This document shows positions 1-64,000 of a DNA stretch of 64,000 bases, piece by piece. The notes under the pieces were generated by a model, which saw only the letters and a list, made by a program, of their open reading frames with translations, was not told where the DNA came from and searched no databases. Made by a program: the position numbers and the translations under genes. This DNA comes from an uncultured Bacteroidales bacterium (lineage in GTDB: Bacteria > Bacteroidota > Bacteroidia > Bacteroidales > Muribaculaceae): contig CANSAP010000011.1 in assembly GCA_947644715.1 (NCBI GenBank), forward strand, positions 1-64,000. The letters run 5' to 3'. How positions within the stretch are numbered: the first letter of the stretch is position 1; each line of letters begins with the position of its first letter.

Positions 1-50
<50 letters not shown>

Positions 51-107
51 ATTTTATTTCATTGTTCTCGTGCTCTTTCAAGGGGTGTTTCCCTCTCAAT
101 TGCGATG

Positions 108-139
108 CAAAGTTAGGCACTTTTTGCGAACTGACCAAA
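108..139 (-). promoter_or_regulatory. Promoter of tRNA-Gly
   Basis: On the minus strand a TTTG (139-136) is followed after exactly 20 bases by TAACTTTG (115-108), the canonical Bacteroidota -33/-7 pair. It points at the tRNA-Gly with a leader of about 50 bases. Confidence 0.75.
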
Positions 140-476
140 TTTTTCAGCATGTTTTTTGCACTTTTTCTTCATTTTATTTGTAACTCATTGAGTATTAAGC
201 TCTTTTTTAAGCCCGATTTTTCACCGTTTTTCACGCCATTTAAGCTAAAATAACCGTGTGGCAGCCCTCTCCTACGCTGAAAATTTCAAAAATTAACGGG
301 GCTGCGCTGGCCCTTGCTGCGCGAAATTGACTGCCATGCAGCTCCCTCTTCACCTTTGACACTTAGTTGCACACGTATCAGAGGGGAAATATCTAATTTT
401 GCAGTCGAAAGGCTGTATCTCCGCTTTTCAGCAGTAAACCTTCATAAACAGTTATAGAAACGTCTACATTCCACAT
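140..476. other. Intergenic region between tRNA-Gly and the RND efflux pair
   Basis: No convincing gene. The left half is AT-rich and has only spurious short open frames. TAATTTTG at 394-401 matches the -7 consensus and is the best candidate promoter for the efflux genes, although the nearest upstream TTG (367-369) is 24 bases away rather than about 20. Bases 341-351 (GCTCCCTCTTC) match part of the repeat core described elsewhere in the window, without the hairpin. Confidence 0.5.
394..401 (+). promoter_or_regulatory. Candidate -7 box upstream of the RND efflux pair
   Basis: TAATTTTG fits TAnnTTTG. It lies about 75 bases before the adaptor gene start. The -33 spacing is not ideal, so this is tentative. 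Confidence 0.45.
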
Positions 477-1985
477 ATGAGATTAAGACAATTTTGCCTT
501 CCTTGGGCGGCCGCGCTGCTGTTGACGGCATGTGCCGGGGCCACCCATGACACAAATAAAGAGGATGAACACAAGCATGACGCCACAATAGCAATGACCG
601 CTTACACAACCGGTTATGAATTCTTTGTGGATGCTGATCCCCTGATTTCCGGGAAGCAGGGCCACCTCATTGTTCATGTAACTTCGCTCAATGATTTCAA
701 GCCTGTGAGCAAGGGGGAGGTGACCGTGAGCCTGAATGTCTCTGGCAAGCAATTGACAAAGACCATACCTCAACCGGAAGAGCCGGGTATATATATATTT
801 GAATTGACCCCGCCGGCTCCGGGAAGCGCCACTCTCTCGGTCACGGTCAAGGCCTCAGCCGGAACACAGTCAGCTGTATTCCCCGGGCTTACTGTGTATG
901 CCGACGAGCATGAGGCATACGAAGCGGCTGAGGCAGCTGCTCCCTCAAGCCCCAACGGCATTGCCTTCCCCAAGGAGCAGAGTTGGACCACGGATTTCGC
1001 CACAGCTGAAACGTCAGTGCGCGAAATCGGAAGCAATGTGCGAGCCATGGCGCTGGTGGAGCCTACAGCTACGGGCGAACATACGCTCTGTGCCACGACA
1101 CCCGGACGAGTGACGATTCTTGATAAGGAGATTGCAGTTGGGCAACAGGTGGGAGCCGGGAAAGCGATGTTCCGTGTCAATGCCGCCGGTTTGGCCGAGG
1201 GTGATCTGAAAGTGCGACTTTTAGAGGCTCAGGCGGAATATGACCGCGCAGGGCGCGAATACGCGCGTCTGAAGGGACTGGAGGCTGACCGCCTCACTAC
1301 GGCCGCTGAAGTGACCCGCGCCCGAGCCGAGTATGAGACGGCATCCATCGCACTCTCGGCGCTGCGCAAGAATTTCGCCGGCGGCTCGCAGACGGTGGCC
1401 TCCCCTATCTCAGGATACGTGCAAAGCCTCAGTGTCACTGACGGGCAATGGGTAGACATGGGGCAACCCCTGGCTACGGTGGCTTCATCCTCCATGGTGC
1501 AGCTGACGGCAAAAGTTCCGGCTCGCTATGCCACTGAGCTGACCACCCTCTCGAATGCCTATATAATGAGAGCCGGAGGGGAGCCGATGGACATACGTTC
1601 TCTTGCAGGCCGCTTCGTAAGCCGCGGAAAGCTCGTTGAGCCGGGTTCTCCGATGTTGCCGGTTGTAATCGAAATCCGCAATGAACTCGGACTGCTACCG
1701 GGGAGCTATGTGGAGACCATTCTTCAGTTCGGAGGCGGCCGCAGAGCTGTGGCCATCCCGCGCAGCGCCGTGGTCGAGGAGATGGGCAATACGTTTGTAA
1801 TGGTTCAGATTACCCCCGAGTATTTTGAAAAGAGACAGGTTAGCCTGGGCGAATATGACGGTGCTTACTATGAGGTGCTCTCCGGCCTGAAGGAGGGGGA
1901 ACGCATCGTGAGCAAAGGAGCCCCTATTGTAAAACTCTCGCAAGGCGCGGGCGCGCTTGATGCCCATGCCGGCCATGCACACTGA
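477..1985 (+). CDS. RND efflux periplasmic adaptor lipoprotein, CusB/CzcB type
   Basis: A 502-residue adaptor that would link an inner-membrane RND pump to an outer-membrane channel. A short signal peptide ends in a lipobox (LTAC, Cys19), so it is probably lipid-anchored facing the periplasm. A His/Asp/Glu-rich stretch follows (about residues 27-37), and the C-terminus is also His-rich (AHAGHAH), both consistent with metal handling. Next come a beta domain (about 40-140), a helical hairpin (about 245-300) inserted in a lipoyl-like half-motif, and a barrel-like C-terminal half. The stop is 3 bases before the pump gene, so the two are surely cotranscribed. No outer-membrane factor gene accompanies them. 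The family is confident; copper, silver, zinc or cobalt as substrate is inferred from the neighbour and the His tracts. Confidence 0.9.
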   Translation: MRLRQFCLPWAAALLLTACAGATHDTNKEDEHKHDATIAMTAYTTGYEFFVDADPLISGKQGHLIVHVTSLNDFKPVSKGEVTVSLNVSGKQLTKTIPQPEEPGIYIFELTPPAPGSATLSVTVKASAGTQSAVFPGLTVYADEHEAYEAAEAAAPSSPNGIAFPKEQSWTTDFATAETSVREIGSNVRAMALVEPTATGEHTLCATTPGRVTILDKEIAVGQQVGAGKAMFRVNAAGLAEGDLKVRLLEAQAEYDRAGREYARLKGLEADRLTTAAEVTRARAEYETASIALSALRKNFAGGSQTVASPISGYVQSLSVTDGQWVDMGQPLATVASSSMVQLTAKVPARYATELTTLSNAYIMRAGGEPMDIRSLAGRFVSRGKLVEPGSPMLPVVIEIRNELGLLPGSYVETILQFGGGRRAVAIPRSAVVEEMGNTFVMVQITPEYFEKRQVSLGEYDGAYYEVLSGLKEGERIVSKGAPIVKLSQGAGALDAHAGHAH

Positions 1986-1988
1986 TTT

Positions 1989-4900
1989 ATGAACTGGATT
2001 AATTCTATTATACACTTCTCGCTGCGCAACCGCCTGGCGGTGCTGGCTGCTGCTTTGGCTCTGATTATCTGGGGATGCTACACGGGGCGCAAGATGGATG
2101 TGGATGTGTTCCCTGACCTGACAGCCCCCACGGTGGCCATCATGACTGAGGCTCCGGGCATGGCTGCCGAGGAGGTCGAACAGTTAGTGACATTTCCGAT
2201 TGAAACGGCTGTGAACGGCGCTACAGATGTGCGCCGCGTGCGCTCCGCCTCCATGCAGGGTTATTCTTTTGTGTGGACCGAATTTGACTGGGGCACTGAC
2301 ATATTCCGCGCCCGGCAGGTGGTCAGCGAAAAGCTTGTGACCCTGACCGGCACTCTGCCGGCCGGTATCACCCCCGTGCTCGCCCCCCAGCAAAGTGTGA
2401 TGGGTGAAATTCTGTTTATCGGAATGCAGAGCAAGGGCTCAACATCGATGGCTGACCTGCGCACGTTGGCGGAATGGGTTGTCAAGCCTGCAATTCTGGC
2501 TACCGGCGGCGTGGCTCAGGTGACTATCCTCGGGGGTGATCTTAAGCAGTATCAGATAATTGCCGACCCGCAGCGCATGGAGCCTTACGGTGTAACGATG
2601 GCCGACTTGGAAGCGGTCGGGAGCACCTTCTCCGAAAATTCATCAGGCGGCGTGGTGCGCGATTTCGGCAACGAATATATGCTGCGCGGCATGGCGCGCA
2701 CAACTGATACAGGCGAGTTGGGCGCCTCATTGGTCAAGATGACCGGCAGCGGGGAACCGGTGACTCTTGCCGATGTTGCGGAAGTGAAGACTGCTCCTGC
2801 TGTCAAGACCGGCCACGCAAGCATCGACGGTAAGCCGGGGCTGATTATATCAGTCAGCAAACAGCCGGGAGTCAACACTCTCGAAGTCACTGATAAAATA
2901 GAGGCGGCTTTGGCTGACATTCAGAAAACACTCCCCAAGGATGTCAGCCTCGACACTGCCATTTTCCGGCAAGCTGACTTTATCCAGACCTCAGTTGACA
3001 ATGTTGGCCGCGCATTGCTGGAGGGCGCGATATTCGTTATCATTGTGCTGATGCTGTTCCTGGGCAGCTTGCGAACCACCCTCATTTCCATAGTAGCCAT
3101 TCCCCTCTCGCTGCTCGGCACCATCGTCGTGCTTCATCTGCTCGGCCTGAACATCAACACCATGACTCTTGGAGGCATGTGCATAGCCATAGGCTCGCTG
3201 GTGGATGACGCCATTATTGATGTAGAGAATGTCTACAAACGACTGCGGCAGAACCGCCTGCTCCCGGAGGCTGAACGGCAAAGTATTCTCACCGTTGTCT
3301 TTGAGGCCTCTAAAGAGATTCGATCATCAATCATGAATGCCACGCTGATAATCATTGTGGCGTTCGTGCCCCTCTTCTTCCTATCGGGCCTTGAGGGCAG
3401 AATGCTCAAACCTCTCGGGATAGCTTACATTGTGAGCCTGTTCATGTCACTGTTGGTCGCCATGACTGTTACTCCCCTGCTCTGCCGCATGTTGCTCGGC
3501 CATGACAAGTATCTGGAAAAAAGAAAGAGCGACAGCCGGTTGACACGTGTGCTTCAGAACGCTTATTCCAAGTCGCTTACTTTCGTGCTGGAGCATAAGC
3601 GGGTGGTGATTGCCCTCACCATGGGGCTGCTTGTTGCCGGCGTCGGTATCACTCTCTTCTTGGGTCGAGGGTTCCTGCCGGAGTTCAATGAGGGTTCAGC
3701 CACCATAAGCGCTGTGACGCAACCGGGGGTGAGCCTCGACGTCAATAATGAGCTTGGGAATCGCCTGGAGCAGGAACTGCACAAGGTGCCTGAGGTGACT
3801 CACACGGCGCGACGCACCGGTCGCGGCGAGCTTGATGAGCACTCTCAGTCCTCCAATTCCTCGGAAATTGATGTGAATCTTGACATGTCCTCAGGCCGCT
3901 CGAAAGAGGCGGTTTTCTCCGACATGCGCGCACGCATGGCTAACGTGCCCGGTGTGGCCACGACCATTGGCCAACCCCTCGGCCACCGCATTGACCACAT
4001 GCTGTCAGGCACTCGCGCCAATATCGCCATCAAAATTTTCGGTCCCGACATTTCCCGCCTCTTCACGCTTGGCAATGAGGTCAAGGATGCTGTGGCCGAC
4101 ATTCCCGGCGTGGTTGATCTTCAGGTCGAACAGCAGCGAGAGACACCTCAGATTCAGATTCGCGCCCGCCGGGAGGCTCTTGCCCGCTATGGCATTACCA
4201 TTGAGGCATTCAACCGCTTTGTGGCACGCGCCTTCGCCGGCGAAAAAATAGCCGACATCTATGAAGGGCAACGCTCCTTCGATGTGATTCTGCGGCTTGA
4301 CCCGGCATATGTCTCTGACCTTTCGCTGCTTCGCTCCACTTTGATTGACACTCCCGAAGGGGTGCGGGTGCCGCTTGACCAGGTGGCTGACATTGTAAGC
4401 ACCGGAGGCGCGAGTTCAATCTCACGCGAAAATGTGCAGCGGCGCATTGTGGTGTCGGCCAATGTGAGCGGTGCTGACATCGAAGGGGTGGTCAAGGAGA
4501 TTCAGAAGCGTATCGACACCCGCATAAAACTGCCGGAGGGCTATACGGTGCAATATGGCGGACAGTTTGAGAACTCTCGCGCCGCCTCGCGCACCCTGCT
4601 TTGGACTTCGCTGATTGCACTGCTGTTGATTTTCCTCCTGCTGATTGGAGAGATGAAGAGTCCATGGCTGGCGGTTATCGTGCTCTGCTCATTGCCTTTG
4701 GCGCTCATTGGTGGCATAATGGCTATATATATCACCTCCGGCATCATCAGCATACCATCCATCATAGGCTTCATTACCTTGATTGGTGTGGCTGTGCGCA
4801 ATGGCATACTCTTGATTTCCCGTTACCGACAATTGCAAAGCGAGGGAAGCCCGCTCAGGGAAGTGGTAATGCGTGGTTCGGCAGACCGTCTCTCCCCTAT

Positions 4901-5099
4901 CCTGATGACGGCTCTCACCTCCGCGCTCGCTCTGATACCGTTGCTGCTTGCCGCTGACCGTCCCGGCAATGAGATTCAGGCTCCCATGGCTATCGTAGTG
5001 CTCGGCGGCCTGCTCACCTCTACCCTGCTGAATATCTTCCTGCTCCCCGTGCTCTATGAGTGGCACGCCCGTCGGCGTGCCGCCGGGGAGACAAAATAA
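1989..5099 (+). CDS. Heavy-metal RND efflux pump, CusA/CzcA (HME) family
   Basis: A 1036-residue inner-membrane RND transporter, full length for the family. It starts with a first transmembrane helix and the typical segment MDVDVFPDLTAPTV, has two large periplasmic loops, and two sets of membrane helices (about 340-500 and 865-1030). The fourth helix carries the acidic motif GSLVDDAIIDVENVYKR, the proton-relay signature of heavy-metal RND pumps. It would export metal cations from periplasm or cytoplasm using the proton gradient through the adaptor encoded just upstream. The gene ends 32 bases before a strong terminator. The exact metal cannot be read with certainty from the sequence. Confidence 0.92.
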   Translation: MNWINSIIHFSLRNRLAVLAAALALIIWGCYTGRKMDVDVFPDLTAPTVAIMTEAPGMAAEEVEQLVTFPIETAVNGATDVRRVRSASMQGYSFVWTEFDWGTDIFRARQVVSEKLVTLTGTLPAGITPVLAPQQSVMGEILFIGMQSKGSTSMADLRTLAEWVVKPAILATGGVAQVTILGGDLKQYQIIADPQRMEPYGVTMADLEAVGSTFSENSSGGVVRDFGNEYMLRGMARTTDTGELGASLVKMTGSGEPVTLADVAEVKTAPAVKTGHASIDGKPGLIISVSKQPGVNTLEVTDKIEAALADIQKTLPKDVSLDTAIFRQADFIQTSVDNVGRALLEGAIFVIIVLMLFLGSLRTTLISIVAIPLSLLGTIVVLHLLGLNINTMTLGGMCIAIGSLVDDAIIDVENVYKRLRQNRLLPEAERQSILTVVFEASKEIRSSIMNATLIIIVAFVPLFFLSGLEGRMLKPLGIAYIVSLFMSLLVAMTVTPLLCRMLLGHDKYLEKRKSDSRLTRVLQNAYSKSLTFVLEHKRVVIALTMGLLVAGVGITLFLGRGFLPEFNEGSATISAVTQPGVSLDVNNELGNRLEQELHKVPEVTHTARRTGRGELDEHSQSSNSSEIDVNLDMSSGRSKEAVFSDMRARMANVPGVATTIGQPLGHRIDHMLSGTRANIAIKIFGPDISRLFTLGNEVKDAVADIPGVVDLQVEQQRETPQIQIRARREALARYGITIEAFNRFVARAFAGEKIADIYEGQRSFDVILRLDPAYVSDLSLLRSTLIDTPEGVRVPLDQVADIVSTGGASSISRENVQRRIVVSANVSGADIEGVVKEIQKRIDTRIKLPEGYTVQYGGQFENSRAASRTLLWTSLIALLLIFLLLIGEMKSPWLAVIVLCSLPLALIGGIMAIYITSGIISIPSIIGFITLIGVAVRNGILLISRYRQLQSEGSPLREVVMRGSADRLSPILMTALTSALALIPLLLAADRPGNEIQAPMAIVVLGGLLTSTLLNIFLLPVLYEWHARRRAAGETK

Positions 5100-5131
5100 A
5101 CTTAAACAGTTTCTAAGAGTGTAAAATGTTG

Positions 5132-5168
5132 GCAGGCTCCCTCGTCACCGAGGGAGCCTGCTTATAAA
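5132..5168 (+). terminator. Rho-independent terminator after the RND operon
   Basis: A perfect 13-bp stem (5132-5144 with 5149-5161) and a TCAC tetraloop, followed by an AT-rich tail. It lies 32 bases after the pump stop codon. Confidence 0.85.
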
Positions 5169-5232
5169 TTTTCCGTGGTAGATTTAAGGTAATAAACTGT
5201 GATGTGTATGAATATTGAGTGTGTAGATTATG

Positions 5233-5343
5233 AAAAAAATGTTCTGTTCTTTGCTCCTGTCGCGCTGACAGGATGAGTAATCATTATTCGGTTAACATAA
5301 TGAATTGTGAATGCTCACGGGAGGGATGAGTTATTTCCCGTTT
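5233..5343 (-). ncRNA. Candidate small RNA between the RND operon and rlmD
   Basis: A minus-strand promoter (TTTG at 5382-5379, 21 bases, TAACTTTG at 5357-5350) predicts a start near 5343. The predicted transcript has a hairpin TCATTAT/ATAATGA near 5281-5303 and a second hairpin CCTGTC-AGCGC-GACAGG (5272-5256), and runs into seven T residues at 5239-5233. There is no usable open frame. The T run is 16 bases after the last stem, so termination there is uncertain. It may instead be a decayed gene start. Confidence 0.3.
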
Positions 5344-5349
5344 GCGTTG

Positions 5350-5382
5350 CAAAGTTACAACATTTTTATCACTCATGTCAAA
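5350..5382 (-). promoter_or_regulatory. Orphan minus-strand promoter
   Basis: TTTG (5382-5379) and TAACTTTG (5357-5350), separated by 21 bases, match the Bacteroidota consensus. No annotated protein gene lies downstream on that strand before the convergent RND operon. Confidence 0.5.
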
Positions 5383-5430
5383 TTTTCCCACATGTTATAC
5401 AACATAATTTGCGGGCATACTTTTGCATCA

Positions 5431-6888
5431 TCATTCACGAAGCTCCATTCTTACAACATTTTCCACGTGGTGAGTGTGGGGGAACATGTCGACCGGCTGC
5501 ACCTCTGTCACACGATAAAGCGAATCCATCAGAGCCAAATCTCGCGCCTGGGTAGCCGGATTGCAGCTCACGTAAACTATCACTTTCGGCTTGGCGCCCA
5601 TGATGACATCTACAACCGAGGGATGCATTCCGGCACGGGGTGGATCTATAATCATTACATCAGGATGCCCGTGCTCGGCTATAAACTCTCGTGTGAGCAC
5701 ATCTTTCATGTCGCCCGCGGTGAAGAAAGTATTAGCCAGTCCATTGACCCCGGCATTGAGTTTAGCATCAGCTATGGCCTCCTCAACATATTCAATGCCC
5801 ACAACATGGCTTGCCTGACGGGCTACGAAGTTTGCAATCGTACCGGTGCCGGTGTAAAGGTCATAGACAAGGGGAGCGTCACCCCGCCTCTCGCCCGGCT
5901 CCAAACCGGCCATGCGGCGCGCTACCTTATATAAGGTATAAGCTTGCGGAGAATTTGTTTGATAAAAAGACTTGGCGTTCACCCGGAACTTCAAGCCCTC
6001 CATCCCCTCTTCGATATAGTCGCTGCCGCTGAAGAGCCTCACCTCCTGATCAGCAATCGAATCATTCAGCTTGGTATTAACCACATAGAGCAACGAGGTT
6101 ATTTCCGGGAATTTATCGCCCACGGCCCGGAGCAGCGCCGGAATCACCCGGTCATCTTCGCGGCCGAAGCTGATGCACACCATCACCTGACCGGTGGAGG
6201 CTATGCGAATCATGAGTGTGCGCAGCAAGCCGCTGTTAGCTCGTATGTCATAGAAGTCAAGCTCGTGTTCGAGAGCATATTGATATATGAAATTGCGTAT
6301 GCGGTTCCCTAAATTATCCTGTAAATAACAGTTGTCAAGATGAAGCACCTTGTCGAATGCCCCTGGAATATGAAACCCCAATGCGTTGGGGCTATCAGAG
6401 AATTCCTCTCCCGACTTAATCTCCTCCCAGGTGCGCCACTTCTTATTGGAGAATGTGTACTCCATCTTATTTCGGTAAGCCCAAATATTCTCAGAGCCAA
6501 GAATCGGATTAATCGCGGGGAGCTCCACCTTTGCAATGCGGGTCAGCGCATCCTCCACCTGCTGCTGTTTCCAACGCAGCTGCTCGAAGTAAGGCAGATG
6601 CTGCCATTTGCAACCGCCACAGATGCCGAAATGCTCACAGCGGGGAGTAACCCTGTCGGGCGACGGCGTCACAAGTGTCTCGATATGCCCCTCGGCATAC
6701 GAATGCCTGCGCTTATCAATCTTAATGTCAGCCACATCACCGGGAGCGGCATAGGGCACAAAAACCACAATCTTCTCATCAGGAGCCTGCGGATTCAGAG
6801 CAACGCGAGCCAATGCTTTGCCTTCAGCTGCCACCCCTGTTATTTCGACCCCCTTAAGCAGGGGAAGTTCTTTACGTTTGCGAGCCAT
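5431..6888 (-). CDS. rlmD: 23S rRNA (uracil-5-)-methyltransferase, RlmD/RumA family
   Basis: A 485-residue SAM-dependent enzyme of the TrmA/RumA family that would methylate a uracil of 23S rRNA. An N-terminal TRAM-like beta barrel (about residues 8-75) precedes the iron-sulfur cysteines in CEHFGICGGCKW (about 83-94). The Rossmann catalytic half contains YDLYTGTGTIANF and the nucleophile segment VSCNPATQARDL. The length is normal for Bacteroidota, which often carry two or more paralogues of this family, so the exact uracil modified (m5U1939 or m5U747) is not certain. The ATG at 6888 is used. The gene is transcribed divergently from ppdK across 209 bases. Confidence 0.88.
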   Translation of the reverse strand: MARKRKELPLLKGVEITGVAAEGKALARVALNPQAPDEKIVVFVPYAAPGDVADIKIDKRRHSYAEGHIETLVTPSPDRVTPRCEHFGICGGCKWQHLPYFEQLRWKQQQVEDALTRIAKVELPAINPILGSENIWAYRNKMEYTFSNKKWRTWEEIKSGEEFSDSPNALGFHIPGAFDKVLHLDNCYLQDNLGNRIRNFIYQYALEHELDFYDIRANSGLLRTLMIRIASTGQVMVCISFGREDDRVIPALLRAVGDKFPEITSLLYVVNTKLNDSIADQEVRLFSGSDYIEEGMEGLKFRVNAKSFYQTNSPQAYTLYKVARRMAGLEPGERRGDAPLVYDLYTGTGTIANFVARQASHVVGIEYVEEAIADAKLNAGVNGLANTFFTAGDMKDVLTREFIAEHGHPDVMIIDPPRAGMHPSVVDVIMGAKPKVIVYVSCNPATQARDLALMDSLYRVTEVQPVDMFPHTHHVENVVRMELRE

Positions 6889-6998
6889 ATATTCTTAAAT
6901 ATTGTATTTTCTTCCCGCGCTTTCGCCAAAATTTCCAAAATCTTTGGGCGCACAGAAAAATTTCCGACAAAATTAGCCATTTTTCGCGGGTTTTTCGC

Positions 6999-7006
6999 TA
7001 TATTTG
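6999..7006 (+). promoter_or_regulatory. Candidate -7 box of ppdK
   Basis: TATATTTG matches TAnnTTTG and lies 91 bases before the ppdK start, leaving an 80-85 base leader. No clear -33 TTG is at the ideal distance. Confidence 0.5.
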
Positions 7007-7097
7007 CACACTCAAATTTAGAGAGGGATATCTTATACCCGATTATAACTGTTTCGATTCAATAAAATTCCTATCATAATACACACATAATCAATTT

Positions 7098-9815
7098 ATG
7101 GCAAAGAAAATCTATACGTTCGGCGATGGTAAAGCTGAAGGTAACGCTTCGATGCGCAACCTGCTTGGTGGCAAAGGTGCCAACCTCGCTGAGATGAATC
7201 TGCTGGGTATGCCCGTGCCTCCCGGCTTCACCATCACAACCGAAGTATGCACTGAGTACACGCAGGATGGCCGCGACGCAGTTGTGGCTGACATCAAGCC
7301 CGAAGTAGAAAAAGCTATCGCTCACGTTGAGCAGCTCACCGGCAAGAAATTCGACGATCCCGCAAATCCCCTGCTCGTATCAGTACGCTCCGGCGCCCGC
7401 GCTTCCATGCCCGGCATGATGGACACCGTCCTCAACCTCGGCATGAACGACGCCACAGTAGAGTCTCTGGCCGAAAAGAGCGGCAATCCCCGCTTCGCTT
7501 GGGACAGCTACCGCCGCTTCGTGCAGATGTACGGCGACGTTGTGCTCGGCATGAAGCCCAAGAGCAAAACCGACATCGACCCCTTCGAAGAAATCATGGA
7601 TAAGGTGAAAGAGGAGAAAGGCGTGAAGTTTGACAACGAACTCGACGTCGACGACCTCAAAGAGCTCGTTAAGCGCTTCAAAGCTGCCGTGCTCTCATTC
7701 ACCGGCAAGGAATTCCCCGAAAGCGCTTGGGAACAGCTTTGGGGCGGCATCTGCGCCGTCTTCGACAGCTGGATGAACGAACGCGCAATCCTCTATCGCC
7801 GCATGAACCAGATTCCCGAAGAATGGGGCACTGCCGTTAACGTGCAGGCAATGGTCTACGGCAACATGGGCAACAACTCCGCAACAGGCGTTGCTTTCAG
7901 CCGCGACGCTGCCACCGGCGAAAACATCTTCAACGGCGAATACCTCATCAACGCTCAGGGTGAAGACGTAGTAGCCGGCGTGCGCACTCCCCAGCAGATC
8001 ACTGTTGAGGGTTCTCGCCGCTGGGCTGCCCTTCAGGGCATCAGCGAGCAGGAACGCAAAGACAAATACCCCTCTCTCGAAGAGGCCATGCCTGACTGCG
8101 CTGCCGAACTTATCGCTATCGCAAACCGCCTCGAAGACTACTATAAGGACATGCAGGACATGGAGTTCACCATCCAGGATGGCAAACTCTGGATGCTCCA
8201 AACCCGTAACGGCAAGCGCACCGGCGCTGCCATGGTGCGCATCGCAATGGACCTGCTCCGCGCCGGCGCCATCGACGAAAAGACCGCCCTGCTCCGCATG
8301 GAACCCAACAAGCTTGATGAGCTCCTCCACCCCGTCTTCGACAAAGCTGCCCTCAAGCGCGCGAAAGTAATGGCCAAGGGTCTCCCCGCATCACCCGGCG
8401 CAGCCACCGGTCAGATTGTATTCCAGGCTGACGACGCCGAGGCTTGGGCCGAGAAGAAAAAGAAAGTAGTGCTCGTGCGCATCGAGACCTCTCCCGAAGA
8501 CCTCCGCGGCATGGCCGTGGCACAGGGCATCCTCACAATGCGCGGCGGCATGACCAGCCACGCAGCCGTAGTAGCTCGCGGCATGGGCAAATGCTGCGTA
8601 TCAGGCGCCGGCGAAATCGTAGTAGACTACAAAGCCAAGACCCTCACCATGGATGGCAAAACCTATCAGGAAGGTGACTGGATTTCACTGAACGGCTCTA
8701 CCGGCGATGTCTACGATGGCCAGGTACCCACCACCGAACCCGAACTCGACGGCGACTTTGGCGCAATCATGAACCTCGCCGCCAAGTACACCAAAACTCT
8801 CGTGCGCACTAACGCCGACTCTCCCCGCGACGCCAAGCAGGCTCGCAACTTCGGCGCACAGGGCATCGGCCTCTGCCGCACAGAGCACATGTTCTTTGAA
8901 GGTGACCGCATCAAGAGCGTACGCGAAATGATTCTCGCCTCCGACGAAGAGGGTCGCCGCGTAGCACTCGCCAAGCTCCTCCCCATGCAGCGCTCCGACT
9001 TCGAAGGAATCTTCGAGGCCATGGACGGCTTCGGCGTAACCATCCGCCTGCTCGATCCCCCCTTGCATGAATTCGTGCCTCACCAGACCGCTACTCAGAA
9101 AGAGCTTGCCAACGAAATGGGTCTCTCACTCGAAGAGGTTAAAGCCAAAGTTGACAGCCTCGAAGAATTCAACCCCATGCTTGGCCACCGCGGCTGCCGT
9201 CTCGGCATCACCTACCCCGAAATCACCGAGATGCAGACCCGTGCCATCATCGAAGCTGCCCTCAACTGCAAGGCTCGCGGCATCGACGTTCACCCCGAAA
9301 TCATGGTACCCCTCGTAGGCACCCTGAAAGAGCTTCAGCACCAGGCCAACGTAATCAACACAACTGCCGGCCAGGTGTTCGACGAACGTGGCGACTCAAT
9401 CCCCTACAAGGTAGGCACCATGATTGAGGTTCCCCGTGCTGCTCTGACTGCCAACCAGATTGCAGAAGTAGCAGACTTCTTCTCATTCGGCACCAACGAC
9501 CTTACCCAGATGACCTTCGGCTACAGCCGCGACGACGCTCCCAAGTTCCTCAAATACTACAAAGAGAAAGGCATCATCAAGGTAGACCCCTTCGAAGTGC
9601 TCGACCAGGAAGGTGTTGGCCAGCTCGTAGCCATGGGCGTACAGAAAGGCCGCGCCACCAAGCCCGAACTCAAAGTAGGCATCTGCGGCGAACACGGCGG
9701 CGAACCCAGCAGCGTACAGTTCTGCGCCCGCCTCGGCATGAACTACGTATCCTGCTCCCCCTACCGCGTGCCCATCGCCCGCGTAGCAGCCGCGCAGGCA
9801 GCCATCGAGGACTGA
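7098..9815 (+). CDS. ppdK: Pyruvate, phosphate dikinase
   Basis: A 905-residue cytosolic enzyme that interconverts pyruvate, ATP and phosphate with phosphoenolpyruvate, AMP and pyrophosphate. In anaerobic Bacteroidota it may serve glycolysis as well as gluconeogenesis. An N-terminal ATP-grasp nucleotide-binding region (from about residue 20) is followed by the central phosphohistidine domain with GGMTSHAAVVARGMGK, where His488 is the phosphorylated residue. The C-terminal PEP/pyruvate barrel contains CGEHGGEPSSVQFCARLG. Length and motifs are complete. Codon use is strongly biased towards C-ending codons, unlike most neighbours, as expected for a very highly expressed gene. A terminator follows 26 bases after the stop. 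Confidence 0.97.
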   Translation: MAKKIYTFGDGKAEGNASMRNLLGGKGANLAEMNLLGMPVPPGFTITTEVCTEYTQDGRDAVVADIKPEVEKAIAHVEQLTGKKFDDPANPLLVSVRSGARASMPGMMDTVLNLGMNDATVESLAEKSGNPRFAWDSYRRFVQMYGDVVLGMKPKSKTDIDPFEEIMDKVKEEKGVKFDNELDVDDLKELVKRFKAAVLSFTGKEFPESAWEQLWGGICAVFDSWMNERAILYRRMNQIPEEWGTAVNVQAMVYGNMGNNSATGVAFSRDAATGENIFNGEYLINAQGEDVVAGVRTPQQITVEGSRRWAALQGISEQERKDKYPSLEEAMPDCAAELIAIANRLEDYYKDMQDMEFTIQDGKLWMLQTRNGKRTGAAMVRIAMDLLRAGAIDEKTALLRMEPNKLDELLHPVFDKAALKRAKVMAKGLPASPGAATGQIVFQADDAEAWAEKKKKVVLVRIETSPEDLRGMAVAQGILTMRGGMTSHAAVVARGMGKCCVSGAGEIVVDYKAKTLTMDGKTYQEGDWISLNGSTGDVYDGQVPTTEPELDGDFGAIMNLAAKYTKTLVRTNADSPRDAKQARNFGAQGIGLCRTEHMFFEGDRIKSVREMILASDEEGRRVALAKLLPMQRSDFEGIFEAMDGFGVTIRLLDPPLHEFVPHQTATQKELANEMGLSLEEVKAKVDSLEEFNPMLGHRGCRLGITYPEITEMQTRAIIEAALNCKARGIDVHPEIMVPLVGTLKELQHQANVINTTAGQVFDERGDSIPYKVGTMIEVPRAALTANQIAEVADFFSFGTNDLTQMTFGYSRDDAPKFLKYYKEKGIIKVDPFEVLDQEGVGQLVAMGVQKGRATKPELKVGICGEHGGEPSSVQFCARLGMNYVSCSPYRVPIARVAAAQAAIED

Positions 9816-9841
9816 TTTCCCGCGAAATAAGATAATTAATC

Positions 9842-9889
9842 AAGGTCGTAATTCTTCGGATAACATAACCGAGAATTACGACCTTTTTT
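9842..9889 (+). terminator. Rho-independent terminator after ppdK
   Basis: A 14-bp perfect outer stem (9842-9855 with 9872-9885) is extended by CGG/CCG around a 9-base loop and followed by a T run. The next gene's promoter box begins only 2 bases after it. Confidence 0.85.
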
Positions 9890-9890
9890 A

Positions 9891-9898
9891 TAAATTTG
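9891..9898 (+). promoter_or_regulatory. -7 box abutting the start of the PH-domain gene
   Basis: TAAATTTG fits TAnnTTTG and ends 4 bases before the ATG at 9903. Transcription would begin at or within a few bases of the start codon, giving a leaderless or nearly leaderless mRNA. No TTG lies 20 bases upstream because that position is in the terminator stem. Confidence 0.5.
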
Positions 9899-9902
9899 CA
9901 GC

Positions 9903-10334
9903 ATGGTTGCCGACAAGATTAAATTCAAACCTCTGTTCGATTGGTCTACATGGACTATGATTGCATTGATTGCTGTCATGTGCGGTTGGCCAATACTTTT
10001 AGATGCAGGCTGGATTATGATTACAATCTTGACTGTTTGTATCTCATTTTGTCTGATGCCTTTCGTTGGAACATGGTATGCTGTTCAGGGAGATGATTTA
10101 ATCGTATATATGTTTTGGAGGCCAACACGATTCCCTATTTCCAAGATTAAAGAGATTACTCCTACCCAAACATTGCTCTCAGCACCGGCCACTTCTTTGA
10201 CTAAAAGAATAGCCATAACATTTACTGATAAGAAAGTATTAAAAAGCAGCACACCTCTGATAATATCCCCGTCAAATCAACAGTTTTTTATTGAGACTCT
10301 GAAGTCAATAAACCCCAATATCATCATCAAATGA
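9903..10334 (+). CDS. Membrane-anchored bacterial PH-domain protein
   Basis: A 143-residue protein with two membrane helices close to the N-terminus (about residues 18-34 and 37-55) and a compact C-terminal domain. The domain pattern, with GDDLIVYMF, the segment PISKIKEITP, a downstream PATSLTKRIAI and ISPSNQQFFIETL, resembles the small YyaB-type bacterial PH domains. The cellular role of that family is poorly known, and the function here cannot be named. It opens a three-gene cassette in which every junction is an ATGA overlap. The alternative start at Met18 would remove the segment before helix 1 and is less likely. Confidence 0.65.
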   Translation: MVADKIKFKPLFDWSTWTMIALIAVMCGWPILLDAGWIMITILTVCISFCLMPFVGTWYAVQGDDLIVYMFWRPTRFPISKIKEITPTQTLLSAPATSLTKRIAITFTDKKVLKSSTPLIISPSNQQFFIETLKSINPNIIIK

Positions 10335-10522
10335 AAAAAGCAGCGACATTCGCCTATCAAGTTATCATTACGGCTGTAATATTTACTGCGTGTCTATACC
10401 TGTGGAATCTCATTGACCATGGGATAAAAGAGTTCGACTGGGGTCTGCTTATGCAGGGACTGATTACCTCAATAATATATGTACCTCTCTCGAGTTGGTG
10501 GAAGCAGAAAAACGGCAAATGA
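10331..10522 (+). CDS. Small membrane protein, two predicted helices
   Basis: A 63-residue protein starting with MKKAATFAY. It has hydrophobic segments at about residues 8-27 and 38-56 and a lysine-rich tail (WWKQKNGK). Its ATG overlaps the previous stop as ATGA, implying translational coupling. I do not recognise a family. Confidence 0.6.
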   Translation: MKKAATFAYQVIITAVIFTACLYLWNLIDHGIKEFDWGLLMQGLITSIIYVPLSSWWKQKNGK

Positions 10523-10806
10523 AACAGAAAAATTATTTTCAAGAGCGAGAGAACCTCAATGCTTGGTTCAACCTCCCTAAATATAGGATATGGAAATATC
10601 TTATATTTGCGGATGCCACCGCTCTGATTCTTTTGATTTTGACTACAATCATATGGATGAACGGTTTGTCGTGGCAAGCCGTAATGATTATGCGTGGGTG
10701 TGCCGGTGTATTAGGGATTATATTCATTGCCCTTGGCGCAATTTACTGTTATTTAGTATATAAGGATTATATCCGACATCGTTTCAATCCACGGAGAAAT
10801 AAATAA
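10519..10806 (+). CDS. Small membrane protein, two predicted helices
   Basis: A 95-residue protein starting MKQKNYFQ. The start at 10519 is chosen because it again overlaps the upstream stop as ATGA; a longer frame from 10495 has a plausible ATG but would overlap the preceding gene by 28 bases. Helices are expected at about residues 26-46 and 55-78, and a basic tail (RHRFNPRRNK) suggests a cytosolic C-terminus. No family is recognised. It probably works with the PH-domain protein and the 63-residue protein encoded just upstream. Confidence 0.6.
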   Translation: MKQKNYFQERENLNAWFNLPKYRIWKYLIFADATALILLILTTIIWMNGLSWQAVMIMRGCAGVLGIIFIALGAIYCYLVYKDYIRHRFNPRRNK

Positions 10807-10916
10807 AAACGAGTCTTTCATGCGGGAAATGAGAACCCGACGCTGAATGGCGAGGAGCGCCAGGCGTTTACTTCAGTAATAAGTTGACACACTCTCTTGA
10901 ATTTGTCTTGAATTAC

Positions 10917-12227
10917 TCACAGCTCCGTGGTCAATACAAAGTCCACCATATTAAAGCGTACTTTGCTGAATAATTGCAATGTGCGCAGACCGATGTTGAC
11001 ATCATACCCTCCATCGCTCTCCGTTTTCACGACGAGCCCCGACGGATGCACAGTTGTGCCACCAATCATCACCGGAATAGCTGACATATAATAGCTCGGC
11101 TGAATGTTGACTCCCCCTATTCCGGCATTTCTAATTGTGTCAAGACGGCCATGCTCCTCAACATAGACTTTGTCTCTCTCATAATAATTTGAGCTGAGTG
11201 AGCCAAAGGATGCGTCGCCGGAGTCAATGTTCATCAGATAGGACATATTATGCACAGCTCCTTTGGTGAGTAAGTTCATACCATTGGAGAAACACATATT
11301 GGGCGTGGCGTCTGTTCTTGAGGGAGCCTTAGTCGGAATAATGATTTGCCCGCTATCAAAATCAAGTGTGAGATCTTTGAGTTGAAGCATAAGCTCGCTG
11401 CCAACAACTATGTTAAAACAGTCAATATACTGATCAGCTTCTGCATTGTTAGAGGACATCGAAACAACTATAAACGGCACATCCCGCACAACAATATCGC
11501 CGACTTTCAATGTTTTCGCTATTGCTACGTAACCGTCACTCGCCCCTATGCCCGTAACAGTCAGTGTCGTCCCCTCTAACGGTATAAGATTATAGCGGTC
11601 GGCCATTTCTCGGGAGATTACATTTGTGCCGGCCCCGGTATCAAATGTTATATCCGCCTCTATTCCATTGATGGAGCTGCCTCGCAGGTGCAGCAGGACT
11701 GACTCTTTATCCTTGGGTCCAACGGGAACAATTGCAAAGGGCACCGATGCAGCATCTTTCTCAGGAAACACTATCTGATATGGCTTATAGTCCGCCAAGG
11801 CAGCATACCGATTGGCTGAGGCCGCTAACAATTCTGTTGCATCCGGCTCTAAATATTGGCTTGTTTGGTCCAGAATCGAGCGTATCATCGAGGCGGCTTC
11901 CGCATTGTAACCCTCTCTGCTTAAATCCATGCCGAACATGTGAGCCGACGCAACCAAGTTGCCCAAGTCAAGTGACTGAGTATTCAGCAGCTCTTGAAAC
12001 GCAGGTATCGAGACATCCGGCCTGTTAAAGCGATTCCCAATCAGACACCGAGAATAAATCTCAAGAAACGGACTTATGGAGTCATGCGGAGTGCCGGCAT
12101 ATATGGAATCAAGAGCAAACCAATCTGCTTGATTCATGGCACTTCCTATTTTCTCATCAATTGATTGAGAAAAGGCATTCATTGAGCAAAGGCAAGCTAT
12201 GATAGCCGCAAAGAGTGGTCGAAACAT
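10917..12227 (-). CDS. Secreted retropepsin-like aspartyl protease with two active-site motifs
   Basis: A 436-residue protein with a signal peptide (cleavage near residue 21), so periplasmic or exported. After a helical, TPR-like N-terminal half, a retroviral-type aspartyl protease fold begins with ADITFDTGAGTNVIS (catalytic Asp196). A second half has NIDSGDASFGS (Asp335). Retroviral-type proteases normally use two identical monomers, so one chain with DTGA and DSGD motifs suggests an internally duplicated, pseudo-symmetric enzyme. DSGD is a degenerate version, and activity is not guaranteed. The ATG at 12227 follows a TAACTTTG promoter by 22 bases. Substrate unknown. Confidence 0.75.
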   Translation of the reverse strand: MFRPLFAAIIACLCSMNAFSQSIDEKIGSAMNQADWFALDSIYAGTPHDSISPFLEIYSRCLIGNRFNRPDVSIPAFQELLNTQSLDLGNLVASAHMFGMDLSREGYNAEAASMIRSILDQTSQYLEPDATELLAASANRYAALADYKPYQIVFPEKDAASVPFAIVPVGPKDKESVLLHLRGSSINGIEADITFDTGAGTNVISREMADRYNLIPLEGTTLTVTGIGASDGYVAIAKTLKVGDIVVRDVPFIVVSMSSNNAEADQYIDCFNIVVGSELMLQLKDLTLDFDSGQIIIPTKAPSRTDATPNMCFSNGMNLLTKGAVHNMSYLMNIDSGDASFGSLSSNYYERDKVYVEEHGRLDTIRNAGIGGVNIQPSYYMSAIPVMIGGTTVHPSGLVVKTESDGGYDVNIGLRTLQLFSKVRFNMVDFVLTTEL

Positions 12228-12249
12228 AGAAAATTTATTGGCAACTTCG

Positions 12250-12279
12250 CAAAGTTACCGGTTTCCTATGGAATATGCA
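12250..12279 (-). promoter_or_regulatory. Promoter of the aspartyl protease gene
   Basis: TTG (12279-12277), 19 bases, then TAACTTTG (12257-12250). The leader before the ATG at 12227 is about 15-20 bases. Confidence 0.65.
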
Positions 12280-12316
12280 AGCTTCTCATAGTTTTTATTG
12301 TAATAGTTTCTCACAA

Positions 12317-12406
12317 AGAGGATAGTGTGAGGGATTTTAGCGAGTATCAGCGCGAAATTTTGCACAGCATCCATCCTCTACGAATCATAGAGTGCGAAGT
12401 CATCTT
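12317..12406. repeat. Possible degenerate copy of the window's palindromic repeat pair
   Basis: AGAGGAT (12317-12323) is inverted at 12373-12379. The interior (GATTTTAGCGAGTATCAG, then CGCGAAA) resembles the element at 43547-43664 with its central hairpin deleted. Seventeen bases further on, GAAGTCATCTT (12396-12406) is identical to the first 11 bases of the 193-194 bp element. In two other places a short element lies 18-40 bases from a long one in the same order. Confidence 0.3.
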
Positions 12407-12438
12407 AAAGCTGCGGCCTCTGTCTGAACATATATTTT

Positions 12439-12452
12439 AAGACACACTCTTA
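12439..12452 (-). repeat. TAAGAGTGTGTC motif
   Basis: Read on the minus strand this is TAAGAGTGTGTCTT, 18 bases after the nitroreductase stop. The same motif recurs next to several gene ends in the window. Confidence 0.4.
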
Positions 12453-12470
12453 CTCATTCATGCGAGACAC

Positions 12471-13034
12471 TTACGGCATTCGATTAATATGAATGCGCTC
12501 AGGATGCCACTTATCTATGACAGGATGTTCATGCTCGGGATGACCTATCGGTATGAGGTTGAATGGAATCAGCTTGTCACCTATATTCAGAATATTCTTA
12601 ACCGGATCCATTCGCTCCTCATGCGGATACAGACATGTCCACACTGCGCCCAAACCCAAGGAATGCGCAGCAAGAAGGATATTTTCTGTGGCTGCCGAGC
12701 AATCTTGCTCCCATAGATTATCGTCCACACCGGAAAGAATCCGTTCTTTATTACCGCAGACCAAAACGGCTACCGGTGCCTCAGCTGCCATTTTCGCATA
12801 CGGAAGCACGTCGGCCAGCTTTTTAAGCAACTCCCGGTCATCAATCACTATGAATTCCCATGGCTGTTTATTCATTCCTGACGGAGCAGCCATGGCTGCG
12901 TGCAAGATAGCCGTGAGTGCATCTTCACTCACTGGCTCACGGGTATATTTTCTAACACTCGTACGAGTAAGAATATTAAGGTATGCAGGGTTGTTATTTA
13001 TCTCCTGCGGCAATGCATCTTTAATCTGTAACAT
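12471..13034 (-). CDS. Nitroreductase family protein
   Basis: A 187-residue FMN-dependent oxidoreductase of the nitroreductase fold, probably using NAD(P)H; the physiological substrate is unknown. The N-terminal flavin-binding signature RTSVRKYTREPVSEDAL is followed by AAMAAPSGMNKQPWEFIVI. A C-terminal part has SLGLGAVWTCLYP and IPIGHPEHE. The ATG at 13034 is preferred over an upstream TTG at 13040. A TAATTTTG box lies 44-51 bases upstream. Confidence 0.88.
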   Translation of the reverse strand: MLQIKDALPQEINNNPAYLNILTRTSVRKYTREPVSEDALTAILHAAMAAPSGMNKQPWEFIVIDDRELLKKLADVLPYAKMAAEAPVAVLVCGNKERILSGVDDNLWEQDCSAATENILLAAHSLGLGAVWTCLYPHEERMDPVKNILNIGDKLIPFNLIPIGHPEHEHPVIDKWHPERIHINRMP

Positions 13035-13051
13035 TTCCAATATACGTTTTA

Positions 13052-13071
13052 GACACGCTCTAAGAGTGTGT
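13052..13071. repeat. Inverted TAAGAGTGTGT motif in the nitroreductase leader
   Basis: ACACGCTCT and AGAGTGTGT face each other around one base, forming a near-perfect short palindrome between the promoter box and the start codon. The right half is another copy of the TAAGAGTGTGT motif. Confidence 0.4.
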
Positions 13072-13077
13072 AAATAG

Positions 13078-13085
13078 CAAAATTA
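13078..13085 (-). promoter_or_regulatory. Candidate -7 box of the nitroreductase gene
   Basis: TAATTTTG on the minus strand, 44 bases before the ATG. No TTG is at the expected distance. Confidence 0.45.
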
Positions 13086-13131
13086 TCACAGCCGGACTTA
13101 TGACACGCTCCAATTCAGATGGAAAGTCATA

Positions 13132-13671
13132 CTAATATCCTATATTAATCAGATAGATGGGTCCTTTATCGGGTATATCTCCCAAAGGGATGTTAATCCT
13201 TGATTCATGCATATAGAGTGGGGCATTCTGAATGGTTGTTATGGTTTCCTGATTCGTAATGCCGTATATCGCCAAAAGACCGAAGTTTTCACTTCCGGCC
13301 ACAATCAGAACTTCATACTGTTCAGGTGATAACTCATTGGCATACACCAATCCGAAAGCATACTGATTAATGCCCCCATTTATGATATAATTCATCTTCA
13401 GAGTGCGGAGAATAGAATATGCTTCGGACATGGATTCGCGCGCCCGGGTTCTGTCCAAGCCGGACATAACGAATCTCTGAATATCATGCATCACATTGCC
13501 TGCAACATCGAGCGAAAGTGCATCCAATGGTGCTTCGGATTCTACATTGGGAAGCTGCGATAACTCCGTGTAGACATTCCTGAGCGACACGCCGGAATCG
13601 ACAGTCGAATCCTGAGCTTTTGCTCCAAATACCGACAGACATATAACTATTGATAAAAGCACGTATTTCAT
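13132..13671 (-). CDS. Small secreted protein of unknown function
   Basis: A 179-residue protein with a clear signal peptide (MKYVLLSIVICLSVFGAKAQ). The mature part has no recognised catalytic motif. It contains a helical segment rich in Arg and Met (about residues 70-95) and then beta-strand-like segments such as YEVLIVAGSENFGLLAIYG. The ATG at 13671 is chosen; an upstream in-frame TTG would put extra residues before the signal peptide. It lies 60 bases after the leucine-rich protein gene on the same strand and may share its transcript. It resembles the many small periplasmic proteins of Bacteroidales without a named role. Confidence 0.6.
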   Translation of the reverse strand: MKYVLLSIVICLSVFGAKAQDSTVDSGVSLRNVYTELSQLPNVESEAPLDALSLDVAGNVMHDIQRFVMSGLDRTRARESMSEAYSILRTLKMNYIINGGINQYAFGLVYANELSPEQYEVLIVAGSENFGLLAIYGITNQETITTIQNAPLYMHESRINIPLGDIPDKGPIYLINIGY

Positions 13672-13731
13672 AGCATTCTTTTTAAGACAAAACAAGCTGA
13701 CCCCAAGAAAGTTCAAACCTTGAACCGCTGA

Positions 13732-15027
13732 TTAGTGGCGAATCTTGAACAGGTAACCGGATGCGGCAATAATATAGATTCCCTCAGGCAAGGAATCAAC
13801 CTCTACCCTACCTCCAATTGCCTCATACACAGTGGAACGTCCGGAAGTATCAGTCAATTGAACTCTTGCTCCGGAGGGAAGCCCCTCAATAACAATCCCA
13901 TCAGAATTATTTCTAACCATCGGAGCACACGCGGCAGCGCGACTGACACCGGTCTGAATATCGTGAATAACAATATTCAACTGGCTGTCCTCCTGCAATT
14001 TTGGAGTGGTAACCATGACCGCATTTCCTCCTATTCCATCAATATCAAGCGGCTCATTATTAAAAGACACAGATGACACAGCCCACCCTGTGGGAGCAGC
14101 GTAGCGAAAACTATATGCCTTATCTGCATTGACAGACACATCATACCGACCGCCATCACCAAGTTTAACTTGCAACGAATAGACAGCAGGTTCCTCAAAA
14201 ACAGCAGCTACAACCATTCCATCTTCAAAAGGAATAGCAGCTATTATATCGCCACCCTGATGCTCAAAAGAATAATGTATAAGCTTTCCATCCTTACCGG
14301 TCACTGTAAGTGACTTAAACTCATATCCATGATCAGGGATAGCCGAAACTACAACACTCTCAACACCGGCATCAACATCTACGCTATCCATGCAACCATG
14401 AACTTCAGACTCATTAAATGCTAATGAGCCACCAAGAGAAGCATTCAATGTCATACTTCCTTTTGATTCACCGGCTATATCATCAACAATCTTAGAGAAT
14501 CGGTCCCATCCCACTGTTGAAGCATAAACAGTGGCACAACCAATTGGAACATGTAATACCGGATTATTCTTTGCGACATCATAAAATGGGTCAGAGTCTA
14601 ACAGAATCGGGGCTTCTGCTGCGCTATATACATGCTCGACGTGCCCACAATTGAAAAAAGCATTTTCATGCACAGACATCAGAGTCGCAGGTAAATATAT
14701 AACCCTAAGATTTTCACACTTAAAAGCATAATTACCTATTGAGCGAATTCCCTCAGAGACAACGACGGTATTAAGTGCCGAACAATTCTCAAAGGCACGA
14801 AGGCCGACGGAAGTTACGATAAAAGTAACCCCACCCACGTGAATAGCACCAGGAATGACTAATTCACTCTCAGCAAAACTGCTCGACTGAATTATAGTCG
14901 CTTCACGGCTTTCTTCATCCAATTGATAATTAATACCGTCAATCATTACTGAATCGGCATGTACACTGGCGATACACCCCAAGCAAAGAAGACTGGTCGA
15001 AAATAACAGTTTTACAAAAGTTCTCAT
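13732..15027 (-). CDS. BspA-like leucine-rich repeat protein with a secretion-type C-terminal tail
   Basis: A 431-residue exported protein. The signal peptide ends near residue 25. Residues about 60-150 contain BspA/LRR_5 type repeats (GLRAFENCSALNTVVVSEGI, SIGNYAFKCENLRVIYLPATL), often found in surface proteins of Bacteroidales. The middle section is beta-rich and unassigned. The last 60-70 residues (VQLTDTSGRS, then LPEGIYIIAASGYLFKIRH) look like a type IX secretion sorting tail, suggesting outer-membrane translocation and a cell-surface location. This is inference, because no Por machinery is in the window. A role in binding host or microbial ligands is plausible but unproven. Confidence 0.7.
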   Translation of the reverse strand: MRTFVKLLFSTSLLCLGCIASVHADSVMIDGINYQLDEESREATIIQSSSFAESELVIPGAIHVGGVTFIVTSVGLRAFENCSALNTVVVSEGIRSIGNYAFKCENLRVIYLPATLMSVHENAFFNCGHVEHVYSAAEAPILLDSDPFYDVAKNNPVLHVPIGCATVYASTVGWDRFSKIVDDIAGESKGSMTLNASLGGSLAFNESEVHGCMDSVDVDAGVESVVVSAIPDHGYEFKSLTVTGKDGKLIHYSFEHQGGDIIAAIPFEDGMVVAAVFEEPAVYSLQVKLGDGGRYDVSVNADKAYSFRYAAPTGWAVSSVSFNNEPLDIDGIGGNAVMVTTPKLQEDSQLNIVIHDIQTGVSRAAACAPMVRNNSDGIVIEGLPSGARVQLTDTSGRSTVYEAIGGRVEVDSLPEGIYIIAASGYLFKIRH

Positions 15028-15043
15028 ATTTTTTGTAAATTTG

Positions 15044-15082
15044 AATTAGCCCGGAAGCTCAGTACGAACCTCCGGGCTAATT
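15044..15082 (-). terminator. Terminator at the end of the nuo-atp-nuo cluster
   Basis: A perfect 12-bp stem (15044-15055 with 15071-15082) around a 15-base loop, 27 bases after the nuoN stop on the minus strand and followed by an AT-rich tail. It separates the energy cluster from the leucine-rich protein gene. Confidence 0.7.
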
Positions 15083-15109
15083 GCTTATAGAGATATAGTA
15101 GAGTCTATA

Positions 15110-16585
15110 TTAACCGAGCAGGGCAAAAAAGCCTTCAGTTGCTGCAATTTCGCTCACTCCGTAAATCCAGCCGTAGATGCAGCTGATAAGACCGAGGAAG
15201 ATGATGCCTGCGCAGCAAATCCAAAGACCAAAGCGTTCTGTGCATGCGCTGCGGAAGGCCGGAACAACGGGTTCTTCCGGACTTATCCACATGGCCTTAA
15301 CTACAAGCAGATAGTAGTACAGCGATATAATTGTATTAATCAAGGCAATTAATACAAGCACGTAGAGCGCAACGCTTCCACTCTCTGTTGCTCCGGTGAA
15401 AATCAGTATCTTTGAGAAGAATCCTGCAAAGGGAGGAATACCCGCCAGTGAGAATACCGCCAGAGTCATGGCAAATGACAACCAAGGATTAGTCTTATGC
15501 AGACCACGATAGTCATCCATGCTTACATAGCCGGTCTTATTCTCAATTGCCTGAATAACGCCAAATACACCCAGGTTACTGAAGATGTAAACCAAGATAT
15601 AGAAAATCATGGACGTCATTCCAAGAACGTTAGCAGCTACGATACCAAGCATAATATAACCGGCTTGAGACACTGATGAGAATGCCATGAAGCGCTTCAT
15701 GTTGCGCTGACGGATTGCGAAGAGGTTACCGATTGTGATTGTCGCAATAATCAGGGCATACATCATCCACTCCCAAATATCGGAGTAAACCGCGCCAAAG
15801 ACCTGTGCCAAAACCACGAGGAAAGCGAACGCTGCTGAACCCTTGGAGATAACAGAGAGATAGGACGTAACTGTGGTCGGCGCACCCTGATAAACGTCGG
15901 CTGTCCAAAGATGGAAAGGAACAAGCGAAAGCTTGAAACCAAAACCGGCGATTACGAATGCAATGGCTGTAACAAGTAACACACTGTTGCTACCAAGCGC
16001 AATACTCTCGGCAAGGTCAGCAAAATACAGTGAGCCGTTGGACAGGGCATACACAAACGAGAGACCCATCATCAGGATGGCTGAGGAGAAGATGGCGGTG
16101 AACATGTACTTCACTGCTGCTTCGTGGCTTTCATACTTGTTCTTGTTGAAGGCAACCATAGCAGCCAAGGGAAGTGAGGCACTTTCAAGACCGATGATGA
16201 AGAGCAGGAAGTGGCGTGCGGAAATCATGAGATACATGCCGAAGAGCGTTACGAACAGAAGTTCGTAAAATTCGCCACGTCGCACGCTGCCCTCCTCTGA
16301 ATTGATCCAAGGCACAGCTTGAATAAGCACGATGAGTGCACCCAAGTTAAGGATTGACTTAATACAGCTGATTACGGGAGAGGTGACGTACATCCCTCCG
16401 AAAGCCTCGCCGGTGCCGGTGCAGAAGAAACCATAGATGGTGACTGCCGCAAAGCACACGATGGCCAATGGAGTAACCGCGCTGCGGGAATTCTTGCCGC
16501 AGAACGTATCGAACAGGAACACAATCAGGAAGACGGCCAATACGCCAAGCTCCTGTTGCATCGTTAAAAATTGTGCGTAATTCAT
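15110..16585 (-). CDS. nuoN: NADH-quinone oxidoreductase subunit N
   Basis: A 491-residue antiporter-like membrane subunit of complex I, with about 14 predicted helices. The conserved central region includes GFGFKLSLVPFHLWTADVYQGAPT, in which the lysine and the helix-break proline of the proton channel are present, and MKRFMAFSSVSQAGYIMLG. It is the last gene of the cluster, 39 bases after nuoM and just before a terminator. Confidence 0.96.
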   Translation of the reverse strand: MNYAQFLTMQQELGVLAVFLIVFLFDTFCGKNSRSAVTPLAIVCFAAVTIYGFFCTGTGEAFGGMYVTSPVISCIKSILNLGALIVLIQAVPWINSEEGSVRRGEFYELLFVTLFGMYLMISARHFLLFIIGLESASLPLAAMVAFNKNKYESHEAAVKYMFTAIFSSAILMMGLSFVYALSNGSLYFADLAESIALGSNSVLLVTAIAFVIAGFGFKLSLVPFHLWTADVYQGAPTTVTSYLSVISKGSAAFAFLVVLAQVFGAVYSDIWEWMMYALIIATITIGNLFAIRQRNMKRFMAFSSVSQAGYIMLGIVAANVLGMTSMIFYILVYIFSNLGVFGVIQAIENKTGYVSMDDYRGLHKTNPWLSFAMTLAVFSLAGIPPFAGFFSKILIFTGATESGSVALYVLVLIALINTIISLYYYLLVVKAMWISPEEPVVPAFRSACTERFGLWICCAGIIFLGLISCIYGWIYGVSEIAATEGFFALLG

Positions 16586-16624
16586 TGGATAGTGAGTTTA
16601 CTATTGTGTCAATACATTCCGGCT

Positions 16625-18142
16625 TTAGATTGCAGCCTTGAGATTTTCAATTATAGGAAGGAAGCTGTGCTGGATAGTTTCGTTAATCCAGTTGGGGAAA
16701 CAGCCGATAGCAGCGATGCATACAATCAGAGTGATTGTTGAAAGACGCTCCCACCAGGTGGCATCCGTGAGCTGACGGTGATGATCGTCAAACACAGGAC
16801 CAAGCAACAGCTTACCCACAACGCGCAGGATGTAAACCGCAGTGATAACGATTGAGCAAGTTGCTGCAATCACGAAGATACGGTGGAACAGGTCAGCATT
16901 CTGGAAAGAACCGAAGAAGATGGTCATCTCAGCGACAAAGCCTGACAGACCCGGCAGACCGAGAGAAGCAAAACCTGCAATCATATAACAAACACCGAGG
17001 TAAGGCATAATCTGCATCAAGCCACCCATCTTGCGGATGTCGCGTGTGTGAGTACGTCCGTAAATCATACCAATCAAGGCAAAGAAGAGAGCAGTCATCA
17101 GACCATGCGAAAGCATCTGCATGATAGCACCGGTCATCGCGGTGGTGTTAAGCATCAGGATAGCGAAGAGCACCATGCCGCAGTGCGACACTGAAGAGTA
17201 AGCGTTGATATACTTAAGGTCAGTCTGAACGCAAGCGGAGAACGCACCGTAAACGATACTTATGCCGGTCAGGATAATGAAGATCCAAGCCAAGTCATTG
17301 GCCGCCTGAGGAAGAAGATAGATGGCAATGCGGAAACAACCGTAACCACCAAGTTTCATCAGTACGCCGGCATGAAGCATTGATACAGCTGTAGGCGCGC
17401 AAGCATGACCGTCAGGACTCCAAGTATGGAAGGGGAACATGGCACCGAGCACACCGAAGCCCACGAATGTCATCGGGAACAGGAAGTACTGCCAGCCCTT
17501 CTCAATTGCTCCATTATGCGCAATCTCAAGAATATTCCAAGTGTGAGCAGCTCCATCTGCACTCGGACCGGAGTGCCAATAGATGCCAAGCAGTCCAAGC
17601 ATTAGGAATGCGGAACCACCCATAAGCATCAGGGTGAGCTTCATGGCTGAATACTCCTTGCGGCCTGTGCCCCAAACACCGATGAGAAGATACATCGGGA
17701 TAAGTGCAACCTCATAGAACATGAACATCGTGAAGATGTCAATGGTAATAAAGAAGCCGAATACACCCATTGAGAGGAGTGCAAACCAAAGGAAGAAGTT
17801 GCGCGGCAGAGGAGAAATTTTCCAGGAAGCAATCGTGCCTGCGAAAACGATTACCGCACTAAGCATGAGCATCAGCACAGATATGCCGTCTACACCAACT
17901 GAGAGTTTAATGTTCAGAGGTGCATACCACATCCAATTGCCGGTGTACAGCATCTCAGCGGTGTTGCCTGCTGCACGCTGGGCGAGAAAATCCACGCAAA
18001 GCCAGCCGGCAATAGCCAGAAGTGCAACAGAGCACACTACCATCACGGTGCGTATCTGCGTCATCTTCTTGCAGAGAGCGAGTCCTGCAAGCATGATGAG
18101 CGGAATTATCACGAACCAAATTAATATATTCTGAAGTATCAT
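16625..18142 (-). CDS. nuoM: NADH-quinone oxidoreductase subunit M
   Basis: A 505-residue antiporter-like subunit and one of the three proton-translocating channels of complex I. The conserved glutamate helix reads FMFYEVALIPMYLLIGVWG (about residues 140-160) and the lysine channel segment reads FPFHTWSPDGHACAPTAVSMLHAG (about 237-260), with the later lysine in KLGGYGCFR. Length is normal. It lies 39 bases from nuoL and from nuoN. Confidence 0.97.
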   Translation of the reverse strand: MILQNILIWFVIIPLIMLAGLALCKKMTQIRTVMVVCSVALLAIAGWLCVDFLAQRAAGNTAEMLYTGNWMWYAPLNIKLSVGVDGISVLMLMLSAVIVFAGTIASWKISPLPRNFFLWFALLSMGVFGFFITIDIFTMFMFYEVALIPMYLLIGVWGTGRKEYSAMKLTLMLMGGSAFLMLGLLGIYWHSGPSADGAAHTWNILEIAHNGAIEKGWQYFLFPMTFVGFGVLGAMFPFHTWSPDGHACAPTAVSMLHAGVLMKLGGYGCFRIAIYLLPQAANDLAWIFIILTGISIVYGAFSACVQTDLKYINAYSSVSHCGMVLFAILMLNTTAMTGAIMQMLSHGLMTALFFALIGMIYGRTHTRDIRKMGGLMQIMPYLGVCYMIAGFASLGLPGLSGFVAEMTIFFGSFQNADLFHRIFVIAATCSIVITAVYILRVVGKLLLGPVFDDHHRQLTDATWWERLSTITLIVCIAAIGCFPNWINETIQHSFLPIIENLKAAI

Positions 18143-18181
18143 AGTGAGAAATGTCGATATCTTGGTTGTGTCAATTAGCGG

Positions 18182-20119
18182 TTAGAGTATTGCCCAGCAT
18201 GTGATTGCAGCGAGAGCAACGGCACCCATGAGGTACCACCATACGTAAGTCTGAATGCTTCCGCTCTGCATACCGCGAATCGTGTAAGAAGTCTTCTGAG
18301 TAACCTTGGCAAAGGCATCCATAGTGCCATCGATAATGTGACGGTCAAACCATGCAATGCTGGAGCAGATTACATTGAAGATAATCTTATGTGTGATGAA
18401 CATGTAAATCTCATCCCAATAGAAGCGGTGGTGCGCAGCGCGCCAAAGGCCGGGCCAAATTGCGGCAGCCTTGTCAGGCAGAGAGTTCTTCTTGCGGTAC
18501 ATAACAGTCGCGAGCAAAATTGCCACTACGGCCGTGCAGAGAGAAGGTATTGCAACCTTTACCCACTCGATATGGATGTGGTAAGGTTCGCCATTCCATG
18601 TGATAAGCTCTCCAAAGGGAATGAAACCTGCTACACAGCTTACGGCTGCAAGAATTATCAGGGGAAGAGACATCTGCCACGGCGCATCATGCGGACGGTG
18701 GTGCTTGTAGTGAGGATTCTCGTCCCACCAGAAAATCAGGTAGTACAGACGGAACATATAGAAAGCTGTCAGACCGGCAACGAAGGTCATCCATACACCC
18801 CAGAAAGTGCTGTAACCATACATGGCGGAAAGCATTTCATCCTTGGAGAAGAAACCGGAGAAAGGATAGATACCGGCAATCGCCAGACAGCCGATAAGGA
18901 ATGTCCAGTGAGTAATCGGCATGTACTTGCGCAGACCACCCATTGCGGTGTAATCATTCGAGTGTACGGCATGAATCAGTGCACCTGCACCAAGGAAGAG
19001 CAGAGCCTTGAACATTGCGTGAGTGAACAGATGGAACATGGAGGCCATGTAACCCAGCCCCTCATGAATCTCCGGGCGTGCTACACCCAGCGATACCATC
19101 ATAAATGCTATCTGAGAAATAGTAGAGAAGGCAAGCACACGCTTGATGTCAACCTGCGTGCAAGCAACAACTGCTGCATACAGAGCTGTGATTGCACCGA
19201 TAAAGGTAATGAAATCAAGAGCCTGATACTCCATCAGATACAGAGGGAACATTCGAGCCACCAAATACACACCGGCAACAACCATTGTGGCCGCATGAAT
19301 CAGGGCAGACACAGGGGTCGGACCTTCCATTGCATCCGGCAGCCAAATGTGAAGCGGAAGCATGGCTGACTTACCCATACCGCCGGTGAAAATCAGAACC
19401 AAAGCCCAAGTAAGCACGGAACCCCCGAGGAAAGTAGCGCCGCCGGTGCTTGCGAGCACAGCCTGGGGTTGGCCGGGAGCGGTAAGCTCTATGAAGTTGA
19501 AGGTAGGCATATAGAAGGAGAGCACCAAAATGCCTATGAGCATGCCAAGGTCTGCGAAACGAGTTACGATAAATGCTTTCTTAGAAGCGGAAACGGCTGA
19601 GGGAGTCTTGTAGTAGAATCCGATGAGCAAATAGGAGGAAACACCCACAAGCTCCCAGAAGATATACATCTGGAAAATATTGGTTGCCACTACAAGGCCA
19701 AGCATTGAGAAGGAGAACAGCGAAAGGAAAGCGTAGAAACGCTGGAAGCCCTTTTCACCCTCCATATATCCCCATGAGTAGAGATGCACGAAGAAGGAGA
19801 TTGTGGTGATTACCACAAGCATCATAGCGCAAATCGGATCAAGCAGGAATCCAAAGTTCACTACAAGACGCGGGGAGAATTGCAACCAAGTAACATCGAA
19901 GACGGTGTGCTGAAGGCGCTCACTGCCTGAGATAAAGAGGGAGTTGCCACTGAAGAAATAATCGAAAGCCACAGTATAGGCCAACACCATAGTTGTGCCC
20001 ATGCCGAGAATGCCGAGAATACCGGCAAGCTTGTGGCTCATCTTCATTCCGAAAAGTCCCAAGATAAGGAACATCGTAATCGGAATCGCGAGGATTAAAA
20101 TTGGTAATGTCAGATCCAT
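18182..20119 (-). CDS. nuoL: NADH-quinone oxidoreductase subunit L
   Basis: A 645-residue distal antiporter-like subunit with the long lateral helix expected at its C-terminus. Motifs include IFWELVGVSSYLLIGFYYK (conserved Glu) and GGMGKSAMLPLHIWLPDAMEGPTPVSALIHAATMV, with the lysine and the histidine-rich channel segment. It starts 3 bases after the nuoK stop. Confidence 0.97.
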   Translation of the reverse strand: MDLTLPILILAIPITMFLILGLFGMKMSHKLAGILGILGMGTTMVLAYTVAFDYFFSGNSLFISGSERLQHTVFDVTWLQFSPRLVVNFGFLLDPICAMMLVVITTISFFVHLYSWGYMEGEKGFQRFYAFLSLFSFSMLGLVVATNIFQMYIFWELVGVSSYLLIGFYYKTPSAVSASKKAFIVTRFADLGMLIGILVLSFYMPTFNFIELTAPGQPQAVLASTGGATFLGGSVLTWALVLIFTGGMGKSAMLPLHIWLPDAMEGPTPVSALIHAATMVVAGVYLVARMFPLYLMEYQALDFITFIGAITALYAAVVACTQVDIKRVLAFSTISQIAFMMVSLGVARPEIHEGLGYMASMFHLFTHAMFKALLFLGAGALIHAVHSNDYTAMGGLRKYMPITHWTFLIGCLAIAGIYPFSGFFSKDEMLSAMYGYSTFWGVWMTFVAGLTAFYMFRLYYLIFWWDENPHYKHHRPHDAPWQMSLPLIILAAVSCVAGFIPFGELITWNGEPYHIHIEWVKVAIPSLCTAVVAILLATVMYRKKNSLPDKAAAIWPGLWRAAHHRFYWDEIYMFITHKIIFNVICSSIAWFDRHIIDGTMDAFAKVTQKTSYTIRGMQSGSIQTYVWWYLMGAVALAAITCWAIL

Positions 20120-20122
20120 ATC

Positions 20123-20434
20123 TTAGAATTTCATTTTTGTGATTTCGCTTACATCAATCTTCTTAATAGAACGATAGATGTTAATTACGATTGCTATCGC
20201 CAACGCGGTCTCAGCCGCAGCGATACCTATCGCGAACAGAGTGAAGAACATACCCTCAAGCTGTCCGGGGAACAGGAAGCGGTTGAAGATTACGAAATTC
20301 AGGTCAACTGAGTTAAGCATCAGCTCAAGCGAAATGAGGATAGCAATCAGATTCTTGCGGGTGATGAACCCGTAGACACCGCAGGCAAACATAATGAGGC
20401 TCGGTATCAGATACATCAACATTGTAAGATTCAT
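20123..20434 (-). CDS. nuoK: NADH-quinone oxidoreductase subunit K
   Basis: A 103-residue membrane subunit with three helices. Conserved glutamates lie in ILISLELMLNSVDLNF and in GIAAAETALAIAIVINIYR. The ATG at 20434 is chosen because it gives the usual family length and follows nuoJ by 10 bases; an upstream in-frame start would overlap nuoJ by 68 bases and add a non-family segment. Confidence 0.95.
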   Translation of the reverse strand: MNLTMLMYLIPSLIMFACGVYGFITRKNLIAILISLELMLNSVDLNFVIFNRFLFPGQLEGMFFTLFAIGIAAAETALAIAIVINIYRSIKKIDVSEITKMKF

Positions 20435-20444
20435 AACGGCCGGA

Positions 20445-20969
20445 TTACTTGTTGCGGGCAATTGCGATGCCACCGATGATACATGCGAGAAGCAGCACAC
20501 TGATTGCCTCAAAAGGCAAAAGATAACCGAACTTCTCTGAGCTAAGCAGGAAGTGTCCGATCTGCTTCATATTTAAGTCTCCTATGCTTACTGCTTCGGT
20601 AAGACTCATTCCATCGATAAGAGGGAACTTGCAAACCGCTACTCCCAAAAGAGCGACTGCACATACAGCAGCCAAACCACCTACAAACTTACGGTGGTTA
20701 GCCAAAACAGATGCAGGGTCAGCGGGATGCTGAGTCAGCAAAATCGAGAACACAAAGAGCACAAGAATACCACCTGCATAGACAGCTATCTGCACGGCTC
20801 CAAGGAACTCGTAGCCTAACTGGAAGTACACCACGGCAGTGCCGAGAAGCACAAACAGCAGATAAGTGGCAGCACGCAATATCTTGCGGGTAGTCACCGC
20901 CATCGCAGAGAAGACTGCAATGATTACGGCTACTACGAAATACAGAATTATATTTCCTATGGATTCCAT
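20445..20969 (-). CDS. nuoJ: NADH-quinone oxidoreductase subunit J
   Basis: A 174-residue, five-helix membrane subunit. The diagnostic third helix has LGYEFLGAVQIAVYAGGILVLFVFSILLT, with the pi-bulge tyrosine/glycine region conserved. It lies 9 bases after nuoI and 10 bases before nuoK. Confidence 0.95.
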   Translation of the reverse strand: MESIGNIILYFVVAVIIAVFSAMAVTTRKILRAATYLLFVLLGTAVVYFQLGYEFLGAVQIAVYAGGILVLFVFSILLTQHPADPASVLANHRKFVGGLAAVCAVALLGVAVCKFPLIDGMSLTEAVSIGDLNMKQIGHFLLSSEKFGYLLPFEAISVLLLACIIGGIAIARNK

Positions 20970-20978
20970 TATACCGGA

Positions 20979-21539
20979 TTATTTATTATCAGTGTTATTG
21001 GGAGCAGGCTTTGCGCTCTCAGTTTTTGCAGGAGCATCAGCCTTGGCTGCGGGGGCTGCCGGTTTGGGAGCCGGGGCCGGATCTGCTACTTCAGGCATAT
21101 AATTGAGTTGCTTCACGAGACTGTCACGCGTAAACACAGCCTGCTCGAAATCATTGCTGAACTCAAGAGCATCCTGCGGACAAGTGGTGACACACAGCAT
21201 GCAGAATGTGCATGAGCCCAAGTCATACATATACTTGTCCAGTTTACGCTTCTTCTTCCCGTCAGGCAGCTCAACCATCTTAGTGGTAAGTTTTATTGTT
21301 CCATTCGGGCAATTCATCTGACAGATGCCGCAGGCGATACACTTATGCCGACCCTCTGAATCATATTTCAGAGTGAGCTCGGCACGAAAGCGATCGGAAA
21401 TCTGCAACGTGTCGCGGTTCTCGGGATAACATTCGGTAATCTTCGGGGTTACAAGCTCCTTACCGGTCACTTGCATGCCTTTTACAAGACTTGCCACACC
21501 CTTTCCTACCGATGCGAAATATTCCTTAATGCTACTCAT
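20979..21539 (-). CDS. nuoI: NADH-quinone oxidoreductase subunit I (two 4Fe-4S clusters) with an Ala/Pro tail
   Basis: A 186-residue peripheral-arm ferredoxin-like subunit. Cysteines 67, 70, 73 and 77 (CIACGICQMNCP) and 110, 113, 116 and 120 (CTFCMLCVTTCP) bind the two clusters that pass electrons to NuoB. After about residue 148 comes a low-complexity tail rich in Ala, Pro and Lys that is not part of the core fold. This gene is the first nuo gene after the inserted atp block: only 25 bases separate it from the atpG stop. Confidence 0.96.
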   Translation of the reverse strand: MSSIKEYFASVGKGVASLVKGMQVTGKELVTPKITECYPENRDTLQISDRFRAELTLKYDSEGRHKCIACGICQMNCPNGTIKLTTKMVELPDGKKKRKLDKYMYDLGSCTFCMLCVTTCPQDALEFSNDFEQAVFTRDSLVKQLNYMPEVADPAPAPKPAAPAAKADAPAKTESAKPAPNNTDNK

Positions 21540-21564
21540 TATTAGTATTCCTTTCGTAAGGGGA

Positions 21565-22455
21565 TTATTGTTCTACTTGGCCGCCGAGTATATCAAGCAA
21601 CTCGGTGGTGATACTTTGCTGCCTCAACTTATTAAATTCAAGATGAAGCGAATCAAGAAGTTTCTTGGCGTTATCATTTGCACTCTGCATTGCCATAATG
21701 CGAGCGGCCTGTTCCGAAGCCTGATTCTGCACAGTTATCTCCTGCATTGTGGAGAGCACAAACATCGGCAATACTTGATTGAATATACTGTTACCGTCAG
21801 GCTCAAAAAGATAGGGCTTGTTGGCATTTGCTCGATTCTCCTCGCCTGTCAACTCTGCCGCCTGAATCGGGAACAGCTTCTCATCAGCAACGCGCTGACG
21901 GCTCAGTGAAAGGAAACTCATGTACACCACATGAACCTCATCATATTTACCTGTCGCAAAATCATTCTGCAAGCCAAGAGTGAAATCAGTTACAACGTTT
22001 GCAGGCATCTTTGAATTTACATTCGCTTTAAGCTCTACACTCACATTTCCACCGGCAATCTTATGACACGCCTTTGCCATCTTCTTACCGACCGGCACAA
22101 GCGTAATCCTAAAATCCTGGCCATGTTTCTCGCGTAACTGATTCAGGAGAATCAGCACCTCCTTAAATATATTGATATTATAGGCGCCGCACAGACCGTC
22201 ATCGCTGCCGAAGACCACAAGACAAATGGAGCGCACCTCTCCCCTCTCCTCAATAAGCGGCGATGAATAACTGCCGTCAGCATCAAGGAGGTGACCCATA
22301 ATCGACTTTATCTGGTCACGATACGGAAGCAGGCGCTTCAAAGCCTGTTCGTATTTATGCACTTTGGCTGAAGAAATCATCTTCATGGCACCTGTAATCT
22401 TCTCACTTGAAGAAACAGAGCCAATGCGAGTCTTCAGTTCGCGTAATGTCGCCAT
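21565..22455 (-). CDS. atpG: ATP synthase F1 gamma subunit
   Basis: A 296-residue rotor subunit of F1. The N-terminal helix ATLRELKTRIGSVSSSEKITGAMKMISSAK and the C-terminal helix with MQSANDNAKKLLDSL are the coiled-coil shaft, and the C-terminus ITTELLDILGGQ is conserved. It is the last gene of the atp block and lies 25 bases before nuoI. Confidence 0.97.
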   Translation of the reverse strand: MATLRELKTRIGSVSSSEKITGAMKMISSAKVHKYEQALKRLLPYRDQIKSIMGHLLDADGSYSSPLIEERGEVRSICLVVFGSDDGLCGAYNINIFKEVLILLNQLREKHGQDFRITLVPVGKKMAKACHKIAGGNVSVELKANVNSKMPANVVTDFTLGLQNDFATGKYDEVHVVYMSFLSLSRQRVADEKLFPIQAAELTGEENRANANKPYLFEPDGNSIFNQVLPMFVLSTMQEITVQNQASEQAARIMAMQSANDNAKKLLDSLHLEFNKLRQQSITTELLDILGGQVEQ

Positions 22456-22489
22456 ACTTTGCTAATTGTGCTAATTCTTTATGTTTGGG

Positions 22490-22518
22490 GTCAAGCCCCG
22501 CACTTGGCGGAACTTGAC
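22490..22518 (-). other. Hairpin between atpA and atpG
   Basis: GTCAAG (22490-22495) pairs with CTTGAC (22513-22518), and CCGC pairs with GCGG inside it. There is no T run, so it is not a simple terminator. It sits in the 90-base atpA-atpG gap. Confidence 0.4.
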
Positions 22519-22545
22519 GTCCATATTTTCGTCAATGCTATATTA

Positions 22546-24123
22546 TCAAGCCTTATATTTGCTGCTAACTTCTGCTGCACACTTCTTAAGAAGATCCTCC
22601 ACTTCGGGAGTCAGCTTGCCGGCACGAAGCACATCGAGCACTTCAGCCTTATACTTGGCTTTCAGCAACTGCAGGAACAGTTCTTCAAACTCATGAACCT
22701 TTTCCAAAGGTACATCCTCAAGCAAACCATTCACACCGCAATAGATTACTGCGATTTCATCCTCTACAGGCCAGGGCTTGTACTGAGGCTGAGTCAGCAA
22801 CATCTGGTTCTTTCGGCCACGGTCAATCACTTTAGCAGTCACCGGATCGATGTCACCACCAAACTTGGTAAATGATTCCAATTCGCGGAACTGAGCCTGA
22901 GCAATCTTCAGCGTGCCGGCTACCTTCTTCATTGCCTTAATCTGAGCATTACCGCCCACACGGCTTACGGAGATACCCACATTCACAGCGGGACGAATAC
23001 CCTGGTTGAAGAGCGATGACTCCAAATAAATCTGGCCGTCAGTAATAGAGATTACATTCGTAGGAATGTAAGCTGACACGTCGCCGGCCTGAGTCTCGAT
23101 AATCGGCAGAGCTGTCAGTGAACCACCACCTTTAACCATCGGCTTGAGCACCTCGGGCAAATCATTCATGTTTGAGGCAATCTCCTGATTATCAATAATC
23201 TTAGCAGCACGCTCAAGCAGGCGGGAGTGGAGATAGAAAATATCGCCCGGATATGCTTCACGACCGGAAGGACGCTTCAGAATCAGTGATATCTCACGGT
23301 AAGCCACAGCCTGCTTTGAGAGGTCATCATACACGATAAGAGCATCACGACCGGTGTCGCGGAAATACTCGCCAATCGCTACGCCGGCGAAGGGAGCATA
23401 GTAACGCATAGAGGCAGAGTCAGAGGCTGAGGCTCCGATTACTACCGTATAATCCATAGCGCCATACTCTTCAAGAGTATGCACTATTGAAGCAATGGTC
23501 GACGCCTTCTGACCTATAGCTACGTAGATACAGTAGACAGGCTTACCCTCTTCAAAGTTTTTACGCTGATTGATAATGGTATCGATTGCAATAGCGGTCT
23601 TACCAATCTGGCGGTCACCGATGATAAGCTCACGCTGGCCACGACCAATAGGAATCATGGCATCGACAGCCTTCAAACCTGTCTGGAGCGGCTGATTTAC
23701 AGGCTGACGGAAAATAACACCGGGAGCCTTACGCTCAAGAGGAAGAAGGATACGGTCGCCACTGATGGGGCCTTTGCCATCAATAGGTTCGCCTAAAATA
23801 TTGATGACGCGACCAAGCAGACCTTCACCCACCGGAATAGATGCAATGTCACCCGTGCGACGCACCGACATATTTTCGGTAACCTTATTAACATTATTGA
23901 GCAGAACCACACCCACGTTGCTTTCTTCGAGGTTAAGAGCTACGCCCTTAACTCCATTCTCGAATTCAACCAACTCATTAGAGCGTACATTCTCAAGGCC
24001 ATATACATGAGCCACACCGTCACCTACTGAGAGGACAGTGCCAACTTCTTCAAAACTGGCCTTGGAGTTGACATCGGCCAACTGCTGTTTTAGAATATCT
24101 GATATCTCGCTGGGGTTGAGCAT
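22546..24123 (-). CDS. atpA: ATP synthase F1 alpha subunit
   Basis: A 525-residue non-catalytic nucleotide-binding subunit. The P-loop is [18 protein letters not shown] (about residues 168-185); the later segment SISDGQIYLE-like [23 protein letters not shown] and the arginine in [10 protein letters not shown] are conserved. It starts 1 base after the atpH stop, implying translational coupling. Confidence 0.98.
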
Positions 24124-24124
24124 C

Positions 24125-24670
24125 TTATTTTGTGCTAAAGAGTTTTTGTCTTAGATTTTCTATCTCATTGCTGATGGAGGCATCCATTCTCACCTGATCC
24201 ACATCAATTACAAAGCCTCCGATAATTGAGGCATCGATGCGATCAGTGAACTCAAGTTTATTCTCAGGGAATGATTTCTCAATGAGCGCATGGAGCTTTG
24301 CCATTTCAGCATCAGGCAACTTCATGGCGGTCGTAATTCTCACGGTAGAAATATTGTTGGCCTCACGGTAAATATCCCTGTATGCCAAAGCCATTTCATA
24401 AGCATAAGCCTCACGCTTGTTATCGATTATCAGCCGAACGAAGCCTTTATAGTCATTCTCTGCTTCCGGGCCGGCAGCAGTAATGAGGAGTTTGCTCTTA
24501 TCAGCCGCGCTGACAGAGGGATTGGAAAGCGCCTTCAGCAAACCGGGATTTTCTTCAAAAGCCCGCACTACCGAGTGCATCTCATCGTAAACCGCCTGAG
24601 CAGAATTATGCTCAAGGGCAAACTTATAAAGAGCCTTGGCATATCGGTGAGGTATCAGACCGCCATTCAT
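24125..24670 (-). CDS. atpH: ATP synthase F1 delta subunit
   Basis: A 181-residue stator subunit (OSCP type) that ties F1 to the b subunits. The start [15 protein letters not shown] and the C-terminal [35 protein letters not shown] are characteristic. It lies 7 bases after atpF and 1 base before atpA. Confidence 0.96.
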
Positions 24671-24677
24671 GTCAATC

Positions 24678-25172
24678 TCAATTCTTTTCGATTTCGTCTA
24701 ACAATTTGTTTACAAGCTCCACCTGAGCCTTATCAGAAGACATCTGACGACGCATCATCTTCTCCGCAATCTCAATGGAGAACTTGCTCACTTCATTCTT
24801 GAATTGCAACTCGGCCTCCTTGCGTGACTGCTCTATCGAGAGCTTGGCTGCATCCATTACCTTCTGAGCCTCGACGGCAGCTGTGCTGCGAGCCTCATCG
24901 ATAATCTGGGTCTTGATTTTGGCAGCATCACGCAGTATTTCAGCCTGTTGCTTCTGTGCTTCAGCTATGTATTTTTCAGCTTCTTTGCGTGCTCCCTCAA
25001 GTTGCTCTTTGGCATTTTGAGCGTACTCAACACCTTTATCAATCAGGTTGGCACGTTCCTCCATGCTCTTAATAATTACGGGCCAAGCCCACTTTCTCAA
25101 GGCAAGGAAGAGCAGCAGGAATGCCACAAACATCCAAAAAATCAAGCCAAAATCCGGCGTGAATAATTCCAT
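24678..25172 (-). CDS. atpF: ATP synthase Fo b subunit
   Basis: A 164-residue peripheral stalk subunit: an N-terminal membrane helix (about residues 7-27, GLIFWMFVAFLLLFLAL) and a long charged helix to the end. The ATG at 25172 (MELFTPDFG) is chosen; an open frame extends 40 codons further upstream but runs through the hairpin after atpE and has no family similarity. Confidence 0.95.
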   Translation of the reverse strand: MELFTPDFGLIFWMFVAFLLLFLALRKWAWPVIIKSMEERANLIDKGVEYAQNAKEQLEGARKEAEKYIAEAQKQQAEILRDAAKIKTQIIDEARSTAAVEAQKVMDAAKLSIEQSRKEAELQFKNEVSKFSIEIAEKMMRRQMSSDKAQVELVNKLLDEIEKN

Positions 25173-25215
25173 GTGTGTTGTCTTAGAGGTTGGAAGTAAG
25201 TTGCTTTCCGGAGTG

Positions 25216-25250
25216 CGGTCTGTCATCGCCTTTGGAACGATGACAGACCG
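25216..25250 (-). promoter_or_regulatory. Perfect 13-bp hairpin directly downstream of atpE
   Basis: Bases 25216-25228 pair perfectly with 25238-25250 around a 9-base loop. On the transcribed strand it begins 10 bases after the atpE stop and is followed by a mixed sequence without a T run. It is better placed as an RNA-stabilising or processing element than as a terminator. It could favour atpE over the downstream atp genes, matching the multi-copy c ring (inference). Confidence 0.6.
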
Positions 25251-25260
25251 GAATACCGGT

Positions 25261-25527
<267 letters not shown>

Positions 25528-25595
25528 TTATTATATTTCTGAATTAATGAAGAGAGAGTTATTAAATCATTTTCGCTGACACGCTTTTGACAGAA

Positions 25596-26882
25596 TCAAG
25601 CGGTCTTGCCTACTGACTCTGATGTTTTAAGGTCAAGTGCTTTAGGAGCCTCCACATGCTCATGCTCGGCATGTCCATCTTCAGTTGACAAAGCGATGAA
25701 GATTGTCGAGAGCATTGTAAATACATAAGCCTGGATGAAGCTAACCAATACATCAAGCAGCAGCATGAAAATTGTAAAGATAAGCGATACAACAGTCACA
25801 CCTCCTGCGGCAGCCACACCGAACGCTCCGAAGATGAAAATCAGGAGAATCAGTGTGATAACAATCATGTGACCACCCATCATGTTGGCAAACAGACGAA
25901 CGCAGAGAGCTGCCGGCTTCGTAAATATGCCGAATATTTCAATGAACTGCATGATGGGGAGAGGACACTTCAACCAAATAGGCACATCAGGCCAAAAGAT
26001 TTCCTTCCAATAATGCTTGGATCCTTTTACGTTAGTGACAATGAATGTCATGACCGCGAGCACGATAGTAATAGCAATGTTACCGGTAAGATTGGCACCG
26101 CCGGGGAAGATAACTATCAGTCCAAGCAGGTTCATCACAAGGATGAAGAAAAACGCCGTAAGGAGGTAAGGAGCGAACTTGGGAGCCTTCTTGCCAAGAG
26201 TGTTCTTGATAACTCCATCGTAAACAAACTCCACAATCAATTCAAGGAATCCGTTACCTTTGCGAGGAGCCATCATGCCATGCTTTCTGTACCAGCGCAC
26301 GACACACATCATCATTGCAGTGACAACAAGAGCAGAGATAAAGAGCGCCAAAACATTCTTCGTAATAGAAATGTCAAACGGCTTATACTCAGTATATCGA
26401 TTCCCTTCAACGGTAACAAACTCAGGAAGTTTGTCTTTAGCATCAGCAGTTTCTATGCTTGAAGAAGCGTCGTCTACCGGCAACAACTGCACAACCTTAC
26501 TCTTATGCGCTTCAGAAGTTGAGAGGTAAAACAAATACTTATTATCACCCTTGGAAATCTCCACCGGCACTGAAACAAGATGATGTTCCTTCTTTCCGGT
26601 TTCAATATTTTCAGTTTCAACAAGCTCTGTCAGACGAGCAGAAGAAAAACAATGCCAAGAGCCATCATTTGCCCTAACAATGACAGGCAACGGGATTCTA
26701 TACTGATGCGCGAAAGGCACTTCCCAGCCATAGCCATCGCCAAGGTGCTCGAAAATAATCTCCTTGACATCAAGCTTACCCTCGTCCTTATGCTCATCAG
26801 CTGAAGCAACTGCCGGAGCAACGCACCCAAACAAAAGTGCGACGAGCAAAAGCATGCGGGTTATGTGTGTACGTATGGTCAT
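25596..26882 (-). CDS. atpB: ATP synthase Fo a subunit with a long periplasmic N-terminal extension
   Basis: A 428-residue stator subunit, longer than the roughly 270 residues of E. coli. A signal peptide (about residues 1-27) is followed by some 140 periplasmic residues, beginning with IIFEHLGDGYGWEVPF. The conserved membrane domain then starts near residue 170 (ITKNVLALFISALVV). The essential arginine is in ALCVRLFANMMGGHM. Bacteroidota a subunits commonly carry such an extension, here on the long side. The C-terminus adds a His/Glu-rich tail after the last helix. Confidence 0.95.
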   Translation of the reverse strand: MTIRTHITRMLLLVALLFGCVAPAVASADEHKDEGKLDVKEIIFEHLGDGYGWEVPFAHQYRIPLPVIVRANDGSWHCFSSARLTELVETENIETGKKEHHLVSVPVEISKGDNKYLFYLSTSEAHKSKVVQLLPVDDASSSIETADAKDKLPEFVTVEGNRYTEYKPFDISITKNVLALFISALVVTAMMMCVVRWYRKHGMMAPRKGNGFLELIVEFVYDGVIKNTLGKKAPKFAPYLLTAFFFILVMNLLGLIVIFPGGANLTGNIAITIVLAVMTFIVTNVKGSKHYWKEIFWPDVPIWLKCPLPIMQFIEIFGIFTKPAALCVRLFANMMGGHMIVITLILLIFIFGAFGVAAAGGVTVVSLIFTIFMLLLDVLVSFIQAYVFTMLSTIFIALSTEDGHAEHEHVEAPKALDLKTSESVGKTA

Positions 26883-26966
26883 TTTGCGATGATAATTACA
26901 GACGGATGCAGTAATCTATAAAAAATTTTCGACTAAAGAATCTTAGACTTAAGGAACCGTTAAGCA

Positions 26967-27203
26967 TCAGTAGATGCAAACTGAAATCACGTTGTTGTCG
27001 ACATCAGCTATACCGCCTTTAACGTGAACTTCCTCACGCTTTCCACTTTCGTCAGTAAAGATAACATCTCCATCGGAAAGCACGGAAATTATAGATGCGT
27101 GGTTCTTGAGCACTGTAAAACTGCCAAGTTCACCGGGAAGAGTTACCGAAGTAACTTTTCCTTCAAACAGTATCTGCTCTGATGATATAACCTTGAGAGT
27201 CAT
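26967..27203 (-). CDS. atpC: ATP synthase F1 epsilon subunit, short form
   Basis: A 78-residue subunit containing only the N-terminal beta sandwich (LPGELGSFTVLKNHASIISVL). The C-terminal helical domain that inhibits ATP hydrolysis in many bacteria is absent. This short form is typical of Bacteroidota. It implies that the usual epsilon-based inhibition does not operate here. Confidence 0.93.
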   Translation of the reverse strand: MTLKVISSEQILFEGKVTSVTLPGELGSFTVLKNHASIISVLSDGDVIFTDESGKREEVHVKGGIADVDNNVISVCIY

Positions 27204-27302
27204 ATTCTATTAGGTTTTAGATAGTCGATGTCAATTCGAACTCAGTTAATCGAAAGAAATAAATTCTCTGCAGCGTCCCTATGAGTAATGCCAACCGGAG
27301 AA

Positions 27303-28808
<1,506 letters not shown>

Positions 28809-28879
28809 TTAGAAGTATATTGCTTGTGTTAATATTCTAAATAAAGATGTATTAGATTTCTTCCCGGACTGGGGCCTGA

Positions 28880-29956
28880 TTAGAAATGCCAGCCGAGGGT
28901 AGTGCACACCGCCATCAGCACAAGATTTGCAAGCGCGAGGGGCATGAGGTATTTCCACTCAAGTGCGAGCATCTGGTCGATACGCACGCGAGGGAAAGTC
29001 CACTTGAACCAAATGATAACGAAGGAGAAGAAGAAGGCCTTAGCTACAAACCAGACAATACCGGGGATGTAATCCATAACGGCATTGAAGCCATCCCAAC
29101 CATTCACGTGAAAGGGCATCCATCCACCCAGGAACATCAGTGAAGCGATGCCGGATACAATGAAAAGGTTCAGATACTCAGCCAGATAGAAGAAGCCAAA
29201 GTGAATACCGGAATACTCAGTATGATAACCGGCGGTCAACTCATGCTCCGCCTCAGGAAGGTCGAAAGGACCACGGTTAGTTTCGGCAGTTGCTGCAATT
29301 ACATAAATAATACAAGCTATGATAGCGGGGATATGGCCGGTAAAGATAAACCAACCGCCATCCTGAGCCCAAACGATTTCTTCAATGTTCATTGTGCCGG
29401 CAAAAACCACCATAGTGATGATAGCCAAGCCAAGAGAGAGCTCATAACTAACCATTTGTGCACCTGAACGCATTGCGCCAATCAGGGTGTACTTATTATT
29501 GGATGCCCAACCGGCCAACAGGATACCAAGGATACCAACTGAGCTTACAGCGAGGATGAAGAAAATACCGATATTGTAATTGATAATCTGCATTCCGCGT
29601 CCCCAAGGCAAGCACGCAAGCATCGTAACAGAGGATGTAATAATGACATAGGGGGCAAGCTTAAAGAGGAACTTATCGGTGCCCTTCAACGGAATCAGCT
29701 CCTTAATAAGGATTTTGAACATATCCGCAAACACCTGGAGCAGACCCCAATAACCTACTCGCATAGGACCAAGTCGGCACTGGAACCAAGCGCACAGCTT
29801 ACGCTCATAGAGAATATAGAAGAGCGCCAGCACAGTGTAAGCGCCAAGTACGCAGAGGGCGATAATGATACACTCCACGAGCACGGCAGCCCAGCCGGGC
29901 ATACAGCCGATAAGGAGGTTATTTATCCAAGTTGTGACTACGCTAAAGTCAAACAT
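28880..29956 (-). CDS. nuoH: NADH-quinone oxidoreductase subunit H
   Basis: A 358-residue membrane subunit that forms part of the quinone site with NuoB and NuoD. It carries ERKLCAWFQCRLGPMRVGYWGLLQVFADMFKILIKE and the loop AETNRGPFDLPEAEHELTAGYHTEYSG, both diagnostic. It is the last nuo gene before the atp block. Confidence 0.97.
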   Translation of the reverse strand: MFDFSVVTTWINNLLIGCMPGWAAVLVECIIIALCVLGAYTVLALFYILYERKLCAWFQCRLGPMRVGYWGLLQVFADMFKILIKELIPLKGTDKFLFKLAPYVIITSSVTMLACLPWGRGMQIINYNIGIFFILAVSSVGILGILLAGWASNNKYTLIGAMRSGAQMVSYELSLGLAIITMVVFAGTMNIEEIVWAQDGGWFIFTGHIPAIIACIIYVIAATAETNRGPFDLPEAEHELTAGYHTEYSGIHFGFFYLAEYLNLFIVSGIASLMFLGGWMPFHVNGWDGFNAVMDYIPGIVWFVAKAFFFSFVIIWFKWTFPRVRIDQMLALEWKYLMPLALANLVLMAVCTTLGWHF

Positions 29957-30029
29957 AGCTTATAATAAATTTTCTGGTTAGAGGCTTATATTGAGGTGGG
30001 AAGAGCCACGAGTGACCCTTCCACAAATT

Positions 30030-31661
30030 TTAACGGTCGATGTCGGGGATTACGAAGTCAAGAGCTGCACCAATCACGATAAGGTCAGCAATCATATTGC
30101 CTCGACAGGTCAAATCCATTACACCCACAAGGTTGAAGCAGGGGCTTTGGAAGTGCAGACGGTAAGGGGTCTTCTCGCCAGTGCTTTCGATATATACACC
30201 AAAGGCACCGCGGCTTGCCTCGACCTGCTGGTACCAGCGGCCTGCGGGCAACTTCACAATCTTGGGAACCTGAGCGCGGATTTCGCCCTCGGGAATATTG
30301 TCGACGAGTTGTTCGAGAATCTTCACGCTCTCTTCAATCTCGCGCATACGAACCATATAACGAGCGTAAGAGTCACATCCCTCCTCGAGCACTTCCTCAA
30401 ACTGCACGTCAGGATATGCGCTATACGGATGCTTCTTACGGGTGTCGCAACTCCAGTTGGAGCCACGTCCGGAAGGTCCGGTGATGTCATAATTAATGGC
30501 ATCTTCTTTCGAGAGCATTCCGACTCCAACCATACGGTTCTTGGCAATCACATTGCCACTGAACACTTTATGGTATTCCTTCAGTGCCTTAGGCATGACT
30601 TCAATGAGAGCCTTAACATCCTTAACGAAATCGGGATGCAAATCAGCAATTACGCCGCCAATCACATTATAGTTCATGCTCATGCGAGCGCCACAGGTTT
30701 TCTCGAAAATATCGAGTACCATCTCACGCTCACGGAAGCCATAGAAGAAGCAGGTGGTTGCGCCCATATCCATCGAAGTACAACCGAAAGCGAGCAGGTG
30801 GGAGGAGATTCGCATCAGCTCATCCATCATAACTCGGATTACCTGAGCACGCTTGGGCACCTCAAGACCGAGCGCCTTTTCGATGCACATGCAAAGGCAG
30901 TGGCGGTTCATGTGGGCAGACATATAGTCCATGCGATCGGTGAAGTGCAGGGTCTGTGGGTAAGTCATACCCTCCGACAGTTTCTCGATGCCTCGATGGA
31001 TGTAGCCGGAAACAACGTCTACCTTCGTAACAGTCTCACCATCAATGGCAGCACGGAAACGCATTACACCATGAGTTGAAGGATGCTGAGGACCGATATT
31101 AACCACATAATCCTCGGGAGCGAACACCTTAGTTTCGACGCGTTTAATCGAACCGTCAGGCATTTCAACCAAAGTGTGGGAATCATCCTCATTCTCTTCA
31201 TCCTCCATTCGGATAGGATTCAGGTCGGGGTTAGCGTCATAATCCTTACGAAGGGGATAACCTACCCAGTCGTTGCGAAGGAAGAAACGACGCATATCAG
31301 GATGGCCGATGAACTCAATGCCATAGAAGTCATACACCTCACGTTCCTGGAAGTTAGCCACTTTCCACAGGTCGCTCACAGTGTGAATCATAGGTTTCTC
31401 ACGGTCTTCAACCGCAACCTTCACACTAAGCATTTCCCAATTGCGGGCAGTTGAGGTGAAGTAATATATAACTCCGAGAGAGTCTTTCCAATCCATGCCG
31501 ATGAGCGCAGTGAGCACATCGAAATTGAGGTCAGCATTTTCTTTCAGAGCGACCGCCAGCATGCGCCAATCCTTCTCGGGGACGCTTACCAGTAGAGTCT
31601 CACCCTCCTCAAATGTTACCGAAGGGCAGATTTTGCTGATTTTCTCTTGAATATTAGCCAT
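30030..31661 (-). CDS. nuoCD: NADH-quinone oxidoreductase fused subunits C and D
   Basis: A 543-residue fusion. Residues about 1-150 are NuoC (30 kDa type: MIHTVSDLWKVANFQEREVYDFYGIEF and RRFFLRNDWVGYPLRKDY). A short acidic linker is followed by NuoD (49 kDa type: VNIGPQHPSTHGVMRF, HIEKLSEG-like HRGIEKLSEGMTYPQ and DYMSAHMNRH). The fusion is common in Bacteroidota and enterobacteria. It lies 54 bases after nuoB and 73 bases before nuoH. Confidence 0.97.
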   Translation of the reverse strand: MANIQEKISKICPSVTFEEGETLLVSVPEKDWRMLAVALKENADLNFDVLTALIGMDWKDSLGVIYYFTSTARNWEMLSVKVAVEDREKPMIHTVSDLWKVANFQEREVYDFYGIEFIGHPDMRRFFLRNDWVGYPLRKDYDANPDLNPIRMEDEENEDDSHTLVEMPDGSIKRVETKVFAPEDYVVNIGPQHPSTHGVMRFRAAIDGETVTKVDVVSGYIHRGIEKLSEGMTYPQTLHFTDRMDYMSAHMNRHCLCMCIEKALGLEVPKRAQVIRVMMDELMRISSHLLAFGCTSMDMGATTCFFYGFREREMVLDIFEKTCGARMSMNYNVIGGVIADLHPDFVKDVKALIEVMPKALKEYHKVFSGNVIAKNRMVGVGMLSKEDAINYDITGPSGRGSNWSCDTRKKHPYSAYPDVQFEEVLEEGCDSYARYMVRMREIEESVKILEQLVDNIPEGEIRAQVPKIVKLPAGRWYQQVEASRGAFGVYIESTGEKTPYRLHFQSPCFNLVGVMDLTCRGNMIADLIVIGAALDFVIPDIDR

Positions 31662-31715
31662 TATATAATAGGTGTAATGCTGAATATTAGGTGTTAGTTA
31701 GCGAGACGGGAAGAA

Positions 31716-32333
31716 TTAATATTTGCCTACCTCACTTGAGTGCTTGGCGAAGAATTCGTCGATTTTCTCCTTGCGGTTAGCTCCGCCAAAGAATTTCTGA
31801 ACCTTAATCTTACGCTGCAATTGCATCAGGCCATAGAACATTGCTTCCGGACGGGGAGGGCAACCGGGAATATACACGTCCACGGGAAGAATCTTATCAA
31901 CACCGGGGAGCACGCAGTAAGAGTTCTTGAACGGGCCGCCCGAAACCGCGCAACCGCCGCAGGCGATTACGTAGCGGGGTTCAGCGAGCTGCTCGTACAG
32001 GCGACGGAGCACGGGTGCCATGCGATGAACAATTGTACCCTGCACCATTATATAGTCAGCCTGACGGGGGGAGTTACGCGCAACTTCGGCGCCATAACGA
32101 GCCATGTCATAACGCGCAGCGCCGAGACACATGAATTCAATAGCACAGCATGATGTGCCGAAGCAGAGCGGCCAAAGAGAATTGGCGCGTCCCCAGTTAA
32201 TCAACTGGTCGAGCTTGCCTACCACGACATTTGCACCGGTAGCGTTCAGCTCTTCGACCAAAGAATCTATGTAAGCGTTATCCTTGAAGTCTTCATGCTT
32301 CATTGAGCGGATAGCGGGTGATTTTACTGCCAT
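31716..32333 (-). CDS. nuoB: NADH-quinone oxidoreductase subunit B
   Basis: A 205-residue subunit carrying the terminal N2 iron-sulfur cluster. The ligands are the tandem Cys62-Cys63 (GTSCCAIEF), Cys128 (GGCAVSGG) and Cys158 (PGCPPRPE). The ATG at 32333 is preferred over an in-frame start 7 codons upstream, because it gives a normal N-terminus and a 10-base overlap with the nuoA end. Confidence 0.96.
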   Translation of the reverse strand: MAVKSPAIRSMKHEDFKDNAYIDSLVEELNATGANVVVGKLDQLINWGRANSLWPLCFGTSCCAIEFMCLGAARYDMARYGAEVARNSPRQADYIMVQGTIVHRMAPVLRRLYEQLAEPRYVIACGGCAVSGGPFKNSYCVLPGVDKILPVDVYIPGCPPRPEAMFYGLMQLQRKIKVQKFFGGANRKEKIDEFFAKHSSEVGKY

Positions 32334-32695
32334 TTCAAAGCTCCTTTCCGCCAAGCATACGCGAGGCCCAAGATTAATATAAACATAAATACCGCAATCG
32401 CGAGCAATCCATCAGGGCCCAAAGAGCGGCAAATCACAGCCCAAGGATAAAGGAAGACAGTCTCCACGTCAAACACCAGGAAGAGAATTGCGAAGAGATA
32501 GTAGCCAACCTTAAACTGAAGCATGGACTCACCACGCGTAGGGATACCACACTCGTAGGGCTCTGATTTTTTAACTGAGAAGCTTCGCGGAGAGATAAAC
32601 CGGGCAATTAAGAGAGCGGCAAAGACGAGGCCAATGCCGGTGAGCACCGCCGTAATCGCCAAGTCGCCGTTACTTATGCCTAAAAGAAGGTTCAT
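32324..32695 (-). CDS. nuoA: NADH-quinone oxidoreductase subunit A
   Basis: A 123-residue, three-helix membrane subunit. It shows YECGIPTRGESMLQFKVGYYLFAILFLVFDVETVFLYPWA, with the conserved Cys loop and Asp/Glu pair. It is the first gene of the energy cluster. A TAACTTTG box lies 76 bases upstream. Confidence 0.96.
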   Translation of the reverse strand: MNLLLGISNGDLAITAVLTGIGLVFAALLIARFISPRSFSVKKSEPYECGIPTRGESMLQFKVGYYLFAILFLVFDVETVFLYPWAVICRSLGPDGLLAIAVFMFILILGLAYAWRKGALKWQ

Positions 32696-32770
32696 ATTAA
32701 CTATCTGTGTATTAGTGTGTTATATAATCAAACTACATAGAAAGGCCTATAACTCAGACCATTCTGACCG

Positions 32771-32778
32771 CAAAGTTA
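32771..32778 (-). promoter_or_regulatory. -7 box of the nuo-atp-nuo cluster
   Basis: TAACTTTG on the minus strand. The predicted leader before nuoA is about 70 bases. A -33 TTG at the ideal spacing is not visible. Confidence 0.55.
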
Positions 32779-32960
32779 CTAAAAAAACTTAATTCCCCGA
32801 AATTTTAGAGAGAGAAAAATTCACACTTTTTTCACATGTTAGAGGCAATACATCTTACCATAATGTCACAATCTCTCCACGCTACTATATAATAACACCA
32901 TCAAATCATTTCATTTTGATAGTTAAAATTCCTCCGTTTGGAATAAAAATCCTCGGGGCA

Positions 32961-33019
32961 CGCTAATAAACACCTCGGCCGGCTCGGAGTACTCCGGCCG
33001 GCCGAGGTGTTTATTAGCG
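32961..33019. terminator. Bidirectional terminator with a 23-bp perfect stem
   Basis: Bases 32961-32983 pair perfectly with 32997-33019. The inner part (32985-32996) is itself a perfect palindrome, so the stem continues past one bulged T. A GC-rich centre is flanked by AATAAA on one side and TTTATT on the other, which gives a U-tract in either direction. It ends the receptor-lipoprotein operon and insulates it from the nuo promoter. Confidence 0.75.
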
Positions 33020-33036
33020 TCAGTCGCAAGAATCAA

Positions 33037-33918
33037 TTACTGAGCGCGATAAGAGCCTGTGAAAGCGCCCTTATACTTTCCTGCCACCTCATAAGTGATT
33101 GCGCAGGAAGAAAGTGCTGTGTTAGTCGGGTGCATTTCAAAGCTGTCAAACATGTACATCGGATAGGATGTTTCGTTGCCACCGACACCGACCGTGGGCG
33201 TCAGATTCTCCCCCTTGATAGTGTAGCCATACTGCGAGGATGCCTCAAGCTTGAGACCGCGCAGATTCACGGCTGAGAGCACAGGCATATTCTCCGAGAA
33301 CTGAGCATTGAAAATAGTCACCTCCGCCATGCGCTTTGCTAAATCAATAGAGACAAAATACATCGGCAACTGGTTGGTGAATTCTTTCGTCTCACCTTCA
33401 GCTTCATAGGTGGTGGTTGTCGCACCTCCATAATAGCTGCGGTTGGGGAAGGTTGCCACCGTGTAATCGCCCCCCACTTTGAAGTTGCAGGCAACAAGCG
33501 TTCCAAACGGAGCGGCCGCCGGCTTATTGGTGGAGGCATTAATATAGTAGTACATGTTAATCAAGTCAGTGCGGAAGTCACGGATGACCTGTCCACCATC
33601 GGCGTTAAAGTTAGAATAGTAGACTAACGACACATCCTCCACCCCGGCTCCGGCAATCGTAGGGGTAGTAAATGAAAGCTTGGAGCCGTCAGGAAGGGTC
33701 ATATCCGATACTGTTACTTTCCAATCGCCCCCTTCGCTCAGGTATTGGGTTACCTTCAGCGGCATCTCCGTCAGGACTGCTTCCTTCGACTTGTCGGTAG
33801 GGATAACTGCAGTGAGCGCATTGCCTTGCAGTGTGCGAGTGTTGGGTTCATTCTTGTCGTCGCTGCAGGAAGTGGCAAGCAAGCCGAGCAATGCCGCGAA
33901 ATAAATCAGTTTTTTCAT
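33037..33918 (-). CDS. Lipoprotein of unknown function paired with a TonB receptor
   Basis: A 293-residue lipoprotein: signal peptide with lipobox ATSC (Cys18), then an acidic SDDKNEPN stretch, as in surface-exposed Bacteroidales lipoproteins. The rest is predicted beta-rich, with two halves of about 130 residues that may be related barrel-like domains (inference). It starts 18 bases after the TonB receptor stop, so the two form one transcript. By analogy with other receptor-lipoprotein pairs it may capture the ligand at the outer surface. I cannot name the family with confidence. Confidence 0.6.
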   Translation of the reverse strand: MKKLIYFAALLGLLATSCSDDKNEPNTRTLQGNALTAVIPTDKSKEAVLTEMPLKVTQYLSEGGDWKVTVSDMTLPDGSKLSFTTPTIAGAGVEDVSLVYYSNFNADGGQVIRDFRTDLINMYYYINASTNKPAAAPFGTLVACNFKVGGDYTVATFPNRSYYGGATTTTYEAEGETKEFTNQLPMYFVSIDLAKRMAEVTIFNAQFSENMPVLSAVNLRGLKLEASSQYGYTIKGENLTPTVGVGGNETSYPMYMFDSFEMHPTNTALSSCAITYEVAGKYKGAFTGSYRAQ

Positions 33919-33936
33919 TATATCTTTATATGATGG

Positions 33937-36159
33937 TTAAATGTTCAAATTTACAGTGACTCCACATTCCAGCGGACGCCCCCGCTGCATGAATTCATGA
34001 GACATGGAGACAAAATAGAATGTATGATAACGGGTTGATGTGAGATTAGCGCCCCAAAGCTCAATACTGAATTTGGGATGCTGAAATGCTGCCGAGGCAC
34101 CGAGCAATGCATAAAAAGGCTGCACGCGTGTGTTGGCTTCATTCCAATAAATCTCGCCATTACCTCTCATATTAACGTTAAAAATCAGTCGGTTATTATT
34201 CGCAAGAGGCAAAGAATAATCGGCTGAAATGAATAGAGTGTTGGCCGGAGCATACGGCACACGATTGCCTCTGTATTGCTGTTTTCCATCGAAGAAATCG
34301 CGAAATGTGGCATGAGTAAAGCCATAGGCCCCGCTCAGGCACAGATTCTCAATCAGCATCCAACGGGCAGACACTTCCACGCCCCGGGAGCGTGTGCGGC
34401 CGGCATTTGTCATGATGCGTCCGGTCGTGTTGCCATCGGGGAACATCGTCAGCTGCTGATCAAAAACTTGAATCAAAAACGCAGTAACTTCGGCCGAGAT
34501 GCGACCATCGTTTGACATAAACTTGACTCCTGCCTCAAAATTCCAGCTTTTCTCCGGACGATAGCTGACGATATCATCTACATCATACCTCATGCCAATA
34601 CCCATCTGCCACATGAGCTGCTGCTGCAACACATCACTGAACATCTGCGTGTTATACCCTCCGCTCTTATATCCTTTAGCCATAGAGAGATAGGGCGAAA
34701 TCCAGCCTACCGGAATCAGGAAATCATACGTGGCACTGATTTTTGGAAGCAACTGCAGGAAAGACCGGTGCAAGCCTCCCTGCTCATCAATCAACACCGG
34801 CACATCACGATAATGCTGCGGCACAGCGTCGACAGTCTCGCGATACAACATTTCATACTGAGTGGCCGTGTGACTGTGGTAAGACAGAGAGGCTCGCTCA
34901 TAATCCAGTCTCAGAGCCGCGCCCAGTGTCCACCTGCCGAGCTTCAGAGAACTGTTATGATAGACAGCAACGCCATACGACGCATTGACGAAATCACTGT
35001 TAAGCGTAAACTTACGCTCACTCCATCGAATCGGATAATAGGGATTCGCATTATTCCGATAGAACTCTATCAGTTCAGATATGCCGGTGTCCTGAAAAGT
35101 AACCGGCGCATTCATGTCAAGATTCTTATAGAAGCCAAACAGGCCGGTCAGCCATTGATACTTCCCCTGAACGTCGCCCCGGGCTATGAAATCCTGCGTA
35201 AACGCGTGCTCCCTCTTCGATTGAATCAGAGTGAAATAATCCTGCGGGAGGAAATCCTGATCAAGGCGCATTGAATCATCAATATACTGCCAGGAGGTAA
35301 CAGAGGAAAGAGTGACCTCGCCAAGATGAAGTCGCAGTGTGAGACCATCATTGATGCAAAGACGACGATAGGAGCATGTGTCATTGTAAGCTATATCTCC
35401 GGTTTCAACATACTCATACGGATATCCCCCCTGCCTCAAATAAGATGCGGCAAACGTATTCAAAAGAGTAAAAGTATGGCTTGGACTCCAATGGAATTTC
35501 AACCTGCCCCCCACTGAGGTTTCATAATCACACTTCTTGCCGGTGTAACTATTGGTAAAAAAGCCGTCGGAACCTCCGGCGCGCACAGAGGCAGAGATGC
35601 CGGCACGGTCATTCAATAATACATAATATCCGGCCCCGGCCTTCCAAGTGTTAGCGCGCCCGTACTGCGCCGAAACCCTCAATCCCTGATAATCAAAAGG
35701 GGAAAGCGTCGTGATATCAATCACACCCGCCATTGTATTGCGACCATACAGAGTGCTTTGCGGGCCACGGATTATCTTCAAGGACTTGATGTCAGGCAGA
35801 TCAAAATCATAGGCATCCTTATTCATAAAGGGGACATTATCCACAAGCAGCCCAACCGCAGGTTGATCAATTCTCGCCCCTATTCCCCTCACATAAATTG
35901 ATGAGGTAATTCTGCTACCATAGTCAGGCACAAAGAAATTGGGAGCTATGTCAGCAGCACCTTTCACACTCTCCACATGCAACCGTGCGGCCTCCGAAGC
36001 ATTGATTGTAGTGACGGCCGCACTCCCTGCTACGGGGTCAGCCTTAATGGCAGTAACCGTAATCGCTTCAAGTTCAACTGTATCAGCCACTTCTTCAGCA
36101 GAGACCGTTGCAGCGGAGACCATGATCAGGCACAGGAATATTAAGGGGTAGAGTTTCAT
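33937..36159 (-). CDS. TonB-dependent outer-membrane receptor
   Basis: A 740-residue receptor. After a signal peptide (about residues 1-21) and a TonB-box-like VELEAITVTAIK comes a plug domain (about 45-150) with VYVRGIGAR-like IYVRGIGARIDQPAV, VPFMNKDAYDFDLPDIKSLKIIRGPQSTLYGRNTMAGVI. A beta barrel fills the rest. There is no carboxypeptidase-like N-terminal domain and no SusD partner, so it looks like a siderophore, vitamin or metal-type receptor rather than a glycan receptor. The final residues end in a Val/Asn-rich strand. A -7 box directly abuts the start codon. Confidence 0.88.
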   Translation of the reverse strand: MKLYPLIFLCLIMVSAATVSAEEVADTVELEAITVTAIKADPVAGSAAVTTINASEAARLHVESVKGAADIAPNFFVPDYGSRITSSIYVRGIGARIDQPAVGLLVDNVPFMNKDAYDFDLPDIKSLKIIRGPQSTLYGRNTMAGVIDITTLSPFDYQGLRVSAQYGRANTWKAGAGYYVLLNDRAGISASVRAGGSDGFFTNSYTGKKCDYETSVGGRLKFHWSPSHTFTLLNTFAASYLRQGGYPYEYVETGDIAYNDTCSYRRLCINDGLTLRLHLGEVTLSSVTSWQYIDDSMRLDQDFLPQDYFTLIQSKREHAFTQDFIARGDVQGKYQWLTGLFGFYKNLDMNAPVTFQDTGISELIEFYRNNANPYYPIRWSERKFTLNSDFVNASYGVAVYHNSSLKLGRWTLGAALRLDYERASLSYHSHTATQYEMLYRETVDAVPQHYRDVPVLIDEQGGLHRSFLQLLPKISATYDFLIPVGWISPYLSMAKGYKSGGYNTQMFSDVLQQQLMWQMGIGMRYDVDDIVSYRPEKSWNFEAGVKFMSNDGRISAEVTAFLIQVFDQQLTMFPDGNTTGRIMTNAGRTRSRGVEVSARWMLIENLCLSGAYGFTHATFRDFFDGKQQYRGNRVPYAPANTLFISADYSLPLANNNRLIFNVNMRGNGEIYWNEANTRVQPFYALLGASAAFQHPKFSIELWGANLTSTRYHTFYFVSMSHEFMQRGRPLECGVTVNLNI

Positions 36160-36163
36160 ACAG

Positions 36164-36193
36164 CAAAATTAACAACTGACAACGAATTTCAAA
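36164..36193 (-). promoter_or_regulatory. Promoter abutting the TonB receptor start
   Basis: TTTG (36193-36190), 18 bases, then TAATTTTG (36171-36164). The ATG is at 36159, only 4 bases on, so the transcript should begin at or near the start codon. Confidence 0.6.
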
Positions 36194-36271
36194 ATACCTA
36201 TTCTTTGTGAGCCTGACGAACGCAAATTGACAACCACGCAGATACATTTCACATATTTTAAGGCCTCCTAA

Positions 36272-36302
36272 TTGGTCATTTGAATAATCTTGAGTAACTT
36301 TG
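36272..36302 (+). promoter_or_regulatory. Promoter of the acyltransferase operon
   Basis: TTG (36272-36274), 20 bases, then TAACTTTG (36295-36302). It makes an upstream TTG start at 36300 impossible and supports the ATG at 36333. Confidence 0.75.
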
Positions 36303-36332
36303 CAGCAAATATCGCCCTCACAGATTGTAGAT

Positions 36333-37508
36333 ATGTATAACCCCGAATTTGACTTCAACGACATATGCCCCTACGACGACTCCCTCTTCCAAGAAAAGAT
36401 GCGGGAGCTTGTCAAGGAACCGGGATTTCTGCATGCTCTCTCCTACTGCGTCCCCCCCGAAGCGGTAGAGCCGATGAAGGAGGAGCTCTTGAAAATCACC
36501 AACAAGCATGATTTTCAGAGGCAGATAATGTTCCCGTTTCTCGAGATGCTCGCAAAGACCACTACTGCAGGCATAACTCTCGGAGGTATAAAGAATTACA
36601 ACTCAGGGTTAAACTATACGTTTATCACCAATCACCGAGACATTGTGCTCGACGCATCGTTCATGAACCTTGCGTTCCTGCGTCGGGGAATGCCCACGAC
36701 AGAGGTTGCCATAGGCAATAATCTGCTCATATATGATTGGATTACTACACTGGTGCGCCTGAACAAAAGCTTTATCGTAAAGCGCGACACCGGTATGCGT
36801 GAAGCGCTTATTGCAGCGAAGAAACTTTCAGCCTATATCCATGCGGCTATCCTTCACAAGGGGGAAAGTGTCTGGATTGCCCAACGCCAGGGACGCGCCA
36901 AAGACAGTTCCGACCACACTCAGGAGTCGCTCGTAAAAATGCTTGCACTCTCAGGGGAGGGCGACTTCATGGATAAGCTCAAGGAAATCAACCTCATGCC
37001 CGTGGCCATCAGCTATGAGTATGACCCTAATGACTATTTGAAAGCACGCGAGTTTCTGCTCAAGCGCCGTGACCCCAATTTCAAGAAAAGCCAGCATGAT
37101 GACCTGTTCTCGATGGAGACCGGACTGCTGCAATATAAGGGACACGTGCACTTCCAATTGACTCCACGCATCAATACCCGCCTGGACGAAATCGGTAATT
37201 TCCGCGATAACAACATAGCAGCAAAATATGTGGGTCGAATTATTGATAATGCTATCCACCGCAGCTATGAAATCTTCCCCATCAACTACGTGGCTTACGA
37301 TTTGCTGAACAATACCGGTCGATTCGCGTTAAAATACACACAGGAGGACAAAGAGAAGTTTGAGGAATACATTGCCGGCCAAATCCGCAAGATTGATCTT
37401 GACGACATTTCCGCCGAGGAGCAGGAATTCCTGCGCCACATGATGCTGGTTATGTACTCTAACCCTCTGATTAACAAGCTCCGGGCGTTGCTCGGCGGCA
37501 TGGAATAA
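36333..37508 (+). CDS. Glycerolipid acyltransferase-like protein
   Basis: A 391-residue cytosolic or membrane-associated protein related to glycerol-3-phosphate or lysophospholipid acyltransferases. The catalytic-type segment is FITNHRDIVLDASFMN (about residues 100-115), where His-Arg is followed by Asp. A later SVWIAQRQGRAKDSSDHTQ resembles the substrate-binding block of the superfamily. The spacing after the His is one residue longer than the classical HX4D, as in Bacteroidota members of this group. The downstream phosphoesterase gene is only 20 bases away. Confidence 0.75.
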   Translation: MYNPEFDFNDICPYDDSLFQEKMRELVKEPGFLHALSYCVPPEAVEPMKEELLKITNKHDFQRQIMFPFLEMLAKTTTAGITLGGIKNYNSGLNYTFITNHRDIVLDASFMNLAFLRRGMPTTEVAIGNNLLIYDWITTLVRLNKSFIVKRDTGMREALIAAKKLSAYIHAAILHKGESVWIAQRQGRAKDSSDHTQESLVKMLALSGEGDFMDKLKEINLMPVAISYEYDPNDYLKAREFLLKRRDPNFKKSQHDDLFSMETGLLQYKGHVHFQLTPRINTRLDEIGNFRDNNIAAKYVGRIIDNAIHRSYEIFPINYVAYDLLNNTGRFALKYTQEDKEKFEEYIAGQIRKIDLDDISAEEQEFLRHMMLVMYSNPLINKLRALLGGME

Positions 37509-37528
37509 ACAGATAATTTCAGGTCTGA

Positions 37529-38728
37529 ATGAGACTACCTTTAATACTCGGCATCGGTCTGTTGATTTTCGGACTGATGCTTGACTTTTACATATATCAC
37601 AGACTGCACCGCAGCACCGCCGGCCGCGCAGTTAAGCTTGCGTTCCTGTGCAGCGCAGCAGTCACTAACCTGCTGATGCTCGTCATCATCATCTGGCCCA
37701 AACGCGACGTGAATGCCGACATCATCCCGGTCATGTGGTTGCTCTATGCCTGGATAACCGTCTATCTCAGCAAACTTGTGTACTGCCTCACCTCATGGAT
37801 AGGCTTAATTCCTCGCTTATGGAAAGGGAGATCGCTGAAGTGCGGCAAATATGTTGGGCTGCCGCTGGCTATCATTGTCTTCATAACCCTCTGGTACGGA
37901 GCCATATGGGGACGCAGAAGCATCCACATTGAAAATGTGACGGTTACCTCGCCAAAACTGCCACCTGCCTTTGAAGGCTACCGCATCGTGCAATTCTCTG
38001 ATGCACATGTAGGCACCTGGGGCACTGACACCACGTTCATCTCAAAACTTGTCACGGAAATTAACGCTCTTCACCCCAATATCATAGTATTCACGGGTGA
38101 CATCGTAAATCGCAAAACAGATGAAATCCAACCATTTATAAAGGTTTTGTCACGCCTTCACGCCCCTGACGGTGTCTATTCCATCATGGGCAATCATGAT
38201 TATGGAGATTACAGCAACTGGCCTTCCGAAGCGGAGCATCAGGAAAATACACTGCAATTGCGCCGGATTCAGAAGCAAATGGGCTGGAAACTACTTGAGG
38301 ATGAACATATTTGGCTTCGCGCAGGGAATGACAGCATCGCGCTGATTGGGGTGGAGAACTGGGGAGAACCGCCCTTCCCCTCTTACGGGGATTTTGAGAA
38401 AGCCACTAAAGGACTTGACGCCAACACTTTCAATATTCTGCTGAGCCACAACCCCATGCATTGGCATTCAATCGTGCGTGAGTCCGCGAAAGCTGACCTC
38501 ACGCTCTCAGGCCACACTCATGCCATGCAGATGCGATTGCGCACACCTTGGAAGAACTACAGCCTCTCAGCACTAAAATATCCTGAATGGGAAGGGATGA
38601 CAGAATACACTCGCCCCGATGGTTCATTGAGCCGGGTGTATGTCAACATCGGATGTGGAGAAGTTGGCTTCCCCGCACGCATTGGCGCCGATCCCGAGAT
38701 TACAGTCATTACACTAAACCATGATTAA
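37529..38728 (+). CDS. Membrane-bound calcineurin-like metallophosphoesterase
   Basis: A 399-residue protein with four predicted N-terminal helices (about residues 5-22, 36-56, 66-90 and 108-128) and a metallophosphatase domain. The metal-binding motifs are all present: FSDAHVG (about 154), FTGDIVN (about 190), GNHDYGD (about 225), LSHNPMH and LSGHTHAMQ near the end. The family (YkuE/YaeI like) includes phosphodiesterases acting on lipids such as UDP-diacylglucosamine. Here the acyltransferase neighbour supports a lipid or envelope substrate, but that is inference. Confidence 0.85.
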   Translation: MRLPLILGIGLLIFGLMLDFYIYHRLHRSTAGRAVKLAFLCSAAVTNLLMLVIIIWPKRDVNADIIPVMWLLYAWITVYLSKLVYCLTSWIGLIPRLWKGRSLKCGKYVGLPLAIIVFITLWYGAIWGRRSIHIENVTVTSPKLPPAFEGYRIVQFSDAHVGTWGTDTTFISKLVTEINALHPNIIVFTGDIVNRKTDEIQPFIKVLSRLHAPDGVYSIMGNHDYGDYSNWPSEAEHQENTLQLRRIQKQMGWKLLEDEHIWLRAGNDSIALIGVENWGEPPFPSYGDFEKATKGLDANTFNILLSHNPMHWHSIVRESAKADLTLSGHTHAMQMRLRTPWKNYSLSALKYPEWEGMTEYTRPDGSLSRVYVNIGCGEVGFPARIGADPEITVITLNHD

Positions 38729-38737
38729 CCCACGGCA

Positions 38738-39652
38738 CTAATCAAGGTTTATTGTCAGGCCTTCATAAGCAGCAATAGCATCCGGGAATATCTTCCGCGC
38801 CTCCTCTTCAAAAAGTTTATCATCTTTATAGCGGGAAGAATAATGTCCTAAAAGCAAGCGACTTGCGCCGGAATCACGCGCCACCATCGCAGCCTCTGCC
38901 GCAGTGGAATGGCCACGCTCCTTTGCAACGGATGCATGAGGGGCCAGATACGTAGATTCATGATACAGCAAGCTGACCGGGCCTATCTCCTTTGCGATGC
39001 CCGGTATATAGGCAGTATCGCCGATATGCGCATAGGACAGCGAGGGGGCGGCCGGTTTAGTAAGAGCTGATGCCGGAATTACCGTCCCGTCAGGCTTTAC
39101 ATACGGTTCTCCCCTCTTCACGGCAGCATACATTGCGCGGGGCAATCCATGAAAATCTGCGGAAGCACGGTCAAGATGCGGAGTTTTCGGCTTCTCCTCA
39201 AACAGATAGCCCACGCACTTCACCCTGTGACTCAAAGGTATTGTGCGCACCCTCAGCACATCATCCTCATAAATCAGATGCCGCTCAGGCTTTATGACAT
39301 TAAACTGAACCTCATAGGGCATATCCTGACAGAAATAATCGAGCATTGGCTGAAGCACCTCCACACCCTCGGCAAATGTGTGGATGGTGATACGGCCTGT
39401 GCGTTGCATCAAAGCCATTGAACCGAGAAGACCGGGAAGGCCAAACACATGATCGCCATGTAAATGCGTCAGGAATATATGATTCAACCTATTGAATTTC
39501 AACCCCTTGCGTTGCATTCCCAACTGTGCTCCTTCACCACAGTCTATCATGAACAGACTCTCTCGTATATTAAGCACAGTGCATGAGGGCATGTGTCTCA
39601 GCGACGGACGCGCACTGCCACATCCCAAAACGTTAACAGAAAATGTAGACAT
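38738..39652 (-). CDS. rnz: Ribonuclease Z
   Basis: A 304-residue tRNA 3'-processing endonuclease of the metallo-beta-lactamase fold. The zinc motif HLHGDH is at residues 63-68, preceded by MIDCGEGAQLGM. Later ligands lie in HIGDTAYIP and GHSTAAEAA, ending with LLGHYSSRY. The ATG at 39652 (MSTFSVNVLGCGS) is chosen over an upstream in-frame start that overlaps sdaA. The gap to sdaA is 7 bases. Confidence 0.95.
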   Translation of the reverse strand: MSTFSVNVLGCGSARPSLRHMPSCTVLNIRESLFMIDCGEGAQLGMQRKGLKFNRLNHIFLTHLHGDHVFGLPGLLGSMALMQRTGRITIHTFAEGVEVLQPMLDYFCQDMPYEVQFNVIKPERHLIYEDDVLRVRTIPLSHRVKCVGYLFEEKPKTPHLDRASADFHGLPRAMYAAVKRGEPYVKPDGTVIPASALTKPAAPSLSYAHIGDTAYIPGIAKEIGPVSLLYHESTYLAPHASVAKERGHSTAAEAAMVARDSGASRLLLGHYSSRYKDDKLFEEEARKIFPDAIAAYEGLTINLD

Positions 39653-39659
39653 TGCCCGA

Positions 39660-40868
39660 TTACATCTGTATATAGTCCTTTGCCAAACCGCCAGTTCCGG
39701 TTTCCTTATAGAGGGAAGGCAGGTCATGGCCGGTCTCTTTCATTACTCTCACGAGCTTGTCGAAGCTCACACGATGCACACCATCGGTCAACGAAGCATA
39801 TATATTCGCGTCCAGCGCACGCGCGGCAGCGTAGGCATTTCGCTCAATACAAGGAATCTGGACAAGACCGCACACCGGATCACACGTCATGCCCAGATGA
39901 TGCTCAAGCCCCATTTCAGCAGCATACTCTATCTGAGCCGGACTGCCGCCAAACAGCTGACAAGCGGCGGCCGCAGCCATGGCACAGGCCACACCGACCT
40001 CTCCCTGGCAACCCACTTCCGCGCCGGAAATTGAAGCATTCTGTTTAACCACGTTACCAAATAATCCGGCCGTAGCCAAGGCGCGAAGTATCTGCTGCTC
40101 AGTGTAGTTACGTGATTTCCAAACATGATAAAGCACCGCCGGAAGCACTCCGCATGAGCCACACGTGGGAGCAGTTACAATCACTCCGCCACTTGCGTTC
40201 TCCTCACTCACGGCAAGAGCATAGGAAAAGACAAGCGCACGCGTGCGCAGGTTATCCTTATATCCCTCCGCCTTAGTGTGATACGTAAATGCCTTACGAC
40301 GGAGATTCAATGGACCCGGGAGACGTCCTTCAGTATTCAGGCCTCTTTCCACAGCTGCCTTCATGGTCTGCCAAACCTCCCGCAGATAGTCCCAAATAGC
40401 CTTTCCCTCTGATTGCTCAACATACTCCCAATAACAACGGCCGGTCTTCTCGCAATAGCTCAAAATATCGGTCATGCAATCCTTGTCGTAGATTTCAGCC
40501 AATCCTTCACGCGCCTTTCCTTCCTCTTCAAGGGCACCACCACCCACACTGTAAACAGTCCATTCGTCAGACGGGAACCCGGCATCATTCAGCGAACGGA
40601 ACGTCATGCCATTAGGATGATACGGCAAAAAAACATCCGGTTTCCAGATTATCTTCACCGGCATGTCGCTCTTCTCCAGCGTTTCAATTATCGCGGCATC
40701 GGTCATGTGCCCTTTGCCGGTAGCGGCCAACGACCCGTAAAGCACTACCTCATAACCGTGAGCATGAGGATGAGTCTTCAGAAAATGTTCCGCTGCAAAG
40801 CGAGGTCCCATGGTGTGGCTCGACGACGGGCCGGTGCCAATCCTGTATATTTCGCGTATCGTTTTCAT
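39660..40868 (-). CDS. sdaA: L-serine ammonia-lyase (iron-sulfur serine dehydratase)
   Basis: A 402-residue single-chain enzyme converting L-serine to pyruvate and ammonia. The N-terminal beta domain starts IYRIGTGPSSSHTMGP, and the catalytic alpha domain has the cluster cysteines in PTCGSCGVLPAVLYH and CDPVCGLVQIPCIERNA. The ATG at 40868 is chosen because a good promoter lies just upstream and would not transcribe the extra 25 codons. It is cotranscribed with rnz. Confidence 0.96.
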   Translation of the reverse strand: MKTIREIYRIGTGPSSSHTMGPRFAAEHFLKTHPHAHGYEVVLYGSLAATGKGHMTDAAIIETLEKSDMPVKIIWKPDVFLPYHPNGMTFRSLNDAGFPSDEWTVYSVGGGALEEEGKAREGLAEIYDKDCMTDILSYCEKTGRCYWEYVEQSEGKAIWDYLREVWQTMKAAVERGLNTEGRLPGPLNLRRKAFTYHTKAEGYKDNLRTRALVFSYALAVSEENASGGVIVTAPTCGSCGVLPAVLYHVWKSRNYTEQQILRALATAGLFGNVVKQNASISGAEVGCQGEVGVACAMAAAAACQLFGGSPAQIEYAAEMGLEHHLGMTCDPVCGLVQIPCIERNAYAAARALDANIYASLTDGVHRVSFDKLVRVMKETGHDLPSLYKETGTGGLAKDYIQM

Positions 40869-40884
40869 ATTCAATATCTTTCCA

Positions 40885-40915
40885 CAAAGGTAATCAATTC
40901 CTGCGTAACTTGCAA
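40885..40915 (-). promoter_or_regulatory. Promoter of sdaA-rnz
   Basis: TTG (40915-40913), 20 bases, then TACCTTTG (40892-40885). The predicted leader is 10-15 bases. Confidence 0.75.
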
Positions 40916-40928
40916 GCACAACAAGAGA

Positions 40929-40956
40929 GGAGAGACACCTCAAAAGGCATCTCTCC
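40929..40956 (-). terminator. Probable terminator after the leucine-rich repeat gene
   Basis: GGAGAGA (40929-40935) pairs with TCTCTCC (40950-40956), and the interior adds two or three more pairs. The tail is only CT-rich (CTCTCTT), so strength is uncertain. Confidence 0.45.
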
Positions 40957-41010
40957 CCATTTATCTTTGTTTGTGACCGCTTATGCTAACTCAGCTCGGT
41001 CACTGTGGAA

Positions 41011-42081
41011 TTATATATCGTTGTCATCCCATGCACCGCGCACCATGGCGAGAGCAGTGCAACCTGTAGTGCGGAAGTCTGTCAGGTTATAGTTGGATGA
41101 GATATTCACGTAACGCAGCATCTGGTCGAAGGTTACATCCAAAGTAACAAGCTGGTTATGAGCCACATTCAGCCGTTGGAGGAAAGTTTGGTTGCTCAGG
41201 TCGAGATAAGTCAAATCGTTCCAGCTCAGATTTACGAATGCGAGATTAGGACACTCCTCAGCTGAAAAACCGGTCAGATTATTAAAGGAAGCATCAACAT
41301 CATTCAGATTCTTGCAATCATTCAGGGCAAGAGAGGTAAGGCGGTTGTCGCTGACCATCAGAGTTGAAAGAGAGGGAAGACCCTGGAGATAAAGATTCTT
41401 CAGGTGATTGTTGTCAAGATTGACGGTCTGGAGTTTCTCAAGACCTGCAAATGTGATATTTTCAAGCTCATTATAGGCAGCGTAGAGAGTGCGCAGATTC
41501 TGGCATCCGTCAAGCGTGAGCACCTCAAGCCGGTTGCTCATGCAGTTCAAATAGTTCAGTAGCACTGAGTTGCTGACATTCAGCTCAACCATATTATTGC
41601 CGCTGACGTTCAGACGCTCCAGCATCGGGGTGCCGGAAATGTCGAGCGTTGCAAGCTGATTGCGATAGACACGCAAATCTTTCAGCTGAGGGCATCCGCT
41701 TACATTAATGGATGTCAGGCGGTTACGGCCGACGTTCAGGTAAGAGAGTGCCGCATTGTCATCCACAGTCAAACCAGTCAACTTATTGTTGCTCAGATTG
41801 ACCTTCTGAAGCGCGGCGAAGCCTGAAAGGTCGAGATTGCCGGCCAGCTTCTTGCCATGCCAGTCAATGGATGTGATTTTGCCATTTTCAATGGTGACAC
41901 CCTCCCAAGTCGAAGGATCGTTAACATTAGTGATATTCAGTGCAGCGGCATTAGAGGATGCTTCCACCGCAGGCTGAGAAAGGAATGCTTGCATCTGCTT
42001 CATTTCGGCCTTTACGGGACGTTGTGCTGAAGCAACAAAACCCATGCATACAGCAAGGAGAAGGATAATGTGTTTTTTCAT
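41011..42081 (-). CDS. Secreted leucine-rich repeat protein
   Basis: A 356-residue exported protein: signal peptide MKKHIILLLAVCMGFVASAQ, a short linker, then about a dozen leucine-rich repeats of roughly 21 residues (pattern L..LNVS.N.L..L.VS.C). Examples are YLNVGRNRLTSINVSGCPQL and DLRVYRNQLATLDISGTPML. The repeats resemble internalin-type solenoids, probably a periplasmic or surface binding protein. The ATG at 42081 is chosen because it begins the signal peptide; an upstream in-frame start adds 12 unlikely residues. It has no T9SS-like tail, unlike the BspA-like protein at 13732-15027. Confidence 0.8.
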   Translation of the reverse strand: MKKHIILLLAVCMGFVASAQRPVKAEMKQMQAFLSQPAVEASSNAAALNITNVNDPSTWEGVTIENGKITSIDWHGKKLAGNLDLSGFAALQKVNLSNNKLTGLTVDDNAALSYLNVGRNRLTSINVSGCPQLKDLRVYRNQLATLDISGTPMLERLNVSGNNMVELNVSNSVLLNYLNCMSNRLEVLTLDGCQNLRTLYAAYNELENITFAGLEKLQTVNLDNNHLKNLYLQGLPSLSTLMVSDNRLTSLALNDCKNLNDVDASFNNLTGFSAEECPNLAFVNLSWNDLTYLDLSNQTFLQRLNVAHNQLVTLDVTFDQMLRYVNISSNYNLTDFRTTGCTALAMVRGAWDDNDI

Positions 42082-42201
42082 AATAGAGGTGTTTAATAAG
42101 ATTTCTGCCGGAAGCACACTGCAAACCGGGATTCGCCCTGTGCTTCTCTAAGTTTTACCTATATAACACCTCAAGCTGCAATTCTGTTTTGCAGACTGTT
42201 A

Positions 42202-42252
42202 AAAAAAATAATGAGAGTGAAGCTGCGTCTTGATTCAACTTCACTCTCATTA
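42202..42252 (-). terminator. Terminator of the SPOR-folE operon
   Basis: A perfect 14-bp stem (42209-42222 with 42239-42252) followed on the minus strand by TATTTTTTTT. It lies about 40 bases after the folE stop. A TAAGAGTGTCTCT motif (42251-42263, plus strand) overlaps its base. Confidence 0.85.
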
Positions 42253-42292
42253 AGAGTGTCTCTAAAACTCTATTAATTCTCTCTTTGCGAAA

Positions 42293-42880
42293 TCAGGGAT
42301 TAGAGGCCAGCTGAATGAACTCAGCACGCAGCGCGGGGTTCTCCACAAAGCGGCCACTGTATTCCAATGTGCGCGTCTCTGACATCTGTTTTTCAACACC
42401 GCGCATTTGCATACAAAGGTGGCGTGCTGCGCAAGAGACAATCACTCCCTTATTCGGAATGGCCTCGGTCAGGAAATCACACAATTGCTTTGTCAAGCGC
42501 TCCTGCACCTGCAGGCGGCGGGCGAAAGCATCGGCTATACGGCCAAGTTTTGAGAGCCCGATAATCTTGCCATCAGGAATATATCCGATGGTCACAGTAC
42601 CGAAGAATGGAAGAATATGATGCTCACACAGGCTGTAAATCTCAATGCCCCGCACCATCACCATTCCGGTGCCGTCATGCTCAAAGATAGCTTTCTGAGC
42701 CAAAGCGTCGACATCCGCACGATAGCCACAGGTGGCGTCGAGCAATGCTTTTGCCGCACGTTCGGGGGTCTTCACCAGACCTTCACGGGTGGGGTCCTCC
42801 CCTATCAGCTTCAATATCTCACGATAATGAGCTGCTATTTCTTTTACGAGAGCGGGGTCATGTGATACAATCTTGCTCAT
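42293..42880 (-). CDS. folE: GTP cyclohydrolase I
   Basis: A 195-residue enzyme that converts GTP to 7,8-dihydroneopterin triphosphate, the first step to folate (and queuosine-type deazapurines in many bacteria). Zinc ligands Cys85, His88 and Cys156 are present (SLCEHHILPFFG; ARHLCMQMRGV). It starts 12 bases after the SPOR-domain gene and has a strong terminator. Confidence 0.96.
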   Translation of the reverse strand: MSKIVSHDPALVKEIAAHYREILKLIGEDPTREGLVKTPERAAKALLDATCGYRADVDALAQKAIFEHDGTGMVMVRGIEIYSLCEHHILPFFGTVTIGYIPDGKIIGLSKLGRIADAFARRLQVQERLTKQLCDFLTEAIPNKGVIVSCAARHLCMQMRGVEKQMSETRTLEYSGRFVENPALRAEFIQLASNP

Positions 42881-42892
42881 GGTATAAATCGC

Positions 42893-43417
42893 TTACTTAG
42901 TAGGTACAATTGCACTTTGCACAATTCTCATTTCCGAAGCAAATGCAGGAAATGCGCGTTTGAGTTCTCCCAATGCGGCATTAGCCTCGTCACGACTCTT
43001 GAAGTTGCCAACACGGGCATACCAGTTCGGCGCTTTGGAGAATGTGTAAACTTGTCCGCGATACTTTGGGAAGCGGGCGCAGACGGCATTGGCACGCGCC
43101 GTGGCGCGGCTGCGCAGCGTGGCCTGATTGCGACCGTCGCTGAATATCTGGATACGGAAGCCACTGTTAGTGACCTTCTGTCTGCCGGAAGACTGCCCCC
43201 CTTTACGCTGCTGACCGCTTTGACGCTGCGACGGCTCCTCGAGAATCTCCTTCATGATTTCCTCGGGGATGTCAATTATGATTTCACCCTCACTCTCCTC
43301 CTGGATGCGTTCCACAATATTTGCCGGAGAGCTCGTAGCTGAGGTTTGTGCCTGAGCGGCTGCACTTGAGGGAGCCAGCAGAATCAGAGCAAGTATAGCG
43401 TAGAGTATTTGCTTCAT
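42893..43417 (-). CDS. Exported SPOR-domain protein
   Basis: A 174-residue protein with a signal peptide (cleavage near residue 24), an acidic and then Gln/Arg-rich linker, and a C-terminal SPOR domain (about residues 97-170: FRIQIFSDGRNQATLRSRA and PNWYARVGNFKSRDEANAAL). SPOR domains bind denuded peptidoglycan, so a cell-wall or division-related place in the periplasm is likely. It is cotranscribed with folE. A long non-coding gap with repeats separates it from tpiA. Confidence 0.85.
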   Translation of the reverse strand: MKQILYAILALILLAPSSAAAQAQTSATSSPANIVERIQEESEGEIIIDIPEEIMKEILEEPSQRQSGQQRKGGQSSGRQKVTNSGFRIQIFSDGRNQATLRSRATARANAVCARFPKYRGQVYTFSKAPNWYARVGNFKSRDEANAALGELKRAFPAFASEMRIVQSAIVPTK

Positions 43418-43546
43418 CGCGAAAAAGTGAATTTGCGGAGGAACAGTCTCCTGATTTCCGAGGGACCGTCCCTCCGCTGTATTCAGTTAAGAAACTGTTT
43501 ATGAGCCGTCATGGACAACAAATATAGAGTTGATGCCGGATTCTTA

Positions 43547-43664
43547 TTGTTATCCAAAAGGTAAATTTTGGTGATTTTAGCCGAGTTTCATCAGTCGCAT
43601 AGTCCGCTATGCTCCCTCTTCGACTCGCGAAAAACACCTCAAAACATCCTCTTTACGCTAACAA
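43547..43664. repeat. Short palindromic element sharing the repeat core (copy A')
   Basis: TTGTTA (43547-43552) is inverted at 43659-43664 and the arms are imperfectly complementary throughout. The centre is GCATAG-TCCG-CTATGC (43597-43612), flanked by TTTCATCAGTC and TCCCTCTTC, the same core as in the 193-194 bp elements; the outer flanks differ. The centre of the palindrome coincides with the centre of the hairpin. Confidence 0.65.
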
Positions 43665-43682
43665 CATTTAATCCAAGACCGG

Positions 43683-43875
43683 GAAGTTATCTTGACTTTT
43701 TACGAAAACTTAAAAATAGAATAAAATCGTTTTCTTCAAGGTCATTCTTCATTAATATTTTGGCATCTTCCAATCCTTTCATCAGTCGCATAGCCCGCTA
43801 TGCTCCCTCTTCATGAATTGAAATCTGCTCAAAATCTTAATAAAGCATAACCTCGAAAAAAGTCAAGATGACTTC
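43683..43875. repeat. 193-bp near-palindromic repeat, copy A
   Basis: Begins GAAGTTATCTTGACTTTTT and ends with its near-complement. The right arm pairs along most of its length with the left arm, except for a roughly 33-base insert in the left arm that can form its own small hairpin (GAAAAC/GTTTTC). The core hairpin is at 43788-43803. It is about 95% identical to the copy at 47648-47841 by eye. Confidence 0.9.
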
Positions 43876-44013
43876 TGACTCTAAGCTTCTTGGTGTGTGT
43901 CCGGATTTCCATTGACTTTAACCTTCGAGTTTACTCGAATTATTCACACAGGTAAATCTTGGTGCTAAAACCGGTGGAATCCACACACTTAGACGGGCTT
44001 TCCGTCCTGAGGT

Positions 44014-44769
44014 TTAATTAAAGGCTTCAACAATGCCCATGAAGTCAGCAGCCTTGAGAGCAGCGCCACCGATGAGGCCACCGTCTACGTCGGGCTTTGC
44101 GAAGAGTTCGCGAGCGTTGCCGGGCTTGCATGAACCGCCATAGAGGATTGAAGTGTTCTCAGCGATTTCCTTGCCATACTTGTCAGCAATCACCTGACGG
44201 ATATGAGCGTGCATGTCCTGAGCCTGGTCGGCGGTAGCGGTCTTGCCGGTGCCGATAGCCCACACGGGTTCGTAAGCGATTACAATCTTTGAGAAGTCGT
44301 CGGCAGAGAGGTCGAACAGAGCCTCAACCTGAGCCTTCACAACATCGTTATATGTACCGTTCTCGCGCTCCTCAAGCACCTCACCCACGCAGAAGATGGG
44401 AGTCAGGTTGTTATCAAGAGCCAGACGGGTCTTTGCCTTCAGAGTTTCGTTGTTCTCTCCGTAGTACTGACGACGTTCGCTGTGACCGAGGATTACATAG
44501 TTAGCACCGGTTGAAGCCACCATCTGGGCGCTAACCTCGCCGGTGTATGCACCTGAGGTATGGTCGGCGCAGTTCTCAGCACCCAGGCCAAGAATATTCT
44601 GGTCAATCACACCGGCCACGGGCACGAGGTGAGTGAAGGGGGTGCAAATTACGACATCACAGTTGTGAGCAGTGCTCTTGAGAGCAGCCATTACCTCACC
44701 GGCCAAAGACACACCTTCCTGAACGGTGGTGTTCATCTTCCAGTTGCCGGCTACAATATTTTTTCTCAT
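44014..44769 (-). CDS. tpiA: Triosephosphate isomerase
   Basis: A 251-residue glycolytic enzyme interconverting dihydroxyacetone phosphate and glyceraldehyde 3-phosphate. It shows the substrate lysine in GNWKMN, the catalytic histidine in ILGHSERR and the glutamate in [15 protein letters not shown], then the phosphate loop YGGSCKP and GGLIGGAAL. It has its own TAATTTTG box and is divergent from the EF-G paralogue. Confidence 0.98.
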
Positions 44770-44818
44770 TTCAATTAAAATTAAGTTGCCACCACGGGAG
44801 GGGCATAGTTATACGGTG

Positions 44819-44826
44819 CAAAATTA
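44819..44826 (-). promoter_or_regulatory. -7 box of tpiA
   Basis: TAATTTTG on the minus strand, 49 bases before the ATG. Confidence 0.55.
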
Positions 44827-44946
44827 CGAAATAAATTTGGAATTTCGAGTGTATTTCTTATTTTTTATATAGGTGTAAACTCTGAAAACGGTGCAATTTT
44901 CAAAAACATGTTTTCTAACATAAGAAATTATTAATTCTATCCAAAA

Positions 44947-44954
44947 TAAATTTG
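44947..44954 (+). promoter_or_regulatory. -7 box of the EF-G paralogue
   Basis: TAAATTTG on the plus strand; the leader would be about 100 bases long. No clear -33 partner. Confidence 0.45.
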
Positions 44955-45061
44955 CTAATTTGCGGCAAATTTCTATGAGACTCAATTTTTAAGGACCATA
45001 TCAAGTTTGTTTTCCCGCAAGCTTTCCCTTAAACAAATGTTAACCGTTAAAATCAGATACG

Positions 45062-47218
45062 ATGAGACTGTACAAGACTAACGAAATCAAAAACATCGCC
45101 CTTCTCGGAAGCAAGGGCTCGGGTAAAACCACACTCGCAGAGGCTATGCTCCTGGAGTGTGGAGTGATAAAACGTCGCGGCACTGTGGATGCCGGAAACA
45201 CCGTATGTGACTACTTCCCCGTGGAGAAAGAATATGGCTACTCAGTCTTCTCCACCCTTTTCTACGCCGAATTCCTCGGCAAAAAGCTGAACGTTATTGA
45301 CTGCCCCGGCTCAGATGACTTCGTGGGTAACGCATATACAGCGCTTGGTGTGGCCGACACCGGTGTGATTGTTGTGGACGCACAGTATGGTGTGGAGGTC
45401 GGCACTCAGAACATTTTCCGCACCACGGCCAAACTCAAAAAGCCCGTGCTCTTCGCCATGAACCAGCTTGACGGAGAAAAGGCTGACTATGACAATGCGC
45501 TCGAAAGCCTGCGCGAGCATTATGGCAACAAGGTCGTAGTCGTGCAGTATCCGCTGCAGAGCGGTCCCGGCTTTAATGCCATGATTGACGTGCTGCTCAT
45601 GAAGAAATATGAGTGGGGTCCCGAGGGAGGTGTGCCCACTATCAGCGAGATTCCGGCTGACCAGATGGATCGAGCCAATGAACTGCACAACGCGCTCGTG
45701 GAGGCCGCCGCTGAGAATGACGAGACTCTCATGGACAAGTATTTCGAGGAGGGACACCTCACTGAGGACGAGATGCGTAACGGTATACGCAAAGGTCTCA
45801 TCGACCGTTCCATCTTCCCGGTGTTCTGTGTCAGCGCCGCCAAGGATATGGGTGTGCGCCGCATGATGGAATTCCTCGGAAATGTTTGCCCCTTCGTTGA
45901 CGACATGCCGGCTCCGCTCACAGTCAATGATGAGGAGGTGAAGCCGGACGCATCCGGTCCCGTAAGCATCTTTGTCTTCAAGACCTCTGTTGAGCCGCAC
46001 ATCGGCGAAGTGAGCTACTTCAAGGTGATGAGCGGAACACTGAAGGCCGGTGCTGACCTGGAGAACATAAACCGCGGCAGCAAGGAGCGCTTCGCCCAGC
46101 TCTTCACCGTGTGTGGTCAGCTCCGCACTCCCGTGGATGCTCTGGAGGCCGGCGACATAGGCGCTTCCGTGAAGCTCAAGGATGTGCGCACCGGCAACAC
46201 TCTTAACGAAAAGGGTTGCGACTACCGCTTCGACTTCATCAAATATCCCAAGCCCAAATACCAACGCGCCATCAAGCCGCAGAACGAGGCTGACTCCGAG
46301 AAGCTGAGTGCCATCCTGACCCGCATGCGCGAGGAGGATCCCACGTGGATTGTAGAGCAGAGCAAAGAGCTCAAGCAGCTCATAGTGAGCGGTCAGGGTG
46401 AATTCCATCTGCGCACGCTGAAATGGCGCATTGAGAATAATGAGAAACTCCCGATCGAATATCTCGAACCCCGCATCCCCTATCGCGAGACAATAACCAA
46501 GGCGGCTCGGGCTGACTATCGCCACAAGAAGCAGTCAGGCGGCAGCGGACAATTCGGCGAAGTTCATCTGATTGTTGAGCCTTACAGCGAAGGTATGCCT
46601 GAACCTGACACCTACCGTTTCGGCAACCAGGAGTTTAAGCTCAACGTCAGAGACAAGCAGGAAATCCCCTTGGAATGGGGGGGCAAGCTCGTTGTTTACA
46701 ACTGCATTGTGGGTGGTGCCATCGATGCACGCTTCATTCCGGCCATCGTCAAGGGTCTGATGGATCGCATGGAGCAGGGTCCGCTCACCGGCTCCTACGC
46801 CCGCGACGTGCGTGTAATGATTTATGACGGCAAGATGCATCCCGTTGACTCCAATGAAATCTCCTTCCGCCTGGCGGGTCGCAACGCCTTCAGCGAAGCC
46901 TTCCGTAATGCCGGTCCGAAGATTCTTGAACCCGTGTATGACGTTGAAGTGCTCACTCCGGCTGACACTATGGGCGATGTAATGGGTGACCTGCAAGGAC
47001 GCCGAGCCATCATCATGGGCATGGAGAGCGAAAACGGCATTGAGAAGCTCAAGGCCAAAGTGCCTCTGAAGGAGATGAGCAGCTACTCAACTTCTCTCAG
47101 CTCGTTGTCAGGCGGACGAAGCTCTTTCACCATGGACTTCGCAGCATACGAACTTGTGCCCGGCGATGTTCAGGATAAACTGCTCAAGGCCTACGCCGAA
47201 TCACAGACAGAAGAATAA
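45062..47218 (+). CDS. fusA2: EF-G paralogue lacking the catalytic histidine (EF-G2 type)
   Basis: A 718-residue translation factor with all five EF-G domains. The G1 loop is GSKGSGKT (16-23). Switch I reads EKEYGYSV where EF-G has RERGITI. Switch II is DCPGS (80-84), so the catalytic His of DTPGH is Ser84. G4 is NQLD (134-137) instead of NKxD. These changes predict weak or no GTP hydrolysis while domains III-V (for example HKKQSGGSGQFGEV) remain intact. From memory, Bacteroides has a second EF-G of this kind that works without GTPase activity and matters in starvation and gut colonisation; this gene fits it. Canonical fusA is not in the window. Two hairpins follow the gene. Confidence 0.88.
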   Translation: MRLYKTNEIKNIALLGSKGSGKTTLAEAMLLECGVIKRRGTVDAGNTVCDYFPVEKEYGYSVFSTLFYAEFLGKKLNVIDCPGSDDFVGNAYTALGVADTGVIVVDAQYGVEVGTQNIFRTTAKLKKPVLFAMNQLDGEKADYDNALESLREHYGNKVVVVQYPLQSGPGFNAMIDVLLMKKYEWGPEGGVPTISEIPADQMDRANELHNALVEAAAENDETLMDKYFEEGHLTEDEMRNGIRKGLIDRSIFPVFCVSAAKDMGVRRMMEFLGNVCPFVDDMPAPLTVNDEEVKPDASGPVSIFVFKTSVEPHIGEVSYFKVMSGTLKAGADLENINRGSKERFAQLFTVCGQLRTPVDALEAGDIGASVKLKDVRTGNTLNEKGCDYRFDFIKYPKPKYQRAIKPQNEADSEKLSAILTRMREEDPTWIVEQSKELKQLIVSGQGEFHLRTLKWRIENNEKLPIEYLEPRIPYRETITKAARADYRHKKQSGGSGQFGEVHLIVEPYSEGMPEPDTYRFGNQEFKLNVRDKQEIPLEWGGKLVVYNCIVGGAIDARFIPAIVKGLMDRMEQGPLTGSYARDVRVMIYDGKMHPVDSNEISFRLAGRNAFSEAFRNAGPKILEPVYDVEVLTPADTMGDVMGDLQGRRAIIMGMESENGIEKLKAKVPLKEMSSYSTSLSSLSGGRSSFTMDFAAYELVPGDVQDKLLKAYAESQTEE

Positions 47219-47330
47219 AAGTAAGGTGTGTCAAACAGCCGAAAGCAACCGCCGGGCGCAAATCCCCCTTTTTTGACACATCTGCTCCCCGATAAGAAAC
47301 TACTGAATCCAGACGATAACTAACCTATCC

Positions 47331-47366
47331 GAGGACACCCGGGACTCCGGGTGTCCTCACTTTTTT
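47331..47366 (+). terminator. Terminator of the EF-G paralogue
   Basis: A 12-bp perfect stem (47331-47342 with 47347-47358), loop GACT, then ACTTTTTTAA. It lies 113 bases after the stop. Confidence 0.85.
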
Positions 47367-47395
47367 AAGTACCTTCAAACCGAGACTACAGTTAA

Positions 47396-47435
47396 ACTCA
47401 AAAAGGATGGAAGGTATCAATGACACCTTCCATCC
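47396..47435 (-). terminator. Minus-strand terminator facing the ROK kinase gene
   Basis: An 11-bp perfect stem (47405-47415 with 47425-47435). On the minus strand it is followed by TTTTTGAG. Transcripts from the ROK gene would first pass both palindromic elements. Confidence 0.65.
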
Positions 47436-47456
47436 TTATATCGTTATGCGTATCTC

Positions 47457-47607
47457 AGAGAGTGTTTACTTTTAACTCGTATTAATATTGCGAGGATTTT
47501 TTGAATGATTTTTGCGAGTGGAAGAGGGAGCTATGCGGGCATAGCGACTGATGAAACTCGGCAAAAAGCATCGAAAAATACCGCAAGATTAATGCGAAAC
47601 ACTCTCT
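47457..47607. repeat. 151-bp palindromic element sharing the repeat core (copy B')
   Basis: Terminal inverted repeat AGAGAGTGTTT (47457-47467; 47597-47607), with a further inverted segment just inside (TATTAATATTGCG / CGCAAGATTAATG). The centre is GCTATG-CGGG-CATAGC (47530-47545) inside GAAGAGGGA...GACTGATGAAACTCGGC. The stem differs from other copies at three consecutive pairs, and all three are compensated. Confidence 0.75.
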
Positions 47608-47647
47608 TTAAGCTCAATATATTAATTGTGTGTTAAAAGTAAACACA

Positions 47648-47841
47648 GAAGTCATCTTGACTTTTTTACGAAAACTTAAAAATAGAATAAAATCGTTTTC
47701 TTCGAGGTCATTCTTCATTAATATTTTGGCATCTTCCAATCCTTTCATCAGTCGCATAGCCCGCTATGCTCCCTCTTCATGAATTGAAATCTGCTCAAAA
47801 TCTTAATAAAGCATATCCTCGAAAAAAGTCAAGATGACTTC
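47648..47841. repeat. 194-bp near-palindromic repeat, copy B
   Basis: Perfect 20-base terminal inverted repeats starting GAAGTCATCTTGACTTTTTT. After the right terminal repeat the two arms continue to match imperfectly up to the core hairpin (47754-47769), apart from the left-arm insert. Same orientation as copy A. Confidence 0.9.
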
Positions 47842-47853
47842 ACACTCTCAGTC

Positions 47854-48882
47854 TTACTCGGCAACGGGAGCGGCGGGAGCAGCTTCTACCGCTGATGTGG
47901 TGGCAGGCACCTCAGCACGGTATTTTGCTTCCCAGCCGAGAGCTGATGCACCAAGCACTGCGGCATCACTCTCCTTAAGCTCTGAGAGAATTACTTTTGT
48001 CTTACCGCGGAAGATAGCCATTACGCTGGAGTTCATTGCTTCAACGAGGGGACGCATCAGCAGGTCGCCACTCTTTGAAAGACCACCGAACAGGATAATG
48101 GCCTGCGGGCTGGAGAACGCAATCATATCAGCGAAGGCCTCGCCCAGGATTTTACCGGTATATTCGAAAATTTCCTTGGCAAGTTTATCGCCGGTGATGG
48201 CGGCGTCATAGACATCCTTACTGGTAATCGCATCGATGTCGAGGTTGCGAAGCGTGGAGGGATCAGTGCGGATTTCAAGGAATTCGCGTGCGGTGCGAGC
48301 TACACCGGTAGCTGATGCGTAAGCTTCCAGACAGCCGCAACGACCGCAGCCGCAGATACGACCGTTGTTGCGCTTCACAATTACGTGACCGAGCTCGCCG
48401 GCGAAACCGTCGTGGCCGTAAACCACCTGACCGTTGATAACGATGCCGGAGCCTACGCCTGTGCCGAGAGTAATCATGATGAAATCCTTCATGCCACGGG
48501 CTGCACCGTAAGTCATCTCTCCGATAGCGGCTGCATTGGCATCATTAGTGATGGCCACCGGAATGCCATTGAACGCACGGCTAACCTTTTCGGCCAGAGC
48601 CACGTTGTTACCCCAAGGCAGATTAACACCATTGTCGATTGTGCCGGTGTAATAGTTGGCGTTCGGGGCACCTATGCCGATACCCTGAATCTTATCCTCA
48701 GCCTCATTGAGCTTGAGGAGGCGCATAACTTCGGTGTGAAGTTCCTCCACATAGTCATCGAAGTTAGTGTGCTTGCGGGTCTTTATGCTGTCAGAGGCTA
48801 CAACCTGACCACGGGCATCAACGATGCCGAATACTGTATTGGTACCACCTATATCGATACCAAGAACGTAGGGTTTGCTCAT
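47854..48882 (-). CDS. ROK-family sugar kinase, probably glucokinase
   Basis: A 342-residue sugar kinase. The N-terminal ATP site is GIDIGGTNTVFGI, catalytic Asp114 lies in ITNDANAAA, and the ROK zinc motif is Cys177, 179, 182 and 184 with His166 (GELGHV; CGCGRCGCLEAYAS). Bacteroidota ROK kinases of this length usually phosphorylate glucose, but related members act on N-acetylhexosamines, so the substrate is not fixed. The last 25 residues form an Ala/Pro/Val-rich tail outside the fold. It has its own promoter box and ends against convergent EF-G2. Confidence 0.88.
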   Translation of the reverse strand: MSKPYVLGIDIGGTNTVFGIVDARGQVVASDSIKTRKHTNFDDYVEELHTEVMRLLKLNEAEDKIQGIGIGAPNANYYTGTIDNGVNLPWGNNVALAEKVSRAFNGIPVAITNDANAAAIGEMTYGAARGMKDFIMITLGTGVGSGIVINGQVVYGHDGFAGELGHVIVKRNNGRICGCGRCGCLEAYASATGVARTAREFLEIRTDPSTLRNLDIDAITSKDVYDAAITGDKLAKEIFEYTGKILGEAFADMIAFSSPQAIILFGGLSKSGDLLMRPLVEAMNSSVMAIFRGKTKVILSELKESDAAVLGASALGWEAKYRAEVPATTSAVEAAPAAPVAE

Positions 48883-48978
48883 TGCGTGTTTGTAGATTTT
48901 ATTGTTAACAATTAATTATCAAACTGTTAGCATTCCGTTGGGAAACTCTATGTTATTCACGGGGTGCGTTATACCGCG

Positions 48979-48986
48979 CAAAATTA
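48979..48986 (-). promoter_or_regulatory. -7 box of the ROK kinase gene
   Basis: TAATTTTG on the minus strand, about 97 bases before the start. Confidence 0.5.
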
Positions 48987-49061
48987 TAAAATCTCCGTCA
49001 CTTTTCCTAATATTTTCGCAATTAAATCCTAATAAATAGTGCGTTACGGGTATATCCGGCT

Positions 49062-50282
49062 CTATTTCTGCTCGGCATCGAAGCCGGCGGCTCTCACGGC
49101 AGCAATCAAATCCTGCGGGTTATGTTCCCCCTCTACTGTGGCTTTTCCGGCGGAAAGACTTACCTCTACCTGCGCCACGCCGGGCACTGAACTGATACTC
49201 TTTGTTACGGCTGCCTGACAGTGCGGGCAGTTCATGCCTGTGATTGAATATTCTTTTGTCATGGTTGATGTTATTGAGTGTTTGGGTATATATCTCCGAA
49301 TGAAAGCTATCACGAGAAGAAGCACGAGCAGAGCTGAGCAGATGGCCGGGAAGAGGCCAATGTGAGCTGCATGACACATCATTCCCGTGCCTGAGAGAGG
49401 CGCAAACCATGCTGCCGGCAAGAGATAATCAATTGCCAGTCCGAAGGCTATCGAGCCTAATACGATTGATGCCAGATAGATGCACGCTGATTTCTTCCCC
49501 ATCTCTCGGGAGATGAGTGTGAATGAGGCGAAGTTGGCAGCAGGACCGGCCATCAGGAGCACCAATGCAGTGCCCGGCGAGAGGCCTTTGAGCATCAAGG
49601 ACAATGCGATGGGTATTGAACCCGTGGCACAGACATACATCGGGATAGCCACGACAAGCACCGCTATCATTGAAAGTAACGGATTGCGGCCGAGGATTGA
49701 GAAGAAGTCAGCCGGCACATATACCGTTATGAGAGCGGCAATTATCAGCCCGACCACAAGCCATCCGCCGATGCTGCCCACGAGGTCGATGAAGCCGTAG
49801 CGCAGCGCGTCGGTGGCTTTCCGCAGGAAGCTGCGCGACTCTGTCCTCCCCTCCGTGGGAGCGCATGTAATGACTTCCCGCTCCGTTTCGCTGTGACCGA
49901 CAGCCACGCCACCAAACAGAGCTGTCACGAGCGCCGCTATCGGACGCACTATGGCAAATGCCGGGCCTAAGAGTGACCAGGTGGCCGCTATGCTGTCGAC
50001 ACCGGTCTGCGGAGTGGATATCAGAAACGAGGTAGAGGCTGCGCGCGAAGCTCCGTTACGGCGCATAGCCACGGCTGTCGGGAGCACCCCACAGGAGCAG
50101 AGCGGGAGAGGCACACCAATCATGGCGGCTTTGACGACAGGTTTCCATCCGGTGCCGGAAAGATGGCGAGCCATAGTGCGCTGCGGAATAAAAGCATGCA
50201 GCACGCCGGCTATAAAGAAGCCCAGCAGAATGTAAGGAGACATCTCTGCGAGCATGAAGAGTAGTGCATTCAGTAGTTCCAT
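49062..50282 (-). CDS. Metal-efflux permease (SO_0444/ArsP-like) with a C-terminal heavy-metal-binding domain
   Basis: A 406-residue membrane protein of the DUF318/ArsP-like permease group, with 8-10 helices. The signature PLPLCSCGVLPTAVAMRRNGAS (about residues 60-80) has the paired cysteines of the transport site. The C-terminal 65 residues are an HMA domain with the metal site GMNCPHC. Together this matches the copper/zinc efflux permeases of the SO_0444 type. The ATG at 50282 is chosen since the promoter box lies at 50306-50313, upstream of it, and would not cover a longer start at 50330. It is divergent from a Fur-family regulator. Confidence 0.85.
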   Translation of the reverse strand: MELLNALLFMLAEMSPYILLGFFIAGVLHAFIPQRTMARHLSGTGWKPVVKAAMIGVPLPLCSCGVLPTAVAMRRNGASRAASTSFLISTPQTGVDSIAATWSLLGPAFAIVRPIAALVTALFGGVAVGHSETEREVITCAPTEGRTESRSFLRKATDALRYGFIDLVGSIGGWLVVGLIIAALITVYVPADFFSILGRNPLLSMIAVLVVAIPMYVCATGSIPIALSLMLKGLSPGTALVLLMAGPAANFASFTLISREMGKKSACIYLASIVLGSIAFGLAIDYLLPAAWFAPLSGTGMMCHAAHIGLFPAICSALLVLLLVIAFIRRYIPKHSITSTMTKEYSITGMNCPHCQAAVTKSISSVPGVAQVEVSLSAGKATVEGEHNPQDLIAAVRAAGFDAEQK

Positions 50283-50305
50283 AGTATTCAAATCTATTTT
50301 CAACG

Positions 50306-50313
50306 CAAAGTTA
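50306..50313 (-). promoter_or_regulatory. -7 box of the metal permease gene
   Basis: TAACTTTG on the minus strand, 24 bases before the ATG at 50282. It lies in the 129-base divergent region shared with the Fur-family gene, where an operator would be expected. Confidence 0.55.
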
Positions 50314-50411
50314 ATAAACAGACTCTGCAACTTGGTGTCAAACCTTCCTTTTTACACAATTCCATCACCCCCCTTACGTTTATTTAACAAAACCTACTAC
50401 CGGCACATTCT

Positions 50412-50834
50412 ATGCAAACCCTCGAAGAGACACTGACCGAGGCGGGCGTAAAGCCAACCTCCAACCGCATTATCGTTTTCCGCGAACTGCTGAAAAGTCC
50501 GCGCCCGCTTAGTCTTGGCGAGCTTGACACCGCAATAGAGACTCTGACTAAGTCAAGCATTCTGCGCGTGTTGACGCTGCTGATAGAGCATCATCTGATT
50601 CACACGGTTGAGGATGGGCGCGGCATAGTGAAATATGAGCTATGCCACGGAGGAGCCAATTGCACCGACAATGACATGCATGTGCATTTCTACTGCGAAG
50701 AATGCAGGGAGGTCTACTGCTTCGAGGATATCCCCGTGCCGCAAATAGCTCTCCCTGAAGAGTTTCACATCCATTCTGTGAATTATATGTTGAAAGGAGT
50801 TTGCCCCTCCTGCCGGGCGTCCAAACGCTTTTAA
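50412..50834 (+). CDS. Fur-family metalloregulator (Zur/Fur-like)
   Basis: A 140-residue winged-helix regulator. The DNA-binding half (about residues 1-75) has SNRIIVFRELLKSPRPLSLGELDTAI and SSILRVLTLLIEHHLI. The dimerisation half has a His-rich metal site (NDMHVHFYCEECREVYCF) and the structural cysteines CEEC and CPSC. Whether it senses zinc, iron or another metal cannot be read from sequence. The divergent metal-efflux permease suggests a metal-responsive pair. Helix 3 reads KSSILRVL where most Fur proteins have a TVYR motif, so its DNA site may be unusual. Confidence 0.85.
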   Translation: MQTLEETLTEAGVKPTSNRIIVFRELLKSPRPLSLGELDTAIETLTKSSILRVLTLLIEHHLIHTVEDGRGIVKYELCHGGANCTDNDMHVHFYCEECREVYCFEDIPVPQIALPEEFHIHSVNYMLKGVCPSCRASKRF

Positions 50835-50839
50835 CACAT

Positions 50840-50867
50840 TAAGAGTGTGTCTATAAGAGTGTGTCTA
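50840..50867 (+). repeat. Tandem 14-bp repeat between convergent genes
   Basis: TAAGAGTGTGTCTA occurs twice without any spacer (50840-50853, 50854-50867). The second copy covers the stop codon of the MscS gene on the other strand. The motif recurs near other gene ends in the window. Confidence 0.85.
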
Positions 50868-52397
50868 TGCCTTGGTGGCGCCTGCCTGCTCGGCCGGCAC
50901 ACCGTCGATGCCGGGCATGAAGGGATAAGGCAGCCCGTAGAGCTTGGCCGGATTCCCGTTGGCCTCCAGATAGCCGTTGTTGATTTCATCACGGCCGGAC
51001 GCGTTTTCAAATACATAGAGCCCGAAGCGCGGAAGCACAGCGGCGATATGCTCAAATATTTCCGACTGAATACCTTCATATGGAATCCAGGAGGAGGTGG
51101 CCGTAAAGCAATAGATCTGGAACGGGATGCCGTTGGCCGTCTGCTGGAGCGTATTCACAAAGCAGGTGTCATTATGCGATATGCTCGGCAGCGAATCCAG
51201 ATACATCTTGACGTAAGCGCGGAACAGCCCCAGATTCGTGTCAATAGTGCCGTCAGCCAGTCCGTCAGGATTATTCACATTCTGCTCTTTTCCGGCATTG
51301 CGCTGCTCCAGCTTGCGAGTGATGTAGTCCTTCATGAATGGGATTGACTCAAAGGTTGTCAACATCTCAGGACTCAGGAAGCGCACGGTGTCGGCATCAA
51401 TAAAATAGGTGCGACAGATGCGGCGGGTGCCACTCGTCTGCATAGTTCTATAATTCTGGAAAGAGCCGGACACGAGTGAATACGGAGGCAAAGTGGTGGT
51501 TGTCTTGTCCCAGTTCAGGACCTTAACGGAAGTAAGCGAAACTTCGGTAACGTTGCCGTTGGCCGTAGTGCCGTCGACCACAATCCAGTCCCCCACGCGC
51601 AGCATGTCATTCTCCGAGAGTTGCACTCCGGCCACAACGCCCAAAATCGAATCCTTGAAGACCAACATCAGCACTGCGGCGAATGCTCCCAACCCGGCCA
51701 GCAATGCCGCCGGCGACTTGTTGACGATAATGCCAACCACAATTATGCCCGCGATAAACCATATAATCACACGCGCCACCTGTGCCAGGCCCTTCAGTGG
51801 AAGACGCTTCTTATTGTCGCGCGAGTCAATATGCATCCAGATGACATCGATTAATGTATTGATTGACAGGGCAAAGCAACAGATTATGTACATCCACAGG
51901 AATTTCTCAAACCATTTCACTGCAGTTGACTCAGTGGACAGCGCAAACTGAATCAGAACTATTACCACAACAGGAGGGATTATGCGTGTGATTTTCGTAA
52001 AGAAATTACCGCGCGTCAGAAGCATCATGAAGGAATAGGGTTTATGCCGCGTGATGGCACGCACGATTCCTATTACAATCCATTTTATGGCTGCACCAAT
52101 AGCCAACGCTATTCCAACGACGAGCACGACGTAGAGCACACTGACCACATTTTCATCCTGCGCGAGTCCGAAAATGCGTGTCACAAATTTAACGATGTCC
52201 ATCAAGATACTTGCAATGAAATGCGTGCTTTCATTCGCAATCTTCGGGAGCTTTATCCCGGCATCAAAATTGCCCGTGGCACCCTGCCCGGCAACCATTA
52301 TGTTAAGTAGAGAAATTGGTGTCATGGTTATTTCAGTAGAGTTTATAATATATACGCCGGCGCCGACCTGATAGTTCATTTTCAAAAAGGCAAACAT
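50865..52397 (-). CDS. MscS-family mechanosensitive channel (YbdG-like)
   Basis: A 510-residue inner-membrane channel. Five or so helices are followed by the pore helix (SPAALLAGLGAFAAVLMLVFKDSILGVVAGVQL, about residues 240-272) with the Gly/Ala pattern of MscS. A cytosolic beta domain carries MLRVGDWIVVDGTTANGNVTEVSLTSVKV. The insertions and length resemble YbdG, which gives small-conductance channels and links to osmotic stress. The start is uncertain: Met1, Met7 or Met25 are all possible, and no promoter box helps. Confidence 0.85.
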   Translation of the reverse strand: MFAFLKMNYQVGAGVYIINSTEITMTPISLLNIMVAGQGATGNFDAGIKLPKIANESTHFIASILMDIVKFVTRIFGLAQDENVVSVLYVVLVVGIALAIGAAIKWIVIGIVRAITRHKPYSFMMLLTRGNFFTKITRIIPPVVVIVLIQFALSTESTAVKWFEKFLWMYIICCFALSINTLIDVIWMHIDSRDNKKRLPLKGLAQVARVIIWFIAGIIVVGIIVNKSPAALLAGLGAFAAVLMLVFKDSILGVVAGVQLSENDMLRVGDWIVVDGTTANGNVTEVSLTSVKVLNWDKTTTTLPPYSLVSGSFQNYRTMQTSGTRRICRTYFIDADTVRFLSPEMLTTFESIPFMKDYITRKLEQRNAGKEQNVNNPDGLADGTIDTNLGLFRAYVKMYLDSLPSISHNDTCFVNTLQQTANGIPFQIYCFTATSSWIPYEGIQSEIFEHIAAVLPRFGLYVFENASGRDEINNGYLEANGNPAKLYGLPYPFMPGIDGVPAEQAGATKA

Positions 52398-52775
52398 GCT
52401 AACTATCTGAATCGCACGAGGATAAAATTGCGTTAAAGAATTTTAACATTAGCACACGCGAATTTATGCACACTCAATCCGGCAGTGTGCAGTGCTGCAA
52501 AAATATGTTGTAAAACATGTTTTCGCTCAAACTGACTATGACTTAAAGAGTTGTGTGGCCAAACTCCGAATCTGTTAAGATTATTTGAAGATTTTTAGGG
52601 CTGAAAATTTTGCCTGTTCGAGCAAAAATTCTTAGTTTTGTCCTGACTGAAAGCTAAATCTTAAAATGAGTTAACACTTTAACAGTGAGCTTTCAGCAGA
52701 CTCTAATCCGGTTTCCCTATACATTTGGATTCCATAATACATTAACCCAATCTGATTTCACAATCACCATTTTCT
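52398..52775. other. Divergent region upstream of ndk
   Basis: AT-rich, without any open frame or long repeat. It contains a canonical ndk promoter (52609-52640) and a leader of about 130 bases. No promoter box for the MscS gene was found. Confidence 0.55.
52609..52640 (+). promoter_or_regulatory. Promoter of ndk
   Basis: TTTG (52609-52612), 20 bases, then TAGTTTTG (52633-52640): a very good match to the Bacteroidota consensus. Confidence 0.75.
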
Positions 52776-53240
52776 ATGGAACAGACCCTCGTAATCCTCA
52801 AGCCCTCCGCCATAGCCCGCGGCCTTATCGGCGATATCCTCGCCCGCATCGAGCGCAAAGGACTCATCATTACCGGCTTGAAGATGATGCAACTTGACGA
52901 AGCAATTCTGCGTGAGCACTATGCACATCTCGTTGACCGTCCGTTCTTCCCTTCAATTGTAGAGAGCATGACAGCCACTCCGGTGATTGTCATCTGCCTC
53001 AAAGGGGTTGATGTGGTGAGCGTTTTCCGAAAGATGACAGGTGTGACCAACGGCCGCAATGCCGAGCCGGGCACTTTGCGCGGCGACTTCTGCATGAGTG
53101 GCCAGGCTAATATCGTGCATGCATCTGACTCTGTGGAGAATGCCCGGCTTGAAATCAAGCGTTTCTTCAAGCCTGAAGAAATTTTCGACTACACTCCTCT
53201 TATGCTCCCCTTCCTCTACGGAGACGATGAGCTTAAATAA
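52776..53240 (+). CDS. ndk: Nucleoside diphosphate kinase
   Basis: A 154-residue cytosolic enzyme that transfers phosphate between nucleoside tri- and diphosphates. The catalytic His115 lies in ANIVHASDS, preceded by GTLRGDF. Length is normal for the family. The next gene starts 9 bases later. Confidence 0.97.
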   Translation: MEQTLVILKPSAIARGLIGDILARIERKGLIITGLKMMQLDEAILREHYAHLVDRPFFPSIVESMTATPVIVICLKGVDVVSVFRKMTGVTNGRNAEPGTLRGDFCMSGQANIVHASDSVENARLEIKRFFKPEEIFDYTPLMLPFLYGDDELK

Positions 53241-53249
53241 TAACAGACT

Positions 53250-54140
53250 ATGAGAAAACTGACAAGCATACTTGCCACCGCTCTGATTGCAACCTCCTCC
53301 TTGGGCGCGCTGGCACAGAACCCTCACGCTGCAGCTCATAAGAAGCTGATAGCAAAACAAACCACTCCGGCCGAACAGGTCAACCTGCGTAAGCAGGCTG
53401 AATTCATTGACTTCGGCCGTGAGGAGGAGGCTCCGGAAATTGATATATACACCGAAGGCTGGAACAGCAAACGCGTGAACCCCTTCACTGAGTCTCAGGT
53501 GCCCAATGCCGCAATGATTGACCTGCGCGGTTTCCACATGCCGACCAAGTCAACCCGTGTGACATCCCCCTACGGCTATCGTGCCCGCTTCGGTCGTATG
53601 CACAAGGGTGTTGACATCGGCATTAAGAGCAACGATACCATCTACGCTGCGTTCGACGGAAAAGTACGACTGACCAACTTTGAAGCTAAAGGTTACGGTA
53701 ACTACGTTATCCTTCGCCACCCCAACGGTTTGGAAACCGTGTATGGCCACCTCAACAAATTCCTGGTTAAGCCCAATCAATCAGTGCGCGCCGGCGATCC
53801 CATCGCACTTGGCGGCAGCACAGGACGCAGCACAGGCCCCCATCTGCACTGGGAAACCCGCTACATGGGTTATGCAATCAATCCCCAGGCTATCGCCGAC
53901 ATTCCCAACCGTCGGACCCATGGCGACACCTATGCCTTCTCAAAGAGTACCTACACTCAGCCTGCCTCCGGAAAAACTTACACTGCAGCCGCCTCAGCAG
54001 GCAGCTACATAGTGCGTCAGGGTGACACCCTCAACAGCATAGCTCGCTCCAACGGTCTCGCTCTCCGCACTCTGCTCAATCTCAACGGATTGAAAGAGAA
54101 TGACCCCATCCATCCCGGCCAGACTCTCAAACTGAAATAA
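53250..54140 (+). CDS. Exported M23 peptidase with a C-terminal LysM domain
   Basis: A 296-residue cell-wall hydrolase: signal peptide (cleavage near residue 23), M23/LytM domain (about residues 105-215) with zinc ligands in HKGVDIG and GPHLHWE, and the conserved YGHLN segment. A LysM domain (about 249-296, YIVRQGDTLNSIARSNGL) binds peptidoglycan. It probably cleaves peptide cross-links during growth or division. All active-site residues are present, so it is likely a true endopeptidase rather than an activator. It is cotranscribed with ndk, and a terminator follows. Confidence 0.92.
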   Translation: MRKLTSILATALIATSSLGALAQNPHAAAHKKLIAKQTTPAEQVNLRKQAEFIDFGREEEAPEIDIYTEGWNSKRVNPFTESQVPNAAMIDLRGFHMPTKSTRVTSPYGYRARFGRMHKGVDIGIKSNDTIYAAFDGKVRLTNFEAKGYGNYVILRHPNGLETVYGHLNKFLVKPNQSVRAGDPIALGGSTGRSTGPHLHWETRYMGYAINPQAIADIPNRRTHGDTYAFSKSTYTQPASGKTYTAAASAGSYIVRQGDTLNSIARSNGLALRTLLNLNGLKENDPIHPGQTLKLK

Positions 54141-54159
54141 ACGCACGTCGTCCATATAC

Positions 54160-54203
54160 TTCAACCTGCTCAATCGCAAGATTCGGGCAGGTTGAATTGT
54201 ATT
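54160..54203 (+). terminator. Terminator of the ndk-peptidase operon
   Basis: A perfect 10-bp stem (54160-54169 with 54187-54196) with a 17-base loop, followed by TTGTATTC. It lies just before the next gene. Confidence 0.6.
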
Positions 54204-54215
54204 CTCAGCCACTGA

Positions 54216-55313
54216 ATGACAACACTTCACATATTCAATCCCTCCACTGAAATTGCGTTAGCGCGGAATACACCCTCATTCACTCCGGCAAAACAGATTG
54301 TAGAGTTTGAGAAACATCTGTGCCTGTTGCCCGCGCTTTATGCCAAGCATGGAAGCAGCATCCTGCTTACTCACGCGTTGAAGCAAGAGCAAGCCTCTTC
54401 TCTACCCTATTATTCAATCGCCGGGGAGAGAGGAATGCAATTGCTGACCATAGAGGGATTACGCAGATGGACGGGAAGCATTGCTCCCTGGGGATGGAAC
54501 AAAGCCCTGTTGCACACTCTTAATCGAGCGGAGTGCACAAAGGATCTGCCCGGAGAGCACGCCGTTGAAATGGTGCGCAATCTGGCTCATCGCCGCACAA
54601 CCATCAGGGTCTGGCAACAACTCTTGCACTATGCCGATTCTGAGCGGATGCTTACATCTTGTTCGAGTCTCTGGCGCTCCATGATGCCGAGATGCTTCTC
54701 GACTGTGGCTGAGGCAATGCAATTCATTGACACTCAGGAGAAACAGACCGTGTTGAAATCTCCCTGGAGCAGTTCCGGACGAGGGGTTTTCTTCACATCG
54801 GCTGCGGAGGCGGAGCAGATTCATCGCCGGGTGACCGACACCATTCGGGCATACGGCTCAGTTCTGATAGAGCCCCTATGGAACCGCGCCCGCGACTTCG
54901 CCTCTGAATGGGTATATACTGACGGTGCCGTGAAATTCCTCGGGTTCTCACTCTTTACTACCGATGATGCAGGCAGATATGCAGGTAATCTTGTAGCCCC
55001 TCAAGACTGTCTGCGCTCCGAGATTGGCAGGTATGTCCCGGCTGATTTGACTGATGCCGCTATCTCAGCGCTTGCAGCTGTGCTGCCCTCGGTGCTTGCC
55101 CCTCTGGCCAATAGCGACGGGAGAGTATTCCATTTCGGCATAGATATGCTGGCCGACACAGAAGGCAGATTGAACCCCTGCGTGGAAATCAATCTCCGTC
55201 AGACCATGGGACATGTAGCCCTCCGTCTGCATGAATTGACTGACGCAGAATTTCTATTTATTCCGGGAAAGGAATTGCCTGTTCCGCTAAAATTCACTAC
55301 ATTTGCAAAATGA
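54216..55313 (+). CDS. ATP-grasp-like protein of unknown function
   Basis: A 365-residue protein not assignable to a named family. The second half looks like an ATP-grasp fold: a lysine in TVLKSPWSSSGRGVFF (about residue 170), SVLIEPLWNRARDFASEWVY, and near the end HFGIDMLADTEGRLNPCVEINLRQTMGHVALRLH, where Asp, Glu and Asn could hold magnesium. The N-terminus begins MTTLHIFNPSTEIALARN. ATP-grasp enzymes join carboxylates to amines or phosphorylate substrates. The gene starts a run with a DUF2520 protein and a KdsC-like phosphatase (ATGA overlap with the former), which may point to envelope-sugar or small-molecule chemistry. Confidence 0.6.
   Translation: MTTLHIFNPSTEIALARNTPSFTPAKQIVEFEKHLCLLPALYAKHGSSILLTHALKQEQASSLPYYSIAGERGMQLLTIEGLRRWTGSIAPWGWNKALLHTLNRAECTKDLPGEHAVEMVRNLAHRRTTIRVWQQLLHYADSERMLTSCSSLWRSMMPRCFSTVAEAMQFIDTQEKQTVLKSPWSSSGRGVFFTSAAEAEQIHRRVTDTIRAYGSVLIEPLWNRARDFASEWVYTDGAVKFLGFSLFTTDDAGRYAGNLVAPQDCLRSEIGRYVPADLTDAAISALAAVLPSVLAPLANSDGRVFHFGIDMLADTEGRLNPCVEINLRQTMGHVALRLHELTDAEFLFIPGKELPVPLKFTTFAK
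55275..55305 (+). promoter_or_regulatory. Internal promoter at the ATP-grasp/DUF2520 junction
   Basis: TTG (55275-55277), exactly 20 bases, then TACATTTG (55298-55305), inside the last codons of the upstream gene. The next ATG is at 55310, so a transcript from it would be leaderless or nearly so. Confidence 0.55.
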
Positions 55314-56047
55314 AGCGAATCTGTATAATAGGCACCGGCAATGTAGCAGCTCATCTATGCGTGGCGCTATCAGACAAGGTGGATGAATTGATTAATGTTT
55401 CCTCAAGAACTCTTGAGGAGATTCCGCTTGATTCGGACATGTACTTACTGGCTGTCAGCGATGATGCAATAGCCGAAGTTGCCTCCGGGCTTCCGAAGCT
55501 GAGGGGAATTTTAGCTCACACGTCAGGCAGTGTGCCCATGCAACGCCTTGAGCCGTATGCGGAACGCTATGGAGTGTTCTATCCGTTGCAAACTTTTACC
55601 AAAGGAGACGACCTTGATTACGCCGAAATTCCGGTCTTCATCGAAGGGAACTCGCCGGAAGTGGTAAAAAGCCTTGAGGAAGCTGCAGCACTGTTTACCA
55701 CCCGCATATATCCGGCTGATTCCAATCGCCGCCGCAGGCTGCACATCGCCTCCGTCTTCGCTTGCAATTACGTCAATCATCTTTGGGATATAGCCGACTC
55801 TCTTTTAGCAGAGGATGGGCTGTCGCTTGATGTGCTGCACCCCCTCATTAAGGCTACCGCCGCGAAGATTCGGCACATGAGTCCGCACGAGGCGCAGACA
55901 GGCCCGGCACGCCGCGGTGACCTTCAGGTGATTGAGAAGCATCTCTCTATGCTCCAAGACTCGCCGGAAGCTGACATTTACCAACTGTTGGCCGACTCAA
56001 TCCTTGCAGAATTCCACCATCCAACCATTACCGATAAGCAATCATGA
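55310..56047 (+). CDS. Rossmann-fold DUF2520 protein
   Basis: A 245-residue protein of the family that combines an NAD(P)-binding Rossmann half (ICIIGTGNVAAHLCVAL, residues 4-20) with a helical DUF2520 half (about 130-240), overall like short dehydrogenases of the 6-phosphogluconate or pyrroline reductase type. The exact reaction is unknown. It overlaps the previous gene by ATGA and the next gene by ATGA, so the three are translationally coupled. Confidence 0.85.
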   Translation: MKRICIIGTGNVAAHLCVALSDKVDELINVSSRTLEEIPLDSDMYLLAVSDDAIAEVASGLPKLRGILAHTSGSVPMQRLEPYAERYGVFYPLQTFTKGDDLDYAEIPVFIEGNSPEVVKSLEEAAALFTTRIYPADSNRRRRLHIASVFACNYVNHLWDIADSLLAEDGLSLDVLHPLIKATAAKIRHMSPHEAQTGPARRGDLQVIEKHLSMLQDSPEADIYQLLADSILAEFHHPTITDKQS

Positions 56048-56568
56048 GCGCAATTGATTACGACCTGAAGAAGATTAAAGCCGTCGTCTTTGATGTAGAC
56101 GGAGTTCTATCCCCCTCGACCATACCCCTCTCCCCTTCCGGAGAGCCACTGCGCATGGTCAGCACCAAGGATGGCTACGCTATTCAGTTAGCCGTCAGAT
56201 GCGGCTTGAAGTTGGCTATTATAACGGGTGGTAACACCGAGGGTGTGCGTGTGCGTTTCACATCGCTTGGAATGAAGGATGTCTTCATGGGTGTGGCTCA
56301 TAAGCTTCCCAAGCTCCAAGAATGGATGGAGGAGAACTCACTCAAGCCGGAGGAGGTGGCCTATGTGGGTGACGACATTCCTGATCTGCGCCCGCTGCGC
56401 CACGTGGGGCTTGCCTGCTGTCCGCATGATGCAGTTCCCGAAGTGCGCGCCACATGCCGCTATATCTCACGATTCACGGGCGGTTATGGAGTGGGGCGCG
56501 ATATACTCGAACAAATCCTTAAAGCCCGGGGCTTCTGGATGCATGACCATGAGGCTTTTGGCTGGTAA
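56044..56568 (+). CDS. kdsC: KDO-8-phosphate phosphatase-like HAD enzyme
   Basis: A 174-residue HAD phosphatase of the C0 type. The nucleophile motif is VVFDVDGVLS (Asp17, Asp19), motif II is IITGGNTEG, the lysine is in AHKLPKL and motif III is YVGDDIPDLRPL. KdsC releases phosphate from KDO-8-phosphate to feed lipid A core synthesis. Many Bacteroidota have this cap-less form in a DUF2520-KdsC-Maf order as here. The identification rests on family and context. Confidence 0.85.
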   Translation: MSAIDYDLKKIKAVVFDVDGVLSPSTIPLSPSGEPLRMVSTKDGYAIQLAVRCGLKLAIITGGNTEGVRVRFTSLGMKDVFMGVAHKLPKLQEWMEENSLKPEEVAYVGDDIPDLRPLRHVGLACCPHDAVPEVRATCRYISRFTGGYGVGRDILEQILKARGFWMHDHEAFGW

Positions 56569-56628
56569 ACATAAAACCTATCTAACCTCAGTGTCTTTGA
56601 ATTCAGACGATTTTAGCACAAGAGAATT

Positions 56629-57210
56629 ATGCACGATAATCTCAATAAGTATCAGGTGATGCTGGCGAGTAAATCTCCGCGACGCCGCGAATTGCTCGGC
56701 ATGCTTGACATACCCTTCACTCAGGCGCCTCCGCTTGAAATTGAAGAGACCTATCCGGAGTCTCTCCCCTCACATCAGATTCCGGAATACCTTGCCCGGC
56801 TGAAAGCCGATGGCTACAAATCGCTTATCACCTCGAATGAATTGATTATCACTGCTGACACCGTGGTTATTCTCGACGGCGAGGTGCTTGGAAAACCGGC
56901 TGACCGCGAGGGTGCCATTGCTATGCTTCTGCATCTGTCAGGCAAGGAGCACACGGTGGTCACCGGTGTAGCAATCACAACCGCCGAGCGCAGGGAAAGC
57001 TTCAGCGTAGAGAGCCGCGTGAAGTTTGCAGAAATCTCTCGCGATGAGGCCACGTATTATGTAGATAAATATCAGCCTCTCGACAAAGCCGGAGCCTATG
57101 GTATTCAGGAATGGATTGGTGCTGTGGCCGTAGAAAGCATCTCCGGCAGTTTCTATAACGTCATGGGGCTCCCGGTGCATCAGCTATACCGTCGGCTGCG
57201 CTCCTTCTAA
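56629..57210 (+). CDS. maf: Maf-family nucleotide pyrophosphatase
   Basis: A 193-residue cytosolic pyrophosphatase that removes non-canonical or modified nucleotides such as dTTP/UTP variants. The N-terminal LASKSPRRRELLGML, the catalytic Asp in IITADTVVILDGEVLGKP, and EWIGAVAVESISGSFYNVMGLP are diagnostic. Its stop codon TAA is also the start of a TAAGAGTGTGATT motif. Confidence 0.94.
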   Translation: MHDNLNKYQVMLASKSPRRRELLGMLDIPFTQAPPLEIEETYPESLPSHQIPEYLARLKADGYKSLITSNELIITADTVVILDGEVLGKPADREGAIAMLLHLSGKEHTVVTGVAITTAERRESFSVESRVKFAEISRDEATYYVDKYQPLDKAGAYGIQEWIGAVAVESISGSFYNVMGLPVHQLYRRLRSF

Positions 57211-57254
57211 GAGTGTGATTAATAATAAACAATGGCTTTTTGCGTTTTAAGAAT

Positions 57255-59675
57255 GTGAAAAAGTCACTGAAATTCATATTATTTGCTCTGACAATCTGCC
57301 TGCCTCTCCTGGCATTTGGCGAAAACGTTGTCATAACCGGCACAGTCACCGACCGAGAGGGGAAACCGGTGGAGTTTGCCACCGTAAAAGTAGCCGGCAC
57401 AGCCATCGGCACCTTTACGGAACTGAACGGCTCCTATAAGCTAACTGTGGCTCAGGCAGATACCATTCCAATGCAGTTCAGCTGCATTGGCTTTCGCGAC
57501 CTTCGTCGCAACCTGATTTCCCCACAGGGAGAAGTGACGCTGAATGCCACCCTTCAGCCTGACGATGTAATGCTTCAGGAGGTGGAAGTGACGGCTTATC
57601 GCTCCAATACGGGGGGTATGCAGCAGTTCGACAAAGATGCTCTTAAACTGTCGCCGGATGTCACCGGCGGCTCGGTTGAGGCGCTGCTCACCACCATGGC
57701 CGGCGTGAATTCCAGCAATGAAATGAGTTCTCAGTATTCTGTGCGCGGCGGTTCTTTTGACGAAAATTCAGTCTACATCAACGGCACGGAAATCTATCGC
57801 CCTCAGCTTGTGCGCTCCGGGCAGCAGGAGGGACTTTCCATTATTAACCCCGATATGGTGGGAGGCATCAAATTCTCCACTGGAGGTTTCCCGGCTCGTT
57901 ATGCTGACAAAATGTCGTCAGCTCTTGATATAACCTACCGTGAGCCTGAAGCTTTTGAGGCCGGTATCTCCGGCTCCCTGATGGGTGTCACTGCCTATCT
58001 TGGCACAAACTCCGGGAAATTTTCTCAGCTCCACGGCCTGCGTTACAAGAAGAACAATTCTCTGCTCTCTTCCCTGGAGACACGCGGCGAATATGACCCT
58101 CAATACTTTGATTATCAGACCAATCTGATTTGGAAACCGTCGAAGCGCTTTTCCGTAAACTTCCTCGGCAACATTTCACTTAACTACTACAATTTCAAGC
58201 CTGCCGACCGCGAGACCTCTTTCGGCACGAGCACCGACACGAAGCAATTCAAGGTGTATTTCGACGGTGAGGAACGCGACAAATTCGAGACTTACCTGGG
58301 CGCACTCAGCCTGAACTACCGTGTGTCAAAATCCACTGATTTCACGTTGGCGCTGTCCGGCTTTCTGACTAATGAGTTTGTGAGTTATGACATCTCGGGT
58401 GAGTATTGGCTCGACCAGGCAGGCACCTCCGGCTCCGGCTCCGGCCCGGCTGTGGGTGGCGAGCTTGGTGTGGGGAAATACATGGAGCACTCTCGCAACC
58501 GCCTTAAAGCATCGGTTCTTCAGGCGCTCCTTAAAGGTAACACTGTGCTTGGGAAAAACCATATCAATTATGGCATATTGGTGCAGAGCGAGCGATTCTA
58601 TGACCGCACTCGCGAATGGGAGTGGCGAGACTCTGCCGGCTATTCACTGCCAACCCAGCCCGAAGGAGTGCATCTAATCTACAATCTATCTTCACGCCAA
58701 GATCTCACCTCTACCCGCTTGGCTTTCTATGCGGAAGATGCTCTCTATTTTGATAATGCCGCAGGATTCTTCACCCTCAATGCCGGCATCCGTTTCTCTT
58801 ACTGGGGCTTCAATAAGGAATTCCTGGTGTCCCCCCGAGTAAACCTCTCTTTCTCTCCCGCCGCCTCTAATCGCTGGGCATTCCGCTTTGCGCTCGGAAT
58901 GCACTATCAGAGTCCGTTCTATAAGGAATATCGCACATCGGTCACTGACGAATTGGGTAACACATCCATTCATCTGAACCATGACATAAAATCGCCTCGT
59001 GCAATTCAGGTGGTGCTCGGCACTGACTATAATTTCCGCTCGATGAACCGGCCTTTCAAGATTACGGCTGAGGCTTATTACAAGAATCTCGCTAACTTGA
59101 TTTCGTATGAGTATGACAATCTGAAGGTGGAATACACCGGAGTCAATGACTCAAAAGGTTACATCATGGGGCTTGACCTGAAGCTTTATGGCCAATTTGT
59201 GCCCGGTTCTGACTCCTGGGTATCCTTCTCGCTGATGAAGACGCAGCAGGACTTGGATGGCATAAAATGCCCCCTCCCCTCCGACCAACGATATGCCTTC
59301 TCGCTCTTCTTTACCGACTACTTTCCGAAATTCCCGAAACTGAAGTTTTCACTGCGCGGCATCTTCTCCGACGGTCTGACCATGGTTGCTCCTCGAGTGA
59401 AACGCACTGTCTCATGGTTCAGAGCACCTGCCTACAAACGTGTGGATATCGGTCTCTCTTACCAGATTCTCGGTGCGCCGGATCAGGAGAAGCCCTCCTC
59501 AAAGTTCTGGGCGGCGTTTAAGAATATAACTGTCGGTTTGGACGTCTTTAATCTGTTTGACATATCAAATGTGTCATCCTATTATTGGGTGACAGACGTC
59601 AACGGCATTCAATATGCCGTGCCTAACTATCTGACCCGCCGGCAGTTTAACGTTCGCCTTACGCTTGACTTCTAA
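57255..59675 (+). CDS. TonB-dependent receptor with an N-terminal carboxypeptidase-like domain
   Basis: An 806-residue outer-membrane receptor. After a signal peptide comes a carboxypeptidase-regulatory-like domain (about residues 20-105: ITGTVTDREGKPVEFATVKVAGTAIGTFTELNGSYKL), then a plug (about 105-215, SVRGGSFDENSVYINGTEIY) and a beta barrel. No SusD-like gene follows, so a substrate other than large glycans is likely. No ATG lies at a suitable place: GTG at 57255 gives a tidy signal peptide (KKSLKFILFALTICLPLLAFG), with TTG at 57240 as the alternative. The MmcQ gene starts 3 bases after its stop. Confidence 0.85.
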   Translation: MKKSLKFILFALTICLPLLAFGENVVITGTVTDREGKPVEFATVKVAGTAIGTFTELNGSYKLTVAQADTIPMQFSCIGFRDLRRNLISPQGEVTLNATLQPDDVMLQEVEVTAYRSNTGGMQQFDKDALKLSPDVTGGSVEALLTTMAGVNSSNEMSSQYSVRGGSFDENSVYINGTEIYRPQLVRSGQQEGLSIINPDMVGGIKFSTGGFPARYADKMSSALDITYREPEAFEAGISGSLMGVTAYLGTNSGKFSQLHGLRYKKNNSLLSSLETRGEYDPQYFDYQTNLIWKPSKRFSVNFLGNISLNYYNFKPADRETSFGTSTDTKQFKVYFDGEERDKFETYLGALSLNYRVSKSTDFTLALSGFLTNEFVSYDISGEYWLDQAGTSGSGSGPAVGGELGVGKYMEHSRNRLKASVLQALLKGNTVLGKNHINYGILVQSERFYDRTREWEWRDSAGYSLPTQPEGVHLIYNLSSRQDLTSTRLAFYAEDALYFDNAAGFFTLNAGIRFSYWGFNKEFLVSPRVNLSFSPAASNRWAFRFALGMHYQSPFYKEYRTSVTDELGNTSIHLNHDIKSPRAIQVVLGTDYNFRSMNRPFKITAEAYYKNLANLISYEYDNLKVEYTGVNDSKGYIMGLDLKLYGQFVPGSDSWVSFSLMKTQQDLDGIKCPLPSDQRYAFSLFFTDYFPKFPKLKFSLRGIFSDGLTMVAPRVKRTVSWFRAPAYKRVDIGLSYQILGAPDQEKPSSKFWAAFKNITVGLDVFNLFDISNVSSYYWVTDVNGIQYAVPNYLTRRQFNVRLTLDF

Positions 59676-59678
59676 CGA

Positions 59679-60047
59679 ATGGAAATTGATGAAATTCGCG
59701 AGTACTGTCTCTCGCTTCCAATGACCTCCGAGGATATGGCTTTCGGACCGGAGTTCCTGCTGCTCCGGGTTTGCGGCAAGATTTTTGCCTGTGTTTCGCT
59801 CGAAGGTAAAGATTATTTCACTCTGAAGTGTGACCCGGAATACGCCCTTGAATTGCGGGAGCATTACCCCGAAATTCAAGGTGCATGGCACTGGAACAAG
59901 AAGTACTGGAATCAGGTAAAGATGCGCAGCTCGTTGCCAAAGGATTTTGTGCACTCTCTGATTCGGCACAGCTACGCCGAAGTAGTAAAGAAGCTACCCC
60001 GGCGTCAAAAGCTTGACACTCCGCAGATTATGGAGATACTGAAGTAA
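59679..60047 (+). CDS. MmcQ/YjbR-family DNA-binding-like protein
   Basis: A 122-residue small alpha/beta protein with the MmcQ/YjbR pattern: YCLSLPMTSEDMAFGPEFLLLRVCGKIFACVSLEG and HWNKKYWNQVKMRSSLPKDFVHSLIRHSYAEVVKKLP. The fold is CyaY-like; a DNA-binding role has been suggested for the family but not shown for this gene. It is cotranscribed with the receptor. Its last codon and stop lie inside the terminal inverted repeat of the palindromic element that begins at 60041. Confidence 0.85.
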   Translation: MEIDEIREYCLSLPMTSEDMAFGPEFLLLRVCGKIFACVSLEGKDYFTLKCDPEYALELREHYPEIQGAWHWNKKYWNQVKMRSSLPKDFVHSLIRHSYAEVVKKLPRRQKLDTPQIMEILK

Positions 60048-60233
60048 TCTTGACTTTTTTCGAGGTTATGCTTTATTAAGATTTTGAGCAGATTTCAATT
60101 CTTGAAGAGGGAGCATAGCGGGCTATGCGACTGATGAAAGGATTGGAAGATGCCAAAATATTAATGAAGAATGACCTCGAAGAAAATGATTTTATTCTAT
60201 TTTTAAGTTTTCGTAAAAAGTCAAGATGACTTC
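60041..60233. repeat. 193-bp near-palindromic repeat, copy C (inverted relative to A and B)
   Basis: Starts GAAGTAATCTTGACTTTTTT and ends with the complementary terminus. It carries the core hairpin GCATAG-CGGG-CTATGC (60113-60128) and the asymmetric insert on the right side, so it is in opposite orientation to the copies at 43683 and 47648. It fills the gap between the convergent MmcQ and DUF3298 genes. Confidence 0.9.
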
Positions 60234-60271
60234 GCAGGATTAATCAATGACGTGTTGGCTCGTCGCCCGAT

Positions 60272-61276
60272 TTATTCCAACGAGTTGAAGGGGGCTTTCA
60301 GAAGTGGGCGTACCTCCTCCCGGGTCAAGACCACCTGAGGCGTGCCGGCTGCACCCGGAGCAAGCATATATTTTGGATAAACGAACACCAATCCCTCTGA
60401 CGTAAATCCAGGGTCAGGCAGAGGGAAATTGTCGGCTGTTATATCCTTCATCCCATTCATGTTCACAGAGCCGTCAAACGTAGGGAAATAGCCCAGCCAG
60501 CGGTTGAGGCTGTCGAGATAGCTTTCCAGTGTGGGAGTCCGCAGGTTGTCAAAATAATTATGTCCTGCCATGTGGCGCGCCGCGAGCTGATGAAGCAGTC
60601 GTTCCTTATCGGAATCTGCTATTTGAGCAATGGTGACAGGGTCTCCGGTGCTGATGGAGAACGTAATCAATTGGTTGAATTCCTCGCCGTGAGCTCCGCC
60701 GGTGTAATCGTAGCCCTGCACGGCGTAAGTTACAAAATCATCCTTCATCCATACCGGATAAATGTCAATACGGGCATCATAGATTAGCCTGCCTGAGACA
60801 TTGGGACCGACAGAGAAGATACTGTCCTTAAAATTCTCGAACTTAGCTCCGGTGTCAGCCAGCAGGGTGCGCATTATTTCGTACTGCAAATGGCGCGACG
60901 GATCCACATCGACCGGCTTATACCCCGGGATAGTGTCAGCCCTGCCCGTGAAGCCCCACGCACGCAGTCGGTCGGCCACCAGCCGATGCAAGCGGCGCGT
61001 GATTGCCGGATTCAATTCGAGCAACGTCACATTGAATTCCAGATAGACATCAGTGGAATCCGTCGAGAACCGCTCTGAGAATTTGCGACCCTCGGCATTT
61101 CCGAATCTGTAAAGCTCGCCGACTGATGAGCCGGCCTCGAGCGGTTTCCACACATTGATGCTGTCAGAAGCATAAGCCTCTATCTCCTGCGCCGATACAT
61201 TAACTTGTGTGGTCTTCGCACAGGATGCAACAGCCAATGCCGATAGCAATACCGGCAATAATTTCATGCTTTTCAT
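60272..61276 (-). CDS. DUF3298 / RsiV-like lipoprotein
   Basis: A 334-residue lipoprotein: lipobox VASC with Cys19 (Met4 is an equally good start). The C-terminal half has the DUF3298 pattern (TGGAHGEEFNQLITFSISTGDPVTIAQI and the closing FVYPKYMLAPGAAGTPQVVLTREEVRPLLK). RsiV-type proteins use this fold to bind ligands such as lysozyme; here the binding partner is unknown. It starts 17 bases after the calcium ATPase gene and should be cotranscribed. Confidence 0.8.
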   Translation of the reverse strand: MKSMKLLPVLLSALAVASCAKTTQVNVSAQEIEAYASDSINVWKPLEAGSSVGELYRFGNAEGRKFSERFSTDSTDVYLEFNVTLLELNPAITRRLHRLVADRLRAWGFTGRADTIPGYKPVDVDPSRHLQYEIMRTLLADTGAKFENFKDSIFSVGPNVSGRLIYDARIDIYPVWMKDDFVTYAVQGYDYTGGAHGEEFNQLITFSISTGDPVTIAQIADSDKERLLHQLAARHMAGHNYFDNLRTPTLESYLDSLNRWLGYFPTFDGSVNMNGMKDITADNFPLPDPGFTSEGLVFVYPKYMLAPGAAGTPQVVLTREEVRPLLKAPFNSLE

Positions 61277-61293
61277 AATAGATCAAGTTATAA

Positions 61294-63960
61294 TTACTTC
61301 TTAATCACGCGCAGCAGCTCGCCAATCCAAAGCACGACTGAGGTGCCTCCGATAATGATCAGCCAGTCACTCCAGGCCAAAGGCACAACATTGAAGAATG
61401 CTCCGCCAATGCTGACGATGGCTATCTGCCCGATAAGAATGAAGAGCGCTATGAGAAGGAAGCCCTGACACCCTTTCAGATGCAAAGCTGACCGCCCTGT
61501 GGCAAAGGCGCGGGCATTGAACATGTTCCAGAACTGAAGGAAGACAAACAGGGTGAAGAACATCGACAGCTCATAAGGTGTCAGCGCGGGGTTCGCCTTG
61601 GAGACAAGTCCCTGAGGATTGAAGGAGAGCAGCTGTGTCATGCTCTCTACGCTGTAATGCTCAAATATGTAAAGAATCCCTAACAGGAGGAGGAAGAAGA
61701 CACCTCCGACGCCGAGAATGCTGCCCCACATCTCACGATTGATGATGAATGAACTCCTGTCTCGCGGTTTTTCTTTCATGACTGAAGATGCCGGGGGAAG
61801 TGAGGCGAGAGCCATGGCTGCAAACGTGTCCATAATCAGGTTAACCCACAACATTTGGGTGACAGTCAGCGGCGACTCTGTGCCCATGAATGCACCACAA
61901 AGCACAATCAGGCAGGCCACGACATTCACTGTCATCTGGAAAAGTATGAAGCGCTGGATATTCCGATACAACGAGCGTCCCCACATGACAGCCCGGCCGA
62001 TGGAGGAGAAGGAGTTATCAACGATAGTAATATCTGAAGCCTCCTTGGCCACCGATGTGCCATCACCCATCGAAAGCCCCACATGCGCGCTCTTCAAGGC
62101 CGGGGCATCGTTGGTGCCGTCGCCGGTCACGGCTACCACCTCTCCCTTCTTCTGCAAGGTTTCCACGAGCCGCTTCTTATCCATGGGGCGCGCGCGCGCT
62201 ATTATCTTAAAATCACCGATTCGCTTCAGCAGTTCATCATCAGAGAGGGCGGCGAACTCAAGGCCTGTAATCAGATTCTTATCAGAGTCTCGGCTATCAT
62301 CCCAAAGGCCTATCTGGCGCCCGATTTCCTTTGCTGTGCCGGGAGTGTCGCCGGTCACAATCTTTACCTGAACACCTGCATCAAGCACCTCCTTGACGGC
62401 CTCAGGCACATCGCCGCGCACGGGGTCGGAAATAGCCACAATGCCCTGAAAGACAAGACTGTCAGCCTCCACACGTCCGTCTCGCAACGTCACATCACCC
62501 TCCTTGAGACGCTGGAAGGCGAAGCCCAACGTGCGCATAGCTTGATTCTGATACTCAAGAAGTTGAGCATCAATCTCGGGCTTTGTTACGCCTGATGTGT
62601 TCCTGCACATTCCAAAGATAATCTCCGGAGCACCCTTGACATACAGCACCCGTTCGCCATCAGCATTCTCCACTACGCTGGCCATATACTTACGCTCGGT
62701 CGTGAAGGGCAGCTCCTCTATAGGCTTGACCTTCCCTCGCAGAGCAACGTAGTCCAAGCCCTGTGAACGCAACCAAAGCATCAGGGCGCCCTCGGTGGGA
62801 TTGCCCAGGACCTGTGGCTTTTCGCCGTTCAGGTCAAGCTGCGCGGTTGAGTTGACGGCTATACCTTCATACACGTATTTAAGCTCTGACTCAGGCACGA
62901 AAAACCTCGTCTGATAGACCTGCATCTGATTCTGCGTGAGGGTGCCGGTCTTGTCGGTGCAAATAACCGTGGTGGCGCCCATCGTCTCACACGCATGCAT
63001 CTTGCGCACCAAGTTATTGGTTTTCAACATTCGGCGCATTGAATAGGCCAAAGACAATGTGACAGCCATAGGCAGCCCCTCCGGCACCGACACAACAATC
63101 AGCGCAACGGCAATCATGAAGGACTGCAAGAGATATGTCACAAACTCCACCCATTCAAAGCTATACGTAAGGAAGTACATGAGTACGCGACCCACAACGA
63201 TAGCCACGGCCACACCGTAGGAAAGTTTGGAAATCAGCCTGCCCAGCCGCTCCAACTGCTCACTGAGCGGTGTCTTCACCGAATCATCAATCTGAGCAGC
63301 CTCAAAAACCTTACCATTCTCTGTGGAATCACCCACGGCAAGCACCTTCATCACGCCATGACCCTCCATGACTTTCGTGCCACGCATGGCATAATCCGAC
63401 GGGAAGGTCGCTTCTTTGTCAAACTGCGCGGAGTCAGTGGTTTTGTGAGCTATTGGCTCACCCGTCAGCGTTGACTCGTCTATGTTAAGAGACACAGCCT
63501 CAAGCAATTGACCGTCAGCCGGCACCTCTTCGCCCGTATTCAGCAGAACGATATCTCCTACCACCACATCCTTGCGGGCAACCTGCACCGGACTGCCGTC
63601 ACGAATGACCTGCACCGGCTCATCATCATTCACCTGATTAAGCAGCTCGAACTCCTTGTCGGCCTTGCGCTCAAAGTAAAAGGCTAAACCGGTGGCCAAA
63701 AATATAGCGATAAAGATTCCGATTGGCTCGAAAAAGACTCCGGCATCCTTGCCAAGTCCGTAGTATTCATAGCAGGAAATGCCGACAGAAAGTATGCCGG
63801 CAATTATGAGAATTATTATCAGCGGATCAGAGAATTTCTTGAGAAACATCCTCCACACTGCCTCTTTTTCAGGAGGAGTCAATATATTCGCGCCGTGGCG
63901 GCTGCGGCTTTCAAGGACTTCGGCCTCACTCAGGCCAACGTAGTGCTTCTGCTGTGACAT
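61294..63960 (-). CDS. Calcium-translocating P-type ATPase, PMCA type
   Basis: An 888-residue cation pump. The actuator motif is TGEP (about residues 166-169), helix M4 has PEGLP (303-307), the phosphorylated aspartate is Asp336 in CTDKTGTLT, and the hinge GDGTNDAPAL is present. Helix M6 shows NLIMDTFAAMALA, typical of calcium pumps that carry one ion (PMCA-like). It would export Ca2+ from the cytosol. Its upstream promoter, if separate, lies beyond the visible 40 bases. The gene is complete, with ATG at 63960. Confidence 0.93.
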   Translation of the reverse strand: MSQQKHYVGLSEAEVLESRSRHGANILTPPEKEAVWRMFLKKFSDPLIIILIIAGILSVGISCYEYYGLGKDAGVFFEPIGIFIAIFLATGLAFYFERKADKEFELLNQVNDDEPVQVIRDGSPVQVARKDVVVGDIVLLNTGEEVPADGQLLEAVSLNIDESTLTGEPIAHKTTDSAQFDKEATFPSDYAMRGTKVMEGHGVMKVLAVGDSTENGKVFEAAQIDDSVKTPLSEQLERLGRLISKLSYGVAVAIVVGRVLMYFLTYSFEWVEFVTYLLQSFMIAVALIVVSVPEGLPMAVTLSLAYSMRRMLKTNNLVRKMHACETMGATTVICTDKTGTLTQNQMQVYQTRFFVPESELKYVYEGIAVNSTAQLDLNGEKPQVLGNPTEGALMLWLRSQGLDYVALRGKVKPIEELPFTTERKYMASVVENADGERVLYVKGAPEIIFGMCRNTSGVTKPEIDAQLLEYQNQAMRTLGFAFQRLKEGDVTLRDGRVEADSLVFQGIVAISDPVRGDVPEAVKEVLDAGVQVKIVTGDTPGTAKEIGRQIGLWDDSRDSDKNLITGLEFAALSDDELLKRIGDFKIIARARPMDKKRLVETLQKKGEVVAVTGDGTNDAPALKSAHVGLSMGDGTSVAKEASDITIVDNSFSSIGRAVMWGRSLYRNIQRFILFQMTVNVVACLIVLCGAFMGTESPLTVTQMLWVNLIMDTFAAMALASLPPASSVMKEKPRDRSSFIINREMWGSILGVGGVFFLLLLGILYIFEHYSVESMTQLLSFNPQGLVSKANPALTPYELSMFFTLFVFLQFWNMFNARAFATGRSALHLKGCQGFLLIALFILIGQIAIVSIGGAFFNVVPLAWSDWLIIIGGTSVVLWIGELLRVIKK

Positions 63961-64000
63961 ATAGTGTTATAGTAGTTTGGGGTCTAACTTAATTAACGCA

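Follow-up and report, generated by a model that had tools for sequence, protein, structure and literature searches.

The closest described pump is the complex I of Bacteroides fragilis, which is encoded without EFG subunits by the operon BF638R_0841-0850, a series of ten consecutive nuo locus tags (PMC7002350). This operon is poorly expressed in rich medium, and a deletion mutant has been made (PMC7002350). Because the ten tags are consecutive in the portion of that report available to us, there is no room for atp genes in the B. fragilis operon. As for the ATP synthase, a minor complete transcription unit of Bacteroidetes, in the order beta-epsilon-a-c-b-delta-alpha-gamma, was reported for Bacteroides and Prevotella; the unit consists of atp genes, and the main text of the report, in the form available to us, contains neither the word nuo nor the word NADH (PMC5709465).

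Here, we analysed a locus in which both sets of genes form a single row. The window, that is, the whole stretch of 64,000 nucleotides under study from the genome of an uncultured Muribaculaceae bacterium (hereafter G000), carries on its minus strand, at positions 15110-32695, the genes nuoA-B-CD-H, atpD-C-B-E-F-H-A-G, and nuoI-J-K-L-M-N. Open reading frame calls and NCBIfam matches agreed on 18 intact genes, all in one direction and in the order given by the initial annotation, which had been made from the sequence alone; the lengths that it gave for the two junctions were also correct (Table 1). As in B. fragilis, nuo comes without nuoEFG, in an eleven-subunit organisation (PMC7002350). Unlike in B. 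fragilis, as far as the available portion of that report goes, the atp genes lie within the nuo row. The internal order of the embedded block, atpD-C-B-E-F-H-A-G, is that of the unit described in the accessible text of PMC5709465. A limited full-text literature search yielded no description that we recognised as a nuo-embedded atp operon.

Table 1. Features of the nuo-atp row and its borders in the window
Feature	Position	Strand	Evidence or remark
hairpin with 22-bp stem between nuoA and the preceding gene, candidate end of the preceding unit	32962-33018		hairpin coordinates
candidate -7 element TAACTTTG of sigma-ABfr promoter, before nuoA	32771-32778	-	motif over-represented upstream of nuoA in fused relatives
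nuoA	32324-32695	-	NCBIfam NF005839, E 7.7e-31
nuoB	31716-32354, likely ATG at 32333	-	NF011391, E 4.4e-106
nuoCD fusion	30030-31661	-	NF004739, E 7.7e-128; TIGR01961
nuoH	28880-29956	-	NF004741, E 7e-98
junction 1, nuoH-atpD, 77 nt	28803-28879	-	without -7 promoter element, without strong hairpin
atpD (F1 beta)	27303-28802	-	TIGR01039, E 2.4e-233
atpC (F1 epsilon, 78 aa)	26967-27203	-	TIGR01216, positions 2-76 of 130, N-terminal part only
atpB (Fo a)	25596-26882	-	NF009953, E 7.5e-61
atpE (Fo c)	25261-25503	-	TIGR01260; alignment to 1yce
atpF (Fo b)	24678-25292, likely ATG at 25172	-	NF011041
atpH (F1 delta)	24125-24670	-	NF009964, E 7e-45
atpA (F1 alpha)	22546-24123	-	TIGR00962, E 1.6e-227
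atpG (F1 gamma)	21565-22455	-	TIGR01146, E 6.8e-69
junction 2, atpG-nuoI, 25 nt	21540-21564	-	without -7 promoter element, without strong hairpin
nuoI, Ala/Pro/Lys-rich tail	20979-21539	-	TIGR01971, E 3e-28
nuoJ	20445-20969	-	NF005168
nuoK	20123-20512, likely ATG at 20434	-	NF004322
nuoL	18182-20119	-	NF005141, E 2.6e-183
nuoM	16625-18142	-	TIGR01972, E 9.6e-121
nuoN	15110-16585	-	TIGR01770, E 7.9e-103
hairpin after nuoN, candidate operon end	15044-15082	-	-28.7 kcal/mol

Distribution of the embedded order

The nuoH gene was followed by atpD at 47 of 47 loci of the same genus, window included, in 35 of 36 genomes from 28 other Muribaculaceae genera (the 36th reached a contig end), and in 12 of 12 genomes from six further Bacteroidales families. 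Fused genomes included those of the isolates Barnesiella sp. An22 and Muribaculaceae Isolate-110. As the same state was found in six other families and in every one of the 29 Muribaculaceae genera sampled, the embedding is old and is the usual arrangement in this bacterial branch, and not a peculiarity of the window genome. In contrast, nuoI came directly after nuoH in all of the 51 genomes that represented 27 other sampled families. Together with the separate atp genes of relatives and the consecutive B. fragilis tags (PMC7002350, in its available portion), this bears out the initial view that nuo and atp lie apart in other lineages; the embedded order is ordinary in Muribaculaceae and six families but not in all relatives, and the survey of junctions supports the clean placement of one energy operon within another. 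Counted by locus, the 80 named loci comprised 67 with nuoH-atpD, 10 with the separate nuoH-nuoI state, and 3 contig ends, L083 being likewise reported as a contig end. The counts set aside L031-L033, which are distant NuoH paralogues, about 20 further order-level families with NuoH matches, and named Bacteroidaceae other than B. fragilis.

The full 18-gene order was kept at 42 of the 43 relative loci picked for sufficient length, which argues against chance, and the four genes flanking the row in the window were present in 9, 1, 0, and 0 of these 43 loci, whose flanks are short. The one exception, G047, lacked nuoJ-N after nuoI. We treated it as a scaffolding fault since the break falls at a run of N within nuoI, nuoL occurs at another place on this long contig, and in G074, of the same genus, nuoH and nuoL are 10 kb apart on one strand. 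Three Muribaculaceae genomes (G078, G203, and G204) had neither a NuoH nor an AtpD match; NuoL was found in G204 and, as two fragments, in G078, and was not found in G203. Contig gaps are the likely explanation. Incidentally, we noticed that G228 had a match for NuoH and none for AtpD or NuoL.

The fused operon, retained in seven sampled families, isolates included, would allow a test of whether cells benefit when proton pumping and ATP synthesis are held in constant proportion. The other Bacteroidales read have their pump and synthase genes at separate places, and the present branch provides a natural version resembling a single message.

The pump and the ATP synthase

All membrane and Q-module subunits of complex I (A, B, C, D, H, I, J, K, L, M, and N) were matched by NCBIfam models, C and D being fused, whereas no nuoE, nuoF, or nuoG was found in the gene row. 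This set, A-B-CD-H-I-J-K-L-M-N, is that of the EFG-less Bacteroidales complex I. Eight atp genes separate nuoH from nuoI in the window; the adjacency of these two genes is the layout of other families and is not needed for function. NuoF (TIGR01959, cut-off 558.65) gave a partial match of 42 bits in G000 and no match above 51 bits in any of the 17 fused genomes tested. With NuoE, F, and G missing from the operon and NuoF from the genome, the pump is not an ordinary NADH dehydrogenase. NqrA exceeded its cut-off in most of the fused genomes tested (18 of 20 in Muribaculaceae, 10 of 11 in other families), which makes complex I unlikely to be their sole ion pump. Since NQR persists in most fused genomes tested, the loss of the other pump was rejected as the cause of the fusion.

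Subunits a, b, c, alpha, beta, gamma, delta, and epsilon of the F1Fo enzyme were likewise all matched. AtpE was aligned to 1yce, a c ring named as sodium ion specific, whose Na+ site we take to consist of Gln, Ser, and Tyr. None of these residues was present at the aligned positions of AtpE, which has Ile in place of Gln, Gly in place of the Ser that follows the carboxylate, and Phe in place of Tyr. Hence, the embedded synthase is predicted to be of the H+ type. G000 held a single F1 alpha and a single F1 beta. PF00006 had one additional match, a 656-aa frame on a different contig that reads as Rho-like; no second ATP synthase set was therefore found in G000. This single alpha/beta pair and a single NuoH match led us to reject a backup copy of atp or nuo.

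Promoter elements, hairpins, and retention of the order

The motif TAnnTTTG was counted within 160 nt upstream of genes at fused loci only, using distinct sequences and single-letter shuffles. It was found before nuoA at 70 of 104 loci (shuffled 9.2%) and was enriched neither before embedded atpD (5/107, shuffled 8.3%) nor before embedded nuoI (4/89, shuffled 3.2%); the remaining 15 genes of the fused row showed no clear excess. Beyond Muribaculaceae, the other six fused families had it before nuoA at only 5 of 12 loci, and before atpD at two loci of f85 and one of f104. Unfused operons carried it before nuoA in 17 of 37 cases and before atpD in 24 of 38, the unfused atpD loci being read singly in sets of 16 and 22. 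The nearest unfused atp operons, those of the nuo-bearing genera of family f101, had it within 160 nt of atpD in 3 of 16 cases. Because atpD of these genera is also mostly devoid of the element, its loss may have preceded the embedding. The absence of a motif does not prove the absence of a promoter. A scan for sigma-70 promoters and T-run terminators was uninformative, with 18 terminators versus 17.6 expected and 42 scattered promoters versus 25.2 expected. Strong hairpins (-12 kcal/mol or lower, within 80 nt downstream of a stop; fused loci, distinct sequences) followed nuoN in 38 of 40 cases (shuffled 7), with a median of -24.5, and showed no excess after nuoH (3/110, shuffled 3).

We propose that, through an old rearrangement in one Bacteroidales branch, the complete operon atpDCBEFHAG came to lie within an EFG-less nuo operon, with nuoH on one side and nuoI on the other, and that the sampled descendants retained the embedded order. 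The 18 genes would be transcribed together, from a start upstream of nuoA to the nuoN hairpin, and the proton pump and the predicted proton-driven ATP synthase would be made from one message. We hold this reading, a single old embedding with the 18 genes most likely transcribed as one unit for both complexes, to be probable from comparative sequence data, and co-transcription would mostly fit the statistics of both promoter motif and hairpins. Since all atp genes sit within the nuo row, nuo and atp probably share one switch. Moreover, the lack of a TAnnTTTG element at the junction would lock the atp genes in, as they could not leave without loss of expression. If so, a polar disruption of nuoA-H in fused bacteria may also remove the ATP synthase.

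Any benefit of the embedded arrangement would be a further step. A shared message might set the pump:synthase ratio and couple assembly in the membrane, with a synthase lineage differing in history from the pump, but we consider this rather improbable. About even chances can be given to the arrangement being a frozen accident, that is, an insertion without benefit, kept since rearrangement within a long operon is harmful once downstream genes need the upstream promoter. Gene order would then be uninformative on a useful ratio. This possibility is compatible with the embedding and single transcription unit proposed above and differs on the reason for retention. Junctions without the promoter element would give lock-in with no need for a benefit, many Bacteroidales have a separate nuo operon, and the frequency of NqrA makes it probable that complex I is not the only ion pump. 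Nothing is directly opposed to it; retention across seven families despite changed flanks fits selection and lock-in alike.

Origin of the embedded synthase and remaining alternatives

In trees built from a choice of 22 among 39 taxa, the fused genomes formed one clade, with support of 100/99 for nuo and 94/93 for atp, and quick trees of the 39 taxa gave this clade 100 (nuo) and 96 (atp). A single-gene AtpD tree held it weakly (60/38). These gene trees fit one old embedding event. The atp tree, in which family f101 was represented by one genome (G364), grouped the fused genomes with f101 at 100/100, whereas the nuo tree rejected such a group (p-AU 0.0042). As nuo and atp thus point to different unfused families as the closest, the embedded ATP synthase may not be the original one.

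Further data bear on this point. AtpD of nuo-bearing f101 genomes was 77-81% identical to that of the window (15/15 tested), versus 68-70% for nuo-lacking f101 genomes (5/5), and the two groups fell into separate clades. The f101 operons read (G534, G364, G532, and G555) are thus the nearest relatives of the embedded atp genes; in these four genomes, nuo and atp each form a complete operon of their own, with 11 to 33 kb between the two and in varied orientation. The distance from nuoH to atpD was ~70 kb in G529 and >1 Mb in G526 and G527. A gap of 429-470 nt holding a gene lay between atpC and atpB in seven of the eight unfused operons outside f101 that have atpB after atpC, the eighth (G032) having 132 nt. 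Translated in six of the seven, this gene gave products of 119-160 aa that read as AtpI-like. It was absent from the fused operons and from the four f101 operons, where the gap measured 32-72 nt. Among the matches listed from 197 genomes drawn from the class, no AtpD exceeded 74% identity outside the window's own genome, which led us to reject horizontal transfer of atp from another order.

A diverged ATP synthase might accordingly have moved between the fused branch and nuo-bearing f101, in either direction, replacing an older resident type. The conflict between trees, the split of AtpD within f101, the shared lack of the gap gene, and the lack of closer AtpD among the matches listed all speak for such an exchange. 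However, the f101 pattern possibly reflects a single event, the nuo genes could have been the movers instead of atp, and fast evolution on a long branch could mislead the trees. We regard the exchange as possible, with the odds somewhat against it.

We give still less credit to two or three separately controlled neighbouring units, with atpD and nuoI driven by internal promoters of another type. Each F1Fo complex contains alpha, beta, and c in several copies, and such unequal need for subunits would favour separate control. In the window, hairpins within the operon followed atpE (-25.3 kcal/mol), atpA (-21.8), and nuoCD (-14.7) and, along with the 22-bp stem before nuoA, they show that the nuoN hairpin, named as the only clear terminator in the initial annotation, is not the only strong hairpin; those after atpE and atpA could process the message. 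Also weighing against a single unit, strong hairpins across fused loci followed atpG in 20 of 90 cases (shuffled 6), nuoK in 39 of 83 (shuffled 13), and nuoI in 25 of 88 (shuffled 9), with medians near -7 to -12, and the few loci with TAnnTTTG before atpD point the same way as those after atpG. Yet, the motif is at shuffled level at the junctions and hairpins are not in excess after nuoH, which makes separate units unlikely compared with a single unit from nuoA to nuoN.

Although G000 is a draft genome of 73 contigs, an assembly artefact is already refuted, since separately assembled genomes of many species, among them G122, G179, and G495 with one contig each, share the same junctions, and has practically no likelihood left. 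As the initial annotation had stated, transposases and repeats were absent at the junctions: none of the nine repeat families or pairs reported for 20900-29300 lay at both, and Pfam identified no transposase or integrase among 30 window proteins tested, a subset of the open reading frames, 4 of which had no match at all. With these results and the same arrangement in relatives, a private insertion by a mobile element was rejected. The genes flanking both junctions are the nuo and atp genes themselves.

The nuo-atp-nuo gene row and its spread

Open reading frames and NCBIfam matches gave, on the minus strand at 15110-32695, the order nuoA-B-CD-H, atpD-C-B-E-F-H-A-G and nuoI-J-K-L-M-N. As the initial annotation had stated, all 18 frames were intact and co-directional, with junctions of 77 nt (nuoH-atpD) and 25 nt (atpG-nuoI). 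The TTG starts listed for nuoB, nuoK and atpF probably overextend these frames. In line with the claim that neither junction bears a transposase or a repeat, Pfam searches of 30 window proteins gave no transposase or integrase match, and none of the reported repeats was common to both junctions. A genome search returned a single F1 alpha/beta pair and a single NuoH copy.

Features in and around the nuo-atp-nuo row of the window
Feature	Position	Strand	Remark
nuoB	32333	-	alternative ATG start
nuoK	20434	-	alternative ATG start
atpF	25172	-	alternative ATG start
candidate -7 element TAACTTTG	32771-32778	-	TAnnTTTG match, 76 nt 5' of nuoA
hairpin 3' of atpA	22490-22518		strong; inside operon
hairpin 3' of atpE	25216-25251		strong; inside operon
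22-bp inverted repeat	32962-33018		between upstream gene and nuoA promoter region

The initial annotation took nuo and atp to be separate operons in Bacteroides and to be joined here by an insertion or fusion. The first part stood, since nuoH directly preceded nuoI in 51/51 genomes of 27 families (sets of 5 and 28 genomes, and 18 more from f101, a family with separate operons). It is, however, not private to the window: atpD followed nuoH in 47/47 loci of the same genus, window counted, and in 35 of the 36 genomes representing all 28 other sampled genera of Muribaculaceae, the remaining one reaching a contig end. Six further families (f104, f59, f21, f85, f66 and f27) were fused in 12/12 genomes, and the NuoH of f104 was 97% identical to that of Barnesiella sp. 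An22. Named records, whose MAG labels are unreliable, gave 67 fused loci, 10 separate loci and 3 contig ends among the best 80 of at least 573; the separate ones included Butyricimonas as well as entries that carry the labels Odoribacteraceae and Rikenellaceae. No description of atp genes inside nuo was recognised in the portions of full-text literature searched. We do not regard the row as a new system, because anyone reading public genome annotations will be able to see this gene order.

A probable single event and the possible source of the atp block

The protein trees fit one old event as the origin of the atp-in-nuo arrangement. Fused genomes formed one clade with both the nuo (100/99) and the atp concatenate (94/93) in trees of 22 taxa chosen out of 39; quick trees of the 39 taxa supported this clade at 100 (nuo) and 96 (atp). 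Inside it, family branching was broadly alike in the two trees. The complete 18-gene order was present in 42 of the 43 loci long enough to judge, the sole exception breaking at a run of N. Counted within the short flanking sequence of these 43 loci, the window's neighbouring genes recurred in 9 (33937-36159), 1 (10917-12227) or none (33037-33918 and 13732-15027).

Nineteen unfused atp stretches were read, including that of G364, a genome of f101. In 9 of them atpB came after atpC; the others had atpD, mostly with atpC, and no adjoining atpB. Eight of the nine lay outside f101, and the atpC-atpB gap was 429-470 nt in seven and 132 nt in the eighth (G032, family f9). All six gaps translated, out of the seven, held a membrane-type protein of 119-160 aa, AtpI-like by our reading. 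No such gene occurs in the fused operons, nor in the four operons read from f101.

Complete nuo and atp sets lie apart in f101, at 11-33 kb and in mixed orientation in four genomes; nuoH and atpD were ~70 kb apart in genome G529 and >1 Mb in G526 and G527. The atp tree joined the fused genomes with G364 at 100/100, a grouping that the nuo tree rejects (p-AU 0.0042). AtpD identity to the window was 77-81% in f101 genomes with nuo (15/15 tested) and 68-70% in those without (5/5), and the two types formed far-apart clades. The atp genes may have passed from one branch to another, or the nuo genes may have done so. Among the f101 loci (L290-L309) we noticed two ATP synthase lineages, the window-like one in the nuo-bearing genera tested and the other in the nuo-lacking genera tested.

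Promoter elements, hairpins and retention

We scanned up to 160 nt 5' of each gene, in distinct fused sequences versus shuffled ones, for TAnnTTTG, given as the Bacteroides housekeeping -7 consensus in the accessible text of PMC7366714. The motif stood before nuoA in 70/104 sequences (shuffled 9.2%), before atpD in 5/107 (8.3%) and before nuoI in 4/89 (3.2%), with no clear excess at the other 15 genes of the fused row. Among the 12 loci from the six fused families other than Muribaculaceae, it preceded nuoA in only 5 and atpD in 3. Unfused genomes had it before nuoA in 17/37 and before atpD in 24/38, the latter comprising 21/22 loci outside nuo-bearing f101 and only 3/16 inside. The contrast at atpD is therefore to be read with caution: the nearest relatives of the embedded atp genes among unfused operons belong to this last group, and the element may have been lost ahead of embedding. 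A short same-strand frame often lies 5' of atpD in nuo-bearing f101; in loci L290, L295 and L298 atpD is preceded by a ~130-aa protein with an N-terminal hydrophobic stretch and similar C-terminal ends.

Hairpins of -12 kcal/mol or better were counted 3' of genes in fused loci. They followed nuoN in 38/40 (shuffled 7; median -24.5), nuoH in 3/110 (shuffled 3) and atpG in 20/90 (shuffled 6), with an excess also after nuoK and nuoI. The excesses after atpG, nuoK and nuoI speak against a clean picture. In the window, structures were weak after nuoH (-5.5) and atpG (-8.4) and strong after nuoN (-28.7). The terminator after nuoN had been called the only clear one; this was not borne out, as there are further strong hairpins 3' of atpE and of atpA. 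The former is not family-wide (13/94 fused loci, shuffled 15) and the latter shows a mild excess (25/89, shuffled 13).

The row from nuoA to nuoN most likely forms one long message of ~17.6 kb, a possible length because B. thetaiotaomicron transcripts reach ~18 kb (PMC7366714, same text). The unequal needs for subunits would then be set at the level of translation and through processing of the message, with the hairpins after atpE and atpA as examples of possible sites. Two explanations for the retained order, lock-in of an inner operon with no promoter element in front and benefit from a fixed ratio, fit equally well.

Nature of the two enzymes

The nuo row lacks nuoE, nuoF and nuoG, and a profile search did not find NuoF in the genome of the window (best match 42 bits, cut-off 558.65); none of 17 fused genomes tested gave a NuoF match >51 bits. 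Because of the gene row and the missing NuoF, we assign it to the EFG-less Bacteroidales complex I. The accessible text of PMC7002350 describes the B. fragilis EFG-less operon as ten consecutive locus tags, its electron donor being unknown; in contrast, the window has the atp block between nuoH and nuoI. NqrA was present elsewhere in the genome of the window, and exceeded the cut-off in 18/20 fused Muribaculaceae genomes and 10/11 other fused genomes tested. In both f104 genomes (G456 and G367; loci L111 and L112) it lies ~10 kb from nuoH on the opposite strand, an energy-gene neighbourhood.

The ATP synthase is complete, with eight subunits. Aligned with the sodium-specific ring 1yce, its c subunit (atpE) has different residues at the positions that we take to be the sodium site, and proton coupling is predicted on this basis. 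F1 epsilon (26967-27203) has 78 aa, and its profile match is limited to the N-terminal part; lengths from the aligned start were 77-82 residues across 106 fused loci. It seems to be without the C-terminal part, presumably inhibitory.

In Muribaculaceae, NuoI (20979-21539 in the window) has a tail of low complexity that is rich in Ala, Pro, Lys and Glu; the whole protein reaches up to 350 aa (locus L099), and segments are repeated in loci L060 and L093. NuoI had 148-161 aa in six fused loci from other families and a median of 160 aa (105-211) in 58 unfused loci. The tail may sit at what we assume to be the docking place of the missing NADH module and may bear on the unknown electron donor.
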